Shown: piece after piece, positions 1 through 64,000 of the stretch
How positions within the stretch are numbered: position 1 is the stretch's first letter
Layout of the letters: each line of letters opens with the position of its first letter
Source of the DNA: an uncultured Paracoccaceae bacterium
GTDB taxonomy: Bacteria > Pseudomonadota > Alphaproteobacteria > Rhodobacterales > Rhodobacteraceae
DNA length: 64,000 nt
Reading direction: 5' to 3'
Assembly: GCA_951812305.1 (NCBI GenBank)
Contig: CATOSB010000002.1
Span: 62,001-126,000, forward strand
Program-made: the position numbers and the translations under genes
The notes under the pieces: generated by a model
Seen by the model: only the letters and a program-made list of their open reading frames with translations
Told to the model about the DNA's origin: nothing
Databases searched by the model: none

Positions 1-56
1 CTTTTCCTTCGTCCCCGCCATAGTTATACCGCGACAAAACGATGGACCGAAACGCG

Positions 57-1310
57 ATGACCTACCACCCGAAATCGGAATTCCTGACCGAAATCCAGTC
101 ACGCGGTTTCGTTGCGGATTGCACCGACATGCAAGCTTTGGATGAGCGGCTGCATAAAGAGGTGGTGACGGGGTATATCGGTTACGACCTGACGGCCTCA
201 TCGCTCCATATCGGCAATCTGGTGCAGATCATGCTTCTGCGCTGGCTTCAAAAGACCGGGCACCGCCCTATCACGCTGATGGGTGGCGGCACGACCAAGG
301 TTGGGGACCCATCCGGCAAGGATGAAATGCGCAAGATGCTGTCGGTTGAACAGATCAACGCCAATGCCAACAGCATCCGGCAGGTTTTTGCGCGCTATAT
401 ATCCTATGGCGACGGACCAACGGACAGCCCGCTGGTCAACAATGCCGACTGGCTGGACGAGTTGAAATACGTCGAATTCCTGCGTGACATTGGGAAACAT
501 TTTACCATCAACCGGATGCTGGCCTTTGAAAGTGTGAAGTCACGACTTGACCGCGAACAGGCGCTTTCCTTCATCGAATTCAACTACATGCTCCTGCAAA
601 GCTATGATTATCTTGAGCTTTACCGCCGCTTTGGCTGCACCTTGCAGATGGGCGGTTCGGATCAATGGGGCAATATCGTCTCTGGCGCGGATCTGATACG
701 GCGCGTCGACGCGGCAGAAGCCTTTGGCCTGACAACGCCGCTCGTCACCCGGTCCGATGGCAAGAAAATGGGCAAGTCCGTTGATGGTGCGGTGTGGCTC
801 AACGAAGATATGATGACGCCCTACCAGTTCTGGCAGTGGTGGCGGAATGTTGATGATGCTGACGTTGGCAAGTTCCTGAAAATGTTCACGGAACTGCCGG
901 TTGATGAATGTGATCGCCTCGGCGCGCTTGGCGGTTCGGAAATCAACGGCGCCAAGGTGCGGCTTGCCAATGAAGTGACAACACTGAACCACGGGACCGA
1001 GGCGGCAGCGAACGCCGAAGCGACCGCGCGCGAGGTGTTTGAAAAGGGCGGCGTTGGGGATGACCTGCCGACATTGGCCCTTTCACAAGACGAAATCGGT
1101 GACGGTATTTCTGTGGTTCAGCTTATCGTGCGCTCAGGCCTTGCAAAGTCAGGCAAGGAAGCCAAGCGGCTGATCGCGGACAATGGCGCGCGTCTTGATG
1201 ATGCGCCGTTGACCGATGCAGGATTGATGCTGGACAAAGGTGCGCTCACGAACCCAATAAAACTGTCAGCGGGTAAGAAACGCCACGCCTTGGTGACCTT
1301 GTCGCAATAG
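57..1310 (+). CDS. tyrS: Tyrosyl-tRNA synthetase
   Basis: Cytoplasmic class I aminoacyl-tRNA synthetase that charges tRNA-Tyr. About 417 residues, normal for the bacterial enzyme. The N-terminal part has the HIGH-like HIGN ([10 protein letters not shown]), the tyrosine-pocket segment [11 protein letters not shown] and the class I signature KMGKS (DGKKMGKS). The C-terminal 60-70 residues ([21 protein letters not shown]) form the S4-like RNA-binding domain. An in-frame ATG lies 15 bases upstream at 42; I prefer 57 because the protein then begins MTYHPKSEF, the usual beginning in this family. It is monocistronic here, with a convergent neighbour. Confidence 0.96.
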
Positions 1311-1445
1311 CGCGCATCGCCCTGCTTCTTCTCGTTTCAAATATGCATTTCCAACGCATTGGAACAGCGACGCAATGCAAAATATGCGTCGCCTTAAACC
1401 TTGCTTGAGCAAAAGCGTGCGGAAGCACTCATCGTAGCTTGTGGC

Positions 1446-2417
1446 TCAGTTCAGCATCCATTTCCCATTGGGAAAAAACGCATGAAACGCGAAAGCAAAC
1501 ATCACGTCATGGGGCACATCATTGCCCGACCCGTCGCGCACGCGGATGGTGCCAACCTCTTTACCGCTGCCAATACGTGCTGAATCAAGGGTCGAGGCCT
1601 GACCTTCCGACCAGCTGAATTCATACCCGGATTCAGACAGTTCGCCCTCTTCGGCCAGTCGGGTCAGCGGCCAGGCCCGATCCCCGATGCGCACAACCCG
1701 CACCAATGGCGGCACGTCATGAGGCGGCATTTCACCGTTATAAAGGAACGGACGGCTTGAGCTGTCATAACTGACATAGGGGTTGCGGCCATATGTGCGC
1801 CGAAAAGCCGGTTCCGCCATGACGATACCATCCGGGTTACGTTCCTTGAACTCGGCCCAGCTTTCCATCCATGTCGGCAACTGCTTCAGCTTGTCGCCTG
1901 TATGAACGCCCACGATTCCTTCGCCGATGGCCTGCTGCCACCAGCTTTCAGTTTCGCGGTCATACATCACCATGTCTGAATTTCTGAGCTTGCCGGAAAC
2001 CCCAAACGTGCGGATCTCGCCATTCACACGCCGGTCAAATGTGATCCCGGAATTGCACAGGGGGCAAAAAGTAACGGCGACCGGAACACCGCCCACCGTA
2101 TCATTCACGATTTCATGCCATGTCAGATACCGCACCGGATAGGCGCGCGGTTTCGCGTTGCCGATTTCCACCGCGATAACGGGCTCGCGGTCCTCGATTT
2201 TGCGTTCATCAGCAACCTTGATGAATTGCGGGTCCGACAATGCCGGGATGCCGTCTTTGGGTGGGCCGCCAGAGAGAATTTCCTTCCAGTTGCTGACGGA
2301 TGTGGTTTCGAAATCCGTATCCGGCCACTCGAAGGCCCAGAATTCCGGATTGGCATTTGCCGAACCGGCCAATGCCATTGATACGGCGGCGGCGGCAATC
2401 AGATCGCGGGCACGCAT
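1446..2417 (-). CDS. DUF3179 domain-containing exported protein
   Basis: 323-residue protein beginning with a clear signal peptide (MRARDLIAAAAVSMALAGSA, cleavage probably after SANA), so it is periplasmic or exported. The DUF3179 core is visible as the YLTWHEIVND segment followed by TFCPLCNSGITFDR, whose two cysteines in a CPLC arrangement are the family hallmark, and by later conserved blocks around SWWQQAIGEG. The biochemical function of DUF3179 is not established to my knowledge; the CxxC-like motif suggests redox or metal chemistry, which is inference. It is divergently transcribed from the SHMT-like gene across a gap of about 160 bases. Confidence 0.85.
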   Translation of the reverse strand: MRARDLIAAAAVSMALAGSANANPEFWAFEWPDTDFETTSVSNWKEILSGGPPKDGIPALSDPQFIKVADERKIEDREPVIAVEIGNAKPRAYPVRYLTWHEIVNDTVGGVPVAVTFCPLCNSGITFDRRVNGEIRTFGVSGKLRNSDMVMYDRETESWWQQAIGEGIVGVHTGDKLKQLPTWMESWAEFKERNPDGIVMAEPAFRRTYGRNPYVSYDSSSRPFLYNGEMPPHDVPPLVRVVRIGDRAWPLTRLAEEGELSESGYEFSWSEGQASTLDSARIGSGKEVGTIRVRDGSGNDVPHDVMFAFAFHAFFPNGKWMLN

Positions 2418-3337
2418 GGTAATCCTCCTTCTCTTGGATACAAACTGGCAGGTTGCAGGCCAAGCGCCTAGCCCTCATCACGCGGGTTTGACAGCCCGAC
2501 ACCGGTGGAATTTTTGAATTTACCTCGACGCATTTGGGCGTCAGAACTGTTGAAACATCGCGAAAGACAGGGGTTTCCCATGGGACTTGCGAAAAGAGAT
2601 TGGGTGCCGCAGGGCTGCGAGGCGCGCGTTGGCGAGATAGCTGAGGCCATCAACAGGATGGCGCCGCAGGATATTCTATCCCGCCTTGAAGACCTTGCTG
2701 AAGAAAACCGCCGCATCCACGAAAGCGATTGTTTCAATCTAAACCCTGCAACGAACGTAATGAACCCACGGGCTGAGGCGCTTTTGTCCTCTGGCATCGG
2801 CTCGCGCCCGTCGCTGGGATATCCGGGCGACAAATACGAAATGGGGCTGGAAGCCATTGAAGAGATCGAGGTGATTGCAGCGGCGCTGGCGGCGGAAGTG
2901 TTTGATGCACAATATGCCGAAATTCGCGTGCCCTCGGGTGCAATTGCAAACCTTTACGGGTTTATGGCGACCTGCAAACCAGGTGATGCGATCATCGTCC
3001 CGCCTGCGTCCATCGGTGGTCACGTGACCCATCACCTGGATGGGTGTGCGGGGTTATTTGGATTGAATATTCACCACGCACCGGTTGAAGCTGATGGGTA
3101 CACCGTTGATCTGGACGGCCTGCGCGCGTTGGCAAAAAAGCAGAACCCGAAGCTGATCACCATCGGTGGCAGCCTGAATTTGTTTGAGCATCCGGTTGCT
3201 GCGATTCGTGGGATTGCGGATGAGGTCGGCGCAAAGGTCATGTTCGACGCCGCGCATCAATGCGGGATCATCGCCGGGAAAGCGTGGTCTGATCCGCTGA
3301 AAGAAGGTGCGCATTTCATGAATATGAGCACGTATAA

Positions 3338-4506
3338 TACCAAGGGTTATTCAATCTGACCGACTTTCGCCCAGTTGCGGCTTGCGATGGATGTGATGGT
3401 TTGCGGTCTTGCGATGAGGTTGTTCCAGGCCTCGCACCCCGCGTCGAGAATCGCGTCATATGTGTCGAACGTCCGGTTTGCGAGCCATGTCTGGCGGAGA
3501 TATTGCCAAATGTTTTCGGTTGGATTCAGCTCTGGTGATTTGGGCGGCAGAAACATGAGCGACAGGTTTTGCGGGATTTCCAGAGCGGATGTCGTGTGCC
3601 AGCCGGCTTGGTCCATGAGGATGACGGCGTGGGCGCCATCGGAGACAATTTTGCTGATTTCTTCCAGGTGGCGCTGCATCGCATAGGTGTCGGCTGCTGG
3701 CATCATGATCGCCGCGCCGGTGCCGCGTTCGGGGCAGATGGCGCCAAAAAGATACGCATTTTGGTAACGCTGATCGGCGGGCTGGCGGGGCCGTGTGCCC
3801 TTGCGTGCCCACTGGCGGACGCGGGTGTTCTTCTGACCGAGACGCATCTCGTCCTGGAACCAGATTTCGACGGGTTTGTCCGGCGGCACCCCCTGAAGCG
3901 TCTCCTTCAGATTGTCGCCGAAGTTTTTTTGAAATCCTCAATGACCTGCACGTCCTGCCCCGGGTGCTGAGGGCGTGCGCTGATGTGGGAAAAGCCCAGA
4001 TTGTGCAGAATCTGCCCCACATGGCGCTCGTGATAGTCGACGCCAAAACGCGCCTTGATCACATTCTTCAAATCGACCCGCCGCCAGCGGACGACACCGT
4101 CCTTTTCAGGATCAGGACCGGTCTCGACAAGAGCCGCCAGTTCATCCAGTTGCGCATTGTCAAGGCGGGATCGCGAGCCTCCTCGCTGCCGATCCAGCAG
4201 CCCCGCTGGACCATCAGCGTTGAAACGGAGCACCCAGTCCCTGAGCGTTTGCCGGTCCATCCCGCCAATGCGGGCCGCAGCCCCACGCGACATGCCATCG
4301 GCGATAGCGGCAAGCGACAAAAGCCGTCGGCTCTGCCGGGCATCAGAACTCTCTGCGGCAAGCTTGCGCAGATCATTGGCGGTAAAATCGGCTCGCATCG
4401 GTATCCTGGCTGGCATCGGTGGTCTCCTTTGCCAATCTTGAATCACCTCAGCACCTCAGGCGGTACCCAAAATCCATAGCTGAGTCATTTTGAAGCACCC
4501 TTGGTA
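3338..4506 (-). mobile_element. IS630-family element, copy 1 (type A, 1169 bp)
   Basis: The ends are inverted repeats beginning TACCAAGGGT at both termini. The flanks carry TAA at 3335-3337 and again at 4507-4509, so the target duplication reads as 3 bp. The transposase is encoded on the minus strand in two frames. Every readable frame of this copy is identical to copy 2 at 25627-26795, so the two are recent siblings. It disrupts the SHMT-like gene. Confidence 0.93.
3347..4416 (-). CDS. IS630-family transposase, -1 frameshift fusion (copy 1)
   Basis: The first frame (4416 to about 3910) encodes the helix-turn-helix half (DRQTLRDWVLRFNADG); the second frame, ending at 3347, encodes the DDE catalytic half (EIWFQDEMRLGQ, LMDQAGWH, SPELNPTENIWQYLR). 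They join at a run of seven A (T on the plus strand, near 3924-3930). A -1 slip there gives FKKNFGDN, matching the uninterrupted FKKNF of the other IS630 type in this window (28317-29381). The start is ATG 4416 with GGAG upstream. The product would be about 355 residues. Confidence 0.85.
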
Positions 4507-5234
4507 TAAAAGCCTTGGCGGGCCGGCGGGCGGGCTGATCGTGTCAAATGATGCGGAAATCGCCGAACGGCTGGATGCCATCGCCTTTCCCGGTATGACC
4601 GCCAATTTTGACGCGGCGAAATCGGCCGCTTTGGCCGTGACGATGCTGGACTGGCGCGATTATGGCCGGGATTACGCAAATGCAATGATCGAATTGTCTG
4701 TGGCGCTTGCCGATGCGCTTGCGTCCGAGGGTGTTCCAATTTTCTCCGGCGCGGGCGGGTTCACGCAATCCCACCAGTTTGCCGTTGTCGCCGCGCGTTA
4801 TGGCGGCGGGCAAACCGCCAGCAAGAAACTGCGCCGCGCCGGGTTTCTGGCCTGCGGCATCGGGTTGCCGATTGACGAGGTGGCCGGTGACATGAACGGG
4901 CTGCGGATTGGAACACCGGAATTGACGCGCTGGGGAATGACGACGGCGGATGCGCCCCGGTTGGCCGCGTTGATCGACAAGGCGCTGAACAGCAATGACC
5001 CGGAAGGGATGACGGCGGAAGTGGCGGACTGGCGACAAAGCTTTGATCGAATGCGTTTCATCAATGGTTAGAGCGCGACTGATATAGTGGGATATCGTCC
5101 AACACATATTTCAAAAACGTTGCCGCAAGACGCGTGATCGCTTGCCCGTAGGATGGCGATGCAACATCTCAATGACGTGCATTATGCTAGCCAAAACCGA
5201 TCGAACTCATTGGATTGGGCTTGCCTCCAATAAT

Positions 5235-5260
5235 CGCCAGCCCGTGGGGACGGGCAGGCG
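5235..5260. terminator. GC-rich hairpin between convergent genes
   Basis: CGCC-A-GCCCG, a TGGGGA loop, then CGGGC-A-GGCG: a nine-pair stem with one A-A mismatch. It lies between the 3' end of the SHMT-like gene and the 3' end of the exported cyclophilin, where a bidirectional terminator would sit, but neither strand has a T tract. Nothing else was recognised in the 280-base intergenic region. Confidence 0.3.
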
Positions 5261-5352
5261 ACTGCGCGGCGGCCCAAGGGCCTTGATTCCGCGCATGTTT
5301 GGTCATTTCCCGAACCACAGGCTGCGGATATCTCAGCCTGTAAAAGTTGAAT

Positions 5353-5904
5353 TTACTCGGTGACCACAACTGTTTCCATGTGATCCGGCGTTCCCGTCAC
5401 CTGATAGGTGCTGGGATCACCGCGTTTGATATTGTCGAGCACATCAAACCCGTCCGTAACCTGCCCCACCACGGTGTATTTACCGTTAAGGAACGGGCCT
5501 TCATCGAACATGATGAAGAATTGGCTGTTGGCTGAGTTGACCGACTGGCTGCGCGCCATGCCGACAACGCCGCGTTCAAAGTGCGTCTCGGAAAATTCAG
5601 CGTCGATATTTGGCAATTCGGATCCGCCAGTGCCCGGGCGCGACAGATCACTGCCGATCTTGGCAAACTGTCCATCGCCTGTTTGCGCCATGAAGCCGTC
5701 GATTACGCGATGGAAATAGACTCCGTTATAGAAGCCCTGCTCCGCCAACGCGGTGATTTGCGCCACATGATTGGGCGCGACATCTTCCAACAGGTCGATC
5801 GTGATGACGCCTTCGGTATGGGCGCCCTTGACGGTGATTTCCAACCCGGCAGACAATGCCGGTGTGGCCATGCAGGCCAGCGCAAGTAGAGAATTACGAA
5901 GCAT
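5353..5904 (-). CDS. Peptidyl-prolyl cis-trans isomerase, cyclophilin type, exported
   Basis: 183-residue cyclophilin (PpiA-like) with an N-terminal signal peptide (MLRNSLLALACMATPALSAG), so it probably acts on proline peptide bonds of periplasmic proteins. The active-site block is clear: YFHRVIDGFMAQTGDG, then GVVGMARSQSVNSANSQFFI. Its start codon overlaps the 3' end of the second cyclophilin gene by 11 bases, so the two are co-transcribed, the cytosolic form first. Length and motifs are normal for a single-domain bacterial cyclophilin. Confidence 0.93.
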   Translation of the reverse strand: MLRNSLLALACMATPALSAGLEITVKGAHTEGVITIDLLEDVAPNHVAQITALAEQGFYNGVYFHRVIDGFMAQTGDGQFAKIGSDLSRPGTGGSELPNIDAEFSETHFERGVVGMARSQSVNSANSQFFIMFDEGPFLNGKYTVVGQVTDGFDVLDNIKRGDPSTYQVTGTPDHMETVVVTE

Positions 5905-6403
5905 CAGCAGCCACTTTCATTGAAATAATACGGTCCGGATTCATCGGCGGTTCACCACGGGCAATCGCGTCCACATGATCCATGCCGTCCACTACGCGCC
6001 CATAGACAGTGTACTGTCTATTCAAGAAATGGTTATCGGTGAAATTGATGAAAAACTGGCTGTTGGCTGAGTTCGGACTGGATGAGCGCGCCGCGCCAAT
6101 CGTACCCCGATCATGCGGGATGCCGGAAAACTCTGCCGGCAAATCTTTCTTGGCTGACCCGCCAGTGCCCGCACGTCGAATACTGAAATCCTTTTCCATA
6201 TTGCCGTGTTCGACATCACCCGTCTGGGCCATGAACCCGTCAATCACCCGATGAAAGCAGACATTGTCATACGCGCCGTCGCGGGCAAGCTCCTTGATCC
6301 GGTCGCAATGCATCGGCGCGATATCGGGCAACAGTTCGATGGTGACCGTGCCGTCTTTCAGCTCCAACATTATTGTATTTTCGGGGTCTTTGATCTCTGC
6401 CAC
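5894..6403 (-). CDS. Peptidyl-prolyl cis-trans isomerase, cyclophilin type, cytosolic
   Basis: 169-residue cyclophilin without a signal peptide (PpiB-like). Catalytic residues lie in CFHRVIDGFMAQTGDV and GTIGAARSSSPNSANSQFFIN. I place the start at a GTG at 6403 (VAEIKDPENTIMLELK), preceded five to eight bases upstream by GGAGG; the reading frame runs much further upstream, but that region overlaps the divergent pgk and does not look like protein. It is the first gene of a two-cyclophilin operon, divergent from pgk, with promoters for both expected in 6404-6526. Confidence 0.9.
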   Translation of the reverse strand: MAEIKDPENTIMLELKDGTVTIELLPDIAPMHCDRIKELARDGAYDNVCFHRVIDGFMAQTGDVEHGNMEKDFSIRRAGTGGSAKKDLPAEFSGIPHDRGTIGAARSSSPNSANSQFFINFTDNHFLNRQYTVYGRVVDGMDHVDAIARGEPPMNPDRIISMKVAADAS

Positions 6404-6526
6404 GCCGGCCTCCAATTCTAGAATTCGCAGCAACTTATGCGGCCAATTGCCAAAGGGAAAGCCCTGGCTGTTGACGCGGGCTAGGAAATCGCGTGGATGC
6501 AGGACAAATCTGAAGTGGAGCACGCG

Positions 6527-7717
6527 ATGAGCTGGAAAACCCTCGACGATATGGACCTGAACGGTAAAGTGGTTCTGACGCGGGTCGACATCAATGTTCC
6601 GGTGGAAGATGGCCGGGTTACTGATGCGACGCGTATCGAGCGGATCGTGCCGACCATTCGCGACATCCTGTTGGCAGGTGGCAAGCCCGTCCTTTTGGCC
6701 CATTTTGGTCGACCAAAAGGGAAAAGAGTGCCGGAGATGTCTCTGAAAGTCGTCCGTCGCGCGCTGGAGGATGCTGTTGCGGGCCCAGTGGAGTTCTCGG
6801 AGGATTGCGTGGGGGCCGTGACGGCCGCGGATATCGCGGGATTGGCAAGTGGCGTGGTTCTTCTTTTGGAGAACACACGGTTTCACCCGGAGGAAACCAC
6901 CAACGATCCGGAATTCGCCGCCAAACTGGCGGCACTTGGCGACATTTACTGTAACGATGCCTTTTCCGCGGCGCACAGGGCTCACGCGTCCACGGAAGGC
7001 ATTGCCAAGCTATTGCCTGCCTGCGCGGGCCGTTTGATGCAAGCGGAATTGTCCGCGTTGGAAAATGCGCTTGGCGCGCCAAAACGGCCAGTCATGGCGG
7101 TTGTGGGCGGGGCCAAAGTTTCCACCAAACTTGAGCTGCTCGGCAATCTGGTCGGCAAGGTCGATCATTTGGTGATTGGCGGCGGCATGGCGAACACGTT
7201 CATGGCGGCCAAGGGCATAGAGATTGGCAAATCCCTGGCTGAACATGAAATGGCCGATATGGCGCAGGACATTCTCGCCAAAGCCGACAAGGAAGGCTGC
7301 GAGGTGATCTTACCGCGCGACATCGTGGTCGCCGGGGAGTTCAAGGAAAACGCGGCACATCAGACGGTTGCAGCCGAATCCTGCCCTAAGGATCAGATGA
7401 TTTTGGATGTCGGGGAAGAGTCGGTGGCCTATATCCGATCTGTTCTGGGCAAGTGCAAAACGCTGGTGATGAACGGCCCACTTGGCGTGTTTGAAATGCA
7501 CCCGTTCCAAAGGGGCACATTCGCCCTTCTGGATGAGATCGCGCGCCAGACAAGTGCAGGTGAACTGGTCTCAATCGCCGGTGGCGGCGACACGGTTGCG
7601 GCAATCAACATCTCTGGTCATGGCGACGATTTCAGCTACATTTCCACCGCCGGCGGCGCATTTCTGGAATGGATGGAGGGAAAGACACTTCCCGGAGTCG
7701 CGGCATTGGAGTCTTGA
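6527..7717 (+). CDS. pgk: Phosphoglycerate kinase
   Basis: 396-residue glycolytic and gluconeogenic enzyme that interconverts 1,3-bisphosphoglycerate + ADP and 3-phosphoglycerate + ATP in the cytoplasm. Family motifs: [13 protein letters not shown] at the N terminus, [38 protein letters not shown], and the C-terminal nucleotide site MNGPLGVFE with [12 protein letters not shown]. The start at 6527 gives [14 protein letters not shown], the usual beginning. A class I aldolase gene follows 1.8 kb downstream, so two glycolytic genes lie close together. Confidence 0.97.
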
Positions 7718-7773
7718 TTTACGCCCATTAACGCGTTCTGATTGTGGGGAAATTGCCAAAAGGATTTTCCCAG

Positions 7774-9353
7774 ATGCGTAAACTGCCTGCCACAACCGCC
7801 ATTATTGCCGCCCTGCCCGGGCTTTCCGAAGCGCAGGAACGCCCAACGCTGCTGGATTTCCTGTCACTCGACATGATCACACAGCGGATCATGCAATCGG
7901 GCATCATGATGCTGCGCACGCAGGTAGACCTGAAGTATTCCGACATGTCGGTCGATTTCCTGACCGGTGCGATTGCAATCACCGATGTAAAGGCCTGGCC
8001 GCTGCCTGAATGGGATGAAGCCGGGACTTGCGAAGTCGGTGCTGACCGGCTGACCCTGCGGGGCGGTGCGTTGGATGAACCAGACCGGGTTCGCATGAAA
8101 GCGCAAATGATCAATGTCGCGTTTGAATCAAGCTGCCTGCCGCCAGAGCCGCGTCAGGCGCTTGCAATGGCGGGTTTGGACCGCGTGGAATTGCCCCGCG
8201 TTACGATAGACATTGATTACGGAATGCCGGGATCAGACGCCACGATGCGCATGTTTGCTGATATCTCCGATGCCGCAACCGCCGACCTGAACATGGAATT
8301 CGCCTATATCTGGATGGACGGGCGCGAGGATATGGAAGAGCCGACACCAATCGTTTTTCTCGAAAGCGCCTCACTAACCATTGAAAACCAAGGGCTTTGG
8401 CAGGCGGTCAGTGGCCAATTGCCCCCGCCGATGACCGGGGATGGCGCTGGGTTGTTCGTTGAAGGTGCGCTTGGGCAGGCAATGCTGGAAATGAACCCTG
8501 AGGGCGCGGGGATGACCGAGGCGCAGACAGCATTCGTGAATTCCGCGAAAACGGCATGGCCCGCGTTTCTGCAATCGCCGGACGCGCTGGTCGTGGAATC
8601 ACAGATCGATGGCGATGTGTTCATCGATTTTGAATTGATCGAGGATGAACCGGGCGAATTGTTCGAACTTCTTCAACCGCGTGTCGCGCTGGCGCCCGCG
8701 TCAAGACAGGAGGCCATACCGGTTGCCCTGTTGCAGCAGGCGACTGGCGACGGTGCTGACGGTCTTTCGGATGAGGGGACCGTAAACGCGTCGGCATTGC
8801 GCTGGTCACCGGCGTGGGCGCACCACGATTTGTAGAGGCCGGGTTCGGATTACTGAACCCGATGGCGCGCGCGGGCGATGGCGAGGCGGCGCTGGTGATG
8901 GCCGAGGCGCTGATCACGCCTGCGCCAGAGGACGCCTATCGCTGGGCGATCCTTGCCGGGGCATCAGGCGAAAGCGGCGCGACGGCCATTCTGGACCGGC
9001 TGGAGAAAAAGCTGCCCTTCGCGCGCGTGCTTGAGTTGCAGGCTGACGTATCAGGCAACGATCAGCATGATCGGAAGATACTTGGAAGCGTCAGCTCGGT
9101 GCGTTCCGAAGCCGCTGCACGGTTCTCGGGGCGTGGCCGCGCGCGGTCTTACGGCACGGCGGCAATGTGGGCAATGATCGGCTCTGCCGCGGGCGATGCC
9201 GAAGCGCGGGATATTTTGGCCGATATCACCGAACGGGTCCGCTTATCCGGGGATGGTGCGGCGGATGCCTGGCAGAGCGTCGAGCAGGATGCCAGCAAGC
9301 TGGCGATGGACGCCTGGATCGGAATGGATTTGCCTGCAGCTTACGCAAAGTAA
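7774..9353 (+). pseudogene. Hypothetical exported protein with an apparent single-base frameshift
   Basis: Two overlapping frames look like one gene. Frame 1 (7774-8835) begins with a probable signal peptide (MRKLPATTAIIAALPGLSEA) and is rich in acidic segments; it ends in a non-family-like tail after GLSDEG. Frame 2 takes over with DRKRVGIALVTGVGAP and runs to 9353 as an alanine-rich helical region (NPMARAGDGEAALVMAEAL, reminiscent of TPR/SEL1-like helices). Adding one G to the GGGG run at 8775-8778 joins them as SDEGDRKRVGIALV. I do not recognise the family or a function. It may be a real mutation or a sequencing error in the homopolymer. Confidence 0.6.
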
Positions 9354-9487
9354 AAGGTGGCACTGCCCCGGTTTGGTCGGTTTTTCTGTTGCTATGTACT
9401 TTCTGCCAAGGCGTTAGCGCCAGCAGTCTTTGCACGCGTGCGAAAAGGCCGTAAGTCAATATGCAAGTATGGCAAAGGAGCGAAGAC

Positions 9488-10378
9488 ATGGTGAACACGG
9501 CGCAGGCAAATCAGATGCAAAATGGACAAGGCTTTGTCGCTGCGCTGGACCAAAGCGGCGGGTCAACGCCAAAGGCACTGCGCCTATATGGGGTCGGCGA
9601 GGATGCTTATGGCTCCGACGCAGAAATGTTTGACCTGATCCACCAAATGCGTTCCCGCATCGCAACCTCACCTGCATTCACCGGCGACAAGGTCATCGCC
9701 GCGATCCTGTTCGAAATGACAATGGATCGCGACATCGAAGGAAGGCCCGCCGCGACGTATTTGTGGGAGGATCGCGGTGTTGTTCCGTTATTGAAGGTCG
9801 ATAAGGGATTACAGGACGAGGTTGACGGAACCCGCCTGATGAAACCCATCGATGGGCTTGATGCGACGCTGGAGCGTGCGGCCGGCAAGGGGATATTCGG
9901 CACCAAGATGCGATCCGTCATAGACGGTGCGAATGGAAAAGGCATTGCGGCGAATGTCGGGCAACAATTCCAGATCGGTAAACAAATCATTGGGCATGGT
10001 TTGGTGCCGATATTGGAACCTGAAGTTACGATATCTATTGCGGACAAGGCGGAAGCCGAGGCGATCCTGAAAACTGAAATTCTGGCGGGTCTGGATGATC
10101 TAAATGACGATCAGAACGTAATGCTGAAGCTGACGCTTCCATCAGACGCTGGTCTCTATGAAGAAGTTATTGCGCATCCGCGCGCCATGCGAGTTGTTGC
10201 GCTTTCCGGCGGATACTCGCGCGCAGAAGCCAACGACCTTTTGGCGCAGAACGCGGGCATGATTGCCAGTTTCAGTCGCGGCCTGACAGAAGGATTGTCG
10301 GTCGAAATGTCGGATGATGCCTTCAACCAGGCCATCGCACAGGCAATCGACAGCATCTATCAGGCATCGCTCACCTGA
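9488..10378 (+). CDS. Fructose-bisphosphate aldolase, class I
   Basis: 296-residue Schiff-base aldolase that cleaves fructose-1,6-bisphosphate to dihydroxyacetone phosphate and glyceraldehyde-3-phosphate. Motifs include FVAALDQSGGSTPKAL near the N terminus, the lysine-containing KVDKGLQ and GTKMRSVIDG blocks, VPILEPEVTI, and ALSGGYSRAEAN near the phosphate site. The ATG at 9488 follows an AAGGAGCGAAGAC ribosome site, so it is preferred over the upstream ATG at 9461. It is convergent with the acyl-CoA dehydrogenase gene, whose stop lies only 12 bases away. Confidence 0.92.
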   Translation: MVNTAQANQMQNGQGFVAALDQSGGSTPKALRLYGVGEDAYGSDAEMFDLIHQMRSRIATSPAFTGDKVIAAILFEMTMDRDIEGRPAATYLWEDRGVVPLLKVDKGLQDEVDGTRLMKPIDGLDATLERAAGKGIFGTKMRSVIDGANGKGIAANVGQQFQIGKQIIGHGLVPILEPEVTISIADKAEAEAILKTEILAGLDDLNDDQNVMLKLTLPSDAGLYEEVIAHPRAMRVVALSGGYSRAEANDLLAQNAGMIASFSRGLTEGLSVEMSDDAFNQAIAQAIDSIYQASLT

Positions 10379-10389
10379 CGGCGCCGAAT

Positions 10390-11997
10390 TCAGGCAACAC
10401 TTGTAGCGCGCGACAGGATCAGATCCGTCTGAATATCCTTGGAACCACCTGCAATGGCGCTTGCGCCCTCACCCAGCCGCGCGGCGCAATAGTCCGCAGC
10501 CACGGGGTTTTCTGACCCAAGCAATGTCGCCGCAGTCAACAACGTTGCGGATTGTACCGCGAACCGGCGCGCTTGTGCCTCTGACGGCAGTGATTTCCAT
10601 TCGTCGAGATATTTGGACAGTGCCGTATCATAGGCAGGATCGCGCCCTTTGGGTGCCACTAAGGCTGCCTCCAGCGCTTCCGCCGCATCCTTTTCCTTAT
10701 GAAGCGTGCGCAGAATATCAAGGCAAATGACGTTGCCGGAGCCTTCCCAGATCGAGTTCAGCGGTGCTTCCCGATACAAAAGAGGCAGGGCTGTATCTTC
10801 GACATATCCCATGCCGCCAAGCGCCTCCAGCGCCTCATAAATTACATTGGGCGCACGCTTGTTGGACAGAAACTTCGCCAGCGCCACAGCGATGCGGGCA
10901 AACGGTCGCTGGTTCGGTTCATCATAGGCGGCGGCAACTCGCAAACCAAGCGCCAAAGCCCCTTCTACATCCAGCGAAAGGTCGGCCAGTACAACCCGCA
11001 TCAGCGGTTGATCGATCAGTCGCTTTTGAAATGCCGTGCGGTTCTGACACCAGTGAAGCGCCTGCACCAGCGCGGCGCGCATCAAACCGGCAGGCGCCAT
11101 TGCCGTATCAAGGCGCGTGTGATGCACCATCTCGATGATCGTGCGTACGCCCTGGCCTTCCTCGCCAATGCAATAAGCCAGGGTGTCGTGATACTCGATC
11201 TCTGCGGAGGCATTGGCGCGGTTGCCAAGCTTATCCTTCAATCGCATCAGTTGGATCGAATTGCGTCCGTCTTCCAGCCAGCGCGGCACGAGGAAGCATG
11301 TCAGGCCGTTTTCGGTGTTGGCAAGCGTTAGAAACCCGTCCGACATCGGCGCCGAACAGAACCATTTGTGACCCGTTATCCGATAGGCATCGCCATCGCG
11401 CACAGCTGTGGTAGTGTTGCTGCGCACATCCGACCCACCCTGCTTTTCCGTCATCGCCATGCCCAAAGTTGCACCGCGCTTGTTCGAGATATGCGAAATG
11501 GCCGGGTCGTACTGGCGCGACAGCAATTTGGGCAACCATTGCGTGGCAATGTCAGGACTGGCGCGGATCACCGGGATGGCGGCATAGGTCATCGTCATCG
11601 GGCAGCAGACGCCCGGTTCCACCTGGCTCATCAGATAGACCATCGCAGCATGGGCCACGTGGCCACCCGGCGCATCCTCCCACGCGAGGGCGGAGTAACC
11701 CTCGCTCAATCCCAGATGCATCAGATCGTGATAGCTGGGGTGAAATCCGACCTCGTCCAGCCGCCGCCCACCGCTGTCAAACAGGCGCAATTCGGGCGGA
11801 TTGCGGTTGGCCGCGCGGCCTGCTTCCTGAACACCGGGATCGGACAGGGCGCGCGCAAATGACGCCACCGGCCCAACCGGCGCATTCAGGCTGTCCAATG
11901 CATTCTGCAACGGGCGATCCGCCCATAGATTTGGCCAAAAGCGGGCGGGCTGATTTTCAACCAGATGGGTGGAAAGGTCTGTGCGCGGAGCGGTCAT
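10390..11997 (-). CDS. Acyl-CoA dehydrogenase, AidB-like
   Basis: 535-residue flavoprotein of the acyl-CoA dehydrogenase superfamily, closest by eye to the AidB/isovaleryl-CoA branch. Blocks include the FAD/substrate loop GMAMTEKQGGSDVRSN, YRITGHKWFCSAPMSD, MVHHTRLDTAMAPAGLMR, and the C-terminal EALGGMGYVEDTALPLLYREAPLNSIWEGSGNV split over two segments. AidB proteins are linked to the alkylation-stress response in E. coli and bind DNA; whether this one does cannot be read here. The start at ATG 11997 (MTAPRTDL) is preferred because upstream codons encode low-complexity sequence that overlaps the region in front of ftsB. Confidence 0.9.
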   Translation of the reverse strand: MTAPRTDLSTHLVENQPARFWPNLWADRPLQNALDSLNAPVGPVASFARALSDPGVQEAGRAANRNPPELRLFDSGGRRLDEVGFHPSYHDLMHLGLSEGYSALAWEDAPGGHVAHAAMVYLMSQVEPGVCCPMTMTYAAIPVIRASPDIATQWLPKLLSRQYDPAISHISNKRGATLGMAMTEKQGGSDVRSNTTTAVRDGDAYRITGHKWFCSAPMSDGFLTLANTENGLTCFLVPRWLEDGRNSIQLMRLKDKLGNRANASAEIEYHDTLAYCIGEEGQGVRTIIEMVHHTRLDTAMAPAGLMRAALVQALHWCQNRTAFQKRLIDQPLMRVVLADLSLDVEGALALGLRVAAAYDEPNQRPFARIAVALAKFLSNKRAPNVIYEALEALGGMGYVEDTALPLLYREAPLNSIWEGSGNVICLDILRTLHKEKDAAEALEAALVAPKGRDPAYDTALSKYLDEWKSLPSEAQARRFAVQSATLLTAATLLGSENPVAADYCAARLGEGASAIAGGSKDIQTDLILSRATSVA

Positions 11998-12122
11998 AAT
12001 GACGATCGAGTCCTTGCTGCAACGATATTCATTCTGCGCACAAAATAAAGGATTCACAAAGGTGAATCGATGTGACATGATCCGCGAAAGTCGCGAACAG
12101 AATGCGGCAGCAGAGGCAAAGC

Positions 12123-12425
12123 ATGAACCCGAACAAGCGGACACCGGCAATTAGTGTCGTGAATTTCTTTACCGTGATGCTGTGCCTTGGTGCTTATTTC
12201 ACCTTTGCCTCGGTTCAGGGTGATTTCGGGTTGTTCCGACGCATTCAGCTTGAGGCGGAAGCCCGCAAACTGGAGGCCGAGAAATCCGTACTTCTGGCAG
12301 AAGTCGCTGCACTGGAAAACAAGACGCGGCGTCTCAGCGATGAGTATCTCGACCTCGACCTGCTGGATCAGCAAGCGCGCGATATTCTGGGTCTGGCGCG
12401 TGGCGATGAAGTCATCATTCGCTAA
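12123..12425 (+). CDS. FtsB/DivIC-type septum formation initiator
   Basis: 100-residue membrane protein: a short cytoplasmic N terminus, one transmembrane helix (VVNFFTVMLCLGAYFTFASV) and a coiled coil (AEARKLEAEKSVLLAEVAAL) followed by the LDLLDQQARDILGLARGDEVII tail typical of the family. FtsB links FtsL and FtsQ in the division complex. In many alphaproteobacteria this gene lies directly upstream of pdhA, as here (167 bases), which supports the call. Confidence 0.88.
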   Translation: MNPNKRTPAISVVNFFTVMLCLGAYFTFASVQGDFGLFRRIQLEAEARKLEAEKSVLLAEVAALENKTRRLSDEYLDLDLLDQQARDILGLARGDEVIIR

Positions 12426-12591
12426 AGCCTGAAAAATCAATAAGTTATCGTGAAATGGCGCAGCTATTCGCAATGCGCATGGCAGCTCGTCATCGCAATC
12501 TGGAATTTTGTATCGCAAATCCCGACTGAGTGCGCTAATAGATAGTTTAACGCTAAACTAGTTTTGATTCACCTTGGGAGGAGAATTTCGC

Positions 12592-13590
12592 ATGGCGGCG
12601 AAGAAAGCGGCGAAACAACCCAATGTCTCGAAAGAGGAATTGCTGAAATATTACCGCGAGATGCTGTTGATCCGGCGTTTCGAAGAGAAGGCCGGACAGC
12701 TTTACGGAATGGGCCTGATCGGCGGCTTCTGTCACCTTTATATTGGGCAGGAAGCGGTGGTTGTCGGCCTCGAGGCAACAGCCAAGGACGGTGATCAGCG
12801 GCTGACCAGCTATCGTGACCACGGCCACATGCTGGCCTGTGGCATGGATGCCAACGGTGTGATGGCAGAGTTGACCGGGCGCGAGGGCGGTTATTCAAAG
12901 GGCAAGGGCGGTTCTATGCACATGTTCTCCAAGGAAAAGGAGTTCTATGGCGGGCATGGGATCGTGGGCGCGCAAGTACCGCTTGGCGCTGGTCTGGCTT
13001 TCGCCAACAAATATCGCGGCAACGACAATGTCAGCTTCACCTATTTCGGTGACGGGTCGGCCAACCAGGGCCAGGTCTATGAAACATTCAACATGGCCGC
13101 ACTTTGGAAGCTGCCGGTCGTGTTCGTGATCGAGAACAACCAATACGCGATGGGCACATCTCAAAAACGCTCAACCTCAACCCCCGCCCTATACACGCGC
13201 GGCGAGGCGTTCGGCATCCCCGGTGAGGAAGTCGACGGCATGGACGTGCTGGCGGTCAAAGCGGCGGGCGAGAAAGCCACCGCGCATTGCCGGTCGGGCA
13301 AAGGACCCTACATTCTGGAAGTAAAAACATACCGTTATCGCGGCCATTCCATGTCGGACCCGGCGAAATACCGGACCCGCGAGGAAGTGCAGAAAATGCG
13401 CGAGGAACGCGACCCGATCGAGAATGTCCGCCAGATCCTGCTGACCGGCAACCACGCCAGCGAGGACGAATTGAAAGGCATCGACAAGGACATCAAGGAT
13501 GTCGTGAATGCCAGCGCAGAATTCGCCAAAGACAGCCCGGAACCGGCGCTGTCTGAGTTGTGGACGGACATCTATGCGGAGGCGTCGTAA
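12592..13590 (+). CDS. pdhA: Pyruvate dehydrogenase E1 component, alpha subunit
   Basis: 332-residue thiamine-diphosphate enzyme subunit that decarboxylates pyruvate with PdhB and passes the acetyl group to the E2 lipoyl domain. The ThDP/Mg motif spans FGDGSANQGQVYETFN to VIENNQYAMGT (about residues 150-185), and the activation-loop segment YRYRGHSMSDPAKYR is present. ATG 12592 follows a GGAGGAG ribosome site; the lysine/alanine-rich leader (MAAKKAAKQP) is common in this group. The stop overlaps the next start as TAATG, so translation is coupled to the VOC gene that interrupts the expected pdhA-pdhB order. Confidence 0.96.
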   Translation: MAAKKAAKQPNVSKEELLKYYREMLLIRRFEEKAGQLYGMGLIGGFCHLYIGQEAVVVGLEATAKDGDQRLTSYRDHGHMLACGMDANGVMAELTGREGGYSKGKGGSMHMFSKEKEFYGGHGIVGAQVPLGAGLAFANKYRGNDNVSFTYFGDGSANQGQVYETFNMAALWKLPVVFVIENNQYAMGTSQKRSTSTPALYTRGEAFGIPGEEVDGMDVLAVKAAGEKATAHCRSGKGPYILEVKTYRYRGHSMSDPAKYRTREEVQKMREERDPIENVRQILLTGNHASEDELKGIDKDIKDVVNASAEFAKDSPEPALSELWTDIYAEAS

Positions 13591-13976
13591 TGTCCCGCCC
13601 CGCGCATTTCGACATCCATGCCTCCGATCCACAGGCAGTGATGGATTTTTACGGAAATGTTTTTGGCTGGACCTTTCAGCAATTTGGCGAGGACGAATAT
13701 TGGTTGGTCACCACGGGTGATGCAGAAGAACCCGGTATTGACGGTGGGATTTTCAAACGCGTGGGTCCCGCTCCTTCGCCTGACGCGCCGGCCATGGGCG
13801 CAACACTTTATATGCTGACGGACAACCTTGACGAAACTTCTGGCGCGATTGTGGATGCAGGCGGTCAACAGGTCGTTGAAAAATTCGCTGTTCCCGGCGT
13901 CGGATGGTCAGCGCATTTCAAAGACCCTGATGGAAATGCGTTCGGACTGTTCCAAAATGATGCGGAGGCGGCCTGA
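13590..13976 (+). CDS. VOC (glyoxalase/bleomycin-resistance fold) protein 1
   Basis: 128-residue single-domain vicinal-oxygen-chelate protein. It has the paired beta-alpha-beta-beta-beta pattern with AHFDIHASDPQAVMDFYGNVFGW at the start (in two segments) and WSAHFKDPDGNAFGLFQN at the end. The fold is known from metal-dependent isomerases, dioxygenases and binding proteins; the substrate is unknown. It is coupled to pdhA by TAATG and to the next VOC gene by TGATG, and similar sequence suggests the two arose by tandem duplication. Its position inside the pyruvate dehydrogenase operon suggests a role tied to that complex or its by-products, which is inference. Confidence 0.85.
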   Translation: MSRPAHFDIHASDPQAVMDFYGNVFGWTFQQFGEDEYWLVTTGDAEEPGIDGGIFKRVGPAPSPDAPAMGATLYMLTDNLDETSGAIVDAGGQQVVEKFAVPGVGWSAHFKDPDGNAFGLFQNDAEAA

Positions 13977-14377
13977 TGCCACATTTTGAAATTCACGTGA
14001 ACGATGTCGATGCGGCGAAAACCTTTTATTCCGGTCTTTTCGGCTGGGAATTCGCCGCTGCACCGATGGGTGAAGACATGCAATATCATATGATTATGGG
14101 GTCCGGTTTCACGGCGCCCGATCAGGCCGACGGCCAGTCGTTGACCGGCGGCATGTTCAAAAGGATGGACGCCTCGCCCAGCCCCGGCGGCCCCATTCGC
14201 GGTGGCACGATGACATTTGAGGTCGCCGATTGTGACGAACGCTACGCCTGGGCGCTGGCCAATGGCGGGGCCGAAGCGTTGCCGCCAACAGACATGCCCG
14301 GCATCGGACGGTTCGCCTATGTTGAGGATGGGCAGGGAAATGTTGTGGGCATGATCGCGCCCGCGCTAGGAGAATAA
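13976..14377 (+). CDS. VOC (glyoxalase/bleomycin-resistance fold) protein 2
   Basis: 133-residue paralogue of the preceding gene: [20 protein letters not shown] in place of PAHFDIHASDPQAVMDFYGN, a shared GGxFKR(V/M) block in the middle, and [18 protein letters not shown] at the end. It starts inside the previous stop (TGATG) and ends two bases before pdhB, so all four genes probably form one coupled transcript. Metal-binding histidine and glutamate positions differ slightly between the two copies, so substrate or activity may differ. No specific function can be assigned. Confidence 0.85.
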
Positions 14378-14379
14378 GA

Positions 14380-15750
14380 ATGGCGACTGAACTACTTATG
14401 CCCGCGCTGTCCCCGACGATGGAGGAAGGCACGCTGGCGAAATGGCTGGTGAAAGAGGGCGACACGGTCACCTCTGGCGACGTGATCGCCGAGATTGAGA
14501 CCGACAAAGCCACGATGGAATTTGAGGCTGTAGATGAGGGCGTCTTGCTGAAGGTCCTCGTTTCCGAGGGGTCCGAGGGCGTGAAGGTTAACACGCCGAT
14601 TGCTGTGATTGGTGAGGAAGGCGAGGATGCCGGCGACGTTGCGGCCACGACCGCGACAGTTGCTGCAGGCGGCGACAATGATTTTGACGCGCCCGTCGCG
14701 GTCGCGGCACCTCAACCGACTATCGCACCTGCACCCGACCTGTCGCCGGACTGGCCGGAAGGTACTGAATTACAAGCCCAGACGGTGCGCGAAGCGCTGC
14801 GCGACGCGATGGCCGAAGAAATGCGCGCGGACGTTGACGTTTTCCTGATGGGCGAGGAAGTCGCCGAGTATCAGGGTGCCTACAAGATTTCCCAGGGGTT
14901 GTTGGAAGAATTCGGCGGCGAGCGGGTCATCGACACGCCGATCACTGAACACGGATTTGCCGGCATCGGCGTCGGCGCAGCCTTCGCGGGCCTCAAGCCC
15001 ATCGTCGAGTTCATGACCTTCAACTTTGCCATGCAAGCGGTTGACCAGATCATCAACTCTGCCGCCAAAACGCTTTACATGTCCGGCGGCCAGATGGGCG
15101 CGCCGATCGTGTTTCGCGGCCCCAACGGTGCGGCAGCTCGTGTCGGCGCCCAGCATAGCCAGGATTACTCTGCATGGTACGCACATATCCCGGGCCTGAA
15201 GGTTGCGATCCCCTATTCTGCGTCGGACGCCAAAGGATTGCTGAAATCTGCGATCCGCGATCCAAACCCGGTGATCTTCCTTGAAAACGAAATCCTCTAT
15301 GGCCGGTCCTTCGACGTGCCAATGCTGGACGACTTCACAGTTCCGTTCGGCAAGGCGCGCATTTGGCGTGAAGGATCGGATGTCACCATCGTCAGCTTTG
15401 GGATCGGGATGCAATACGCGCTGGAAGCCGCCGATGAACTGGCGAAAGAAGGAATCAATGCCGAGGTGATTGACCTGCGCACACTGCGTCCCATCGATTA
15501 CGGCACCGTCATCGCCAGTGTGCAGAAGACAAACCGCTGTGTGACAGTCGAAGAGGGCTTCCCGGTCGGGGCTATCGGCAACCATCTGTCGTCCTACATC
15601 ATGCAGAACGCGTTTGATTACCTCGACGCCCCGGTGATCAACTGCACCGGCAAGGACGTCCCGATGCCCTATGCCGCCAACCTCGAAAAACTGGCACTTG
15701 TTACAACGGCAGAAGTGATCGACGCCGTGAAACAAGTGACCTATCGATAG
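14380..15750 (+). CDS. pdhB: Pyruvate dehydrogenase E1 component, beta subunit, with N-terminal lipoyl domain
   Basis: 456 residues. Residues 1-80 are a lipoyl domain with the lipoylation lysine in [12 protein letters not shown]; an acidic/Ala-Pro linker follows (about 85-125), then the transketolase-like beta subunit with [30 protein letters not shown] and [18 protein letters not shown]. The E1-beta with its own lipoyl domain is known from several alphaproteobacteria. Its lipoyl domain closely resembles that of PdhC even at the DNA level, suggesting domain copying within the operon. It forms the E1 heterotetramer with PdhA. Confidence 0.96.
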
Positions 15751-15757
15751 GCGAAAG

Positions 15758-16018
15758 ATGGAAGTGAAGGGCCGCGATCCAGCAACCGAATGCTACCGCG
15801 TCACCCATAAGGTGGACGGGCAATGCTTTTCGGCCCTCGTGCCAGAGCGGTTGGCCGCCGATCTGCACATGATCGGCGCGCGTCCTTCCCACCAGGAAGC
15901 CTATGTCTGGATCGCTGGACACAGGAAGAAAATCGAAGCCGCGATTGAGCAACTTGCCCGCGGCACGCGGCGCCCAAAGGCGCCGTTTGACCAAATAACG
16001 CTGATCAAGGACCGCTAA
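15758..16018 (+). CDS. Small hypothetical protein inside the pdh operon
   Basis: 86-residue protein with no signal peptide or membrane segment; mixed alpha/beta character with a charged C terminus. Recognisable stretches are [20 protein letters not shown] and [20 protein letters not shown]. It starts 7 bases after pdhB and its stop is 1 base before pdhC, so it is certainly co-transcribed with them. I do not recognise the family. The tight position between two subunits of one complex suggests an accessory role, but nothing in the sequence shows what it is. Confidence 0.75.
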
Positions 16019-16019
16019 T

Positions 16020-17327
16020 ATGCCCACCGAAATCCTGATGCCCGCCCTGAGCCCGACGATGGAAGAGGGCACGCTTGCCAAATGGCTGGTGAAGGAAGGC
16101 GATACAGTGTCGTCCGGCGACCTTCTGGCCGAGATCGAAACCGACAAGGCGACGATGGAATTCGAGGCCGTTGATGAGGGTGTCGTCGGGAAGATTCTGG
16201 TGACCGAGGGCACAGAGGCGGTGAAGGTCAACAGCCCCATCGCGGTGCTTTTGGGTGATGGAGAAAACGCGGATGATATCGGCGATACCTCAAGCGACGT
16301 GCCCGCGCCCCAGCCCGCAGCGGAAGCTGCTCCGGCCCCAGCAGAAGCGCCTAAGGCAGTTTCGGCCCCTGCCCCGGCTGCGCCACAAGCCAGTGACGGA
16401 CAACGTATTTTCGCCACCCCCCTCGCCCGTCGCATCGCCGCCGACAAAGGCCTGGATTTGAACGCGCTCAACGGTTCCGGCCCGCATGGTCGCATCATCA
16501 AGGCGGATGTCGAAAGCGCGTCAGCAACTGGCGGGTTGGCCGTTTCCGCGCAGGCCGCAACCAACCAGGGCGTCATGCAGACAGCGGCCCCCACAGGACC
16601 GGCGACAGATACAGTCCTCAAGATGTACGCCGATCGCGACTTCACCGAAGTTTCGCTCGACGGAATGCGCAAGACCATCGCCGCACGTCTGACTGAAGCC
16701 AAACAAACGATCCCGCATTTCTATCTGCGCCGCGACATTCACCTGGACGAGCTTTTGAAAATGCGCAGCCAACTGAACAAGGGGCTGGAATCGCGTGGCG
16801 TGAAACTGTCGGTCAACGACTTCATCATCAAAGCCTGTGCCGTCGCGCTGCAAATGGTGCCGGCGGCAAACGCCGTCTGGGCCGGCGACCGGATATTGGA
16901 ACTCACACCGTCGGATGTTGCCGTCGCCGTCGCCATCGAAGGAGGATTGTTCACGCCGGTCTTGCGCGACGCGCATCTGAAACCGTTATCGGTTCTGTCT
17001 GGGGAAATGAAAGACCTCGCCGCCCGCGCCCGTGACCGCAAGCTTGCGCCACATGAATATCAGGGCGGTTCTTTCGCGATTTCCAACCTCGGCATGTTCG
17101 GCATCGACAACTTCGACGCCGTCATCAATCCGCCGCAAGGGTCAATCCTAGCCGTTGGGGCGGGTGCGAAAAAGCCGGTTGTCGGTGCGGATGGAGAGCT
17201 GACAGTCGCGACTGTGATGAGCGTGACGCTCAGCGTAGATCACCGGGTCATCGACGGTGCACTCGGCGCCGAATTCCTTGGTGCCATCAAGGAAAATCTG
17301 GAAAGCCCACTGGCTATGCTGGCGTAA
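16020..17327 (+). CDS. pdhC: Pyruvate dehydrogenase E2 component (dihydrolipoamide acetyltransferase)
   Basis: 435-residue core of the complex that transfers acetyl from lipoamide to CoA. Domains in order: lipoyl domain (1-78, lysine in [12 protein letters not shown]), Ala-Pro linker (85-125), peripheral-subunit binding domain ([18 protein letters not shown], about 131-165), second linker, then the catalytic domain (about 205-435) ending with [20 protein letters not shown], where the DHRxxDG histidine and aspartate are the acetyl-transfer residues. It is the last gene of the operon and is convergent with cysE, 46 bases away. Confidence 0.97.
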
Positions 17328-17373
17328 GTCGTACGCAGCCGTATTAATCGAAAGAATTTACTGGGTTGGCCGT

Positions 17374-18192
17374 TCAGGCGTCCCCGCCCGAAGCGTGCAA
17401 CAGCTGGTCCATCGTAATCGACGGCTGCGAACAACCCGCTTCTCCGACTATCCTCGCCGGAACACCGGCGACGGTCTTCTTCGGCGGAACCTCTTCCAAC
17501 ACAACCGAGCCAGCCGCAATGCGAGAGCAATTCCCTATAGTAATGTTGCCAAGAACTTTCGCGCCTGCACCGATCAGAACTCCGTCGCCAATCTTGGGGT
17601 GACGATCTTCCTCTTCCTTACCGGTGCCGCCCAGCGTCACAGAATGAAGCATGGATACGTTATCGCCAACCACTGCCGTTTCACCAATCACGATAGAATG
17701 TGCATGGTCGATCATGATGCCCTTGCCGATTTTGGCAGCCGGGTGGATGTCGATGCCAAACATCTCGCTGCACCGCATCTGCAGGAAATAAGCTAGGTCG
17801 CTGCGACCTTCTCGCCAATACCAATTGGCAACGCGATAGGCCTGAACTGCCTGAAATCCTTTGAAAAACAACAACGGTTGCAGGAATCGGTGGCATGCCG
17901 GATCACGATCAAATGTCGCGACTATGTCGGCGCGTGCCGATGCGCCAAGATCGGGATCCGATGAAAAGGCGGCATCTGCCATTTCGCGCAGTATCTGCTC
18001 TGACAATTCCGCCGAGGCCAACTTTTGCGACATACGAAACGCCAATGCATCTTCTAGCGTAGTATGATGTAATACGGTCGTGTGAAGCGCACCGCCAAGC
18101 AACGGCTCGGATGTCACCGCCGCCTGGGCTTCCTCGCAAATCCGATGCCAGACTGGATCGATTTCGGTGATTTTGGCGCGGGTTCTTGCCAT
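17374..18192 (-). CDS. cysE: Serine O-acetyltransferase
   Basis: 272-residue enzyme that makes O-acetylserine from serine and acetyl-CoA, the first step of cysteine synthesis. It has an N-terminal helical domain (about 1-140) and a left-handed beta-helix of hexapeptide repeats with GIDIHPAAKIGKGIMIDHAH, VVGDNVSMLHSVTLGGTG and IGAGAKVLGNITIGNCSRIA. The DHAH and LHSVTLGG histidines match the active site. The start is ATG 18192 (MARTRAKITE), preceded by AGAGGAATGCACA; the frame stays open another 189 bases upstream but overlaps the divergent gene. Confidence 0.94.
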   Translation of the reverse strand: MARTRAKITEIDPVWHRICEEAQAAVTSEPLLGGALHTTVLHHTTLEDALAFRMSQKLASAELSEQILREMADAAFSSDPDLGASARADIVATFDRDPACHRFLQPLLFFKGFQAVQAYRVANWYWREGRSDLAYFLQMRCSEMFGIDIHPAAKIGKGIMIDHAHSIVIGETAVVGDNVSMLHSVTLGGTGKEEEDRHPKIGDGVLIGAGAKVLGNITIGNCSRIAAGSVVLEEVPPKKTVAGVPARIVGEAGCSQPSITMDQLLHASGGDA

Positions 18193-18274
18193 TGTGCATT
18201 CCTCTGCGGCGAGCCTTGACTTGACAAGATAAGCCAAAGACCGGGAAAAAAACAGAGGAAGGAAATGATTTTTC

Positions 18275-18616
18275 GTGATGACATCAATCGAACTGAATGA
18301 TTTGCGCAACAAACTCATTGCCATGCGCAACGCTCTGGATGAAGATGACATACTTGGCGAAGAGGCACAAAAAACCGTCAATCTCGACCAGCAATCCGTC
18401 GGTCGGTTGAGCCGGATGGACGCCCTTCAACAACAGGCAATGGCTCGCGCGACCCATGCAAGACGCGATCAGATACGTCAGCGCATTTCAAACGCGCTCG
18501 CTAGATTAGAAGAGGATGAGTTTGGCTATTGCACGGAATGCGGGGAGGACATCCCGATCAAGCGGCTGGAGCTTGATCCGACAGTGCCGACTTGCGTGAA
18601 TTGTGCGCAAGGTTGA
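18275..18616 (+). CDS. DksA/TraR-family zinc-finger protein
   Basis: About 113 residues: a helical hairpin-like N-terminal region (LRNKLIAMRNALDEDDILGEE, RATHARRDQIRQRISNALARL split over segments) followed by a C4 zinc finger, YCTECGEDIPIKRL then PTCVNCAQG. The family binds RNA polymerase through its secondary channel. This is a short version without the longer DksA coiled coil, as in TraR-like proteins. The start may be GTG 18275 or ATG 18278. Its last 59 bases overlap the 3' end of the convergent DUF7742-like gene. Confidence 0.85.
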   Translation: MMTSIELNDLRNKLIAMRNALDEDDILGEEAQKTVNLDQQSVGRLSRMDALQQQAMARATHARRDQIRQRISNALARLEEDEFGYCTECGEDIPIKRLELDPTVPTCVNCAQG

Positions 18617-18881
18617 CCAGCATTTCGAACACCTGTGCCAAACAGGCACAATAATCCCCATCATCAAGAGCAGGTTCGCGCGGCAGAGAATGTTCCATTG
18701 CCGCAGACATTAATGACCCATCGCCCCAATTGGGATGCACCCCACCCGTCTGTTTTCGGTAAGCATCTGCGATCTCCGCCTGCCTAATCAACCGCTCCAA
18801 CGCCACTTGCCGAACAGGCACCGCAAACCGTCTGAGAAAGCGGGCCGCGGCGACCACATCACCGTGCAGAATTGGTCGCAC
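18558..18881 (-). CDS. Small conserved protein downstream of the GTA cluster (DUF7742-like)
   Basis: 107 residues from a GTG at 18881 (RPILHGDVVAAARFLRRF), four bases after the DUF2793 stop. Conserved-looking blocks are HPNWGDGSLMSAAMEH and DDGDYCACLAQVFEMLV, helical and soluble. From memory a similar small gene closes GTA-linked clusters in other Rhodobacterales; its role is unknown. The reading frame extends upstream to 18959, but that part overlaps DUF2793 and is not credible. The last 15 or so residues overlap the convergent zinc-finger gene. Confidence 0.65.
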   Translation of the reverse strand: MRPILHGDVVAAARFLRRFAVPVRQVALERLIRQAEIADAYRKQTGGVHPNWGDGSLMSAAMEHSLPREPALDDGDYCACLAQVFEMLVNLAHNSRKSALSDQAPAA

Positions 18882-18885
18882 TGAT

Positions 18886-19596
18886 CTAAATGCTCGGCAC
18901 GGTCGGCAAATAGTAATGGATCGCCAACCTGATCTCCCCAGCGGCAAAATCCCCGCCATTTGCGGTAATCTCCAAGGGAGTATCCGCCCAATACGTCACC
19001 GATTGACCGGTAACACCAACAAACCAAGTGCCCTGCGCCAAACCGATGTCGTTGGCATAACGGTCCGCAGCACCGGAAACCCCGATATCGAAGCTTGTAA
19101 CCGCGCCGGTAATTGCAGTTTTCACGCGCCCGGTCACCGCAAAGACCACAGCATATTGCGGGATTTCTTCGGTCGTGGTTGAAACACTTTCCGCGCCCAA
19201 TACGTGATCAAACTCCATCACGTCAAAAACCGAGGCCGCCCCATTAGGCGATACGGCCAACGCTGATGCCACCCAATCGGAGCCATCGTAAGTTACCGCC
19301 TTACCGGTATCCGCGACAAACCCGCGCCAGCCCGTTTTTGGTGTCACAAACACCCAGCCCCCGTTTGACCAGATCGCAACGTCACCATTATTGCCGGACC
19401 AGGCATTCACGGCACCCGTTGGCACGGCATAGGTTTCCCCGTCAATTGCCGCCACGGGCGGTGTCTGGGTGTCAGCCGACTGAAATCCAAGCTGCGTCAA
19501 ACCGTCCAGCCTGACCATAGCCTCATTCACAGTGACATGTTTTTGCGCCTGCGCGGCCTGCAGCAAAGGCAGCCCCAATTGCGATGTCTCACTCAT
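18886..19596 (-). CDS. DUF2793 protein, probable GTA tail/receptor-binding accessory
   Basis: 236 residues. The N-terminal half is the DUF2793 signature, beginning ETSQLGLPLLQAAQAQKHVT and continuing NEAMVRLDGLTQLGFQSADT; the C-terminal half is beta-rich and glycine/alanine-rich with ADRYANDIGLAQGTWFVGVT. DUF2793 proteins occur in phage tail regions, and I recall RcGTA using one as a tail-fibre-type protein. Its ATG overlaps the true gp15 stop by 8 bases, so it was translationally coupled to gp15. The frame is open, but the IS5-like insertion in gp15 lies 65 bases upstream and probably affects expression. Confidence 0.75.
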   Translation of the reverse strand: MSETSQLGLPLLQAAQAQKHVTVNEAMVRLDGLTQLGFQSADTQTPPVAAIDGETYAVPTGAVNAWSGNNGDVAIWSNGGWVFVTPKTGWRGFVADTGKAVTYDGSDWVASALAVSPNGAASVFDVMEFDHVLGAESVSTTTEEIPQYAVVFAVTGRVKTAITGAVTSFDIGVSGAADRYANDIGLAQGTWFVGVTGQSVTYWADTPLEITANGGDFAAGEIRLAIHYYLPTVPSI

Positions 19597-19660
19597 TGAT
19601 GGTTATCCTCTTGAATGGCCCGGGCCCAAACCGAACAGAGATCTGGGCCACTTCGATATC

Positions 19661-20853
19661 GGCGCCGTCGGGAAAGTCTTCCGAGGGGCCACTGGCGCTG
19701 TTTCAGCCTTCTGGATTTCAGGTTTTGCCTTTTGGGTTGGAATTTTGTCCTTGTTTTGGCCGAAAATCCGGTTTTTGGGCGGACTCGCCCCGGGGATCAC
19801 GCTGTTACGATCGGGATTTTATCCACGCCAAGCACAACCAGCCGCTTCAGGTTATGTCCAATAGCGGTGCAAGCGACCTGGAACTGTACCTTGGCCTGAC
19901 CACGATAGCGCACCTGTTTCGAGCGCTTTGAAAACACGCGCTCATATGGCGCACGCATCTTGCTGAGCCAGCGATCCTTATCGCGGTTTTTTGCCGCCAT
20001 ATTGTTCTTCTTGATGACCGCGCTGTGACATCCTTTGCGTTTGAGTTCCCTCTGTGCAGGTGCAGTGCAATAGCCTTTGTCTGCATAAACAGCACCCTGA
20101 TCCGGGCACACATGGCGCAGACCTTTGGCATCATCGACATTGGCCGGTGTGGCCGCCACTTTGTTGACCAGACCTGATTGCATGTCCACGCTGGCATGTT
20201 CCTTGTAGCCATACCAATATTTGTTTTTGTTCTTTGCGCCAAAACGCGCTTGCTTGTCGGCAGCAACCCTGGGAGCGGTTTCGTTGTTGAACTTCTCCAG
20301 ACCCTTGGCGATGGCTTTGTCCCGATCACTCCAGTTCGAGAATTTCGAAACCAGCTGGCTGGCATCCACAAAGGTGAACACTTCCCGGATCAAACCTGCA
20401 GCCTTCAAGCTGACGCGCAGACGATTGAAAATGTCCATGAGCCCCTTTGTACCCAACCGCTTGCGGAAATCGCCGAAAAACGAGTGATCAGGTGTCTTCT
20501 CACTGAGCCCAAAGCCGCAAAACCATTTGGCTGCAAGGTTCTCACGCATGAACCGTTCCATCTCCCGATCGGAAATGTCCTCAAGGAATTGAAGCACCAG
20601 CATGCGAAACGCACGCCCGGCACCCAATTCAGGGCGCCCGCGATCAGAATAAAGCGCTGCCGGAGGCTTTGCCAAAGCACACAGGTCAACAACCGCTTCA
20701 AACTTGCGGTACGGATGATCAGCCAACACAAGCCCATCCAACGTTGCAAACATTTCAATCTGATCACGCTTCATAGCCAGCCACCCCAAAAAATACTCAC
20801 GCAGACTGAATCAATTCATCACAGTCCTGTCCAGAGACTTTTCCGACAGGGCC
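19661..20853 (-). mobile_element. IS5-like insertion sequence (about 1193 bp) in gp15
   Basis: The ends are imperfect inverted repeats: GGCCCTGTCGGAAAAGTCT at the transposase 5' side (plus-strand end 20853) and GGCGCCGTCGGGAAAGTCT at 19661, 16 of 19 identical. Flanks carry a 5-bp direct repeat, ATATC on the plus strand, at 19656-19660 and 20854-20858. Excision with one repeat restores gp15. The 5-bp duplication is not the classic 4 bp of IS5, so the subgroup is uncertain. Confidence 0.85.
19797..20774 (-). CDS. IS5-like transposase
   Basis: About 325 residues. N-terminal IS5-type domain with RPELGAGRAFRMLVLQFLED and MRENLAAKWFCGFGLSEKTP; the DDE core reads FVDASQLVSK, AVYADKGYCT and RAPYERVFSKRSKQVRYRG, with the last glutamate as the third acidic residue. 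The frame is complete, so the element may be active. I chose ATG 20774 (MKRDQIEMF) over the ATG five codons upstream. It lies wholly inside the IS bounded by the inverted repeats. Confidence 0.9.
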   Translation of the reverse strand: MKRDQIEMFATLDGLVLADHPYRKFEAVVDLCALAKPPAALYSDRGRPELGAGRAFRMLVLQFLEDISDREMERFMRENLAAKWFCGFGLSEKTPDHSFFGDFRKRLGTKGLMDIFNRLRVSLKAAGLIREVFTFVDASQLVSKFSNWSDRDKAIAKGLEKFNNETAPRVAADKQARFGAKNKNKYWYGYKEHASVDMQSGLVNKVAATPANVDDAKGLRHVCPDQGAVYADKGYCTAPAQRELKRKGCHSAVIKKNNMAAKNRDKDRWLSKMRAPYERVFSKRSKQVRYRGQAKVQFQVACTAIGHNLKRLVVLGVDKIPIVTA

Positions 20854-23800
20854 ATATCAAACGGCACAACGATGGCGTCATTCGCCACATCTTCGGCGGA
20901 ATAGAAGAAATCGGTGCCGCCGGTCGTTTCCTCGCGCACCAAACTGCCATCCTTGATCACCCGCAAAAGATAGCTCTCGTTATCCTCGCCAAGCGGCACT
21001 TCAACAGACTGCCAACTGTCCCCGTCTATCCGGGTGCGGCGAATCCATGTGATGTTGTAGTTGTCGCCAATGTCCTTTTCCGCCCGCAGGTGCGCCGGCG
21101 AGTACGGACGTAATCCGATGCCGTCAAATGCTTCGATCAGGTGCGTGTAGGATGGATCGTCAAAGCTGCGCTGTGCAGGTCCAATTCGATAATGGCGGGT
21201 GAGTCCACGCGCTGAAGCATCAAGGTCGATCTGCCGCATCGATCCGTCCAAAATGACAACCGTCGAGCCAACCGGCCAGTCATCCGGCATGATCCCGTCC
21301 GTCCCAAGCTGCCCACGCAACCGACCGATAATGTCGTATGTTCGCTCCGCGATGAGGTTTGCATCCGCGAATTGAAAGATTTCCCAATTTCCCGGGGTAC
21401 CGTCACCAATGGCGGCCACATTTGCGCCGTTTAGCACCGCATCAAGCGAGGCGGATGATAATTGTCCGTTCGCAAATTCGACCCGTAAGTCCCCGCCACG
21501 GTCCACTACACCGGGCATTGCGCGGAACAGCGTTGTTCGCGTCAAACCAACAGTGGCCGGAGCCGTCAGAAGCTTATTCAGTTCATATCCATCGTCCGAA
21601 GACGAGGAAAACACCGCTACCGAACCGGGCCAAGGTCGCGCGGTTGCGGCAACAAATGGTGCGTGTGGCACTTCATCGCCTGTCAGCAGCGGTAGATCCA
21701 GAAAGTATGGCGCGACCGGAACCGGCGCCACAAACGGGCGTTGCGTCACAGTTTCTTCAACGGCATCGCTGGGTTCATAAATCTCCGATTCAACTCTGAC
21801 AGCTTCGATAACCTGCATGCCCGATTGTTCAACGCGATCAATGCGATATGACCCGTCGACTCCGTCACCGGGAATGGTCACGACATCTCCGGCGCCCAAC
21901 CGCAGGTCACTCAGCGGCAATGCGAATTGGGCAACATCCCTTGCAACACGCGCCTCGCTCAGCCACCGCTCGACAATGCCCTTGGCCTCTGCGTGGGTCA
22001 GCACCAGTGGCAATTCCGATTGGGAAACCGTATTCGTCGCTTCGTCCGGAAAAATCGCCTCTTCAGCCAAAACAGCATAGTCACCTTCGGCTTCAATGAA
22101 ATTCAGGCGCACCCGACCAGCCATTTCCGCTTCAGGCGCGCGTGTCAGCTGCAAATCTCCGTCTTCGGCATCGATCACTGCCAAGCGCTCGGCATCAATT
22201 TCGCCAGAGGTCCGTCCATCGCGGGACCGAAAGATAAGTTTCCCGTTACGCTCAATGACATCAAATCCGAAGGCCAGCATCAGCGGCTGAAGCGTGGCTC
22301 TTCCGGTATCGTCTCCGGTCGCGGCAAACCCACGAACCACACCCCAAAGTTCCGAAACATCGTAGTCTGAAATGCCCGCCAATTCACAGATCTCGGCCAC
22401 AACTCCAGCAAGGCTTCGATTGCCGCCACGACCATTCAGCCAATGCCCGCGCAGATAGTTTTCACCGTCGCTCCAAAGCTCAGAATTCCCGGGAAAATTC
22501 GGAAACGGTCGCGCATCCCAAGCCCAGGCATGAGCTTTCTCCAAATCGATCATCGGCCCGCCATATATGTCGGACACCGGGTTCTTTTCACCATCCTCCC
22601 AAAAGCTCATCATCGCGCGCAAATACTGCGATTGGATGAAGTCATCCCTGCGACCGCTTGAAAAATATGGCAAATCCGACTCCGACGATTTCGGATCGAG
22701 AAATTTGTTGGGCTGATTGGTTCCCTTATCAATCGCCGCGCAACCAAATTCCGTGAACCAAATCGGCTTGGACTGCGGTTCCCAATCTGTTGGCGTCTCG
22801 TCTCGAATCCCACCCACACGATTGTGGTGGTCGTTCAGCCACCAATTCCGCAAATCTTTGTATCGATAAACCCAAGGTTCGCCATACGCCCCATCCGAGA
22901 TCGGTTCGCGCAATTGCAGCTCACGCGACGAAGCGTTTACGTAATACCAGTCGTACCCTTCGCCGCCCTCGATATTGGCCTGAAGGTATTCGGAATTATA
23001 GATTGACCCCCAATCGGCATCCGCATGATCATCACCGTCACGCCAATCCGAAATCGGCATGTAATTGTCGACACCGACAAAATCTACATTCGCATCGCCC
23101 CACAGCGGATCTAAGTGAAAGAAAACATCGCCGGACCCGTCCTGCGGATGATAACCGAAATATTCCGACCAGTCCGCAGCATAACCGATCTTGGTTTGCG
23201 GCCCCAGTATTGAACGGACATCCTGCGCTAAAGTCCGCAGTGCATCCACTGCCGGAAAACTGTTATTTGCCCCGCGAATTTGCGTTAGGCTGCGCATCTC
23301 CGAACCGATGCAAAACGCGTCGATCCCGCCGGCCAGCGCACATAAATGCGCATAATGCAGGACCATCCGCCTGTAAGACCATTCCGCTGGGCCCGAGTAA
23401 CCAACGCTGTCAACGCCGGGTACAAAGTCGCTTACACCGGCACTGCCAAAGAAAGCCGATACTTCTGTATCCGCCGCCGCCGTCTGGTCCGGGCTGCCCG
23501 CCTGCCCCGGCGCTTTTGATAAAGTTATCCGCCCTCGCCACGGCAGTTCCGGCTGGTCATCGGCCCCCGTCCACGGGTCCTCCTGCCCGTTGCCGGCCAG
23601 CTGCTCCATCAGGATGAAGGGATAAAACGACACCGCCTGCCCCGCCACTTTCAGCGCGACAATTGCCTCGATGACCGATTGATCCGTCGGCGTCCCACCA
23701 TAAATCGGACGATCATCGACCTGCGCAATCTCGTCTGCCTGGCTTCGGGTAAGCCCCGAAACCGTCCAAGGCATCCCGACCCCATCGCCGAGTTTGTGCT

Positions 23801-24706
23801 CCACCTTCGGCTTCAAATCACACAAGCCGCACCGCAGATCATTGCCGAACCAACTGACCACGACCATCGTCGACTTGCTGTTCGGCAGTTCTGCCGCAAG
23901 ACCGTCCAGCGAGGTCAGAAGATCGGTTTTTCCCCCCGGCGCACTTACATTCGCAGCCGTATTCTGCCCCAGCCCACCGTTGTAGTGGACCGGAGTCGTG
24001 GCCAGCGCGTACTCACCGGTTCCCGGAATCAACGCAACTCCTTTTACGAGTTTCGCAACATCCTCTTGTGGCAACGCCAATCCATCCGGCGCAGGCCGAA
24101 CAACCTCGAAAGTCAATTGCGGAATTCGGTTCCCGGACGGCCCAAGTTCGAAATCCTCGAACACCACATAGGCAAGGCAGCGATAAGCCGGAACTTCCCC
24201 GATTCCCTCAACCGCCTCGATTTTTGGATCAGGCAACTGGTCACCGGTGCCGCGATAAACGCGCATATTCACCAGGTTCAGATCAAGCGGTTGTCCATCC
24301 GCCCAGACGCGCAGGACGCCGCTGATTTCGCCCTCACACAGCGCGACGGCAAAACTTACACAATAGGAAAACTCTCGTGTCTTGGGCCGCGGCGGCGCGC
24401 CTTTGCCACCACCACTTTCGGAAACCTTTTCAAGGTACCTAGTCGCCCAAATCACCTGTCCGGGAACGCGCATCCGACCGAATACACTGCCAATATCGGC
24501 ACCTTCGCTCGCACCTGTCAGCCGAAAGCGATCCAGTATTCCGGTCTCAATCGGTTCCGCGCCCTGTCCAAGGATTCGATTGTCAATAACCCGACCGATC
24601 GTCGCTCCAATTGCACGGCCCAATACCCCGGTGGACAACCCCAGAACGGAACCACCAATTGCATTGCCAGCCGTCAATCCGACGGCGGAAAGAACAATCG
24701 TTGCCA

Positions 24707-25153
24707 TCAGCTTTCCTTTTCTGGAAATTCAAACCGCCCCACGACCCGACGCCGCCAGGGGTCGGACAAAGCGCTTTCGATCACACCATGACGCGTATAC
24801 GCGTGGACGAATCGCGCCTCAGATCCTGCAACCGAAATCAGGCCCAGATGCTTCGCAACCCCTGCATCCCGCATCCTGAACAACACAACATCACCGGGCA
24901 ATTCCTCGCGGTCATCGACCGGCGCCAAGTGCCGCCTCGCAGCCCGCCAAAGCCGCTCGTTTTTAGATGCCTCGCTCCAGTCTGGCGTGTAGGCCGGAAC
25001 CGCCTCTGGCTCTTGTCCATAAAGCGCACGCCAAATGCCGCGCAGCAGGCCCAGACAATCGCAGCCGGAATTCTTCGCAGACGCCTGATGCACATATGGC
25101 GTCCCCAGCCAACTACGCGCTTCGGCAACCGCTGCTTCTGCGATCCCGCTCAT
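24707..25153 (-). CDS. GTA gp14, NlpC/P60-type cell-wall peptidase
   Basis: 148-residue peptidase of the NlpC/P60 superfamily. Motifs: ARSWLGTPYVHQASAKNSGC followed by DCLGLLRGIW with the catalytic cysteine, and AKHLGLISVAGSEARFVHAY with the catalytic histidine. In RcGTA the homologue sits at the tail tip and is thought to cleave peptidoglycan of recipient cells. It is coupled at both ends: ATGA with gp13 upstream and TGATG with gp15 downstream. The frame is intact, although both neighbours are interrupted by IS elements. Confidence 0.9.
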   Translation of the reverse strand: MSGIAEAAVAEARSWLGTPYVHQASAKNSGCDCLGLLRGIWRALYGQEPEAVPAYTPDWSEASKNERLWRAARRHLAPVDDREELPGDVVLFRMRDAGVAKHLGLISVAGSEARFVHAYTRHGVIESALSDPWRRRVVGRFEFPEKES

Positions 25154-25626
25154 TCAAACAGGCTCCCGCCATCCATGACCTGCGATGCATTGGGATAATT
25201 CATCTGCCAATCTTCGCCGGGAATATGGGGAAAACCCTGAAAGTTCAGAACATTGTCAAATTTCAATCGGCAGGTGCCGATGCGCTTGTCACACCCCGCG
25301 TCAATACGGATGAGATCACCTGCGACGACGCCTATCTTGATCGATTGCCACAGCTCAACACGGCGTCCATCAGCCGACAATCGGTCATTCTTAACAAGCG
25401 CCGTCAGACCAGCCGCATCACCCGACTCCACTTGAAACCGACCACCTTCGAACCAGCGGTCGTCGAAATTGTCGAGACCGGCAAAGTGAAAAACTTTGTT
25501 GTTCTCAACGCTCTCGACAGGTCCTGCGTAGAAATAACCCGGCGCAGAAAGATCGACTGTACACTTCGCGTCACCCAATACTGCGGAACACGGTGCCTGA
25601 TATACCCGCCCCCGTGGCTGGTTTAA

Positions 25627-26795
25627 TACCAAGGGTGCTTCAAAATGACTCAGCTATGGATTTTGGGTACCGCCTGAGGTGCTGAGGTGATTCAAGATTG
25701 GCAAAGGAGACCACCGATGCCAGCCAGGATACCGATGCGAGCCGATTTTACCGCCAATGATCTGCGCAAGCTTGCCGCAGAGAGTTCTGATGCCCGGCAG
25801 AGCCGACGGCTTTTGTCGCTTGCCGCTATCGCCGATGGCATGTCGCGTGGGGCTGCGGCCCGCATTGGCGGGATGGACCGGCAAACGCTCAGGGACTGGG
25901 TGCTCCGTTTCAACGCTGATGGTCCAGCGGGGCTGCTGGATCGGCAGCGAGGAGGCTCGCGATCCCGCCTTGACAATGCGCAACTGGATGAACTGGCGGC
26001 TCTTGTCGAGACCGGTCCTGATCCTGAAAAGGACGGTGTCGTCCGCTGGCGGCGGGTCGATTTGAAGAATGTGATCAAGGCGCGTTTTGGCGTCGACTAT
26101 CACGAGCGCCATGTGGGGCAGATTCTGCACAATCTGGGCTTTTCCCACATCAGCGCACGCCCTCAGCACCCGGGGCAGGACGTGCAGGTCATTGAGGATT
26201 TCAAAAAAACTTCGGCGACAATCTGAAGGAGACGCTTCAGGGGGTGCCGCCGGACAAACCCGTCGAAATCTGGTTCCAGGACGAGATGCGTCTCGGTCAG
26301 AAGAACACCCGCGTCCGCCAGTGGGCACGCAAGGGCACACGGCCCCGCCAGCCCGCCGATCAGCGTTACCAAAATGCGTATCTTTTTGGCGCCATCTGCC
26401 CCGAACGCGGCACCGGCGCGGCGATCATGATGCCAGCAGCCGACACCTATGCGATGCAGCGCCACCTGGAAGAAATCAGCAAAATTGTCTCCGATGGCGC
26501 CCACGCCGTCATCCTCATGGACCAAGCCGGCTGGCACACGACATCCGCTCTGGAAATCCCGCAAAACCTGTCGCTCATGTTTCTGCCGCCCAAATCACCA
26601 GAGCTGAATCCAACCGAAAACATTTGGCAATATCTCCGCCAGACATGGCTCGCAAACCGGACGTTCGACACATATGACGCGATTCTCGACGCGGGGTGCG
26701 AGGCCTGGAACAACCTCATCGCAAGACCGCAAACCATCACATCCATCGCAAGCCGCAACTGGGCGAAAGTCGGTCAGATTGAATAACCCTTGGTA
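25627..26795 (+). mobile_element. IS630-family element, copy 2 (type A, 1169 bp)
   Basis: Same element as at 3338-4506 but in inverse orientation; all readable frames are identical. Terminal repeats are TACCAAGGGT; the target duplication reads TAA at 25624-25626 and 26796-26798. It interrupts gp13. Intact host frames at both copies show that no inversion between them has occurred since insertion. Confidence 0.94.
25717..26786 (+). CDS. IS630-family transposase, -1 frameshift fusion (copy 2)
   Basis: Same two-frame organisation as copy 1. The first frame starts at ATG 25717 (AAAGGAGACCACCG upstream) and ends at the TGA at 26224-26226. A run of seven A at about 26203-26209 allows a -1 slip into the DDE frame, which ends at 26786. 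The slip yields FKKNFGDNLKETLQG, then PPDKPVEIWFQDE, restoring the family pattern. The product would be about 355 residues. Without the slip only the DNA-binding half is made, which could act as an inhibitor. Confidence 0.86.
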
Positions 26796-27208
26796 TAACG
26801 CCTCCGCAAGCCCGCGCAGCTCGGCACGAAACGCACCCCCAGACCGTGTGATTTCGCCAAGATGGCCGCGAAACAAAAGCGCGCGGTGTGCCGGCATTTC
26901 CCAATTCACAAGATAGGCCAGCACTTCAGCCCCATCAAACTTCCCGGCGTGAATATCCACTTCATTGATGGCCGCGTCTGTCAGCATCCCCAAGGCTTCA
27001 CTGTTATCAACCGAAAGCCCCGTGCCTTGCTGGATCGCTTGCGCCGACAATCCGGTATCTGCGCGCAGCGGAACGCCGTTCAAATCAAAGTCCCGGTCAT
27101 GATCCGTAAACCCCAACACAAGGCCATCATTACGTGTCACGACCCAGGCGCGGCATACATTCGTTGTGCCAGATTTCAGATGCGCCTCCAGTTCCGCCGA
27201 CACCGCCA

Positions 27209-27841
27209 TCAGACCCGCACCTCGACAATGGGTACGCTGGGAACATCCCCGGCTTTGAAAGACGCTACAGACGTCTGGATCCGGTCCGTGTCAAAACGCA
27301 CGGGTACGTCGAATTCATACCCCGCCGTGACCTCTGCATCGATGTCGGGGATCTCGGAAAACGAAATAATTCCAGTGGCGTAGTTGACCGTGTAATGGAT
27401 CGTCTCGGTCAGCGGATCGCCCTGCACCCCAACCAAAAGCGTCCCGAGAACCGGCTTGGTGATGGGCCGCGAATAGTTTTGCTCGCCAGATACATAGCAT
27501 TTGCAGATCTGGAAATCCGCCGTCTCGCCATCCCCAACGCCGATCACTTGATCTGTATACGCCGGCTCCTGATTGACCAGACAGGATTTGTAATCCGACC
27601 AGTCCTTCCAGCGAAATCCATAAAGCTGTCCCTGCCTTGCCTCAAAAAACGCAATCAGCTCTTCAACATCGTCCAGCGAACGCATCGACACGCCCGCATC
27701 GTATCGTCTTCGCGCATGTTTCCAAGGCGTGTTGCGTTCTTCAAACCCGTTTGCCAGCGTCACGATTTCCGTGCGCCGCTCCGGCCCGCCGACAGAGCCG
27801 AAACTCAGGTTGGCCGGAAACCGTACTTCATGAAATCCCAT
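27209..27841 (-). CDS. GTA gp12, distal tail protein (DUF2460)
   Basis: 210 residues from ATG 27841 (MGFHEVRFPANLSFGSVGGP), 11 bases after the gp11 stop; longer upstream starts overlap gp11. DUF2460 blocks include RRYDAGVSMRSLDDVEELIA, FFEARQGQLYGFRWKDWSDY and ITKPVLGTLLVGVQG. In RcGTA this protein caps the tail tube and connects it to the hub. The stop and the next start overlap (TGATG). The frame is intact. Confidence 0.9.
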   Translation of the reverse strand: MGFHEVRFPANLSFGSVGGPERRTEIVTLANGFEERNTPWKHARRRYDAGVSMRSLDDVEELIAFFEARQGQLYGFRWKDWSDYKSCLVNQEPAYTDQVIGVGDGETADFQICKCYVSGEQNYSRPITKPVLGTLLVGVQGDPLTETIHYTVNYATGIISFSEIPDIDAEVTAGYEFDVPVRFDTDRIQTSVASFKAGDVPSVPIVEVRV

Positions 27842-28302
27842 TGCTCCCTCCTCAGCGATTGCGCTGGCCACGCGCCAACGCGCGGCTCATCTGCGCCGCG
27901 ATCTGGCTTTGACTGCGGCGAAACCCTTCGGCATCCGGTGTCTGGATGTTCATGACGACGTTTACCGGGCGGCCACCGGCCTCATTGCGCACGCCCAGCT
28001 TGCCATCCGCGCCGCGCGCCAGCGGCAATATCGCCTCTGGCCCAGCCTCTCCCATCAACCCGACACCGCCGCGCATCGGAAATGTCACCGGCCCCGACAC
28101 AACACCCCCCCGCGCGAACGGCATCACCCGCCCCTGACTAAATGCACCACCCTGTTCGAAGGCCCCAACACCCTGAATGAAACTCTCGACCCCACGCGCA
28201 AGCATCCCGCCAAAATGGCTGTAAACCGGCTTCACTGCAGCGTTGTACGCCGCATCCACCATCGACTGCGCCAGACCGCGCATCGCGTCGGTCAGGGAGT
28301 TA

Positions 28303-29471
28303 TACCAACGGCTTGATCAATTGACCGTTGCCCATTCTCTGGTCGTTATTGAGGTTATGCGCTGCGGGTCATTTTCGAAGAAGTTCCAGGCGTCTGCGCA
28401 TTTGTCGAGGATCTGCTCGTAGGTATCGAACACGGTGATGGCCAGCTTGTTGGAGCGCAGATAGGCCCAGACATTTTCCATCGGGTTGAGTTCGGGCGCA
28501 TAGGGGGGCAGCTTCAGGAGCGTTATGTTGTCTGGCACCAAGAGCCCCTTGGCTCCGTGCCACCCCGCGCCATCTGTGACCAGGAGCGCATGAGAACCGG
28601 GTGCGATTGTTTTTGAGACCTCGTCGAGATGCAGGCCCATCGCCTCTGTGTTAACATAAGGCAGGATCAGCCCAGCTGCGGCACCACGTGCCGGACAGGC
28701 AGCGCCAAATACGTAGCTCCATTTGTAGCGGGTATCCCGGGGCGCACGTGGGCGGGTTCCCCGCTTCGCCCAGACACGGGTGAGTGTTCCCTGCTGGCCC
28801 ACCCGTGCTTCGTCCTGGAACCATATTTCCAGTGGCTTTCCTTTCGCCCGTTCAGTCAAAATGTCGGCTACGATGCTGGCAAAGTTTTTTTTAAATGCAG
28901 TCTGTGCCACTGGGTCGGCGTTGGGATGTTCGGGGCGGACCGACAGCCTGCGAAAGCCCAGTTGAACCAAATAACTACCTACTGTGCGTTCGTGGAGCTT
29001 GATCTCGAACTCCGCCTCAATGCGCCGGGCAAGATCGGCGCGACGCCAGCGAACCACACCATCGCGGGCCGGATCAGGGCCAGCCTCCACCCAGACCGCA
29101 AGCTGCGCTATCTGCTCCGGCGACAATCGAGGTTTCGCGCCGCCACCCCCACGATCTGACAGCCCGTCAGGACCTTCGACATTGTATCGATGGACCCAGT
29201 CTCGAAGGGTTTGGCGATCCATCCCGCAACTCTGGGCAGCAACCTTGCGCGACGACCCTTCAAGCACCAGAGCAATCGCCAAAAGCCGACGTGCTACTTT
29301 GCCGTTCGACGCGCGACCGGCTAAAGCGCGCAACTCGTGCACCGTGAAATCATCGCGCAAAACCGGAACCGCGGCACCCATATCTCCCTCCCTCTCTGGA
29401 CAGAAACAGTGAGTCACATACCGAACAATTTGGGAATCCAAAAAGCGAGTCAAATCATCCCGCCGTTGGTA
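28303..29471 (-). mobile_element. IS630-family element, type B (1169 bp), in gp11
   Basis: Terminal inverted repeats begin TACCAACGGC at both ends, related to but distinct from type A. The target duplication reads TTA at 28300-28302 and 29472-29474. It has the same length as type A but carries a single-frame transposase. It interrupts the tape-measure gene. Confidence 0.92.
28317..29381 (-). CDS. IS630-family transposase, single frame
   Basis: 354 residues from ATG 29381 (GGGAGGGAGAT upstream). N-terminal helix-turn-helix (QSCGMDRQTLRDWVHRYNVE), central AFKKNFASIV, and the DDE half with LEIWFQDEARVGQQGTLTRV, LLVTDGAGWHGAKG and PELNPMENVWAYLRSNKL. The FKKNF codons contain eight A, in frame, where type A has seven. 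The same orientation as gp11 does not help expression, since the insertion breaks the gp11 frame. It appears complete and could be active. Confidence 0.93.
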   Translation of the reverse strand: MGAAVPVLRDDFTVHELRALAGRASNGKVARRLLAIALVLEGSSRKVAAQSCGMDRQTLRDWVHRYNVEGPDGLSDRGGGGAKPRLSPEQIAQLAVWVEAGPDPARDGVVRWRRADLARRIEAEFEIKLHERTVGSYLVQLGFRRLSVRPEHPNADPVAQTAFKKNFASIVADILTERAKGKPLEIWFQDEARVGQQGTLTRVWAKRGTRPRAPRDTRYKWSYVFGAACPARGAAAGLILPYVNTEAMGLHLDEVSKTIAPGSHALLVTDGAGWHGAKGLLVPDNITLLKLPPYAPELNPMENVWAYLRSNKLAITVFDTYEQILDKCADAWNFFENDPQRITSITTREWATVN

Positions 29472-29669
29472 TTACCGTCAAAGATCAGCCCCTCGAATGA
29501 TTTTCGCAACCCGCGGCTGATACCGCTCGACAAGACCCGAACCTCCCGGTTCGTGTCGCTGACCGTTTCACGCATCCGCGACATTTCACCAGCAAAGGCG
29601 CGCGCCATATCCCCGGCAGACCCAAGGCTCTGGCGCACATCTTCGACGCCATCGCCGAAATCATCCAGC

Positions 29670-29864
29670 TCATCCATCCGATCTCTCTCCATCACTGTCC
29701 GGGTATGCCGCCGCCAGCTCTTCCAACCTTGCCCGATTCAATGGCCCCTGCCCGCTTTCGCGTCCAAGCATCACCATCAGTTCCAAAGGGGTCAGCCGCC
29801 AGAACTCTTCCGGCCGCAAATTCGCCCCCCGCAACCCGGCGCGGATCAGCCCCGGCCAATCCAC
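29670..29864 (-). CDS. GTA gp10.1, small tail assembly chaperone-like protein
   Basis: 64 residues from a GTG at 29864 (DWPGLIRAGLRGANLRPEEF), one base after the gp10 stop. The sequence RLTPLELMVMLGRESGQG is the typical core of the small tail-assembly-chaperone family encoded here in Rhodobacterales GTAs. The open frame extends to 30005, but that part lies inside gp10. The 3' end overlaps the gp11 start by 26 bases. The frame is intact. Confidence 0.8.
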   Translation of the reverse strand: MDWPGLIRAGLRGANLRPEEFWRLTPLELMVMLGRESGQGPLNRARLEELAAAYPDSDGERSDG

Positions 29865-29865
29865 C

Positions 29866-30186
29866 TCAGTCCCTTTCTGGAAACGCGAACGCGCGCGCCA
29901 AAAGCTGGCCGGCGGCTTTCGCCGCCGCCACCGGACCGCCTTCGATAACTGCTGACAAAAGGCTCGCGCGATCCCCGCGCCAGCCGCCGCCGCGCAATCC
30001 GGCAATGATCAGCGCCAGAACATCCCGTGTCGACACCTCTTCACGCTCAAACCGCTCGATCAGCGAAACCAACGTGTCCGCCTCAAGCTCTGCTTCCAGT
30101 TCAGCCAACGCCCCACGCGTCAGCTTCATCACATGGGGCTCCCCATCGATGACCAGCGTCACCTCGCCCGCCCACGGATTGCTCAT
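29866..30186 (-). CDS. GTA gp10, tail assembly chaperone family
   Basis: 106 residues of the GTA TAC family: NPWAGEVTLVIDGEPHVMKL then TRGALAELEAELEADTLVSL, with a helical C terminus ending LARAFAFPERD. In tailed phages this position, between tail tube and tape measure, encodes the chaperone that coats the tape measure, usually as a frameshift pair; here two separate coupled genes (gp10, gp10.1) fill it. It starts one base after the gp9 stop. Intact. Confidence 0.85.
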   Translation of the reverse strand: MSNPWAGEVTLVIDGEPHVMKLTRGALAELEAELEADTLVSLIERFEREEVSTRDVLALIIAGLRGGGWRGDRASLLSAVIEGGPVAAAKAAGQLLARAFAFPERD

Positions 30187-30187
30187 C

Positions 30188-30601
30188 CTAAAGCGCCGTA
30201 AAGGTCAGTTCGCCCGCGGACGCCATGCTCAACTCATAAGTCGCCTCGCCATTGAAATTCCCCGCATACTCGACCGACGTAATCTGAAACGGTCCCTCCA
30301 CAGTCCCGAAGTCCGGAATGATCACCTGAAACAGTGGCGTCTGGCTTTCAAAGAAAATGTCCCGCGCGCGCTCATCCGTCGCCTCATCGCGGAAAATGCC
30401 GGAGCCGGTGATCGACGCCGATTTCACACCGGCACCGCCGAGCAGCTCGCGCCAACCACCCTGGCTCTCCAGGCTGGTGACATCCACGCTTTCCGCGTTG
30501 AATGAAATCCGCGACGCCCTCAGCCCCGCAATCGTTTCGAACTGAGAGGCTCCGGTCATGTCGAGCTTTATCAGCAGGTCCTTGCCGTTCTGGGCACCCA
30601 T
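30188..30601 (-). CDS. GTA gp9, major tail protein
   Basis: 137 residues, the tail-tube subunit. Recognisable blocks: GKDLLIKLDMTGASQFETIA, SFNAESVDVTSLESQGGWRE and the C-terminal GNFNGEATYELSMASAGELT, as in the TP901-1-type major tail family used by GTAs. The protein polymerises on the tape measure to form the short non-contractile tail. Intact; 25 bases separate it from gp8. Confidence 0.9.
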   Translation of the reverse strand: MGAQNGKDLLIKLDMTGASQFETIAGLRASRISFNAESVDVTSLESQGGWRELLGGAGVKSASITGSGIFRDEATDERARDIFFESQTPLFQVIIPDFGTVEGPFQITSVEYAGNFNGEATYELSMASAGELTFTAL

Positions 30602-30626
30602 ATCGTCACTCCAATTTCAGTGATTT

Positions 30627-31037
30627 TCAGTCGTCTTCGACAAGCGCCCGAAAGCGCAAATCGATTTGTCTCAATGTACTCTTTGCAACCCGGCGCGCGT
30701 TTGCGCGCAAAAAGCTCAATCCGATCAGCCGCCCGCGTTCCAGAACCAGCGGCGCATCGACCAACGCGTCCGATACAGCAGCCGCAGCGTCCTTCGCCGC
30801 CAGAAACCCGTCCGCATCAGTAACCACGCTGACAGTGAAGTCATGCCAGGCACCACCTTGCAGGCCGTCGGAACGGTTTCGAACCGCTTCCTCGCCCAAA
30901 GTCACATAAAGGCCGGGCACACTGCCCGACGGCGCAACATCATAGATGTCACTGCCCACCAACGCGATCAGCGCTGCATCTGTTTCCAACCGCGCGAAAA
31001 CCGCCTTCTGCAACGCCGGAGAAACCCCATAACTCAT
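30627..31037 (-). CDS. GTA gp8, tail terminator (DUF3168)
   Basis: 136 residues with the DUF3168 pattern: ALQKAVFARLETDAALIALV, SVPGLYVTLGEEAVRNRSDG, HDFTVSVVTDADGFLAAKDA. In RcGTA it caps the head-proximal end of the tail tube. The start overlaps the gp7 stop by four bases (ATGA). Intact. Confidence 0.88.
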   Translation of the reverse strand: MSYGVSPALQKAVFARLETDAALIALVGSDIYDVAPSGSVPGLYVTLGEEAVRNRSDGLQGGAWHDFTVSVVTDADGFLAAKDAAAAVSDALVDAPLVLERGRLIGLSFLRANARRVAKSTLRQIDLRFRALVEDD

Positions 31038-31372
31038 GTGGCCACCTCCTCAATGACGTAGCAGACGAGATACCGCATCTCGGCATCCAGATCGGCCACC
31101 GCCAGAATCTCGAACTCACGGTTTCCTTCGCGAAACCGCTGCCCAGCGCGCGGACGGCTCGGCGCGCCATCCGGCGCAGACCGAACGGTAATCCGATAAT
31201 TGGCCTTGGATATGTTCAACTCGCCGATTTCAGAGTCGTTCCCTGTCCTGGGCTTCACCTCAGCCCACAGAACCCCCTCGACCTGCCAGTTCGTGACATG
31301 CCCGCCCGCATCGTCCCTCGTCCGGTATGGTGCCAGCAATTGCAACCGCCGGTTCAGCTTTGGCGCGTTCAT
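31034..31372 (-). CDS. GTA gp7, head-closure (stopper) protein
   Basis: 112 residues of the phage head-tail joining family: LNRRLQLLAPYRTRDDAGGH, WAEVKPRTGNDSEIGELNIS, YRITVRSAPDGAPSRPRAGQ. It closes the connector below the portal and adaptor after packaging. It is coupled by four-base overlaps to gp6 upstream and gp8 downstream. Intact. Confidence 0.88.
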   Translation of the reverse strand: MNAPKLNRRLQLLAPYRTRDDAGGHVTNWQVEGVLWAEVKPRTGNDSEIGELNISKANYRITVRSAPDGAPSRPRAGQRFREGNREFEILAVADLDAEMRYLVCYVIEEVAT

Positions 31373-31968
31373 TTCGCGCCCTCGCCGAACAGCCGTACCG
31401 TGCGGTAACGATCTATCAGCAGGCTGACACCAAACGGCATCGCCACCTCCCCCGCCGCCATCGCGCTGCGGTTCTCATAGTAATGCGCCGCCAGCAGAAA
31501 CACCGCCTGCCCCAGATCCGGTGGCAGGTCGCCCCACAGCGCCCCATAGCCCGCATCAAAATGCACCTCGACCTGGCCATGCGGCGGTATCACTGGCAAT
31601 TGCGAAGACACCGACACGATCCTTGGCCGATGCGCATCCGGCTCCAGCCGATAGACATCCGGCGACACGACTGTTTCGTTGCCGTCCTTGTCGATAATCC
31701 GAACCTCGGTGATCGCCGCAACCGGTGCCACCGGCAAAGACTGACGCGCCAGGTCGCGCCAACTCGTCAGCGTCCAACTGAAACTACGCGCCAAAAGCAC
31801 CTTGCCGGTCCGCGCCTCAATCGCCGCAAGCGACGCCCTAAGGTAACTCTCCAGAACAGCATCCTGCACCCCGTCGTCGGCAAACCCGGTTCCCAGCCGC
31901 AGGTGATCCTTGAATTCCGTAACCGGCAGTGATTCAGTCGCCACTGTGGTTTGCTCAACTAACATCAT
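31369..31968 (-). CDS. GTA gp6, head-tail adaptor
   Basis: 199 residues with the gp6-like head-tail connector pattern: FKDHLRLGTGFADDGVQDAV, LESYLRASLAAIEARTGKVL and, near the C terminus, LLAAHYYENRSAMAAGEVAM followed by FGVSLLIDRYR. It binds the portal ring. A GGAG ribosome site precedes the ATG. A terminator-like hairpin with six T lies about 14-36 bases upstream, between it and the capsid gene. Intact. Confidence 0.88.
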   Translation of the reverse strand: MMLVEQTTVATESLPVTEFKDHLRLGTGFADDGVQDAVLESYLRASLAAIEARTGKVLLARSFSWTLTSWRDLARQSLPVAPVAAITEVRIIDKDGNETVVSPDVYRLEPDAHRPRIVSVSSQLPVIPPHGQVEVHFDAGYGALWGDLPPDLGQAVFLLAAHYYENRSAMAAGEVAMPFGVSLLIDRYRTVRLFGEGAK

Positions 31969-31981
31969 CGGTCAAACTCCG

Positions 31982-32004
31982 AAAAAAGCCGGGCCCCTCG
32001 CCCG
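31982..32004 (-). terminator. Intrinsic terminator/attenuator between GTA gp5 and gp6
   Basis: On the minus strand the sequence is CGGGC-GAGGG-GCCCG, then GC and TTTTTT: a five-pair GC stem with a U tract, 14 bases before gp6. Within one operon this would cut transcription after the abundant capsid gene. Confidence 0.55.
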
Positions 32005-32090
32005 TGTGAAGAGATGGACGCGCACCGCCCGCGTTGCTCGGACGGAGGGGAGCAGCTAGACAACGCATGCATTCCTGGCGCGCGCCCATC

Positions 32091-32114
32091 GGCCGGGGCG
32101 GTTAGGCCCCGGCC
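32091..32114. other. Strong hairpin just after the capsid gene
   Basis: GGCCGGGGC at 32091-32099 pairs with GCCCCGGCC at 32106-32114 across a six-base loop. It begins 17 bases past the gp5 stop. No T tract follows on the minus strand, so it is more likely a 3'-end stabiliser or processing site than a terminator. Confidence 0.5.
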
Positions 32115-33188
32115 ATTCTCGAGCCCAAAGATCAGACCGAGAACTTCAGCACTTTGATCGCGTTGAAGTCGCTGACATCGCCGCCCACGCGCTTGGACGC
32201 GTAAAACATCACATGCGGCTTTGCGCTGAATGGATCACGCAGAATGCGCAGGTCCGGGCGTTCCGCAATGGTGTAACCTGCAGCGAAATCACCGAAAGCA
32301 ACCGACAGGCTGCCGGTCGCAACGTCCGGCATGTCCTCGGCAACCAGCACCGGATAACCCATCAGACGGCTCGGCTCACCAGCCGCAAGGCTGTCGGTCC
32401 AAATAAACCGGCCATCAGCATCCTTGATCTTGCGCACCTGACCAACGGTCTTGGAGTTCATCACGAAACTCGCATTGGCGCGATATTCCGAACCCAGTGC
32501 AAAAACCAGATCGACCAGCGCATCAGCGGGATCGACCGCCGCAAACGCCCCGTCAACACCGGTCGTCACATGACCCAGCTCGCCCCAAATCTCTGTGCCT
32601 GCAGCAACGGTTGTGTGGGTCAAGAACCCAACCGGCTTGTCAACGCCATCACCGTTGATGAAGGCCCCTGCCTCGGCGCCTGCGAACTTCTCCGCAATGC
32701 GCCCAGCCAGCCAGCTTTCGACATCAAACGCACTATCATCGAGCAAGCGCTGCGAAATCTTCGGCATCGCCGACAATTCATGCAGCGGGATCGAGATGCG
32801 CTCGATATTCGGCGTTGCGGTTTCCGCCGCCGTCGCCGTCTCGGTCGCCCAGCCTGCGCCGGTCTCCGTGGTGTCAATCAGAACGTCGTAAGCTGCCGCC
32901 TCAACATTCACGACATTGGCCACCTGTCGCAACGACGCGGTCGACACCAGCGCCGATTGAATCGTCGCCGAAGTCTCGGGATCAACCAGATATCCGCCAT
33001 CACCGGCAACGGCCGTATTCATCGCCTTGCCTTCCAGATCCAGCCCGCGCAGCGCGTCGTCATCGCCTGAGCGCACATAGGCCTCAAACGCTTTCTGATG
33101 CGGGGCCTCTGCCTCTGCAGCCGCCGCAAGTGCCGGGCGCGCCCGGGTCAAAGATTTCCGATCAAGCATCATAAGTCGCTCTTCCTGC

Positions 33189-34378
33189 CTTACCACCCTT
33201 CAAAATTTCCGGATCTGATTTGACGTTTGTCTGATCTGTGTGATTCAAGGAGTCTCCACTGCTGATATTGGAGGCTGGTTTGTTGGGAAATGTTTGTTTT
33301 TCAGAGCTTTATTCGAAGGTTGAGGCGGATTTTCAGGACCGCTTGCTCGGGTATCACAAGTCGCGCCGGGAGGGATTGTGCATCATAGCAAGCGTGATTT
33401 TGAACACGCGCAGCGTCAATCTGATGGAAAATGCGGCTGCTCTGCCCCGCGATATCGGCTCTGTGGACCACCGCTATCAATACATTTCGCGGGTTCTGGG
33501 CAATCCTCACATCGATACTGATGAGATCATGCAGGCCTATGTTGGTGAAATTTTCCGCCGCCAGTGTGAGGCCGGAGAAACGATTGTGGTGGCCCTTGAT
33601 CAAAGCAAGCTCAACGAAGGGCATGAGGTTTTGATGTTATCGGTGCGGATGCGGGATCGGGCCCTCCCGGTCGCCTGGCGTGTACGCCAGACCAAAGGGC
33701 CGATTGGATGGCGCGTGCAACATGAGCTTTTGGAAGCAGTCCGCCCATGGCTCCCGGCGGATGCGCGTGTGTTGCTGGCGGGAGATCGGTTTTATGGAAC
33801 CGCCCGATTGGTCGCATGGTGCCAGGAGGCTGGATGGGACTACCGGCTGCGCATGAAGGGAAATATCACACTGCAACATCAGGGTGGCGAGATGATGACG
33901 CGCGAAATTGCCCAACTGATGCCCGAAGGGCTTGTAAACGCTGAGCTTTACGGAACGGGCGTCTTTAGCAACATTGGAGTGCTTCACGAGGAGGGGCACA
34001 AAGAGCCTTGGATTATTGCCATGAATGCAGCACCGTCCGAGTACAAGGTGCTCGATTATGGAATGCGTTGGGGAATTGAAGCCATGTTCTCCGACTTCAA
34101 AACCCGGGGCTTTGAAATTACTCAAAGCCAGATCAAAAAGCCGGATCGATTGGCCCGCCTCATTTTGGTGCTGGCAATCGCCATGTACTGGGCTGTTTCA
34201 ACCGGAGCAAACGAAGAGCACCACGTCGCAATACGCGGCGAAAAAAGGGGATTCGAAAAGCCCGAAGGTCCTTATGCTCTCTCTTCAAGACAGGCCTTCG
34301 TGCTATCCGACGATGCCTCGCAGGTTATGCCAAAATCCCCAAGCTCTGGGATGTCTGGCTAAATTGAAGGGTGGTAAG
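33189..34378 (+). mobile_element. IS4-family insertion sequence (1190 bp) in the GTA capsid gene
   Basis: Inverted repeats CTTACCACCCTTCAA at both ends. Target duplication CTCTTCCTGC (10 bp) at 33179-33188 and 34379-34388. The transposase carries the full IS4 YREK signature. The duplication is perfect, so insertion is recent. Confidence 0.95.
33268..34362 (+). CDS. IS4-family transposase
   Basis: About 364 residues, TTG start at 33268. DDE-type: VVALDQSKLNEGHEVLMLSV (first Asp), ARVLLAGDRFYGTARL (second Asp), and YGMRWGIEAMFSDFK, a perfect Y-(2)-R-(3)-E-(6)-K signature with the catalytic Glu. The C terminus ends just before the right repeat. The frame is complete and the element may be mobile. 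Transcribed opposite to the capsid gene. Confidence 0.92.
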   Translation: MEAGLLGNVCFSELYSKVEADFQDRLLGYHKSRREGLCIIASVILNTRSVNLMENAAALPRDIGSVDHRYQYISRVLGNPHIDTDEIMQAYVGEIFRRQCEAGETIVVALDQSKLNEGHEVLMLSVRMRDRALPVAWRVRQTKGPIGWRVQHELLEAVRPWLPADARVLLAGDRFYGTARLVAWCQEAGWDYRLRMKGNITLQHQGGEMMTREIAQLMPEGLVNAELYGTGVFSNIGVLHEEGHKEPWIIAMNAAPSEYKVLDYGMRWGIEAMFSDFKTRGFEITQSQIKKPDRLARLILVLAIAMYWAVSTGANEEHHVAIRGEKRGFEKPEGPYALSSRQAFVLSDDASQVMPKSPSSGMSG

Positions 34379-34564
34379 CTCTTCCTGCTGTTGAAATTTC
34401 GTCGTCATCTCGTCCTGGAAATCTCCCAGGTCCGTCAAAAGCCCGGCCAGCGCGGTTTTCACCTCTTCCGCCGGGCTTGCAGCTTCAGGCACAGTTGTAC
34501 CGGCCCGAGCCTTGGTCTCGGTTTCACTCATCCAATTCTCCTTAGATGGTTTGCCTTTGCTGGC

Positions 34565-35137
34565 TCAGGCTTTGGCCAGCGACCGGCGGGCATCCTCAAT
34601 GGTTGCCGCCAGTTCTCTGAGCAGGTCGTCCTCCGCCACGGGGCTTTCGCCCTTGGCCCCGACCCGCGCATCCGGAAGCATCGGGAATGTCACCAGCGAC
34701 ACTTCCCAAAGCTCCAGCTCCGACAAAAGCCGCTGGCCCCTGTCATTCTTCCGGGCTTTCACTGTGCGATACCCGATCGACAATCCGTCAATCGCGCCCG
34801 CCTCGATCAAGGCCATCGCCTCGCGCCCCTTTTCCACGTCGCCAAGGATGCGGCCTTTCACGTAAAGCCCCTTTTCATCCTCGCGCACCTCGTCCCAAAC
34901 CCCAATCGGCTGGCCCGGATCATGCTGCCACAGCATTTTGACCGACCGCTTCGCGGCGCCTAGCGCCTTCAGCGAGCGTCCGTAAGCGCCCGCCTCGACC
35001 ACATCGCCGCCCTGATCGCTTTTGCCAAAGAGCGACGCATAACCGGAAATCTCCGCCCCGTCGGTCACCGAAATCTCATCGCCCAACCGACAAAACTTTC
35101 TCTCCAGCCCGCTCACCAAATCTTCATACATTCGCAA
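34565..35137 (-). CDS. GTA gp4, prohead protease
   Basis: 190 residues (188 if the second ATG is used) of the HK97-type prohead protease family. Core blocks: ISGYASLFGKSDQGGDVVEA, KMLWQHDPGQPIGVWDEVRE with the family histidine, and GLSIGYRTVKARKNDRGQRL with the serine, followed by LWEVSLVTFPMLPDARV. It trims the capsid N-terminal domain during maturation. Intact, between two broken genes; no separate gp3.5 was seen in the 45 bases upstream. Confidence 0.92.
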   Translation of the reverse strand: MRMYEDLVSGLERKFCRLGDEISVTDGAEISGYASLFGKSDQGGDVVEAGAYGRSLKALGAAKRSVKMLWQHDPGQPIGVWDEVREDEKGLYVKGRILGDVEKGREAMALIEAGAIDGLSIGYRTVKARKNDRGQRLLSELELWEVSLVTFPMLPDARVGAKGESPVAEDDLLRELAATIEDARRSLAKA

Positions 35138-35182
35138 TACCTCTCCAAGTAAGCGAGACTCGCACGTAAGAGCGAGACGAGC

Positions 35183-36364
35183 TTATTCCCCTTCATCCGC
35201 AATTTTCGGCAAACCCAGCAACGCCCGCTTCTCCGCATCCGTCAAAAACGCCGCCTCGGCCACGCGCTTCCATTGCTGATCCCGCTCAACCGCCAGCGCC
35301 GGCACCTGATCCAGATCCGGCCTCAGCTCCACCGCATCCCCGGCCAGTTCACTCAACCAATGCGCAACCGATGCCGTCACTCTTGTGGCCAGCGGCAACA
35401 CTGTCAGACGATAAAACGCCCGGTTTGCTTCGGCGTAATTGGCGTACGTCGCGTCTCCCGGTATTCCCAGCAACATCGGCGGCACCCCAAAAGCCTGCGC
35501 GATCTCCCGCGCCGCCGCCTCCTTGGTTTTCTGAAATTCCATGTCAGAGGGCGAAAAGCCCATCTGTTTCCAGTCCAACCCGCCTTCCAACAACATCGGG
35601 CGCCCGGCATTTGCCGCCCCCGTATGATGGCTCTCCATCTCGCTCAACAACCGGTCCTACTGATCCGCCGCCAGCGTCCCCTGCCCGTCGGACCCCTTGT
35701 AAACAATCGCTCCCGAGGGGCGCGCGGCGTTGTCCAACAAGGCCTTCGACCAACGCGACGCCGAATTATGCACGTCCAGCGCCGCCGCCGCCGCCTGCAT
35801 CGGTGAAAAGCCATAATGATCGTCTTGCGGGTGGAACGATTTGATATGGCAGATCGGCGAGAAATCCTCGCTCACCCTGAACCGGTGCTTCTTGCCGCCC
35901 ACCGCATATTCAAACGCCACAGGCCAGCCATCCGACCCCGGCACAACGCTCATCCGATCCGACCGCAACACATGCAACTCCACCGGCAACCCGGTCTCAG
36001 CGCCCACCGCCTCCAGATACCCGTTCCCGCTCAACAACAACTGCGCGAAAAGCGCCTCGAACAACTCCGCCCGCCCCTGAACGCCATTCGGGCGCGCGAT
36101 CAGCGACAGCACCGGATGCACCTCATAGCGCCGCTCGGCATCCTGACACACCAGCGGCAACGCCGCCGCGGCTTCCGCAATCAGTTTGACCGACCGAAAT
36201 CCCACGGGATTGCACGAAAACCCCTGCCGCGTCAGCGAAACCGTGTCCCGCGGCGTCCAGGCCACACGCCCACCTGTCTGCCACGCCACGACGCGACCTG
36301 TGGCAGAGGCCTTTGCCTCCGGCATTTCCGCAGCCGCTCCGCCACGCTTCAGAAAATCAAACAT
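35183..36364 (-). pseudogene. GTA gp3, portal protein, with an in-frame amber codon
   Basis: HK97-family portal, 394 codons long. The 5' 235 codons hold GFSCNPVGFRSVKLIAEAAA, YLEAVGAETGLPVELHVLRS and HYGFSPMQAAAAALDVHNSA. A TAG at 35657-35659 follows GTLAADQ; the frame then continues without shift as DRLLSEMESHHTGAANAGRP, LLEGGLDWKQMGFSPSDMEF and on to the stop at 35183. Homologues normally have an aromatic or charged residue at this position, so a single substitution from TAC, TAT or AAG would explain it. The truncated product lacks the C-terminal portal domain; re-initiation at the following ATGs is possible but would not give a working portal. Confidence 0.88.
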
Positions 36365-36400
36365 TTGGCAAAGCTCCTATCCTGCGCTCATCCCGTCGAA

Positions 36401-36442
36401 TTGACCCCTGCGCCGTGCACGTCGCACCGACGCAGGGGTCAA
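36401..36442. other. Long perfect hairpin between GTA gp2 and gp3
   Basis: TTGACCCCTGCG (36401-36412) and its exact complement (36431-36442) flank a second small stem, GTGC-ACGTC-GCAC. Twelve perfect pairs plus an inner stem make a strong extended hairpin in the ~200-base gap between terminase and portal. No T tract follows on either strand. It could be an RNA structure, a protein-binding palindrome or a palindromic repeat element. Confidence 0.6.
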
Positions 36443-36561
36443 AAAGCAGACCCCGCCGCCAAGCAGATCCGCCGCCGAAATGGGAAGCCGCGACGCCAAT
36501 CGCCCCGCTGGCAACCGACCCCGCACCATCACGGCTCCAAAACTTTCGTGTAATTTGCCGC

Positions 36562-37977
36562 CTAGCCTAGCGACCGTATCTGCGGCCGCCGGAAACTCGC
36601 GGCCGGGGCAATCATCAAATCAAACATCGCCCAGACCAGCGCATCCACACGGTCCGGCGACCCTTTGCCTTCGAACCCCCGCACGGTCATAAGGCACATC
36701 TGTTCTTCCAACTCGGACAATCCACGAACATGGCGCACCCGCCCCTGTTCATAGAGTGCTGCAACCGGTTCCGCCCTTGCCGCTTTACCACGCGACGCCC
36801 TGACCGCGCGATAGGCGACCAACGGATCGACTTGACGCAATACCTCTTCGACCAGCTCGCCGCCCTGATTGACCTCAGCCACGAGCCGATCCGCGCTCCA
36901 ACGATCCCGCGCCGAAATCGCTGCCTCTGCCCAGACCATCGGCGACCCGGCAACGCTCACGTCTTCCAGAACGACAGCGCGCCAATCCTGCGGCGGACCC
37001 TGCGTCACCGCACCAACCACCACGATTCCGCATGCGTCCGATTTCGGGCCACTCGTCACCGGCGGGTCAACCGCCACAACGACCCGGTCAAACTGCGGCA
37101 CGTCTTCAGTTCGCGCTGCTTCCAGAATGCGGGTCGACCAAAGCGCCCCTTCGGCATCCTCCATCAGAACGCCGTCGAGTTCCTGCCGACCGAGCCGCGT
37201 TCCCGCATACCGCGCCCGCACCTCTTCAAGAAACGACTGTGCCAGATAGGCCCGGTTCGCTTCCGTCGGCGCCTGTGTTGTCACCGTCGAAGGCGATTTC
37301 AAAATCGTCTTCAGAACACCGACATTCTTCGGCGTCGTCGTCACCACCTGCCGCGGCTCCTCGCCCAGCCGCAACGCGAATTGCAACATGTCCCAGGCCT
37401 CCTCGGCCTTCTTCCATTTTGCGACTTCATCCAGCCATGCGGCGTCAAATTGCGGCCCGCGCAACCCTTCCGGTTCATGTGCCGAAAAACATTGCGCCAC
37501 TGCGCCGTTCGGCCAAACCAGCCGCCGCCGCGTCGCTTCCCATCTCGGCACGCGGTCGGGTGGCGAACAAGCCATGATCCCGCTTTCACCGAACACCATT
37601 ACATCGCGAACCTGATCAAAGGTCTCGCCAACAAGCGCCACGCGCTTGGACCGCCCCGGCGTCAACGGCAGATTGCCTTCAACTTCGGACCTGACCCATT
37701 CCGCGCCAGCGCGTGTCTTCCCGGCTCCGCGCCCGCCCATAATCACCCAGGTCCGCCAACCGTCCGCTTTCGGCGGCAACTGGTGCGGCAGCGCCCAGAA
37801 CTCGAACATATAGGGCAGCGCCATAAGCGCACCCGGACTCAAATCATCCAGAAACGCTTTAGACACCTCCAGCCCGGCGGAGACAATCCAGTCGACGTCC
37901 AATCTCGTCCCGTGCCCGTTCGAAGTCGATGGCATAGGTTCCGACGATTCCTTGATCTTTTCGGAGTGCTTCAACAA
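36562..37977 (-). CDS. GTA gp2, large terminase subunit
   Basis: Packaging ATPase/nuclease, up to 471 residues (457 from the ATG at 37935). ATPase part: Walker A VIMGGRGAGKTRAGAEWVRS, RVALVGETFDQVRDVMVFGE, Walker B-like GPQFDAAWLDEVAKWK. Nuclease part: RVVVAVDPPVTSGPKSDACG with the acidic residues, and later SADRLVAEVNQGGELVEEVL. It drives headful packaging of host DNA. The first codons overlap gp1 in another frame, so the exact start is uncertain. Intact. Confidence 0.93.
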   Translation of the reverse strand: MLKHSEKIKESSEPMPSTSNGHGTRLDVDWIVSAGLEVSKAFLDDLSPGALMALPYMFEFWALPHQLPPKADGWRTWVIMGGRGAGKTRAGAEWVRSEVEGNLPLTPGRSKRVALVGETFDQVRDVMVFGESGIMACSPPDRVPRWEATRRRLVWPNGAVAQCFSAHEPEGLRGPQFDAAWLDEVAKWKKAEEAWDMLQFALRLGEEPRQVVTTTPKNVGVLKTILKSPSTVTTQAPTEANRAYLAQSFLEEVRARYAGTRLGRQELDGVLMEDAEGALWSTRILEAARTEDVPQFDRVVVAVDPPVTSGPKSDACGIVVVGAVTQGPPQDWRAVVLEDVSVAGSPMVWAEAAISARDRWSADRLVAEVNQGGELVEEVLRQVDPLVAYRAVRASRGKAARAEPVAALYEQGRVRHVRGLSELEEQMCLMTVRGFEGKGSPDRVDALVWAMFDLMIAPAASFRRPQIRSLG

Positions 37978-38182
37978 CGCGCAACCTTTCCCTCGATGCC
38001 ATCTGCCAGGCTGCAGTCATATCTGCGACCGCCGCTTTTAGCCCCTTGGCTTCGAAATCATCCTGCTTAACTTGCAGCAGTTTCTGACCGAGCACCGACC
38101 CGGCCTGCTCAAACAACTGCTCTGCAATGGCGAGGTTTTCGTCATCGCCCAAACCGTCCCCGGTCAGCGTAATCAATGCCAT
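37859..38182 (-). CDS. GTA gp1, small terminase/adaptor-like
   Basis: 107 residues from ATG 38182 (MALITLTGDGLGDDENLAIA), mostly helical with ADMTAAWQMASRERLRVVEA and YAIDFERARDEIGRRL. This is the expected size of gp1, which in RcGTA acts as the small terminase. The open frame extends to 38269, but that extension contains the terminator-like hairpin of the leader. It overlaps the gp2 start by up to 119 bases. First gene of the GTA transcript. Confidence 0.82.
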   Translation of the reverse strand: MALITLTGDGLGDDENLAIAEQLFEQAGSVLGQKLLQVKQDDFEAKGLKAAVADMTAAWQMASRERLRVVEALRKDQGIVGTYAIDFERARDEIGRRLDCLRRAGGV

Positions 38183-38224
38183 ATAGGTGCCTGCTTCTCG
38201 TGAAACCTCCGCCACGAGAGAAAC

Positions 38225-38261
38225 AAAAAAGCGGCCCATCGGAGGATTACCTCCAGGCCGC
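38225..38261 (-). terminator. Intrinsic terminator/attenuator upstream of GTA gp1
   Basis: On the minus strand GCGGCC-T-GGAGG-TAAT-CCTCC-GATG-GGCCGC followed by TTTTTT. The stem has 11 pairs in two arms with asymmetric internal bases. It lies 119 bases after mltG and 43 bases before gp1, but also about 20 bases after the likely start site of a promoter at 38288-38316, so it could be the mltG terminator, a GTA leader attenuator, or both. Confidence 0.75.
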
Positions 38262-38287
38262 TTACCCATTTCTTCCAGCTTGCCTAA

Positions 38288-38316
38288 GTTCTACTTTGGA
38301 CCGTGCGCAAAGTCAA
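38288..38316 (-). promoter_or_regulatory. Candidate sigma-70 promoter for the GTA cluster
   Basis: TTGACT (38311-38316) and TAGAAC (38288-38293) on the minus strand, spaced 17 bases, in an AT-rich gap after mltG. No other good promoter was seen between mltG and gp1. Start would be near 38281. Confidence 0.5.
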
Positions 38317-38379
38317 GAAATTTATTGTTAACAACAACTTAACGGAGCGAACGTTAACAAACCGTAAACGCGAAGATCC

Positions 38380-39540
38380 CTAATTCTCCGCCCGTTCCGC
38401 CTCGATCGCGCGCCACTTGGCGACATTTTCATTATGTTCTGCAAGGGTTTCGGCAAATGCGTGCCCGCCAGTCCCGTCCGCCACAAAGAAAATGAAGTTG
38501 GTACTGTCCGGATTCAAAGCCGCTTCGATCGCCGCCAGCCCCGGATTGGCAATCGGCGTTGGCGGCAGCCCTTCGATGACATAAGTGTTGAAGGGCGTTT
38601 CGCGCCGCAGTTCGCTCTGCCGCAACCCTCGTCCCAACACACCTTTGCCGTTGGTGACGCCATAAATCACCGTTGGGTCCGTCTGCAACTTCATGCCTTG
38701 GTTCAGCCGGTTGACAAAAACGCTCGCCACTTGCTGGCGTTCTTCCGCCAGTCCGGTCTCTTTTTCGACAATTGACGCCATAATCAGCGCCTCCGCCGGT
38801 GTGTCATAGGGCAAATCTGCCGCACGCTCGGACCAAGCGGCTTCCAGCCGTTCAGTCTGCCGCGCCTCCATAAGTGCCAGCAAATCACCGCGATCGTCGC
38901 CCGATACGATCTCGTAACTGTCTGGCGCCAACCGGCCCTCGGGCGGCACCGCGATCACATCTCCAGTCATCACTTCAACCGATTTTAGTCCCTCGACTAT
39001 CTGCCACGACGTGACACCTTCCGCCAATGCGACCCGAAATCGCGTATCCGGTTCCGCTGACCGTCTGGTATACACTTCAGGCGTCGCAACCTCGGAATCG
39101 GTGGGATCGAACTCCGCAACCTCAACAAAGCGGTTGGTGCTCGGATCCAACTCCCGCACCTGAATCCCCGTACGCGTTACGCCAATCCGATACACGATCT
39201 CGGTGCCGCAGGTAGACTGACCGCCACGTGTGACAATATCCGTGATATCTGCCATCGACGCCCCGGCGGGCACCAGAAAACTTCCTGCTTTCAACTGGCT
39301 GGCCTTGCCCGTGTAATCGGCAGCTATCCTAAATACACGCCCGTCTGACACGGCGCTTCGCGACACCAGATCCGCGGAAACCGCACTCATCGTCGATCCG
39401 CTCGGTACCCGCAAACAAATCGGGTCAGTCAGTGGACCCTCGGCCTTGTACTGGCTCTGCCCCCAGCCAACCAGACCAGCCGCCGCAATGAACAAAATGA
39501 TAAAAAGCGTCAGCGCATTCGACGCAATCGCGCGCCACAT
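38380..39540 (-). CDS. mltG: Endolytic murein transglycosylase MltG (YceG-like)
   Basis: 386-residue inner-membrane protein: one N-terminal transmembrane helix (ALTLFIILFIAAAGLVGWGQ), a LysM-like periplasmic region, and the YceG catalytic domain with ALIMASIVEKETGLAEERQQ, where the glutamate is the predicted catalytic residue, followed by FVNRLNQGMKLQTDPTVIYG. It cuts nascent glycan strands and so helps terminate peptidoglycan chains. Its start abuts the fabF stop (shared base at 39540), as is common in Rhodobacterales. Confidence 0.95.
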   Translation of the reverse strand: MWRAIASNALTLFIILFIAAAGLVGWGQSQYKAEGPLTDPICLRVPSGSTMSAVSADLVSRSAVSDGRVFRIAADYTGKASQLKAGSFLVPAGASMADITDIVTRGGQSTCGTEIVYRIGVTRTGIQVRELDPSTNRFVEVAEFDPTDSEVATPEVYTRRSAEPDTRFRVALAEGVTSWQIVEGLKSVEVMTGDVIAVPPEGRLAPDSYEIVSGDDRGDLLALMEARQTERLEAAWSERAADLPYDTPAEALIMASIVEKETGLAEERQQVASVFVNRLNQGMKLQTDPTVIYGVTNGKGVLGRGLRQSELRRETPFNTYVIEGLPPTPIANPGLAAIEAALNPDSTNFIFFVADGTGGHAFAETLAEHNENVAKWRAIEAERAEN

Positions 39541-40802
39541 CAGCCGCTCACCCGCCCCAGTACGAGCGAGGCATTGGTGCCGCCAAATCCGAATGAATTG
39601 GACAAGGCCACGTCGATCTTGCGCTCCTGTTTCGTAAGTGGCGCAAGGTTCAGCTTCGTCTCGACCGCCGGAGACTCAAGATTGATCGTCGGCGGTGCCA
39701 CCTGGTCGCGCAGCGCGAGGATCGAGAATATGCCTTCAATCGCCCCGGCCGCACCCAAAAGGTGGCCAGTACAGGATTTCGTCGAACTCATTGTCGCGTC
39801 CGCAGCCTTGTCGCCCAACAAGGCTTCAACCGCACCCAACTCAATTGAATCCGCCATCGTCGAAGTGCCATGCGCATTGATGTAATCCACGGCGTCAGAA
39901 GAAATGCCCGCACTTTTCAGCGCTGCTTGCATCGAGCGTCGCGCACCGTCGCCATCCTCGGCGGGCGCTGTGATGTGATAGGCGTCCCCGGACAGACCGT
40001 AACCCAACACTTCGGCATAGATATTGGCGCCCCTCGCAACCGCGTGCTCAAATTCCTCCAATACGACCATCCCTGCGCCTTCACCCATCACGAACCCGTC
40101 GCGATCAGCATCATAAGGGCGGCTGGCGCGATGTGGTTCATCGGCCCAATTCGTCGACAAGGCCTTGCACGCGTTAAACCCGGCCACACCTGAGGTGCAA
40201 ATCGGGCTTTCCGTGCCGCCCGCGATCATCACATCTGCGTCGCCCCACATGATCAATCGCGCCGCGTCACCGATGGCATGGGCACCGGTCGAACAAGCGG
40301 TAACCACCGCATGGTTGGGGCCTTTGAAGCCGTATTTGATCGAAACCTGACCGGACACCAGATTGATCAATGACCCCGGAATAAAGAATGGCGACACTCG
40401 CCGCGGGCCGCGCTCCGCGATCATCTGCGATGTCTTTTCGATCCAAGTCAGGCCACCAATACCAGACCCGATCAATACACCCGAACGGGCCTGATCTTCC
40501 GGGTCTTCCGGCTTCCAGCCACTGTCCTCAACAGCCTGCGTTGCCGCCGCAATGCCGTACAGAATGAAGGCATCGACCTTGCGCTGGTCCTTTGGTTCCA
40601 TCCAGTCGTCAGGATTAAACGAACCGTCACTGCCATCGCCACGCTTCACCTCGCAGGCATAAGATGTGCCAAAACCCTCAGTGTCAAAATGCGTGATTGG
40701 GCCGGCACCGGATTGCCCGGCCAAGAGCCGCGACCATGTTTCTTCAACGCCCGTCGCAAGCGGTGTGACCATCCCCAGCCCGGTGACAACTACTCGACGC
40801 AT
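39540..40802 (-). CDS. fabF: 3-oxoacyl-ACP synthase II
   Basis: 420-residue condensing enzyme of type II fatty acid elongation. The catalytic triad is visible: Cys in AVVTACSTGAHAIGDAARLI, His in VDYINAHGTSTMADSIELG and His in STKSCTGHLLGAAGAIEG. The C terminus SFGFGGTNASLVLGR is typical. It follows acpP after a terminator and leads directly into mltG. Confidence 0.97.
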   Translation of the reverse strand: MRRVVVTGLGMVTPLATGVEETWSRLLAGQSGAGPITHFDTEGFGTSYACEVKRGDGSDGSFNPDDWMEPKDQRKVDAFILYGIAAATQAVEDSGWKPEDPEDQARSGVLIGSGIGGLTWIEKTSQMIAERGPRRVSPFFIPGSLINLVSGQVSIKYGFKGPNHAVVTACSTGAHAIGDAARLIMWGDADVMIAGGTESPICTSGVAGFNACKALSTNWADEPHRASRPYDADRDGFVMGEGAGMVVLEEFEHAVARGANIYAEVLGYGLSGDAYHITAPAEDGDGARRSMQAALKSAGISSDAVDYINAHGTSTMADSIELGAVEALLGDKAADATMSSTKSCTGHLLGAAGAIEGIFSILALRDQVAPPTINLESPAVETKLNLAPLTKQERKIDVALSNSFGFGGTNASLVLGRVSG

Positions 40803-40898
40803 ATTCGCCTCTTATTGTTGGGTCTTCCGTCTGGCATTCTGATACACGGGCTTTTGCGGGTGGGGCAAGTCCCAGTGGGATATGTCCGTTCCACAAAG

Positions 40899-40923
40899 CA
40901 AAACGGCGCCCGTCAGAGCGCCG
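40899..40923 (-). terminator. Intrinsic terminator after acpP
   Basis: On the minus strand CGGCGCTC-TGAC-GGGCGCCG then TTTTGCTTTG: an eight-pair stem with tetraloop and T-rich tail, starting 2 bases after the acpP stop. It would make acpP a mostly separate, abundant transcript with partial read-through to fabF. Confidence 0.8.
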
Positions 40924-40925
40924 CC

Positions 40926-41183
40926 TCACAAGCCATGAGCCGTATCTTGGCTTTGGTTGTCGGTGATGAACGAAACCGCGTCACCAAAAGTCTGGATCGT
41001 CTCTGCCGCATCATCGGGAATTTCAATTCCGAATTCTTCCTCGAACGCCATCACCAGTTCAACGGTGTCGAGGCTGTCAGCACCCAAATCGTCGATGAAA
41101 GAAGCGGCCGGAACGACTTTTGTTTCCTCCACACCAAGGTGCTCGACCACAATCTTTTGTACGCGACTGCTAATATCGCTCAT
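40926..41183 (-). CDS. acpP: Acyl carrier protein
   Basis: 85 residues, slightly longer than the usual 77-79. The phosphopantetheine serine is in [20 protein letters not shown]. The end, [14 protein letters not shown], adds about eight residues beyond the common end. Carries acyl intermediates of fatty acid synthesis and lies between fabG and fabF. A promoter is proposed at 41309-41336 and a terminator directly after the stop. Confidence 0.97.
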
Positions 41184-41308
41184 GGTTTGTCCTCACATTC
41201 TTTTGGGTCACTGCCCGGTCTATGGTTGCGACCCCTGTTGGGCCTGCTCATCGGCCGCATTGCACGACCTCCGCCGGGTTGCACATTGCCCCGGCTGAAA
41301 CTGCGCCG

Positions 41309-41336
41309 CCTATAGCACATCGTTTCCACAACGCAA
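41309..41336 (-). promoter_or_regulatory. Candidate promoter for acpP
   Basis: Minus-strand TTGCGT (41331-41336), 16-base spacer, TATAGG (41309-41314), about 120 bases before the acpP start. The same -35 and spacing recur before rpsF. Confidence 0.45.
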
Positions 41337-41364
41337 ACGCTTTGTGCCACACGACGCAGGGTCG

Positions 41365-42102
41365 TCAGTACATGGCCATACCGCCATTCACATGCAAGGT
41401 TGCACCCGTGACATAGGACGCCGCCGGGCTAGCCAGATAAAGAACGGCGGCAGCAATATCATCGGATTCGCCCATGCGACCGGCAGGTATCTGGCCCATG
41501 ATCGCCTCTTTCTGGTCATCGGTCAGTTTATCGGTCATCGCGGTGGCGATGAACCCCGGTGAAACTACATTCACGGTGATCCCGCGGCTGGCCGTTTCAT
41601 AGGCAATGGATTTAGATAATCCTATCAGCCCCGCCTTTGCCGCAGCATAGTTCGCTTGTCCCGGGTTGCCCGAGGAGCCAACGACCGAACCGATGTTGAT
41701 GATCCGGCCCCAGCGCGCCTTCATCATGCCCCGCATCACGCCCCGGCACAGCCGCATAGACGACGTCAGGTTCACCTCCAGAACGTCGGACCATTCGTCA
41801 TCCTTCATCCGCATGAATATCTGGTCGCGGGTTATCCCGGCATTGTTGACGAGAATATCGACCGATCCCATTGCCTCGGCCGCTGTCTTGGGCAGGGCAT
41901 CGACGGCCTCGCTATCCGACAGATTGCACGGCACTACATGCGCCTTCTCGCCCAGATCCGCCGCCAGCGCCTCCAGCGGCTCTATCCGGGTTCCCGACAG
42001 CGCCACCGACGCGCCCGCCCCGTGCAATGCCTTCGCGATTGCACCACCGATGCCCCCTGACGCGCCGGTGACCAGCGCGTTTTTCCCTGTTAAGTCAAAC
42101 AT
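41365..42102 (-). CDS. fabG: 3-oxoacyl-ACP reductase
   Basis: 245-residue NADPH-dependent short-chain dehydrogenase that reduces 3-oxoacyl-ACP. Cofactor motif VTGASGGIGGAIA, NNAGITRDQIFMRM, catalytic Ser in GSVVGSSGNPGQ and YAAAKAG with Tyr and Lys. It starts three bases after fabD, forming the fabD-fabG unit, with acpP downstream. Confidence 0.96.
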   Translation of the reverse strand: MFDLTGKNALVTGASGGIGGAIAKALHGAGASVALSGTRIEPLEALAADLGEKAHVVPCNLSDSEAVDALPKTAAEAMGSVDILVNNAGITRDQIFMRMKDDEWSDVLEVNLTSSMRLCRGVMRGMMKARWGRIINIGSVVGSSGNPGQANYAAAKAGLIGLSKSIAYETASRGITVNVVSPGFIATAMTDKLTDDQKEAIMGQIPAGRMGESDDIAAAVLYLASPAASYVTGATLHVNGGMAMY

Positions 42103-42105
42103 TTC

Positions 42106-43053
42106 TTATCCTTCGTTCAGGCTTTGTACAGCCGCTTTCACGTCATCAGGCGTCTGGACATTACGCACCGCAATGTCCCGGTTGATGCGGCGCACCATGC
42201 CGCTCAACGCTTTCCCGGCACCAATCTCCCAGGTCTCCGTCACGCCCTGCTCGGCCATCCAGACCACAGATTCGCGCCAGCGCACCGAATGCGTCACCTG
42301 CTCGACCAGCAACGAACGGATCGTTGCGGAGTCAGAGACATCATGCGCAAGGACATTGGCCACCAACGGTACCTTTGGCCGCTCAATATCGACCTTCGCC
42401 AAAGCTTCCGCCATGCGTCCTGCTGCCGGTTCCATCAATGTGCAATGGAACGGGGCGCTGACGGGCAGCATAACTGCCCGCTTGGCACCTTTTTCTTTGG
42501 CAATATCGACCGCGCGCTCAACGGCAGCCTTCGCGCCGGATATCACGACTTGGCCGGGATCGTTGTCGTTGGCAGCTTGGCAAACCTCGGACCCGGACGC
42601 AGCGGCGGATGCCACCTCGCTCGCGGCGTCGAAATCCAGCCCCAAAAGTGCCGCCATGGCACCCTCGCCGACCGGAACGGCTTCCTGCATTGCCAGCCCA
42701 CGCAACCGCAAAAGTCGCGCTGTATCCGCGATGCTTATCGAACCCGCTGCCGCAAGCGCGGAATATTCTCCCAGCGAATGCCCGGCCACAAAGCTCGCCG
42801 CGTCAATTCCAACGCCTTCGGCGTTCAACGCAGCCATTGCCGCAAGCGACGTCGCCATGAGGGCCGGCTGTGCATTTTGCGTCAAAGTCAGCTGATCCTG
42901 CTCACCCTCCCAAACAAGCGCGGACAATTTCTCGCCCAGTGCCTCGTCAACTTCGTCAAAAACGGCCTTCGATGCCGGATACGCCTCTGCCAGCGCCTTG
43001 CCCATACCGATGGTCTGCGCGCCCTGTCCGGGAAAAATGAATGCTCGCGACAT
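42106..43053 (-). CDS. fabD: Malonyl-CoA:ACP transacylase
   Basis: 315-residue enzyme that loads malonate on ACP. N-terminal FPGQGAQTIGMGKALAEAYP, nucleophile serine in VAGHSLGEYSALAAAGSI, arginine block in LRLRGLAMQEA and histidine in PVSAPFHCTLMEPA. First gene of the fab group on this strand. Confidence 0.96.
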   Translation of the reverse strand: MSRAFIFPGQGAQTIGMGKALAEAYPASKAVFDEVDEALGEKLSALVWEGEQDQLTLTQNAQPALMATSLAAMAALNAEGVGIDAASFVAGHSLGEYSALAAAGSISIADTARLLRLRGLAMQEAVPVGEGAMAALLGLDFDAASEVASAAASGSEVCQAANDNDPGQVVISGAKAAVERAVDIAKEKGAKRAVMLPVSAPFHCTLMEPAAGRMAEALAKVDIERPKVPLVANVLAHDVSDSATIRSLLVEQVTHSVRWRESVVWMAEQGVTETWEIGAGKALSGMVRRINRDIAVRNVQTPDDVKAAVQSLNEG

Positions 43054-43138
43054 ATGCCCCCCAATCTCTGCCTTTGCCGGGAATACCCTTAGCAGAGCCT
43101 AGGTGCAATTGTCGCGAAATGGGCCGCAACGTATCCCG

Positions 43139-43792
43139 TCAGTAAGGAACTTCGCTTGGGCCAAGTGAGGGAAAGACACGCCGCTTGCCGTCAGTGCCCG
43201 CATCGGAGTGCCGGTGATAAGACGCCAACCGCTGCTCCAACGGGCGCATGTCGCTCATCAGCCGATCATGAACCGCCAGCAGCACCGATTCTTTGCCAAC
43301 CGCAACGGGTAATGGGTCGGGTTCCCCGGCGATCCGCAGGACCAGGCTTTGCGCTTTGCTTTCGCCGGGCGCTTTCATGATGGTGGCATTCGTTACTTCG
43401 CCAAACCGGGCGCTGGATCGAATCCAGCTTTCCCCTTTGGCGGTGCGCGATGCAGCACGTATCTCGCGCCTGCCCAGATCCACATGCAATTCGATGCCGC
43501 CTACACTGGACCCGGTCATTAAAAAGTAAGCGGCAGCTGATCCCACAGCGACCAGCGTCAATATCGACTTGATCAGATATTCGGGCCCGCCCATCGGCGT
43601 CAGCCACAGACCGGCCACGAACAGCAACCCACCAATCGCAGCCAGTTTCAATATGCGCGCACGCATCGAATCCGCCGCGCCGCCCTTCTTGGACCAGATG
43701 ATATATCCGAAATTTGTCTCGGTAACTGTTACAATGTTTGGTGCGCCCACAAGCGCGACCAATTTTTGCAAGACTTCCCTGTGGTCCAGCAT
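43139..43792 (-). CDS. Hypothetical membrane protein
   Basis: About 217 residues from ATG 43792 (MLDHREVLQKLVALVGAPNI). Two adjacent transmembrane helices (LAAIGGLLFVAGLWLT and LIKSILTLVAVGSAAAYFLM) separate a short cytoplasmic N terminus from a beta-rich C-terminal region (VGGIELHVDLGRREIRAASR). I do not recognise the family. It lies between fabD and the divergent rpsF promoter, 85 bases upstream of fabD, and could be co-transcribed with the fab genes. Confidence 0.7.
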   Translation of the reverse strand: MLDHREVLQKLVALVGAPNIVTVTETNFGYIIWSKKGGAADSMRARILKLAAIGGLLFVAGLWLTPMGGPEYLIKSILTLVAVGSAAAYFLMTGSSVGGIELHVDLGRREIRAASRTAKGESWIRSSARFGEVTNATIMKAPGESKAQSLVLRIAGEPDPLPVAVGKESVLLAVHDRLMSDMRPLEQRLASYHRHSDAGTDGKRRVFPSLGPSEVPY

Positions 43793-43883
43793 GATATTCC
43801 ATTCGACTCCGGCCCCACAATGTTCGAAATGACAGAGAAACTTGGCCGGAATTGGGCCGCAAGCGTTCATTTTAGGGAAGCTC

Positions 43884-43911
43884 TTGCGTCGAATGCGGCC
43901 TCATGTATAAG
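43884..43911 (+). promoter_or_regulatory. Candidate promoter for rpsF-rpsR-rplI
   Basis: TTGCGT (43884-43889), 16-base spacer, TATAAG (43906-43911), about 107 bases before rpsF. The sequence after it would form a leader of about 100 bases. Confidence 0.5.
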
Positions 43912-44017
43912 GCCACCTTCCTTCGCGACGTTTATGAACCGCGCAGTCTCTCGTGGCCCGGCAGCGAAGGAATAACGCCGGTCCTTTGAAATGCGCCTTG
44001 ATAGAAGTGGAGCGAAC

Positions 44018-44377
44018 ATGCCGCTATACGAGCATGTCTTTATCTCGCGTCAGGACTTGTCCAACGCGCAGGCCGAAGGCCTTATCGAACACTTTGGCAC
44101 CGTGCTGGCCGACAACGGCGGCAAACTCGTTGAAAACGAGTATTGGGGCGTCAAGACGATGGCCTACAAGATCAACAAGAATCGCAAAGGGCATTATGCC
44201 TTTATGCGCTCAGACGCACCTGCGCCGGCCGTGCAGGAAATGGAACGCCTGATGCGTCTGCATGAAGACGTTATGCGGGTTCTGACGATCAAGGTTGACG
44301 AGCATCAGGAAGGCCCGTCCATCCAAATGCAGAAACGCGAAGAACGTGACCGCGGCGACCGCCGCGAGCGCCGCTAA
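44018..44377 (+). CDS. rpsF: 30S ribosomal protein S6
   Basis: 119 residues: [20 protein letters not shown], the [20 protein letters not shown] core, and a basic tail ([15 protein letters not shown]). ATG 44018 follows GGAGCGAAC; the upstream ATG at 43991 is not used. First gene of the conserved rpsF-rpsR-rplI operon. Confidence 0.97.
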
Positions 44378-44391
44378 GGAGGGCTAAGCAC

Positions 44392-44619
44392 ATGGCAAGT
44401 AAACCATTTTTCCGCCGCCGCAAGGTCTGCCCGTTCTCCGGCGACAATGCACCAAAGATCGACTATAAGGACACGCGTCTTTTGCAGCGCTATATCTCAG
44501 AGCGTGGCCAGATCGTGCCCAGCCGCATCACCGCCGTATCGGCCAAGAAGCAGCGTGAACTGGCCCGTGCAATCAAGCGCGCCCGTTTCCTCGCCCTTCT
44601 GCCTTACGCTGTGAAATAA
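44392..44619 (+). CDS. rpsR: 30S ribosomal protein S18
   Basis: 75 residues. Family pattern [40 protein letters not shown] and the C-terminal [26 protein letters not shown] precedes the start. Binds S6 on the 30S platform. Confidence 0.98.
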
Positions 44620-44631
44620 GGAGGATACGTC

Positions 44632-45291
44632 ATGGAAGTCATTCTTCTCGAACGTGTCGCCAAGCTGGGCCAGATGGGCGATGTCGTCTCTGTGAAAGAG
44701 GGTTATGCGCGCAACTTCCTGTTGCCGCAGAAAAAGGCCCTGCGGGCGTCGAAAACCAACATCGACGCATTCGAGGCGCAAAAGTCGCAGCTTGAAGCAC
44801 GTAACCTCGAATCCAAAAAAGAAGCAGAATCACTGGCCGCAAAGCTGGACGGTCAACAGTTCATCGTGATTCGCTCTGCCTCTGACGCCGGTTCGCTTTA
44901 TGGCTCTGTCACCCCGCGTGATGCGGCGGACGTGGCCACCGAGGCAGGCTTCAGCGTTGATCGCAAACAGATCATCCTGACCGCGCCGATCAAAGAACTG
45001 GGCCTTCACGACATCATGGTGCGCCTGCACCCCGAAGTCGAAGCCAACGTTCAGATCAATGTGGCCCGGTCCCAGGAAGAGGCCGAATTGCAGGCCTCTG
45101 GCAAGTCCATTCAGGAACTTGCAGCCGAGGAAGAAGCCGCAGCCGACTTTGAGATTGCCGAGCTTTTTGACGACATCGGTGCCGCACAGGCCAGCGATGA
45201 TGAATTGCTGCCAACAGACGACGAAGAGGGTTCTGAGGAACCTGCGGAAGGCGCAGCCGAAGAAACCGTTGCAGAAAGCGACGAAAGCTAA
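44632..45291 (+). CDS. rplI: 50S ribosomal protein L9, with long acidic C-terminal tail
   Basis: 219 residues against about 150 for E. coli L9. The N-terminal domain is clear ([33 protein letters not shown]), followed by the long helix and C-terminal domain to about residue 150. The last 60 or so residues are strongly acidic ([20 protein letters not shown]), a tail seen in several Rhodobacterales L9 proteins. Ends just before an intrinsic terminator. Confidence 0.97.
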
Positions 45292-45312
45292 TCGTTTCTC
45301 CAAACAAGATTG

Positions 45313-45345
45313 AAATGCCGCCCAATCCGGGCGGCATTTTTCTTT
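45313..45345 (+). terminator. Intrinsic terminator after rplI
   Basis: AAATGCCGCCC-AATCC-GGGCGGCATTTTTCTTT: an eleven-pair stem with T-rich tail. It sits between the convergent rplI and the small membrane-protein gene, so may serve both. Confidence 0.9.
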
Positions 45346-45346
45346 G

Positions 45347-45610
45347 TCACCCGCCGGTGAACCGGGAAACCAGACGCGGCGCGAACACGCCAATCACAGC
45401 GCCAAGTGTCAGTGCAATCACACCGCCATTGGTGAAAATCGCCGAAATAACCGCCGCGACCAGCAAACAGACAGCCAGCGACAGCCCGCGCATTTCCCCG
45501 GGCTCCAGCGGTGTTTCCGCCATAAGGATTCCATCCAGCGCGCGTTTGATTGGTCCTTCAACCAATGGCGCGGCGAACCCGGCCACCAGACCCAGTATGA
45601 ACGTCAGCAT
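45347..45610 (-). CDS. Small hypothetical membrane protein
   Basis: 87 residues with hydrophobic segments LTFILGLVAGFAAPLVEG, LSLAVCLLVAAVISAIF and VIALTLGAVIGVFAPRLV; two or three transmembrane helices. No family recognised. Convergent with rplI across the shared terminator and divergent from pyrC. Confidence 0.7.
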   Translation of the reverse strand: MLTFILGLVAGFAAPLVEGPIKRALDGILMAETPLEPGEMRGLSLAVCLLVAAVISAIFTNGGVIALTLGAVIGVFAPRLVSRFTGG

Positions 45611-45752
45611 GACTTAGCCCCCATTAATTCAACGTCTCATCCGTGTTATTACATAATGGTCGCGCAGACATGCGGAAATCCATTTGATCTTTCTCCGCGC
45701 GACGCCAAATTGAATGTGGCACGCCGGTTTGCTTTTCGCTATGGCCTGTCCG

Positions 45753-46787
45753 ATGTCTAAAAGTCTGACAATTCGCCGCCCCGACGATTGGCACCTGCAC
45801 CTGCGCGATGGTGCGATGTTGCGTGCGGTTCTGCCCGAAAGCGCCCGCCACTTCGCCCGCGCGATCATCATGCCAAATCTTGTACCGCCGGTTGTTACCG
45901 CCGATGACGCCACAGCGTACCGCGACCGGATCATGTCTACCCTTCCCGACGGCATGGACTTCGAACCCTTGATGACACTCTACCTGACCGAGGCCACCGA
46001 CCCTGCGGATGTCGCCGCAGCGCACGCCAGCGGCCTGATCACGGCTGTTAAACTCTACCCCGCTGGGGCAACAACCAACTCTGCGTCCGGCGTCAAGAAT
46101 TTCGATAACGTGCGGGGAACGTTGGAAAAAATGGCCGAAATTGGCCTACCCCTTTGCGTTCACGGCGAAGTCACCGACGCCGAGGTCGACATTTTCGACC
46201 GCGAAGCTGTGTTCATCGAGCGTGTTCTTGACCCGATCCGCCGCGCCACGCCGGGTCTTCGCGTTGTGATGGAACATATCACCACCAAAAACGGCATCGA
46301 CTATGTCAAAAGCCAATCCGATATGGGCGGAACGATCACCACGCATCATCTGGTGATAAACCGCAACGACATCCTCGTTGGCGGGATAAAACCGCATTAC
46401 TATTGCCTGCCGGTTGCCAAGCGGGAAGAGCACCGCCTCGCCCTTCGCGCCGCCGCGACCTCGGGCGATGCGCATTTCTTCCTCGGCACCGACAGCGCCC
46501 CGCATCTTGACGAGCTGAAAGAACACCCCTGCGGTTGCGCCGGTTGTTTCACAGCAACCAACACGATGAGCATCCTCGCCGAAGTTTTCGAACAGGAACA
46601 GGCGCTTGACCGGCTGGAGGCTTTCGCGTCGCTTAACGGCCCCGCCTTTTATGGGCTACCCGCCAATGACGACAAGATCACGCTCACCAGGGGCGACCCT
46701 GTTAACTACCCAACCAAGATCGACACCGCCGACGGCCCCGTCACCGTCTTTGACCCGGGCTACCCGCTGCACTGGCACGTCGCCTAG
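45753..46787 (+). CDS. pyrC: Dihydroorotase
   Basis: 344-residue type II dihydroorotase that closes carbamoyl-aspartate to dihydroorotate in pyrimidine synthesis. Zinc ligands HLHLRDG, the carboxylated lysine in [20 protein letters not shown], the histidines of [13 protein letters not shown], and [10 protein letters not shown] with the catalytic Asp. The ATG may instead be 45741. pyrE follows 12 bases downstream. Confidence 0.95.
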
Positions 46788-46799
46788 AAAGGACATCCA

Positions 46800-47480
46800 A
46801 TGATCCCAACGTCCTTCCCGACCAAAGAAGAAATCGCGCGCCTGTCAGCGCAGATGCTTCTGGAAATCGGCGCCGTGGACTTCAACGCGCGTGAACCCTT
46901 CATCTATTCCTCCGGCCTGCCCGGCCCATCTTATGTCGATTGCCGCAAAATCATTTCCTTCCCGCGCGTCCGGTCCACATTGATGGATTTTCTGACCGTC
47001 ACCGTCATGCGCGACGCCGGGTTCGAGGCATTCGAAAACATCGCAGGCGGCGAAACTGCTGGCATCCCATTCGCCGCCCTTGTTGCCGAACGCATGGCCT
47101 TGCCCATGACCTATGTGCGCAAGAAACCAAAAGGTTATGGTCGCAACGCGCGTATCGAAGGCGCGATGAGCGAGGGCGAACGCGTTCTGCTCGTCGAAGA
47201 CCTAACCACCGATGGGGGTTCGAAGATCTCATTCGTCGACGCCATCCGTGAAACCGGGGCAACTTGCGCCCATACGGCGGTGATATTCTACTATGGGATC
47301 TTCCCGGAAACGGAAAAGACGCTCGGCGATCATGGCGTCACCCTGCATCACCTTTGCACGTGGTGGGATGTACTGGCCGTTGCCAGAGAAACACGGGCGT
47401 TCGATGACGACACCCTGAACGAAGTCGAAGCTTTTCTGAATGATCCCCGCGCATGGCAGGAAGCGCACAAATCGGGCTAA
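46800..47480 (+). CDS. pyrE: Orotate phosphoribosyltransferase
   Basis: 226-residue enzyme that makes orotidine-5'-phosphate from orotate and PRPP. PRPP-binding motif [20 protein letters not shown]; lysine loop [28 protein letters not shown] precedes the start. Its stop overlaps the stop of the convergent VWA gene within one CTAA tetranucleotide. Confidence 0.95.
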
Positions 47481-48214
47481 CCTGCCTTCAAATGTATCTC
47501 GTTTTCCAGCCGACTGACCAACGCGCAGCCAAGTAACTGCGTCAGCGCTTCGGCCAGGTCCTCGACCGAGTCAGCCGTTCTGTAAAGCCCTCCGGTCAGA
47601 TCAGCGAGACATTGAGCAGAGTTGTAACGTCGTGATGTCTCGTCAGCGGCGCTCTGACTAAGCGCGTCCGTATCAAGACGAAATCCAATCACGTGTACTT
47701 TCAGCCTTGGGAATTCGCTGGCCAACCTTTGAGCCAACGCGCAGGGCGAGCGACCACAATTCTCCAGCCCATCGGTCACCAGAACCACGACGCCGGAGGC
47801 GGACGAATGTCTCAGCACCTCTACGGCTTGTTCAACTGCGAAAGTCAGCGGTGTACCACCCGTTGGCTCCAGCCGGTCGATGGTCGCGACGATGGCGTCG
47901 CCGGCATTCTCCTTCGGCCGGAATTCCAGTCGCACATTCGTGCATTCTGTCCGGCTAGGCCCGTAGATCGACAACCCGATCCGGCGCAGTTTTGCGGCTT
48001 CCGGAATTGCCAGTCTGACAGCACGGCGCGCATCGACAATTCGTCCCTCACCGGCCTTTCCATAGTGCCGTCCGGACATGGAACCGGACCCGTCGAACAC
48101 TAACATCGCGTCACTGGTGCATCCGCCACGCGAAGCCACCGGTTCGGGCATCAACGTGATGGCGGACATGGCCGCCCATGCCACTACGCGCCGGATATGC
48201 AGCCCACTTTTCAT
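47477..48214 (-). CDS. Exported von Willebrand A-domain protein
   Basis: 245 residues from ATG 48214 ([20 protein letters not shown]), with a signal sequence ending near PVASRG. The VWA domain has a MIDAS motif [20 protein letters not shown], the second-motif threonine in [20 protein letters not shown], and [17 protein letters not shown]. Six cysteines suggest disulfides in the periplasm. Function unknown. The open frame runs upstream to 48919, but that part overlaps dnaB. Confidence 0.82.
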
Positions 48215-48502
48215 TGCCCCGAAGACTGGCACCTCAAAACAACGCTGTCCACGAAAACGCCAAGACGAACACCACTTTCTTGAAAAATACTTGTCCCCAA
48301 ACGCCTCATACGACCGATTCTCGAATCGGCATTGGCAACAACATGTGGTGGCGATCGGTTCGAATATTCTATATAGTGTTGAAAGAAGCCGTGCGAATTG
48401 TCGGAATATTGCAATTCTCAGGGCGTTCACGGCGGCTTGTCCACACTTTGACAGGCGCCCACCGGCACCGCAAAATCGGTCTCCACGAGGGGGACAGTAT
48501 TG

Positions 48503-49996
48503 ATGAACGAATTGACGGCAATCAAGCCCGAAGCTTCGACTTCGGAAGATGATACCATGCCGCATAACATTGAGGCCGAGCAGCAGCTTCTTGGTGCGAT
48601 TCTGACGAATAACGACACCTTTGATCGGGTGTCCTCGATCATTCAGCCGCAGCACTTTTTCGATCCCGTCCACCGCGAGATCTATGAAATCGCGTCTGCG
48701 CGGATCGCCAAAAACGCACTGGCCTCGCCGGTGACGTTGAAGGCGTTCATGGAAGATCATTCCGGCCTCAAAGAACTCGGCGGCCCGGCTTATCTGGCAC
48801 GCCTCGCTGGCGCGGCGATTTCCAGCTTTGCAGCGCGTGATTACGCGCAGATGATCTATGACCTCGCCATTCGGCGTGAATTGATCGGGCTGGGTCAGGA
48901 CATCTCCGCCAAAGCGCAAAAGGTCGAAGTTTCAAGCGAACCGAAAGAACAGATTATCGAGGCGGAACAGGCGCTGTATAAGCTGGGCGAAGAAGGTCAG
49001 GCCGACAGCGGATTCCAGTCTTTTCTGCGCGCGGTAACCGATGCGGTCAACGTTGCAAACGCCGCCTATCAGCGGGATGGGGGGCTGGCGGGCCTGCCGA
49101 CAGAGCTCACCGATCTCGATAAGAAACTCGGCGGGCTGCATCGCTCTGACCTACTAATCCTCGCCGGTCGCCCATCGATGGGTAAAACATCGCTGGCCAC
49201 CAACATCGCCTTCAACATCGCCAAGAAATACAAGCGCGGGCAACTGCCAGACGGCAGCGAAGGTGCGGTTGATGGCGGTGTGGTTGGTTTCTTCAGCCTT
49301 GAGATGAGCGCCGAGCAGCTGGCCGCCCGTGTTCTGTCCGAAGCTTCCGAGGTCCCAAGCGAGCAAATCCGCCGCGGCGACATGACGGAGGTGGAATTCC
49401 GCCGCTTTGTCGAAGCTGCCAAAACACTGGAGGCTTGTCCGCTTTACATCGACGATACACCCGCCCTGCCGATCAGCCAGCTTGCCGCCCGCGCGCGGCG
49501 CTTGAAACGTACACATGGGCTGGATGCGCTTTTTGTCGACTATCTTCAGCTCGTCAGACCGGCCACCGCCAAGGACAGCCGAGTCAACGAAGTCTCTGAA
49601 ATCACACAAGGTTTGAAAGCGATTGCGAAGGAACTCGACATCCCCGTCGTCGCCCTTTCACAGCTTTCCCGACAGGTCGAAAACCGGGACGACAAACGCC
49701 CGCAGCTTTCCGACTTAAGAGAATCAGGCTCCATCGAGCAGGACGCCGACGTCGTGATGTTCGTCTTCCGCGAAGAATATTACAAAGAACGCGAAAAACC
49801 GGGCGATCACGACCTTGAAGGCATGGCCAAATGGCAGGATGAGATGGAAAACGTGCACGGCAAATCCGAAGTCATCATCGGAAAGCAAAGACACGGACCC
49901 ATCGGCACGGTTGAATTGGCGTTTGAGGGCCGGTTCACCCGCTTCTCCAATCTGGTCAAACCCTGGCAGCAATCCGCACCTCCCACGGAGTTTTAG
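48503..49996 (+). CDS. dnaB: Replicative DNA helicase
   Basis: 497-residue hexameric helicase at the replication fork. N-terminal domain with PHNIEAEQQLLGAILTNNDT; RecA-type ATPase with Walker A LILAGRPSMGKTSLATNIAF, VGFFSLEMSAEQLAARVLSE, Walker B-like DALFVDYLQLVRP, QLSRQVENRDDKRPQLSDLR and the C-terminal KQRHGPIGTVEL. ATG 48503 is the start; a TTG precedes it by one codon. Confidence 0.97.
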   Translation: MNELTAIKPEASTSEDDTMPHNIEAEQQLLGAILTNNDTFDRVSSIIQPQHFFDPVHREIYEIASARIAKNALASPVTLKAFMEDHSGLKELGGPAYLARLAGAAISSFAARDYAQMIYDLAIRRELIGLGQDISAKAQKVEVSSEPKEQIIEAEQALYKLGEEGQADSGFQSFLRAVTDAVNVANAAYQRDGGLAGLPTELTDLDKKLGGLHRSDLLILAGRPSMGKTSLATNIAFNIAKKYKRGQLPDGSEGAVDGGVVGFFSLEMSAEQLAARVLSEASEVPSEQIRRGDMTEVEFRRFVEAAKTLEACPLYIDDTPALPISQLAARARRLKRTHGLDALFVDYLQLVRPATAKDSRVNEVSEITQGLKAIAKELDIPVVALSQLSRQVENRDDKRPQLSDLRESGSIEQDADVVMFVFREEYYKEREKPGDHDLEGMAKWQDEMENVHGKSEVIIGKQRHGPIGTVELAFEGRFTRFSNLVKPWQQSAPPTEF

Positions 49997-50098
49997 CCAG
50001 GACGCCGTTCGCGCGGGTCATGACGCCAATGATCCGCGCGCGCGGTGTAATCGCAAAATTGATTGGACTTGCAGTGCACCGCTGGGCACGGTTCACCT

Positions 50099-50899
50099 AT
50101 GCGCATACTTAGCTTCATCCTGGCATTGATTTGCCCGCCGCTTGCGGCGATGGCGACTGAGATAGAGGTCGACCTCGAACTGATACTGATGGTCGATGTC
50201 TCCCGCTCGATGACCGAAAATGAATTGGAAATTCAACGCCGTGGCTATGCCGAGGCGTTGCAGTCGGCTGATGTTTACGCAGCCGTTCAATCCGGCCTCT
50301 TGCAACGGGTCGCGATGTCATATGTCGAATGGGCCGGAACGCAGCGGGTTGTTGTCGACTGGCGCGTTCTGGAAACACCTGACGATCTTGCCGCTTTTGC
50401 CAGAACGCTGACCGCCAAATTCGACCCCACGCTGCGGCGCACCTCCATCGCTTCCGCTATTGAGTTTGGCGTGCGCTCAATCGAAGACAACGAATTCGCC
50501 GGGTTGCGCCGCGTGATCGACATCTCTGGCGATGGTCCCAACAATCAGGGCATCCCCGTAACAGACGCCCGCGATCACGCCATTTCGCAAGGGTTCATCA
50601 TCAATGGCCTGCCGCTTATGACGCAGGAAAGCTATAACGGGCGCAGTTGGTGGAACCTTGACGATCTTGACGAATATTATCGCCACTGCGTGATCGGCGG
50701 CCCCGGCGCTTTCGTCATTCCGGTGCTCGACTGGAATGACTTCGCCGCCGCTGTACGTAAGAAACTGGTTTTGGAAATTGCGGGGCTGCGCCGCGCGCCG
50801 CTAATCCGGGCACAGCACAAGTTCATGCCCAAAATGGATTGCCTGATCGGCGAGAAGTTGCGTCGCCAGCGAGAGGATATGTGGTCCGACGATCTCTGA
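50099..50899 (+). CDS. DUF1194 family exported VWA protein
   Basis: 266 residues. Signal peptide MRILSFILALICPPLAAMAT, then a DUF1194 VWA domain starting LELILMVDVSRSMTENELEI (MIDAS), with RTSIASAIEFGVRSI, RVIDISGDGPNNQGIPVTDA and WWNLDDLDEYYRHCVIGGPG. DUF1194 proteins are exported and of unknown function. Lies between dnaB and alr; probably its own transcript or joined to dnaB. Confidence 0.85.
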   Translation: MRILSFILALICPPLAAMATEIEVDLELILMVDVSRSMTENELEIQRRGYAEALQSADVYAAVQSGLLQRVAMSYVEWAGTQRVVVDWRVLETPDDLAAFARTLTAKFDPTLRRTSIASAIEFGVRSIEDNEFAGLRRVIDISGDGPNNQGIPVTDARDHAISQGFIINGLPLMTQESYNGRSWWNLDDLDEYYRHCVIGGPGAFVIPVLDWNDFAAAVRKKLVLEIAGLRRAPLIRAQHKFMPKMDCLIGEKLRRQREDMWSDDL

Positions 50900-50944
50900 C
50901 CTTTCAGCTTGCGCCGATGCACACCACCAGCCTAAACCCAACCC

Positions 50945-51991
50945 ATGAGTACAGGCATTCTTACCATCGATCTGGAAGCGATCGTATCCAACTGGCGTTC
51001 GCTGGATTCATTGTCGCCATCCACCACTCAAACAGGGGCGACTGTTAAGGCGGACGGCTATAGCCAGGGGGCGGCTGCGGTATCGCGGGCCTTGGTTCGT
51101 GCCGGATGCCGCGACTTCTTTGTTGCCGCTGCCGAGGAGGGCGCGGAAGTGCGCGAAGTCGTGGGCGATGGTCCCCGCATCTATGTCTATTCCGGCCATA
51201 TGCCGGGGGATACGGACATGATTGGCGATCTGGGGCTGATCCCGCTTTTGAATAGCATCGAACAGATGACACGCCATATAGAGGCGCTGCCGATCCACCC
51301 ATTCGGCGTGCAACTCGACAGCGGTATGAACCGGCTTGGCATGGAACCCGAGGAATGGTTCGCAGCCCGCGATCTGATCATGCGCCAGCGCCCCGCGATG
51401 ATCATGAGCCATCTGGCCTGCGCCGACGAACCCGACCATCCGATGAACGCACAACAGCTCGAACAGTTCCGCCAAATGGTCGCGGGAACGGATGTGCCAT
51501 TGTCGCTTGCTGCCACGGCGGGCATTCTGCTGGGCGAGGATTACCAATTCGACGTCACGCGCCCCGGCATCGGGCTTTATGGCGGCTGGCCGTTTGAGGA
51601 TGGCAAAGCGACTGCGCAAATCTCTGTACCGGTGATCCAGACGCGAGACCTGGAGGAAGGCGAACCGGTTGGCTATGGCAATTCCTGGATCGCTGGCAAA
51701 CCGACCAAAATTGCAACGATTGCCGCTGGTTACGCCGATGGGGTTATCCGCGCGGCTTCTAACCATGGTGTCGTTTTCGCAGAAGAAACACCTTGCCCCA
51801 TTGTTGGCCGCATATCAATGGATCTGATCACGGTTGATGTGACTCATTTGGCTAACGTTCCCCGCTCACTGGATCTGCTGTCTCCCGGCCAGACCATCGA
51901 CGATCTCGCCCGGTCAGCGGGCACCATTGGCCACGAAATCCTGACAGCAATGGGCGCAAGATATTCCCGCCGTTACATAGGCAACCCGTGA
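50945..51991 (+). CDS. alr: Alanine racemase
   Basis: 348-residue fold-type III PLP enzyme making D-alanine for peptidoglycan. The PLP lysine is in TVKADGYSQGAAAV; LDSGMNRLGMEPEEW and RPGIGLYGGWPF are typical; the second catalytic Tyr lies in VGYGNSWIAGKPTKIATIAA, and VGRISMDLITVDVTHL is near the C terminus. The stop overlaps the mlaE start (GTGA). Confidence 0.94.
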   Translation: MSTGILTIDLEAIVSNWRSLDSLSPSTTQTGATVKADGYSQGAAAVSRALVRAGCRDFFVAAAEEGAEVREVVGDGPRIYVYSGHMPGDTDMIGDLGLIPLLNSIEQMTRHIEALPIHPFGVQLDSGMNRLGMEPEEWFAARDLIMRQRPAMIMSHLACADEPDHPMNAQQLEQFRQMVAGTDVPLSLAATAGILLGEDYQFDVTRPGIGLYGGWPFEDGKATAQISVPVIQTRDLEEGEPVGYGNSWIAGKPTKIATIAAGYADGVIRAASNHGVVFAEETPCPIVGRISMDLITVDVTHLANVPRSLDLLSPGQTIDDLARSAGTIGHEILTAMGARYSRRYIGNP

Positions 51992-52767
51992 CATTCGTTC
52001 TGTCGCCCGTCGCGGCTATCGGCCGCTCTGCGTTGGCCTTTTTGGCAATCATCGGACGTGTCGCGATCTACGCGGTTCAGGCGGTGTCGCACGTTGTGCG
52101 TCCGCCATTCTACTTTCGCGAATTTCTGTCCGCCACAATGACCATCGGCTATTTCAGCCTGCCCGTCGTCGGTCTGACCGCGCTATTCACCGGCGGCGCA
52201 CTGGCCCTTCAGATCTTTGCAGGCGGCGCGCGGTTCAACGCAGAGGCCGTGGTGCCACAGATCGTTGCCATTGGGATCGTGCGCGAACTTGGTCCGGTCC
52301 TGACCGGCCTGATGGTCGCAGGCCGTGTATCCGCGGCCATCGCCGCCGAAATTGGCACGATGAAGGTCACCGAACAGATCGATGCGCTAACCACGCTTTC
52401 CACCAACCCGATGAAGTACTTGACGGTGCCCCGCGTTCTGGCCGCCACGCTGGTCGTGCCGGTTCTCGCCGCCGTGGGCGATACGATCGGCATTATGGGT
52501 GGCTATCTGGTCAGCGTCAGTCGGCTCGATTTCAACGCCGCCGTTTACCTGCAAAACACCGTCGATTTTCTGGAGGCAACCGATGTCGTCAGCGGGTTGG
52601 TCAAAGCAGCCGTCTTCGGGTTCATTGTCGCCCTGATGGGCTGCTTCCACGGAATGCATTCTGGCCGTGGCGCGCAGGGCGTAGGGCGTGCCACAACATC
52701 CGCTGTGGTGTCATCATCTATCTTAATACTGGCGTCTAACTACCTGTTAACGGAACTTTTCTTTTGA
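51988..52767 (+). CDS. mlaE: MlaE-type ABC transporter permease
   Basis: 259-residue membrane permease of the MlaE (YrbE) family, with several transmembrane helices and VVPQIVAIGIVRELGPVLTG, GRVSAAIAAEIGTMKVTEQI, TTLSTNPMKYLTVPRVLAAT. Moves phospholipids between outer and inner membranes in the Mla system. GTG start overlapping alr; mlaF starts inside its stop. No mlaD was seen adjacent. Confidence 0.9.
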   Translation: MTFVLSPVAAIGRSALAFLAIIGRVAIYAVQAVSHVVRPPFYFREFLSATMTIGYFSLPVVGLTALFTGGALALQIFAGGARFNAEAVVPQIVAIGIVRELGPVLTGLMVAGRVSAAIAAEIGTMKVTEQIDALTTLSTNPMKYLTVPRVLAATLVVPVLAAVGDTIGIMGGYLVSVSRLDFNAAVYLQNTVDFLEATDVVSGLVKAAVFGFIVALMGCFHGMHSGRGAQGVGRATTSAVVSSSILILASNYLLTELFF

Positions 52768-53510
52768 TCGCGCTGACCGGCGTGCATAAGGCGTTTGGCG
52801 CCAACCGCGTGCTTCAAGGCATCGATCTTGAGATCGCCAGTGGCTCCAGCATGGTCATCATTGGCGGCTCTGGCACAGGCAAATCCGTGCTTCTGAAATG
52901 CATCCTCGGGCTGATTTCCCATGACACGGGGTCGATCACGCTGGACGGGCAGGATGTGACCACAGCCGAACGCGACACGTTCCTCGCCCGCTTCGGAATG
53001 CTGTTTCAGGGTGGCGCGCTTTTTGACTCTCTGTCCGTGTGGCAGAACGTGTCTTTCCGTCTGCTACGTGGGTCACTGAAACGCCCAAAGGACGAAGCGC
53101 GCGAAATTGCCATTGAAAAGCTGCGCCGCGTAGGCCTGAAACCGGACGTGGCCGATCTGTTTCCTTCCGAATTGTCTGGCGGAATGCAAAAGCGCGTGGG
53201 GCTTGCGCGCGCCATCGCGGCGGAACCCGAGATCATTTTCTTTGATGAGCCCACTGCGGGTCTCGATCCCATTATGTCGGGCGTTATCAATGAGTTGGTG
53301 CGCGAGATTGTGACGGAAATCGGTGCCACGGCGATGACGATCACCCATGACATGACAAGCGTGCGTGCCATCGCCGACAATGTCGCGATGCTGCATGACG
53401 GCGTGATCCAATGGACCGGGCCAGTGGCCGATCTTGACAGTTCCGGCGACGCGCATCTCGATCAGTTCATCCACGGTCGTGCCGAGGGTCCGATTGAGGC
53501 GGTGAGATAG
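52764..53510 (+). CDS. mlaF: MlaF-type ABC transporter ATPase
   Basis: 248 residues, TTG start overlapping the mlaE stop. Walker A MVIIGGSGTGKSVLLKCILG, signature ELSGGMQKRVGLARAIAAE, Walker B IIFFDEPTAGLDPIMSGVIN, H-loop ITHDMTSVRAIADNVAMLHD. Pairs with MlaE. The next small membrane gene starts two bases after the stop. Confidence 0.93.
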   Translation: MIALTGVHKAFGANRVLQGIDLEIASGSSMVIIGGSGTGKSVLLKCILGLISHDTGSITLDGQDVTTAERDTFLARFGMLFQGGALFDSLSVWQNVSFRLLRGSLKRPKDEAREIAIEKLRRVGLKPDVADLFPSELSGGMQKRVGLARAIAAEPEIIFFDEPTAGLDPIMSGVINELVREIVTEIGATAMTITHDMTSVRAIADNVAMLHDGVIQWTGPVADLDSSGDAHLDQFIHGRAEGPIEAVR

Positions 53511-53512
53511 CC

Positions 53513-53902
53513 GTGCAGAATCTTGGCCTTATGGTTATGATGATCGTGTCATTTTATGCGCTGAGCACCGTCGCTTGCTGGCTTATCATGATGAGGAGGA
53601 CCCACGGCATCGTCTATGCACCTGTTCGGCTTTTCCGTCAATACAAACCCATCATCAGGGCCTTCGCATTTGGATTTTTTCCTGCCGCACTGATTATTGC
53701 ATTTATTGCGCCCGACTCACCGGAAAAGCTTTCTTCTGCATTCCTGATTTTTTCTGCGGGATTATTGATAAGCGGTCTTCTCGTTCATAAAGATCTGCGC
53801 AGGAAAGCACCACGAACGCGCGCCTATGAAATTGTAATAATCGCGGCCACCGGTGTCGGTCTGGCGCTTTCTTTGTTGTACTTCTTTGTCCTGAGGACCT
53901 GA
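53513..53902 (+). CDS. Unknown small membrane protein in the mla operon
   Basis: 129 residues from a GTG at 53513, with about four hydrophobic segments (MVMMIVSFYALSTVACWLIM, FAFGFFPAALIIAFIA, LIFSAGLLISGLLVH, IVIIAATGVGLALSLLYFFV). No family recognised. Tight spacing (2 bases after mlaF, 1 base before the PqiA-like gene) indicates one operon with mlaE-mlaF, so a role in envelope lipid transport is an inference. Confidence 0.75.
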   Translation: MQNLGLMVMMIVSFYALSTVACWLIMMRRTHGIVYAPVRLFRQYKPIIRAFAFGFFPAALIIAFIAPDSPEKLSSAFLIFSAGLLISGLLVHKDLRRKAPRTRAYEIVIIAATGVGLALSLLYFFVLRT

Positions 53903-53903
53903 C

Positions 53904-54386
53904 ATGCCAACGACATTCCTGCGCTTTGCCAACCTCGCACTTCTCGTCCTGTTTCCTGTCGCCTGGTTTGCCCCGCTGATGCGCGCCGGGCTACTTCCTC
54001 TTTTCGGACTGTCAGAGATTTCCGTCATCTCGGGCTTGCAATCCCTGTGGGGCAGTGACGTATTCCTCGCCCTTCTGGTCACGGCCTTTGCACTTTTCGC
54101 GCCCTATCTCAAAACCATTGGTCTGGCATTGGTTCACTTTCATCTCGCGTCGACACGTTTGATGCCCACGCTGTCGATTCTCGGTAAGCTTGCGATGGCA
54201 GACGTGTTTCTGATCGCGCTTTACATCGTCGTTGTGAAAGGCGTCGGGCTGGCAACGGTCGAAACCGCATGGGGCCTTTATCTCTTTACTGGATGCATTC
54301 TGGCCTCAATCGCAATATCGTTTCTTACCTCGAAACAAACGGGTGGATTTGTCCCGGAAATAGATGCCTCCGAGACCCAAAGGTGA
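53904..54386 (+). CDS. PqiA-like membrane protein
   Basis: 160 residues with four transmembrane helices: LALLVLFPVAWFAPLM, FLALLVTAFALFAPYLK, LGKLAMADVFLIALYIVVVK and LYLFTGCILASIAISFL. The MADVFLIALYIVVVK segment is typical of the paraquat-inducible protein A family, which works with MCE-domain transport proteins. Downstream of mlaE-mlaF, it may be part of the same lipid-transport machinery. The IS66 element begins 20 bases after the stop. Confidence 0.75.
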   Translation: MPTTFLRFANLALLVLFPVAWFAPLMRAGLLPLFGLSEISVISGLQSLWGSDVFLALLVTAFALFAPYLKTIGLALVHFHLASTRLMPTLSILGKLAMADVFLIALYIVVVKGVGLATVETAWGLYLFTGCILASIAISFLTSKQTGGFVPEIDASETQR

Positions 54387-54406
54387 ATATTTTCCTAATT
54401 TTTCCC

Positions 54407-56007
54407 GTAACTCCCAAGCACCCTGTCCGATAGGGTTGCGGGGTTTTGTTCCGTCAGAGCCGTGCGATGATCTGAGGTGGTGACAGGGTCAGGATTTCCA
54501 GGATGTTGAACCGGTGTTTTCTGGCCGTCGAGATGACGGACCTGATGTCGGCGAAGACCCGCGCGCCCTCGAGGGTGCGGAAGGTGCCCGAGATTTTCAT
54601 GCGCAGCTTCATCATGCGCAGGTCCTGTTCGGCCTGATTGTTTGTGAATGGGACCGCGAAGTCGGCGATGAATCGCAAAACGTCATCGCGGTAGTCACGC
54701 AGGCGGAGGAGCAGGTTGTGGCCTGGCCGCCTGGCTTTTCGGCCGCGGGTGCCGGGGCTTTTGGCCAGCGGGGGCTGGCGTTCGTGGAAGGCGAGCCCCT
54801 TGGCGAGGATCGCCATGTATCTGGTGACTATACCCTGGCGAACCAGTTCCGGGAGTTCGGTCTCGCCTTGATCCTGAGCCGCGCATCTGAGCTGATTGGC
54901 GCTATGAAGCACTGCGCTCATCTCCGTCGCCCAAGGCTCTTTTTCGATCTCTTCGATGGCCTTGAGTTCGCGCAAGTGATGCGCCCCGCAGAGGGCGTGG
55001 GCGTCCACTCCGCTCATATGGGCGTAGTAGGGTTTCCAGTGATCATGAATGATCGTCCCGCCGGTCAGGAAGGTTGGAACAGCACCGCGTTTGGCGCTGA
55101 TGCGGTAATGGGTGAAGGCGGTACCGCAGATCGTGTGCAGCCAGTGCAGCTTGCCGGCAACACGAAGTCCGGTCTCGTCCAGATGCCGAACGCCGCCTTC
55201 GGCAAGCCGGGCGAGAATGTGTTCAACCACGACACCCATCTTATTTGCCGCGCCGCGCGTCCAGTTGGTCACGCTGGCCGCGCACAAGCTGGTGGCCCCA
55301 AACAGGTCGCGCATAAGCTGGCAGACCCGATCCTCGGGTATCAGCTGCTGAACATTGCAATAGACCGCCACTGCCCGCATGCGCGTGCCATATTGCACAT
55401 GCGCGGCCACGCCATCGGGAAAGCCAGCCGTCGTCGTGGCTCGACAATGGTCGCAACAATAAACCGCCGCCTGATGCTCGGTGACCTCCAGGCGTGGCGC
55501 AGGCAAGTCGAACACCTGACGCTTCTCGATCCCTTTCACCATCTCCGCCGTCAGGGCGCTCTGACAGGCGCTGCAATGCGTCGCCTCATGCCGTTCGACA
55601 AAGTCGGGTGTTGACGTCTGGCGCAGGGTGTCGCCCCGGTGGCCAACTTGGCCGCCACTTTTCTTTCCGGATTTGCCACGCAGGCTGCGCGGGGCTGGCT
55701 TCTTCAGGCCATCACTTGAAGGGGGCTTGCTGCTATTGCTGCTGTTCTTGGCCAACTGTCGGCGCAGGTCCGTGATCTCTTCCGCCATGCTCGCCAACGC
55801 AGCTTCAAGCTCAGCGATCCGACGCAGAGCCGTGGCGAGAAGTTGTTCAAGGGCGGCAACCTGATCCATCCCACCACTGATTCAGAGAAATCAACCCGGC
55901 GCCACAGAATTCAGACAAGAAAGAAAAAAAACACGCGCAAAATGGCAAATTCGACTCACCATAAAACTGACAATAACACTCAAACGTGGGGGGTGCTTGG
56001 GAGTTAC
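54407..56007 (-). mobile_element. IS66-family element with a single transposase gene (1601 bp)
   Basis: Perfect terminal repeats GTAACTCCCAAGCACCC (17 bp) and an 8-bp target duplication TTTTTCCC at 54399-54406 and 56008-56015. It carries only the TnpC-type gene, without the accessory tnpA and tnpB, as in the ISBst12 group. Inserted between genes; no coding frame is broken. Confidence 0.95.
54454..55869 (-). CDS. IS66-family transposase (TnpC)
   Basis: 471 residues: N-terminal coiled coil (LEQLLATALRRIAELEAALA), the SSNSSKPPSSDGLKKP linker, zinc-finger-like cysteines (CSACQSAL; CCDHC), then the IS66 DDE core with GVRHLDETGLRVAGKLHWLH, TIIHDHWKPYYAHMSGVDAH, ALCGAHHLRELKAIEEIEKE and FTNNQAEQDLRMMKLRMKIS, and a C-terminal ARVFADIRSVISTARKHRFN segment. 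Complete, so the element may be active. Confidence 0.94.
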   Translation of the reverse strand: MDQVAALEQLLATALRRIAELEAALASMAEEITDLRRQLAKNSSNSSKPPSSDGLKKPAPRSLRGKSGKKSGGQVGHRGDTLRQTSTPDFVERHEATHCSACQSALTAEMVKGIEKRQVFDLPAPRLEVTEHQAAVYCCDHCRATTTAGFPDGVAAHVQYGTRMRAVAVYCNVQQLIPEDRVCQLMRDLFGATSLCAASVTNWTRGAANKMGVVVEHILARLAEGGVRHLDETGLRVAGKLHWLHTICGTAFTHYRISAKRGAVPTFLTGGTIIHDHWKPYYAHMSGVDAHALCGAHHLRELKAIEEIEKEPWATEMSAVLHSANQLRCAAQDQGETELPELVRQGIVTRYMAILAKGLAFHERQPPLAKSPGTRGRKARRPGHNLLLRLRDYRDDVLRFIADFAVPFTNNQAEQDLRMMKLRMKISGTFRTLEGARVFADIRSVISTARKHRFNILEILTLSPPQIIARL

Positions 56008-56080
56008 TTTTTCCCTTTATATTTATGAGAACCAGCATAGACTAAGCGCTTAGTCATTATGGGTTTTCGGGGGGAAGGCC

Positions 56081-56962
56081 TTGTCAGGGGAATTTAAAGC
56101 CGGGGTGGCGGTGCTGCAGCAGGCGGCACAATTGATTTCGATGGTAGCGCTGGTTTTGCTGGCTGCGTTTTCAGTAGGATACACCGCCGCCTGTTACTTT
56201 GGCTATGCGGAATGGTTGAACTTTCCGATGGCAATTGGCGACACCATTTACCTTGAATCGGGGTATTATGTGCAGCTGGGCCTGACCGGTTTCCTGATCG
56301 CCTTGTGTTTATTTTTGCCGACCAACCGCAGAATTCTTTCACTGGAAAACTCACATCGCCGGTTTCACATCGGGATGCGCGATGTTGCACAGGCCTATGC
56401 AATGGCGCATACCGCCGACCGGTCCGGCAATTTCAATCTGAAAAGCGAATTCGACTCTGTGCGGGCACGGATCAAGTTTCTGCGCGACCATCCAGACCTT
56501 GGCGGGTTGGAACCCGACGTTCTGGAAGTTGCCGCCCAGATGAGCCATGTTTCGGAGGATCTGGCGACGATCTATTCTGACGACAGTGTCGGGCGCGCGA
56601 AAGACTTCCTGACCGCCCGACAGGCCGAACTTGATTTGTTTAACGAGCGTCTGGAAGAGGCCAAGCGTTACGTCACCGAAATGCGCCGCTGGGTGGATCA
56701 GGTCGAACTGGATGAAAGCATTGCGGAATCTGAGTTGCGGCGGTTGGGCGATCAACTTGACGAAATTTTGCCTGATCTCGTTTTGAAAACGCGCGATGCC
56801 GGATTTGCCGCCCACGTACCGGAAGCCGAACCTGTGACAAGAGATGTAGAAATCGAGGCCCGCGATGACGGAATCCTCGAATATCTGGAAGAGCGGCGCA
56901 AACTGGTCGAGAAATCTGACCGAAAGACTCTCCCCCCTTTGAAAGTGCACTCGGCAGAGTAG
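56081..56962 (+). CDS. Hypothetical membrane protein with coiled coil, upstream of radA
   Basis: 293 residues, TTG start at 56081. Two transmembrane helices (QLISMVALVLLAAFSVGYTA and GYYVQLGLTGFLIALCLFLP) with a short loop, then a long charged helical region (AELDLFNERLEEAKRYVTEM, ELRRLGDQLDEILPDLVLKT). The family is conserved next to radA in Rhodobacterales as I recall, but its function is unknown. The IS66 element ends 74 bases upstream and may affect its promoter. Confidence 0.75.
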   Translation: MSGEFKAGVAVLQQAAQLISMVALVLLAAFSVGYTAACYFGYAEWLNFPMAIGDTIYLESGYYVQLGLTGFLIALCLFLPTNRRILSLENSHRRFHIGMRDVAQAYAMAHTADRSGNFNLKSEFDSVRARIKFLRDHPDLGGLEPDVLEVAAQMSHVSEDLATIYSDDSVGRAKDFLTARQAELDLFNERLEEAKRYVTEMRRWVDQVELDESIAESELRRLGDQLDEILPDLVLKTRDAGFAAHVPEAEPVTRDVEIEARDDGILEYLEERRKLVEKSDRKTLPPLKVHSAE

Positions 56963-57022
56963 CCATCGGGCGCCATCACATCGACGACTTGCACGCGCAC
57001 GCATTCGGCGGCAAGAAGCGGC

Positions 57023-58390
57023 ATGGCCAAACCCCAAATCCAGTTTGCCTGCAATACCTGCGGAAACGTCACGACCAAATGGTCTGGCCGCTGCGAAGCG
57101 TGCGGTGAATGGAACACGATTGTCGAGGAGGTTCCGCTGTCAGAAGGCCCCAAGGGAAAATCGCTTGGGAAATCCAGGGGCCGCAATCTCGCACTGACGG
57201 ATCTGGCCAGCAACGAAGCACCGCCACCCAGAACCGGATCGGGGCTGGCGGAGCTGGACAGGGTTCTGGGGGGCGGATTGGTCCCGGCTTCTGCGGTATT
57301 GGTCGGCGGTGATCCCGGCATCGGGAAATCCACGTTGCTTTTGCAGGCTTCCGCGGCGTTTGCCCGCAAGGGGTTGAAAACAATCTATATCTCCGGCGAG
57401 GAAGCCAGCGCGCAGGTGCGTATGCGCGCCCAGAGGCTGGACCTTGCGGATGCCGCGGTGGCGCTCGCCACCGAAACAAATCTGCGCAATATTCTGACCA
57501 CACTGGAGGCCGAAGCTCCCGATCTGGCGATCATCGATTCCATCCAGACCATGTGGGCCGATAATGTCGAAAGCGCGCCGGGCAGCGTCTCTCAGGTCCG
57601 CGCTGCCGCACATGAACTGACAACATTCGCCAAACGCAAAGGCGCGGCAGTGATCCTTGTCGGCCACGTCACCAAGGAAGGCCAAATCGCCGGCCCGCGC
57701 GTGGTCGAGCATATGGTCGATACGGTTTTGTATTTCGAAGGAGAGCGCGGGCACCAGTTCCGAATCCTGCGGGCCGTGAAGAACCGCTTTGGCCCCGCCG
57801 ACGAAATTGGCGTATTCGAAATGACCGGCGCAGGACTGGAGGAAGTTTCAAACCCATCTGCTCTATTCCTAAGCGAACGCGATGAACCGGCAACCGGTTC
57901 CGTGGTATTCGCCGGTATCGAAGGCACAAGGCCCGTGTTGGTCGAGTTTCAGGCGCTTGTCGCGCCCTCGCCCCATTCACAGCCGCGCCGCACCGTTGTG
58001 GGGTGGGACGGCAGCCGCCTGGCGATGATCCTCGCCGTGCTGGAGGCGCGCTGTGGAATCCCGTTTGCTGGTCTTGATGTTTATCTGAATGTCGCGGGCG
58101 GCATGAAGGTCACCGAGCCTGCGGCAGACCTCGCCGTCGCCGCCGCCTTGTTGTCGGCCCGCGAAGATGTCGCCCTTCCCCATGACACCGTGGTTTTCGG
58201 GGAACTATCGCTTTCCGGCGCGCTCCGACCGGTCAGCCAGACCGAAAACAGGTTGAAAGAAGCACAAAAACTTGGTTTCACCACCGCAATAGTTCCAAAA
58301 CGGAGCAAATCCGGCGCCGCATCGGGTATGAACTTGAAACCGATGGGTGATCTGGCCCAAATGGTCGGCGAAATATTCGGAGCGGGCTGA
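57023..58390 (+). CDS. radA: DNA repair protein RadA (Sms)
   Basis: 455-residue branch-migration helicase in recombinational repair. N-terminal C4 zinc finger CNTCGNVTTKWSGRCEACGE, RecA-like domain with Walker A VLVGGDPGIGKSTLLLQASA, the RadA-specific motif KNRFGPADEIGVFEM, and a C-terminal LonC-like domain with GLDVYLNVAGGMKVTEPAAD. cvpA follows 21 bases downstream. Confidence 0.96.
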   Translation: MAKPQIQFACNTCGNVTTKWSGRCEACGEWNTIVEEVPLSEGPKGKSLGKSRGRNLALTDLASNEAPPPRTGSGLAELDRVLGGGLVPASAVLVGGDPGIGKSTLLLQASAAFARKGLKTIYISGEEASAQVRMRAQRLDLADAAVALATETNLRNILTTLEAEAPDLAIIDSIQTMWADNVESAPGSVSQVRAAAHELTTFAKRKGAAVILVGHVTKEGQIAGPRVVEHMVDTVLYFEGERGHQFRILRAVKNRFGPADEIGVFEMTGAGLEEVSNPSALFLSERDEPATGSVVFAGIEGTRPVLVEFQALVAPSPHSQPRRTVVGWDGSRLAMILAVLEARCGIPFAGLDVYLNVAGGMKVTEPAADLAVAAALLSAREDVALPHDTVVFGELSLSGALRPVSQTENRLKEAQKLGFTTAIVPKRSKSGAASGMNLKPMGDLAQMVGEIFGAG

Positions 58391-58411
58391 AACCGCAAAG
58401 GACGAGGGCAA

Positions 58412-58966
58412 ATGGAAGGCTTTACGATTGTTGATGCCGTAGTTGCGGCTGTCATTCTGATTTCCGCGATTCTCGCCTATTCGCGCGGCTTCGTGCGCGA
58501 GGCAATGGCGATTGTCGGCTGGATCGCCGCCGCCGTTCTGGCCTTTATTTTTGCACCGTCCGCAGAACCGTTGGTGAAGGAAATCCCCTTCGTCGGGGAC
58601 TATCTGCGCGACAGTTGTGAACTGGCAATCATCGCCGCCTTCGCGGCCGTTTTCGCTGTCGCGCTGGTTGTTGTCTCGATCTTCACTCCGCTTTTCGCAT
58701 CCATCGTTCAGCGATCCGCTCTGGGCGGTCTGGATCAGGGTCTGGGTTTTTTCTTCGGCGTTTTGCGCGGACTTTTGCTCGTCGCTGTGGCGCTTGTCGT
58801 CTATGACCGTGTGGTCGTGAACGAGGGCATCGCCCAGATCGATGACAGCCGAACGATGAAGATATTCGACCGCACCAAAGACAACCTGAACGATCAAATT
58901 CCCGATGACGCACCGGGCTGGATTGTCGAGCGTTACGAACAACTCGTCGGCAATTGCGGCGCATGA
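58412..58966 (+). CDS. cvpA: CvpA family membrane protein
   Basis: 184 residues. Four transmembrane helices beginning FTIVDAVVAAVILISAILAY and SRGFVREAMAIVGWIAAAVL, with the family glycine pattern LGGLDQGLGFFFGVLRGLLL. CvpA is required for colicin V production in E. coli and commonly precedes purF, as here, with a gap of about 110 bases. Confidence 0.92.
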   Translation: MEGFTIVDAVVAAVILISAILAYSRGFVREAMAIVGWIAAAVLAFIFAPSAEPLVKEIPFVGDYLRDSCELAIIAAFAAVFAVALVVVSIFTPLFASIVQRSALGGLDQGLGFFFGVLRGLLLVAVALVVYDRVVVNEGIAQIDDSRTMKIFDRTKDNLNDQIPDDAPGWIVERYEQLVGNCGA

Positions 58967-59074
58967 TCTTTATCTTGTGGAAAACCCCACGAGATTGGTG
59001 ATCCTTTCGTGACAATTAACCCGTTCCGGCCTATGTGAGTTGCATCTGCTCATGCAAGGATTCGGACGCGGTTC

Positions 59075-60538
59075 ATGTCAGTGATGCCACCGGCCCACCC
59101 TTTTGACGACGATAAGCTGAAAGAAGAATGCGGGGTATTCGGAGTCGTCGGCGTGGCCGATGCTGCGAACTTCGTGGCCCTTGGTCTTCACGCGCTGCAG
59201 CACCGCGGTCAGGAAGCAGGCGGCATCGTCGCACATGACGCTGAACAAGGGTTCAATTCCGCCCGTCGCTTTGGATATGTCCGCGATAATTTCACCAAGC
59301 AATCCTTGATGGAAACTTTGCCCGGGCCGCTGGCCATTGGGCATGTGCGCTATTCAACCGCCGGAACAAAGGGCAACACCGCGATCCGCGATGTGCAGCC
59401 GTTCTTTGGCGAGTTTTCAATGGGCGGCGCTGCGATTGCGCATAACGGCAACATCACCAACGCCGATGCGCTGAAGCGCGAGTTGATCGATCGCGGATCG
59501 ATCTTTCAGTCGTCCTCTGACAGCGAATGCATCATCCACCTGATGGCACGGTCTTTACAGCGAAAAGTGCCAGAACGGATGATGGACGCGCTGCGCCGGG
59601 TTGAGGGCGCGTTTTCCATCGTCGCCATGACGCGCACCAAGTTGATCGGCGTGCGCGACCCGTTAGGGGTCCGTCCGCTGGTACTGGGTAAGCTGGGCGA
59701 TGGCTGGGTGCTTAGCTCGGAAACCTGCGCGCTTGACATCATCGGCGCGGACTTCATCCGCGAGGTGGAACCCGGCGAAATGGTCGTTGTCGAAAAAGGC
59801 GAACTTCACAGCCTGCGACCTTTCCAGCCAGCCAAATCACGGTTCTGCATCTTCGAACATGTCTATTTCAGTCGCCCGGATTCAATCCTTGGCGGGCAGT
59901 CGGTTTACACAACAAGGCGCGAGATTGGCGTCGAATTGGCGCGTGAGGCACCGGTCGAGGCCGATCTGGTCTGCCCAGTGCCCGACAGCGGCACGCCTGC
60001 GGCCATTGGGTACAGCCAGGAGGCCGGAATTCCCTACGCTATGGGGATTATCCGCAACCAGTATATGGGCCGGACCTTCATCGAGCCGACAGAGCAGATC
60101 CGCAATATGGGCGTCCGCCTGAAACTCAATGTCAATCGCGCGCTGATCAAAGGCAAGCGGGTGGTTCTGGTCGATGACAGCGTCGTGCGCGGCACCACCA
60201 GCCGGAAGATCAAGGAGATGATCCTCGATGCCGGCGCGAAGGAGGTGCATTTCCGTATCGCCAGCCCGCCCACCGCATGGCCCTGTTTTTACGGTGTCGA
60301 CACGCCGCAGCGTGAAAAGCTGCTGGCAGCCACGATGTCCGAGGACGAAATGCGCGACCACCTGCAGGTCGACAGCCTGAAATTTATCTCTCTGGATGGG
60401 CTTTACCGCGCGGTTGGAGAGGCCAAGGGCCGCGACCCGGCCCGCCCGCAATATTGTGATGCCTGTTTTTCCGGCGATTACCCGGTCGAGCCCGCGGATC
60501 AGATCGACAAAGGATTTGAGTTGAAAGCCGCCGAATAA
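59075..60538 (+). CDS. purF: Amidophosphoribosyltransferase
   Basis: 487-residue enzyme that commits PRPP to purine synthesis. The propeptide (MSVMPPAHPFDDDKLKEE) precedes the Ntn nucleophile cysteine in CGVFGVVG. Glutaminase block GLHALQHRGQEAGGI; PRPP site VVLVDDSVVRGTTSRKIKEM. The chemistry uses glutamine-derived ammonia channelled to the PRPP site. The segment CPVPDSGTPAAIGYSQEAGI and the C-terminal half are normal. Confidence 0.96.
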   Translation: MSVMPPAHPFDDDKLKEECGVFGVVGVADAANFVALGLHALQHRGQEAGGIVAHDAEQGFNSARRFGYVRDNFTKQSLMETLPGPLAIGHVRYSTAGTKGNTAIRDVQPFFGEFSMGGAAIAHNGNITNADALKRELIDRGSIFQSSSDSECIIHLMARSLQRKVPERMMDALRRVEGAFSIVAMTRTKLIGVRDPLGVRPLVLGKLGDGWVLSSETCALDIIGADFIREVEPGEMVVVEKGELHSLRPFQPAKSRFCIFEHVYFSRPDSILGGQSVYTTRREIGVELAREAPVEADLVCPVPDSGTPAAIGYSQEAGIPYAMGIIRNQYMGRTFIEPTEQIRNMGVRLKLNVNRALIKGKRVVLVDDSVVRGTTSRKIKEMILDAGAKEVHFRIASPPTAWPCFYGVDTPQREKLLAATMSEDEMRDHLQVDSLKFISLDGLYRAVGEAKGRDPARPQYCDACFSGDYPVEPADQIDKGFELKAAE

Positions 60539-60542
60539 CCAC

Positions 60543-60592
60543 TGCTCAATCCTGCGGGGCCAATGCTCAATCCTGCGGGGCCAATGCTCAAT
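60543..60592. repeat. Short tandem repeat after purF (21 bp x 2.4)
   Basis: Two exact 21-base units beginning TGCTCAATCCTGCGGGGCCA and a third partial unit TGCTCAAT. They start 5 bases after the purF stop. The rest of the 267-base gap up to 60806 shows nothing I recognise. Confidence 0.9.
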
Positions 60593-60805
60593 TCGCCGTA
60601 ACGGCGACGCCACGCCATATTCTCATGCGTCAATCGGCCATTTCTCGCGCACGCAGCATTATTTTCTGCGCTGCAGCATATCGCTGGTTTACACATCATC
60701 CGGTACCGAATAACAGCGCCGCGTCGCCCAGCCACGCGCCCGGGCGGCTGACGCTCTGACCAGATTGCCTTTCTGGCCACCACCCCAACAACCGGATTAC
60801 AGACA

Positions 60806-61102
60806 ATGGCTATTCAAGCGGATGCGCGCGACATTGCGCCTGCACAGACGGACGTTCCCCCGACGCCTGCCAGCGCGGTGGCAACGATCAAGGATGTCCT
60901 GCCCCTAAACGAACTGGCGCTGATCGGATTATTCGGCACACCCGATAACCGAAGCGCCCTGTTGCGCCGCGCCAATGGAGAGATCCTGCGAGTCACGTCC
61001 GGCGATTCTACCCCCAAGGGTCAGGTCGTCGGGATCGACGACAGCGCGATTCACCTTGCGTATTTCAACAAGGTCAGGGTTTTGGCCATACCGGGTGGCT
61101 GA
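60806..61102 (+). CDS. Hypothetical protein with PilP/GspC-like C-terminal domain
   Basis: 98 residues. A flexible Ala/Pro N terminus (about 30 residues) leads to ELALIGLFGTPDNRSALLRR, ANGEILRVTSGDSTPKGQVV and GIDDSAIHLAYFNKVRVLAI, the beta pattern of the HR domain of PilP/GspC proteins. No signal peptide or membrane segment is visible, so a location at the envelope is uncertain. Family assignment is inferred from pattern only. Confidence 0.6.
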   Translation: MAIQADARDIAPAQTDVPPTPASAVATIKDVLPLNELALIGLFGTPDNRSALLRRANGEILRVTSGDSTPKGQVVGIDDSAIHLAYFNKVRVLAIPGG

Positions 61103-61113
61103 CCGGCACTTTT

Positions 61114-61150
61114 GCCAAAAAGAAACGCCGCCCCAGATGGAACGGCGTTT
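61114..61150 (-). terminator. Intrinsic terminator after bioY
   Basis: On the minus strand AAACGCCG and CGGCGTTT (61123-61130 and 61143-61150) form an eight-pair stem with a 12-base loop, followed by TTTCTTTTTGG. It lies 35 bases past the bioY stop, and may also serve the convergent small gene. Confidence 0.75.
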
Positions 61151-61185
61151 GCATAGAGTTGTTTACCTGTCAGGGCGAATTGCGT

Positions 61186-61776
61186 TCAACTTTTGCGACG
61201 TGCAATCGCATCCCAGGCACCGGTCACGATCATTGCCGCCAGAACTGCCTTCAACGTATCGCCCAGCAAGAACGGCTGCATCCAACCGGCCCAAAGCTTG
61301 GCAATCGATGTGCCCGCCCAGCCAGCCTCGACACCAAACGCCGACGCGATGGCATAAGGCCATGCAAGCCCCGGGATATAAAGCGCAATCGCGGCCAGAA
61401 AGCTGAAGAACGCGACCGGCAAAATGCGGCGATATCCGAAATCAGCGGACAAGCCGGCGATCCAAGCCATCAGGATGAACCCGATGATGAACCCGCCCGT
61501 CGGCCCGGCCATATAGGCCAACCCGGCCCCGCCATTTGCGAAGACCGGTAGTCCGGCAGCACCTTCCAGCGCATAGAGCGTGAGCGCCGCAGCGCCCAAA
61601 CGGGACCCCAAGGAGAGGCCGACCAGCAATACTGCGAGTGTTTGCAGCGTCAGCGGCACGGGCGTCCACGGAATGGCGATCTGCGCCGCGATGGCGACGA
61701 ATACGGAACCCGCCACGACCATAAGCGCCTTGTTGAGCGTGCTGTTCGACGGCAATAGAGCCTGACTAAGCGTCAT
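61186..61776 (-). CDS. bioY: Biotin transporter substrate-binding subunit BioY
   Basis: 196-residue ECF-type S component with six transmembrane helices. Signature: MVVAGSVFVAIAAQIAIPWT, PVPLTLQTLAVLLVGLSLGS, GAAGLPVFANGGAGLAYMAG and PTGGFIIGFILMAWIAGL. No bioM or bioN is adjacent, so it works alone or with a shared energising module. Divergent from the SDR gene. Confidence 0.92.
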   Translation of the reverse strand: MTLSQALLPSNSTLNKALMVVAGSVFVAIAAQIAIPWTPVPLTLQTLAVLLVGLSLGSRLGAAALTLYALEGAAGLPVFANGGAGLAYMAGPTGGFIIGFILMAWIAGLSADFGYRRILPVAFFSFLAAIALYIPGLAWPYAIASAFGVEAGWAGTSIAKLWAGWMQPFLLGDTLKAVLAAMIVTGAWDAIARRKS

Positions 61777-61880
61777 TTGTCCTGTCCTTCTTTCACTATC
61801 TTCGCCGGGGTATCCCGGAGCGTGCGAAAAGTGTCAAGCGACCCTTGCACTGTTAGCGACCAAATGAGACAGGGTGGCGC

Positions 61881-62531
61881 ATGGCAAACGACAAGATTGC
61901 ATTGGTGACAGGGGCCTCTCGCGGGCTTGGCGCCGCGCTGGCTGAGGTTTTGGCATCGGATCATCACGTTGTCGCTGTGGCGCGCACCACCGGCGCGCTG
62001 GAAGAGCTGGACGACCGCATCAAGGCTGCTGGCGGACAGGCGACGCTCGCGCCAATGGACATAACGGATTCTGGCGCAATGGCCCATCTGTACCGCTCGG
62101 TTTTCGACCGTTGGGGCGGCTTGTCAATCTGGGCGCATACCGCAATCCATGCACCGCCGCTCACACCCGCGGATCACATCGACGCCAAGGACTGGCAAAA
62201 GACCGTGGACGTGAATGTGACCGCCACGGCGACTTTGATCCCAATGGTTTCGCCCTTGTTGCAGGGCGAAGGCGCGCAAGCCGTGTTTTTTGACGATGCG
62301 AACTTGGGCGAAAAGTTTTCCGGCGCCTATCTTGCCAGCAAGGCCGCGCAGATTGGCCTGGCGAAAGCGTGGCAGGCGGAAACTGCAAAAACCGGGCCGC
62401 GCATTCACATCGCGACCCCGCCTCCCATGCCGACGGCGACGCGCGCCCGGTTCTTTCCGGGCGAAGAACGCGAAAAGCTGACCGCGCCGTCGTTGGCGGC
62501 GCGCGAAATCCTGGCTCAACTACCCCAGTAA
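61881..62531 (+). CDS. Short-chain dehydrogenase/reductase
   Basis: 216-residue SDR. Cofactor motif LVTGASRGLGAALAEVLASD; the catalytic tyrosine and lysine are in SGAYLASKAAQIG; the usual NNAG is replaced by AHTAIHAPPL. Short for the family and without a clear catalytic serine segment, so activity is uncertain. It overlaps the 3' end of the convergent hydrolase gene by 16 bases. Confidence 0.82.
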   Translation: MANDKIALVTGASRGLGAALAEVLASDHHVVAVARTTGALEELDDRIKAAGGQATLAPMDITDSGAMAHLYRSVFDRWGGLSIWAHTAIHAPPLTPADHIDAKDWQKTVDVNVTATATLIPMVSPLLQGEGAQAVFFDDANLGEKFSGAYLASKAAQIGLAKAWQAETAKTGPRIHIATPPPMPTATRARFFPGEEREKLTAPSLAAREILAQLPQ

Positions 62532-63400
62532 AGCCGCATCGGGTTTTCGACCAGCAGTTTTCTCTGCTTTTCCGCCGTATCGGCAATCAACGGGATCAAT
62601 TCCACCAGCTGCCCGTCATCGGGCACATGGCTTTTCATGTTCGGATGCGGCCAGTCGGTGCCCCAGAGCACGCGGTGAGGATAGAGATCGACAAGCTGTT
62701 TCATGAAGGGGACAACGTCGGAGTAGTCTTCGTGGCTGCCGCCCTGTTGCGTCAGACGCTCCGGGCAGGAGACTTTGCACCAGAACTTGTCGCTTTTCAT
62801 CAGATCGGTGAAGGCGGTGAAATCGGGGTGGTCGACACCTTTGGCCACGTCAGGCCGCGCCATATGGTCGAAAACAACGGTGACAGGTAGACTTTCCAGA
62901 AACGGTATTTGCTCTGCAAAATCAGCGGTTTCTATGTAGACGATGATGTGCCAACCAAGCGAGGCGATCTTGTCGACAATACGTTCATAGTGATCGCGAG
63001 GCTTGGGGTCGACGAGGCGGCGGACGAAGTTGAACCGCACCCCACGGATGCCGGCGGCGTTCATTTCAGCAAGTTCATCCGCGCCGATCTGATCGTCCAC
63101 CACTGCTATCCCGCGCGCCATGTCATTGGATGCCTTCAGCGCATCGATCAAAGCGGAATTGTCCCGACCGTGACAACTGGCCTGCACGATCACATTGCGG
63201 GCAAATCCGAGGTGGTCGCGCAACGCGAAAAGTTGTTCCTTTGATCCGGTGCACGGCGTGTATTTCCGTTCTGGCGCATAAGGAAAAACCTCTTCGGGTC
63301 CAAAGACATGGCAATGGGCATCCACCGCGCCAGCGGGCGGCTGATATTGCGGCTTGCGCGGGTTCTGGTGCCAGACTTTCCAGTCGGGATCCATCGGCAT
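62516..63400 (-). CDS. Amidohydrolase-family lactonase, LigI-like
   Basis: 294 residues from ATG 63400 (GAAGGAG upstream); an ATG at 63415 is also in frame. Metal-dependent TIM-barrel hydrolase with GAVDAHCHVFGPEEVFPYAP, GIRGVRFNFVRRLVDPKPRD, VTVVFDHMARPDVAKGVDHP and RVLWGTDWPHPNMKSHVPDD, close to 2-pyrone-4,6-dicarboxylate hydrolase (LigI). That enzyme opens PDC to 4-oxalomesaconate in protocatechuate meta-cleavage. It follows a PrpF/GalD-like gene, which supports the assignment. Confidence 0.82.
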   Translation of the reverse strand: MPMDPDWKVWHQNPRKPQYQPPAGAVDAHCHVFGPEEVFPYAPERKYTPCTGSKEQLFALRDHLGFARNVIVQASCHGRDNSALIDALKASNDMARGIAVVDDQIGADELAEMNAAGIRGVRFNFVRRLVDPKPRDHYERIVDKIASLGWHIIVYIETADFAEQIPFLESLPVTVVFDHMARPDVAKGVDHPDFTAFTDLMKSDKFWCKVSCPERLTQQGGSHEDYSDVVPFMKQLVDLYPHRVLWGTDWPHPNMKSHVPDDGQLVELIPLIADTAEKQRKLLVENPMRLYWGS

Positions 63401-63401
63401 G

Positions 63402-64000
63402 TCAGGCTCCTTCATGCGGGAAGACGATCCCGTCCATCAGTTTGCGCGCGGTGCGCAGGATCGCGGCAGAGGCGACAGTATCGCCCTCCATCTTGGCCAC
63501 AATTGTTGTTGCGCCAATCGGATGTTCAATTGGCATGGTTTTTTCATCGCCTTCGGGGATGTCTGCCACGTCACGCGCGGGACCCTCGGGCAACAATGCG
63601 GCGGTGGCAACGGTGACCGCCGCAAGGACGCCAATAGAGGCGTGGCAGCGGTGCGGGATGAAACTGCGCGTGGAAATCACGCCGCCGGCCGTCGGTGGAC
63701 TGACCAACGTCATCTTCGGCACAGTCTTGTTCGTCACATCGCCGAGATTCATCAGCGGCCCACAGGCGAGGCGCAATTTCTCAAGCCGCGCTTTCAGACC
63801 ACTGTCGGCCTCCAGCTCTTCCCGGGTTTCCGTGCCGGATATGCCCATGTCGGCTGCCGACAGGATGACACAGGGCATCCCGTTGTCGATCATCGTCACT
63901 TTGATATCGTTGATCTCATCGACCGCGTTTCCGGTTGGCAAAAGCGCACCGCACATTGACCCCGCCGTGTCCTGAAACTCGAGCGGTATCGGTGCGGCTG
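63402..64000 (-). CDS. PrpF/GalD-like isomerase (4-oxalomesaconate tautomerase-like), 5' end beyond the window
   Basis: The visible 199 residues read through the window end in frame (PIPLEFQDTAGSMCGALLPT, GNAVDEINDIKVTMIDNGMP, CVILSAADMGISGTETREEL, TRSFIPHRCHASIGVLAAVT). PrpF-family proteins isomerise dicarboxylates or tricarboxylates; the GalD branch converts oxalomesaconate forms. The neighbouring LigI-like gene makes that substrate. The 5' half of the gene is not in the window. Confidence 0.82.
   Translation of the reverse strand, partial: AAPIPLEFQDTAGSMCGALLPTGNAVDEINDIKVTMIDNGMPCVILSAADMGISGTETREELEADSGLKARLEKLRLACGPLMNLGDVTNKTVPKMTLVSPPTAGGVISTRSFIPHRCHASIGVLAAVTVATAALLPEGPARDVADIPEGDEKTMPIEHPIGATTIVAKMEGDTVASAAILRTARKLMDGIVFPHEGA

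Follow-up and report, generated by a model that had tools for sequence, protein, structure and literature searches.

Insertion sequences and a stop codon interrupt the gene transfer agent cluster, and a further insertion splits comEC, in an IS-laden Paracoccaceae genome

Analysis of a 64,000-nucleotide stretch of DNA from an uncultured Paracoccaceae bacterium (the window, to whose positions the coordinates below refer unless stated otherwise) reveals that four insertion sequences (IS) and one stop codon break the sole gene transfer agent (GTA) cluster found in the assembly, and that a further IS copy splits the sole comEC found, which lies outside the window. Both the making of GTA particles and the receipt of the DNA that they carry have likely been lost, and in our judgement this happened quite probably during a recent IS expansion accompanied by relaxed selection. 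The nearest sequenced relative of the source bacterium comes from a sponge; the sister genome, L004, is that of Candidatus Rhodobacter lobularis.

The window contains a complete head-tail cluster of the RcGTA type, with gp1 to gp15 in order on a single strand (the minus strand, on which all cluster genes given below lie). Pfam and PDB matches falling in the same order confirm the preliminary description, which held all structural genes of such a particle to be present and ordered. The gp numbers are those that we take to apply from comparison with RcGTA. Genes for YceG and a beta-ketoacyl synthase lie upstream, and downstream follows an open serine acetyltransferase gene at the cysE1 position (17374–18381, minus strand, PF06426), so that, judged by these genes, the neighbours are chromosomal (the yceG/cysE1 pair) and not phage modules; cysE1 also sits downstream of RcGTA (PMC9552610). 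The genes first described as unaffected are indeed open. These are gp1 at the small terminase position (37862–38182), assigned from position and relatives only, with homologs in the corresponding position of L004 and of a second relative, L005, and with neither a Pfam match nor a significant PDB match; gp2, the large terminase (36562–37977, PF03237/PF17289, 75% identity to the sister); gp4, the prohead protease (34565–35137, PF04586); gp6, the head-tail connector (31369–31968, PF05135); gp7, for head completion (31034–31372, PF05521); gp8, for tail completion (30627–31037, PF11367); gp9, the tail tube (30188–30601, PF06199); gp10 (29866–30186, PF11836 'GTA-gp10'); gp10.1, the tail assembly chaperone (29670–29864, PF09550); gp12, the distal tail protein (27209–27871, PF09343, RcGTA Rcc01695 with E=4e-97); and gp14, an NlpC/P60 peptidase (24707–25153, PF00877). 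The DUF2793 tail-fibre gene (18886–19596, PF10983) is open too, as is the DUF7742 gene that follows it (18558–18959, PF24891); a passage of PMC10883770 identifies the DUF2793 protein as the RcGTA tail fibre. An Rfam scan of the window gave no match at gathering scores, and no tRNA was found in it. The window also contains an SHMT-like gene that is split.

All five lesions of the preliminary description, a different insertion in each of the capsid, tape measure, hub and tail-tip genes and an amber codon in the portal gene, are present. The borders of each IS were set by comparison with its other genomic copies and by target-site duplications (TSDs). In the portal gene gp3 (35183–36364) a premature in-frame TAG (35657–35659, minus strand) stands between two halves that both match PF04860, at positions 2–167 and 180–321 of the Phage_portal profile, the first half also matching RcGTA Rcc01684. 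The capsid gene gp5 is divided by ISd (33189–34378, 1190 bp, plus strand, TSD CTCTTCCTGC) into an N-terminal piece of 51 codons (34379–34531) and a C-terminal piece (32132–33188) in which the whole capsid domain stays open (PF05065, RcGTA capsid Rcc01687 with E=3.7e-169). IS4-type elements make target duplications of 9–12 bp; ISd agrees with this type in its DDE_Tnp_1 transposase and in duplications of 10 bp in gp5 and 9 bp in comEC. It has at least 42 genomic matches (40 candidates scored), and a survey of its copies, with 10 bp as the sole length scored, found a perfect 10-bp duplication in 8 of 20.

The tape measure gene gp11 carries ISc (28303–29471, 1169 bp, minus strand, TSD TTA, DDE_3 transposase with HTH) between an N-terminal piece (29472–29677) with a homolog in L005 and a C-terminal piece (27852–28302) that is 71% and 81% identical to L004 and L005, respectively, and matches a tape-measure chain of PDB 25vf (E=6.4e-8); neither piece has a Pfam match. 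A second IS630-type element, ISb (25627–26795, 1169 bp, plus strand, TSD TAA, HTH domains), separates the N-terminal piece of the hub gene gp13 (26796–27209, PF09931, RcGTA chain 6tba_7A) from the C-terminal one (25150–25626, PF09356). Both elements fit the IS630 type, defined by DDE_3 with HTH and a short TA-containing duplication, ISc by its domains, ISb by its matched HTH part, and both by a TNA duplication; the transposase of ISb is split across two frames at an A7 run, and its second ORF (26087–26677), which has no Pfam match, may be in the wrong frame. At least 41 genomic matches were obtained for each of the two, at about 100% for ISc (40 candidates scored) and near-identical for ISb (40 first-look candidates scored). 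Finally, ISa, of IS5/IS1182 type (19661–20853, 1193 bp, minus strand, TSD ATATC, DUF772 and DDE_Tnp_1), cuts the tail-tip or megatron gene gp15 (20854–24707; PF13547, PF13550, PF23666; RcGTA 6tba_8A with E=0) from its detached last codons (19590–19660); the loss, with length judged from relatives, amounts to about the last 24 codons only. ISa has the fewest genomic matches among the four IS, at least 22, with 10 spanning essentially the whole query and about half being fragments.

With gp3, gp5, gp11, gp13 and gp15 broken, not all essential structural genes of an RcGTA system are open, and from its sequence we class the cluster as a decayed RcGTA-type cluster and not as an active GTA. Four IS and the portal stop would together have put an end to particle production, and particles are presumably no longer made, because no whole hub, tape measure or portal protein can be produced. 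The earlier claim that any single lesion blocks particles would hold for gp3, gp5, gp11 and gp13, and may or may not hold for gp15, which loses only those terminal codons.

One may ask whether the insertions or the stop are assembly errors or the product of a mixed bin, since the assembly consists of 39 contigs, is rich in repeats and has a contamination of 5.59%. Each insertion, however, has its own TSD, which misassembly does not produce; the open GTA genes are free of frameshifts; and the bin holds no intact second copy. We therefore give an artefact only a very slight chance. The TSDs, together with the numerous near-identical copies that each IS has in the rest of the genome, also exclude chance as an explanation. 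A complete additional cluster, named at the outset as one of the findings that would overturn the description, was searched for in the assembly; a single GTA cluster was found and no intact second one, so that this objection fails. Two further capsid matches in the assembly were rejected as a second GTA, being only 30–34% identical.

Comparison of the locus with close relatives, proposed in the preliminary description, indicates that the loss is specific to this lineage. From 443 capsid matches the best 80 were taken as relatives, among which gene content varies and not every gene occurs in every genome; lineages without a capsid gene are unrepresented, since the choice was made by capsid match. 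The closest portal among the matches listed has 89% identity. L004 and L005 are open at the lesion sites, and so are nearly all readable relatives: counting those in which both gene halves were found, the gp5 site is open in 80 of 80, the gp11 site in 66 of 66, the gp13 site in 71 of 73 and the gp15 site in 67 of 69 (three more run off the contig), and 77 of 78 pass the read-through test at the portal TAG, the remaining one (L032) failing only because it ends naturally at position 155 of the 157 in the second-half query. Some relatives have apparent lesions of their own, for some of which draft errors are possible: stops in gp2 of L056 and gp6 of L031, and a disrupted reading frame in gp13 (L061, L083) and gp15 (L083). 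In L076 gp15 ends early. Stops flagged in L011, L032, L034 and L044 fall within the last four query codons and look like natural ends.

The lesions had been read as a sign that maintenance of the system has ceased. They are real; their number alone is not evidence specific to the GTA, because the genome is laden with IS throughout. Indeed, in 50 evenly stepped 20-kb stretches, transposase-bearing repeats (128 elements in 18 families) make up 15.0% of the sampled DNA, whereas in 1.2 Mb of the sister repeats of any kind account for 0.95%. In all there are 23 repeat families: these 18, each with a domain of a transposase or transposon, three without a Pfam match (R5, R13 and R21) and two of phage-tail repeats (R17 and R18). 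Transposase-bearing elements average 2.6 per stretch, with four or more in 15 of 50 stretches (20 of 50 when all repeat elements are counted). The GTA, with four IS against 2.2 expected (P=0.18; 2.5 expected for all repeats, P=0.25), is hit at about the genome average, and the idea of an IS hotspot was rejected. When placements were slid along each stretch, a stricter count, 12 of 252 contained at least four elements, which points to mild local clustering.

These figures raise the question of whether the IS strike at random and the GTA is merely part of an evenly degenerating genome, under no special relaxation. Its insertion density near the average would suit such a process, as would the split SHMT-like gene and the 16 of 59 IS copies that a conservative caller places inside genes. 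What speaks against it is a control of genes as well conserved with the sister as those of the GTA, for which ORFs were chosen by similarity and truncations at IS borders were counted too; partly aligning control genes (16 rows) were counted as interrupted only where an IS border explains the missing part. The test is post hoc, because the locus was chosen for being broken. At 60% identity it yields 2 insertions in 142 genes (141.8 kb), set against 4 for a GTA length of 11.8 kb (P=4.5e-4), and a wider border rule adds one control insertion, making three (P=9.9e-4). Among the 126 genes that pass 65% identity, 128.7 kb in all, 0 or 1 is interrupted (P=4.9e-5 or 2.3e-4); the contrast weakens at 55%, with 6 control insertions (P=0.0043), and at 70%, where a single GTA insertion is left (P=0.054). 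The control insertions at 60% all lie in one IS-dense stretch (L136), whose two or three interrupted conserved genes are again what indiscriminate decay would leave. Per kb, however, equally conserved genes are interrupted at a rate 16 to 24 times below that of the GTA. Fixation has therefore been uneven across genes, and even degeneration appears rather unlikely. Since equally conserved genes are nearly spared, the GTA has been treated as unprotected DNA, in support of the original statement that selection no longer maintains it, and we infer that relaxed selection, rather than a benefit, let the insertions become fixed.

The loss had also been called recent, and this is supported: the 13.9 kb of GTA coding sequence carry a single nonsense codon and are free of frameshifts, and full-length ISb copies are identical in 19 of 19 cases (window and sampled DNA). 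From the nonsense codon a neutral divergence of 0.18–0.25% is estimated (six mutation models, with intervals from about 0.005% to 1.4%). The dN/dS, suggested earlier as a check across the open GTA genes, is about 0.14 against either of two relatives, so selection held through most of the history of the lineage. As a clock for the loss dN/dS was rejected: with synonymous sites near saturation (dS about 1.5, pS 0.65) it indicates long-term constraint only, and the nonsense-codon estimate is used instead.

The preliminary description was confined to the window, and both the genome-wide IS load and a broken comEC outside it enlarge the interpretation. comEC, whose product is the channel for incoming GTA-borne DNA, is split by a 99.9% identical copy of ISd, the IS type found in gp5, with TSD GCGCAGCCG, and no second comEC was found in this genome assembly. 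ComEC is thus probably non-functional and receipt of GTA-borne DNA likely lost. The pathway genes dprA, comM, comF and cysE are open, and so are the separate release genes of an RcGTA system, endolysin (PF05838/PF09374) and holin (PF11351), at about 510.4–511.5 kb of G000:C4 with 81% identity to the sister. With a single broken gene among the 7 of the pathway that were inspected outside the window cluster (Fisher P=0.14), the comEC insertion alone could be chance. It nevertheless bears on the suggestion, one of those offered for pseudogenised GTA clusters in a passage of PMC10883770, that such lineages are cheaters, which drop the lysis cost of production and go on receiving DNA from neighbours that do produce. 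The open dprA, comM, comF and cysE would fit a recipient of this kind, but the sole comEC found is split, and passages of PMC10883770 and PMC6209664 name ComEC as a requirement for GTA-borne DNA to enter. The broken comEC is evidence against a still-receiving cheater, which we hold to be quite improbable, and favours loss of the exchange pathway as a whole.

In our preferred explanation, IS expanded recently across the genome while selection would no longer have guarded the GTA and comEC genes. A host-restricted life, of the sort suggested for other IS-laden symbionts, is a guess at the cause of this relaxation, made from the sponge-associated sister. A bolder idea, to which we assign a small chance, is that the IS won an intragenomic war: destruction of the GTA and ComEC, the two halves of the host's route for homologous gene exchange, would have switched off chromosomal curing by clean GTA-borne alleles, and the IS would then have reached about one seventh of the genome. 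If this were true, other Rhodobacterales would keep GTAs partly as a purge of mobile elements, and the long-debated selective benefit of GTAs would gain a concrete and testable form. Modelling, as reported in PMC6209664, finds that GTA transfer losses exceed gains. Lineages caught while dismantling a GTA, as was pointed out at the start, are useful for testing whether GTAs are selected. The present genome amounts to a natural transposon-mutagenesis experiment, whose many young IS copies reveal which genes stayed protected: the GTA was not and comEC was struck, while equally conserved genes were nearly spared. With donor and recipient halves both freshly broken, the lineage offers a direct test of the cheater idea, and with its sponge-associated sister it forms a clean pair for asking what lifestyle change makes GTAs dispensable and whether lost exchange lets IS expand.

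Compared with the RcGTA of Rhodobacter capsulatus (PDB 6tba and related entries), the cluster has the same gp1–gp15 set and order, with yceG upstream and cysE downstream, and its capsid, portal, distal tail, hub and tail-tip proteins match solved chains; with five genes broken, its sequence reads as that of a copy in decay rather than of a producing system. IS expansion and pseudogenes are shared with the coral Ruegeria MC10, as far as parts of PMC13313319 describe it; the term gene transfer agent is absent from the main text of that paper. In Piscirickettsia salmonis, likewise host-associated and IS-expanded, transposable elements break up comEC and leave dprA and comM intact, the same pattern as here, according to the abstract and outline of PMC12955456, where GTAs do not come up. 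Mobile elements that disrupt competence genes (PMC4774983) are alike in placing an element inside the DNA-import gene of the host; passages of that paper, whose main text leaves gene transfer agents unmentioned, give prophages and a resistance-gene cassette or island as competence-gene examples, whereas here an ordinary IS with many other sites is involved. A further parallel is with pseudogenised alphaproteobacterial GTA clusters, in which GTA genes are likewise inactivated in a group that otherwise conserves the cluster, and for which a passage of PMC10883770 suggests, besides cheating, niches where costs exceed benefits. Pseudogenisation of GTAs is thus already in print; relative to the clusters in that passage, comEC is broken here as well and the cause, IS expansion, is visible. 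The present genome is a recent and well-resolved case.

Analysis of the window, which covers positions 62001–126000 of a 1.37-Mb contig in a genome of 7.18 Mb (39 contigs, 98.9% complete, 5.6% contamination), reveals an RcGTA-type cluster in canonical gene order on the minus strand, running from 38182 to 18558 between YceG upstream and serine acetyltransferase downstream. Pfam recognises the terminase, portal, prohead protease, capsid, connector and head completion proteins, the tail completion, tail tube, GTA-gp10, tail chaperone, distal tail, hub and tail-tip proteins, and likewise the peptidase and the DUF2793 fibre. The portal, capsid, distal tail, hub and tail-tip also match solved RcGTA chains by sequence in the structure database; gp1 was assigned from its position and from relatives, gp11 from relatives and one tape-measure match. 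These matches bear out the preliminary description, according to which the RcGTA-type genes are all present and in order. The release genes, an endolysin-holin pair, are open.

The same description listed insertions in the capsid, tape measure, hub and tail-tip genes and an amber codon in the portal, and all five could be located with exact borders, insert ends and target duplications being fixed by comparing each insertion sequence (IS) with its copies elsewhere in the genome. ISa lies in gp15 (19661–20853, target duplication ATATC), ISb in gp13 (25627–26795, TAA), ISc in gp11 (28303–29471, TTA) and ISd in gp5 (33189–34378, CTCTTCCTGC), and a premature TAG at 35657–35659 separates two in-frame halves of the portal; the remaining cluster genes are open. 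The transposase domains assign ISb and ISc, two distinct elements, to the IS630 type and point to an IS5/IS1182-like ISa and an IS4-like ISd. Near-identical genomic matches, part of them fragments, number from at least 22 to at least 42 per element, with 40 candidates scored for each. Since the gp15 insertion removes about the last 24 codons and the one in gp5 does not touch the capsid domain, function would be lost most clearly in the portal, tape measure and hub. The ISb transposase is itself encoded in two frames that meet at an A7 run. All 19 full-length copies from the window and the sampled DNA share the same 1169 bp, so programmed frameshifting probably yields the enzyme.

No intact second GTA cluster was found in the assembly by terminase, TIM-barrel and capsid searches, the terminase and GTA TIM-barrel occurring once each; a complete GTA elsewhere was what the preliminary description had named as contrary evidence. 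Two further HK97-type capsid genes (G000:C2:854708–855706 and G000:C1:382049–382978), considered as a spare GTA, are 30–34% identical to gp5, lie outside any GTA cluster in these searches and are possibly prophages.

By sequence comparison, the GTA break is derived in this lineage. The GTA genes are open in the sister, Candidatus Rhodobacter lobularis from the sponge Oscarella lobularis, whose GTA cluster has been reported (PMC4559732), and in the next near relative. Among the best 80 of 443 matches, relatives in which both gene halves could be identified read through the portal site in 77 of 78 cases (the 78th, L032, fails only via a natural end), the gp11 site in 66 of 66 and the gp13 site in 71 of 73; gp5 is open upstream in all 80, and in 67 of 69 gp15 extends for 20–27 codons, the contig ending too early in three others. 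Neither these 80 relatives nor 1.2 Mb of the sister contain DNA matches to ISa–ISd. Some relatives seem to have GTA lesions of their own, in the form of stops, broken frames or premature ends (gp6 in L031, gp2 in L056, gp13 in L061, gp15 in L076, gp13 and gp15 in L083). Among 8000 candidates scored out of about 5.8 billion sequences, the closest portal protein shares 89% identity.

The loss is recent, as first proposed: 13,863 coding bases hold one nonsense codon and no frameshift, the nonsense count puts the neutral divergence accumulated after the end of constraint at about 0.2%, with a broad interval, and the IS copies appear young, 17 full-length ISd copies in the window and sampled DNA showing 0–2 base differences and those of ISb none, an identity that gene conversion or assembly polishing could have inflated. 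Pairwise dN/dS is about 0.14 against each of the two nearest relatives, at a dS of about 1.5; purifying selection therefore acted through most of the lineage's history.

Fifty stretches of 20 kb, taken at fixed steps on eight contigs, contain 144 repeat elements in 23 families (17.0% of bases; families occurring once in the sample are missed), and 18 families with a transposase or transposon domain account for 128 elements, 15.0% of bases and 2.56 elements per stretch. At this rate the GTA's 14.6 kb of native sequence should hold 2.2 insertions, and 4 are observed (P=0.18); four or more transposase-family elements occur in 15 of the 50 stretches, and 12 of 252 sliding placements inside stretches reach four when all repeats are counted. 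The GTA count being near the sampled rate, a genome-wide IS load struck the GTA along with the rest, without singling it out. A conservative coding test, which itself detected just 2 of the 4 insertions in the GTA, places 16 of 59 copies of ISa–ISd within genes. Repeats make up 0.95% of 60 stretches of the sister, a short-read assembly, which qualifies the comparison (PMC4559732). The commonest sampled repeat, R0, is 1517 bp long, has an IS66-type transposase and occurs 44 times in the window and sample together; one copy lies at 54407–55923 between a PqiA-like ORF and an unassigned ORF. A second ISb copy (3338–4506) splits an SHMT-like gene into ORFs 2505–3359 and 4490–5071, corresponding to PF00464 positions 21–232 and 231–399. 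Near-identical elements also stand as direct neighbours, R0 twice and ISb once (G000:C2:42001–62000, at L162 162–3195; C2:146001–166000, at L164 12603–15636; G000:C8:665544–667888), which suggests insertion beside an element's own end or circle-type transposition.

Equally conserved genes fared differently. ORFs of 60 sister stretches and of the sister's GTA locus were compared with the window and sampled DNA, a test that is post hoc as regards the GTA. With a minimum of 60% identity, the 142 non-GTA genes span 141.8 kb and contain 2 IS events, compared with 4 in the 11.8 kb of GTA (P=4.5e-4); a wider border rule raises the control count to 3 (P=9.9e-4). Raising the cut-off to 65% leaves 126 control genes (128.7 kb) with no event or one (P=4.9e-5 or 2.3e-4); lowering it to 55% gives 6 control events over 152.1 kb (P=0.0043), and at 70% the GTA itself retains only one event (P=0.054). 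The GTA thus took insertions like unconstrained DNA and equally conserved genes rarely did, a large contrast that supports the core claim made earlier, that selection stopped maintaining the GTA. All control events at 60% fall in one IS-dense stretch with 7 elements (L136, G000:C2:1300001–1320000), in two or three neighbouring orthologs of the sister stretch L207; it may be a second conserved cluster in decay.

The uptake pathway includes dprA and comEC. The DprA, ComM and ComF families have one match each in the genome, ComM (83%) and ComF (69%) aligning to the sister without stops and DprA (67%) having a 384-codon open frame, with two stops in the alignment, both within the first ~35 aligned residues and ahead of the likely start. 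These open genes would suit a cheater lineage, in which production is lost and uptake kept, but the only comEC found, two partial matches from one gene open on either side, is split by an ISd copy (G000:C4:339309–340498, L232 5309–6498) 99.9% identical to that in gp5 and with its own duplication, GCGCAGCCG; we regard such a lineage as very improbable. Three more ISd copies follow in a row from ~0.8 kb past the comEC match (L232 8432–12000). ComEC is described, in the passages cited, as required for GTA-borne DNA to enter the cell (PMC10883770, PMC6209664). Judging from these genes, GTA sending and receiving are likely both gone now. Of the 24 production or uptake genes examined, 5 are IS-broken, compared with 2 or 3 among the 142 controls (Fisher P=7e-4 or 1.8e-3); outside the cluster alone the figure is 1 of 7 (P=0.14), and the comEC split, being in a single gene, could be a chance hit.

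Most likely, an IS expansion in a relative of a sponge symbiont met GTA exchange genes that, needed no more, would have lost protection from insertions. That the elements profited by destroying an exchange that would have purged them, a reading in the conflict framework outlined in PMC4774983, seems unlikely. Titles, abstract openings and cited passages of the literature outside subscription journals contained no joint break of a GTA and comEC by an IS burst. The genes flanking the cluster agree with those described for RcGTA in R. capsulatus in the passage cited (PMC9552610). The decay is ordinary in kind: pseudogenised and lost GTAs are already on record for several lineages in the cited part of PMC10883770, and the IS expansion with pseudogenes is shared with coral Ruegeria, as far as the cited part of PMC13313319 describes it.
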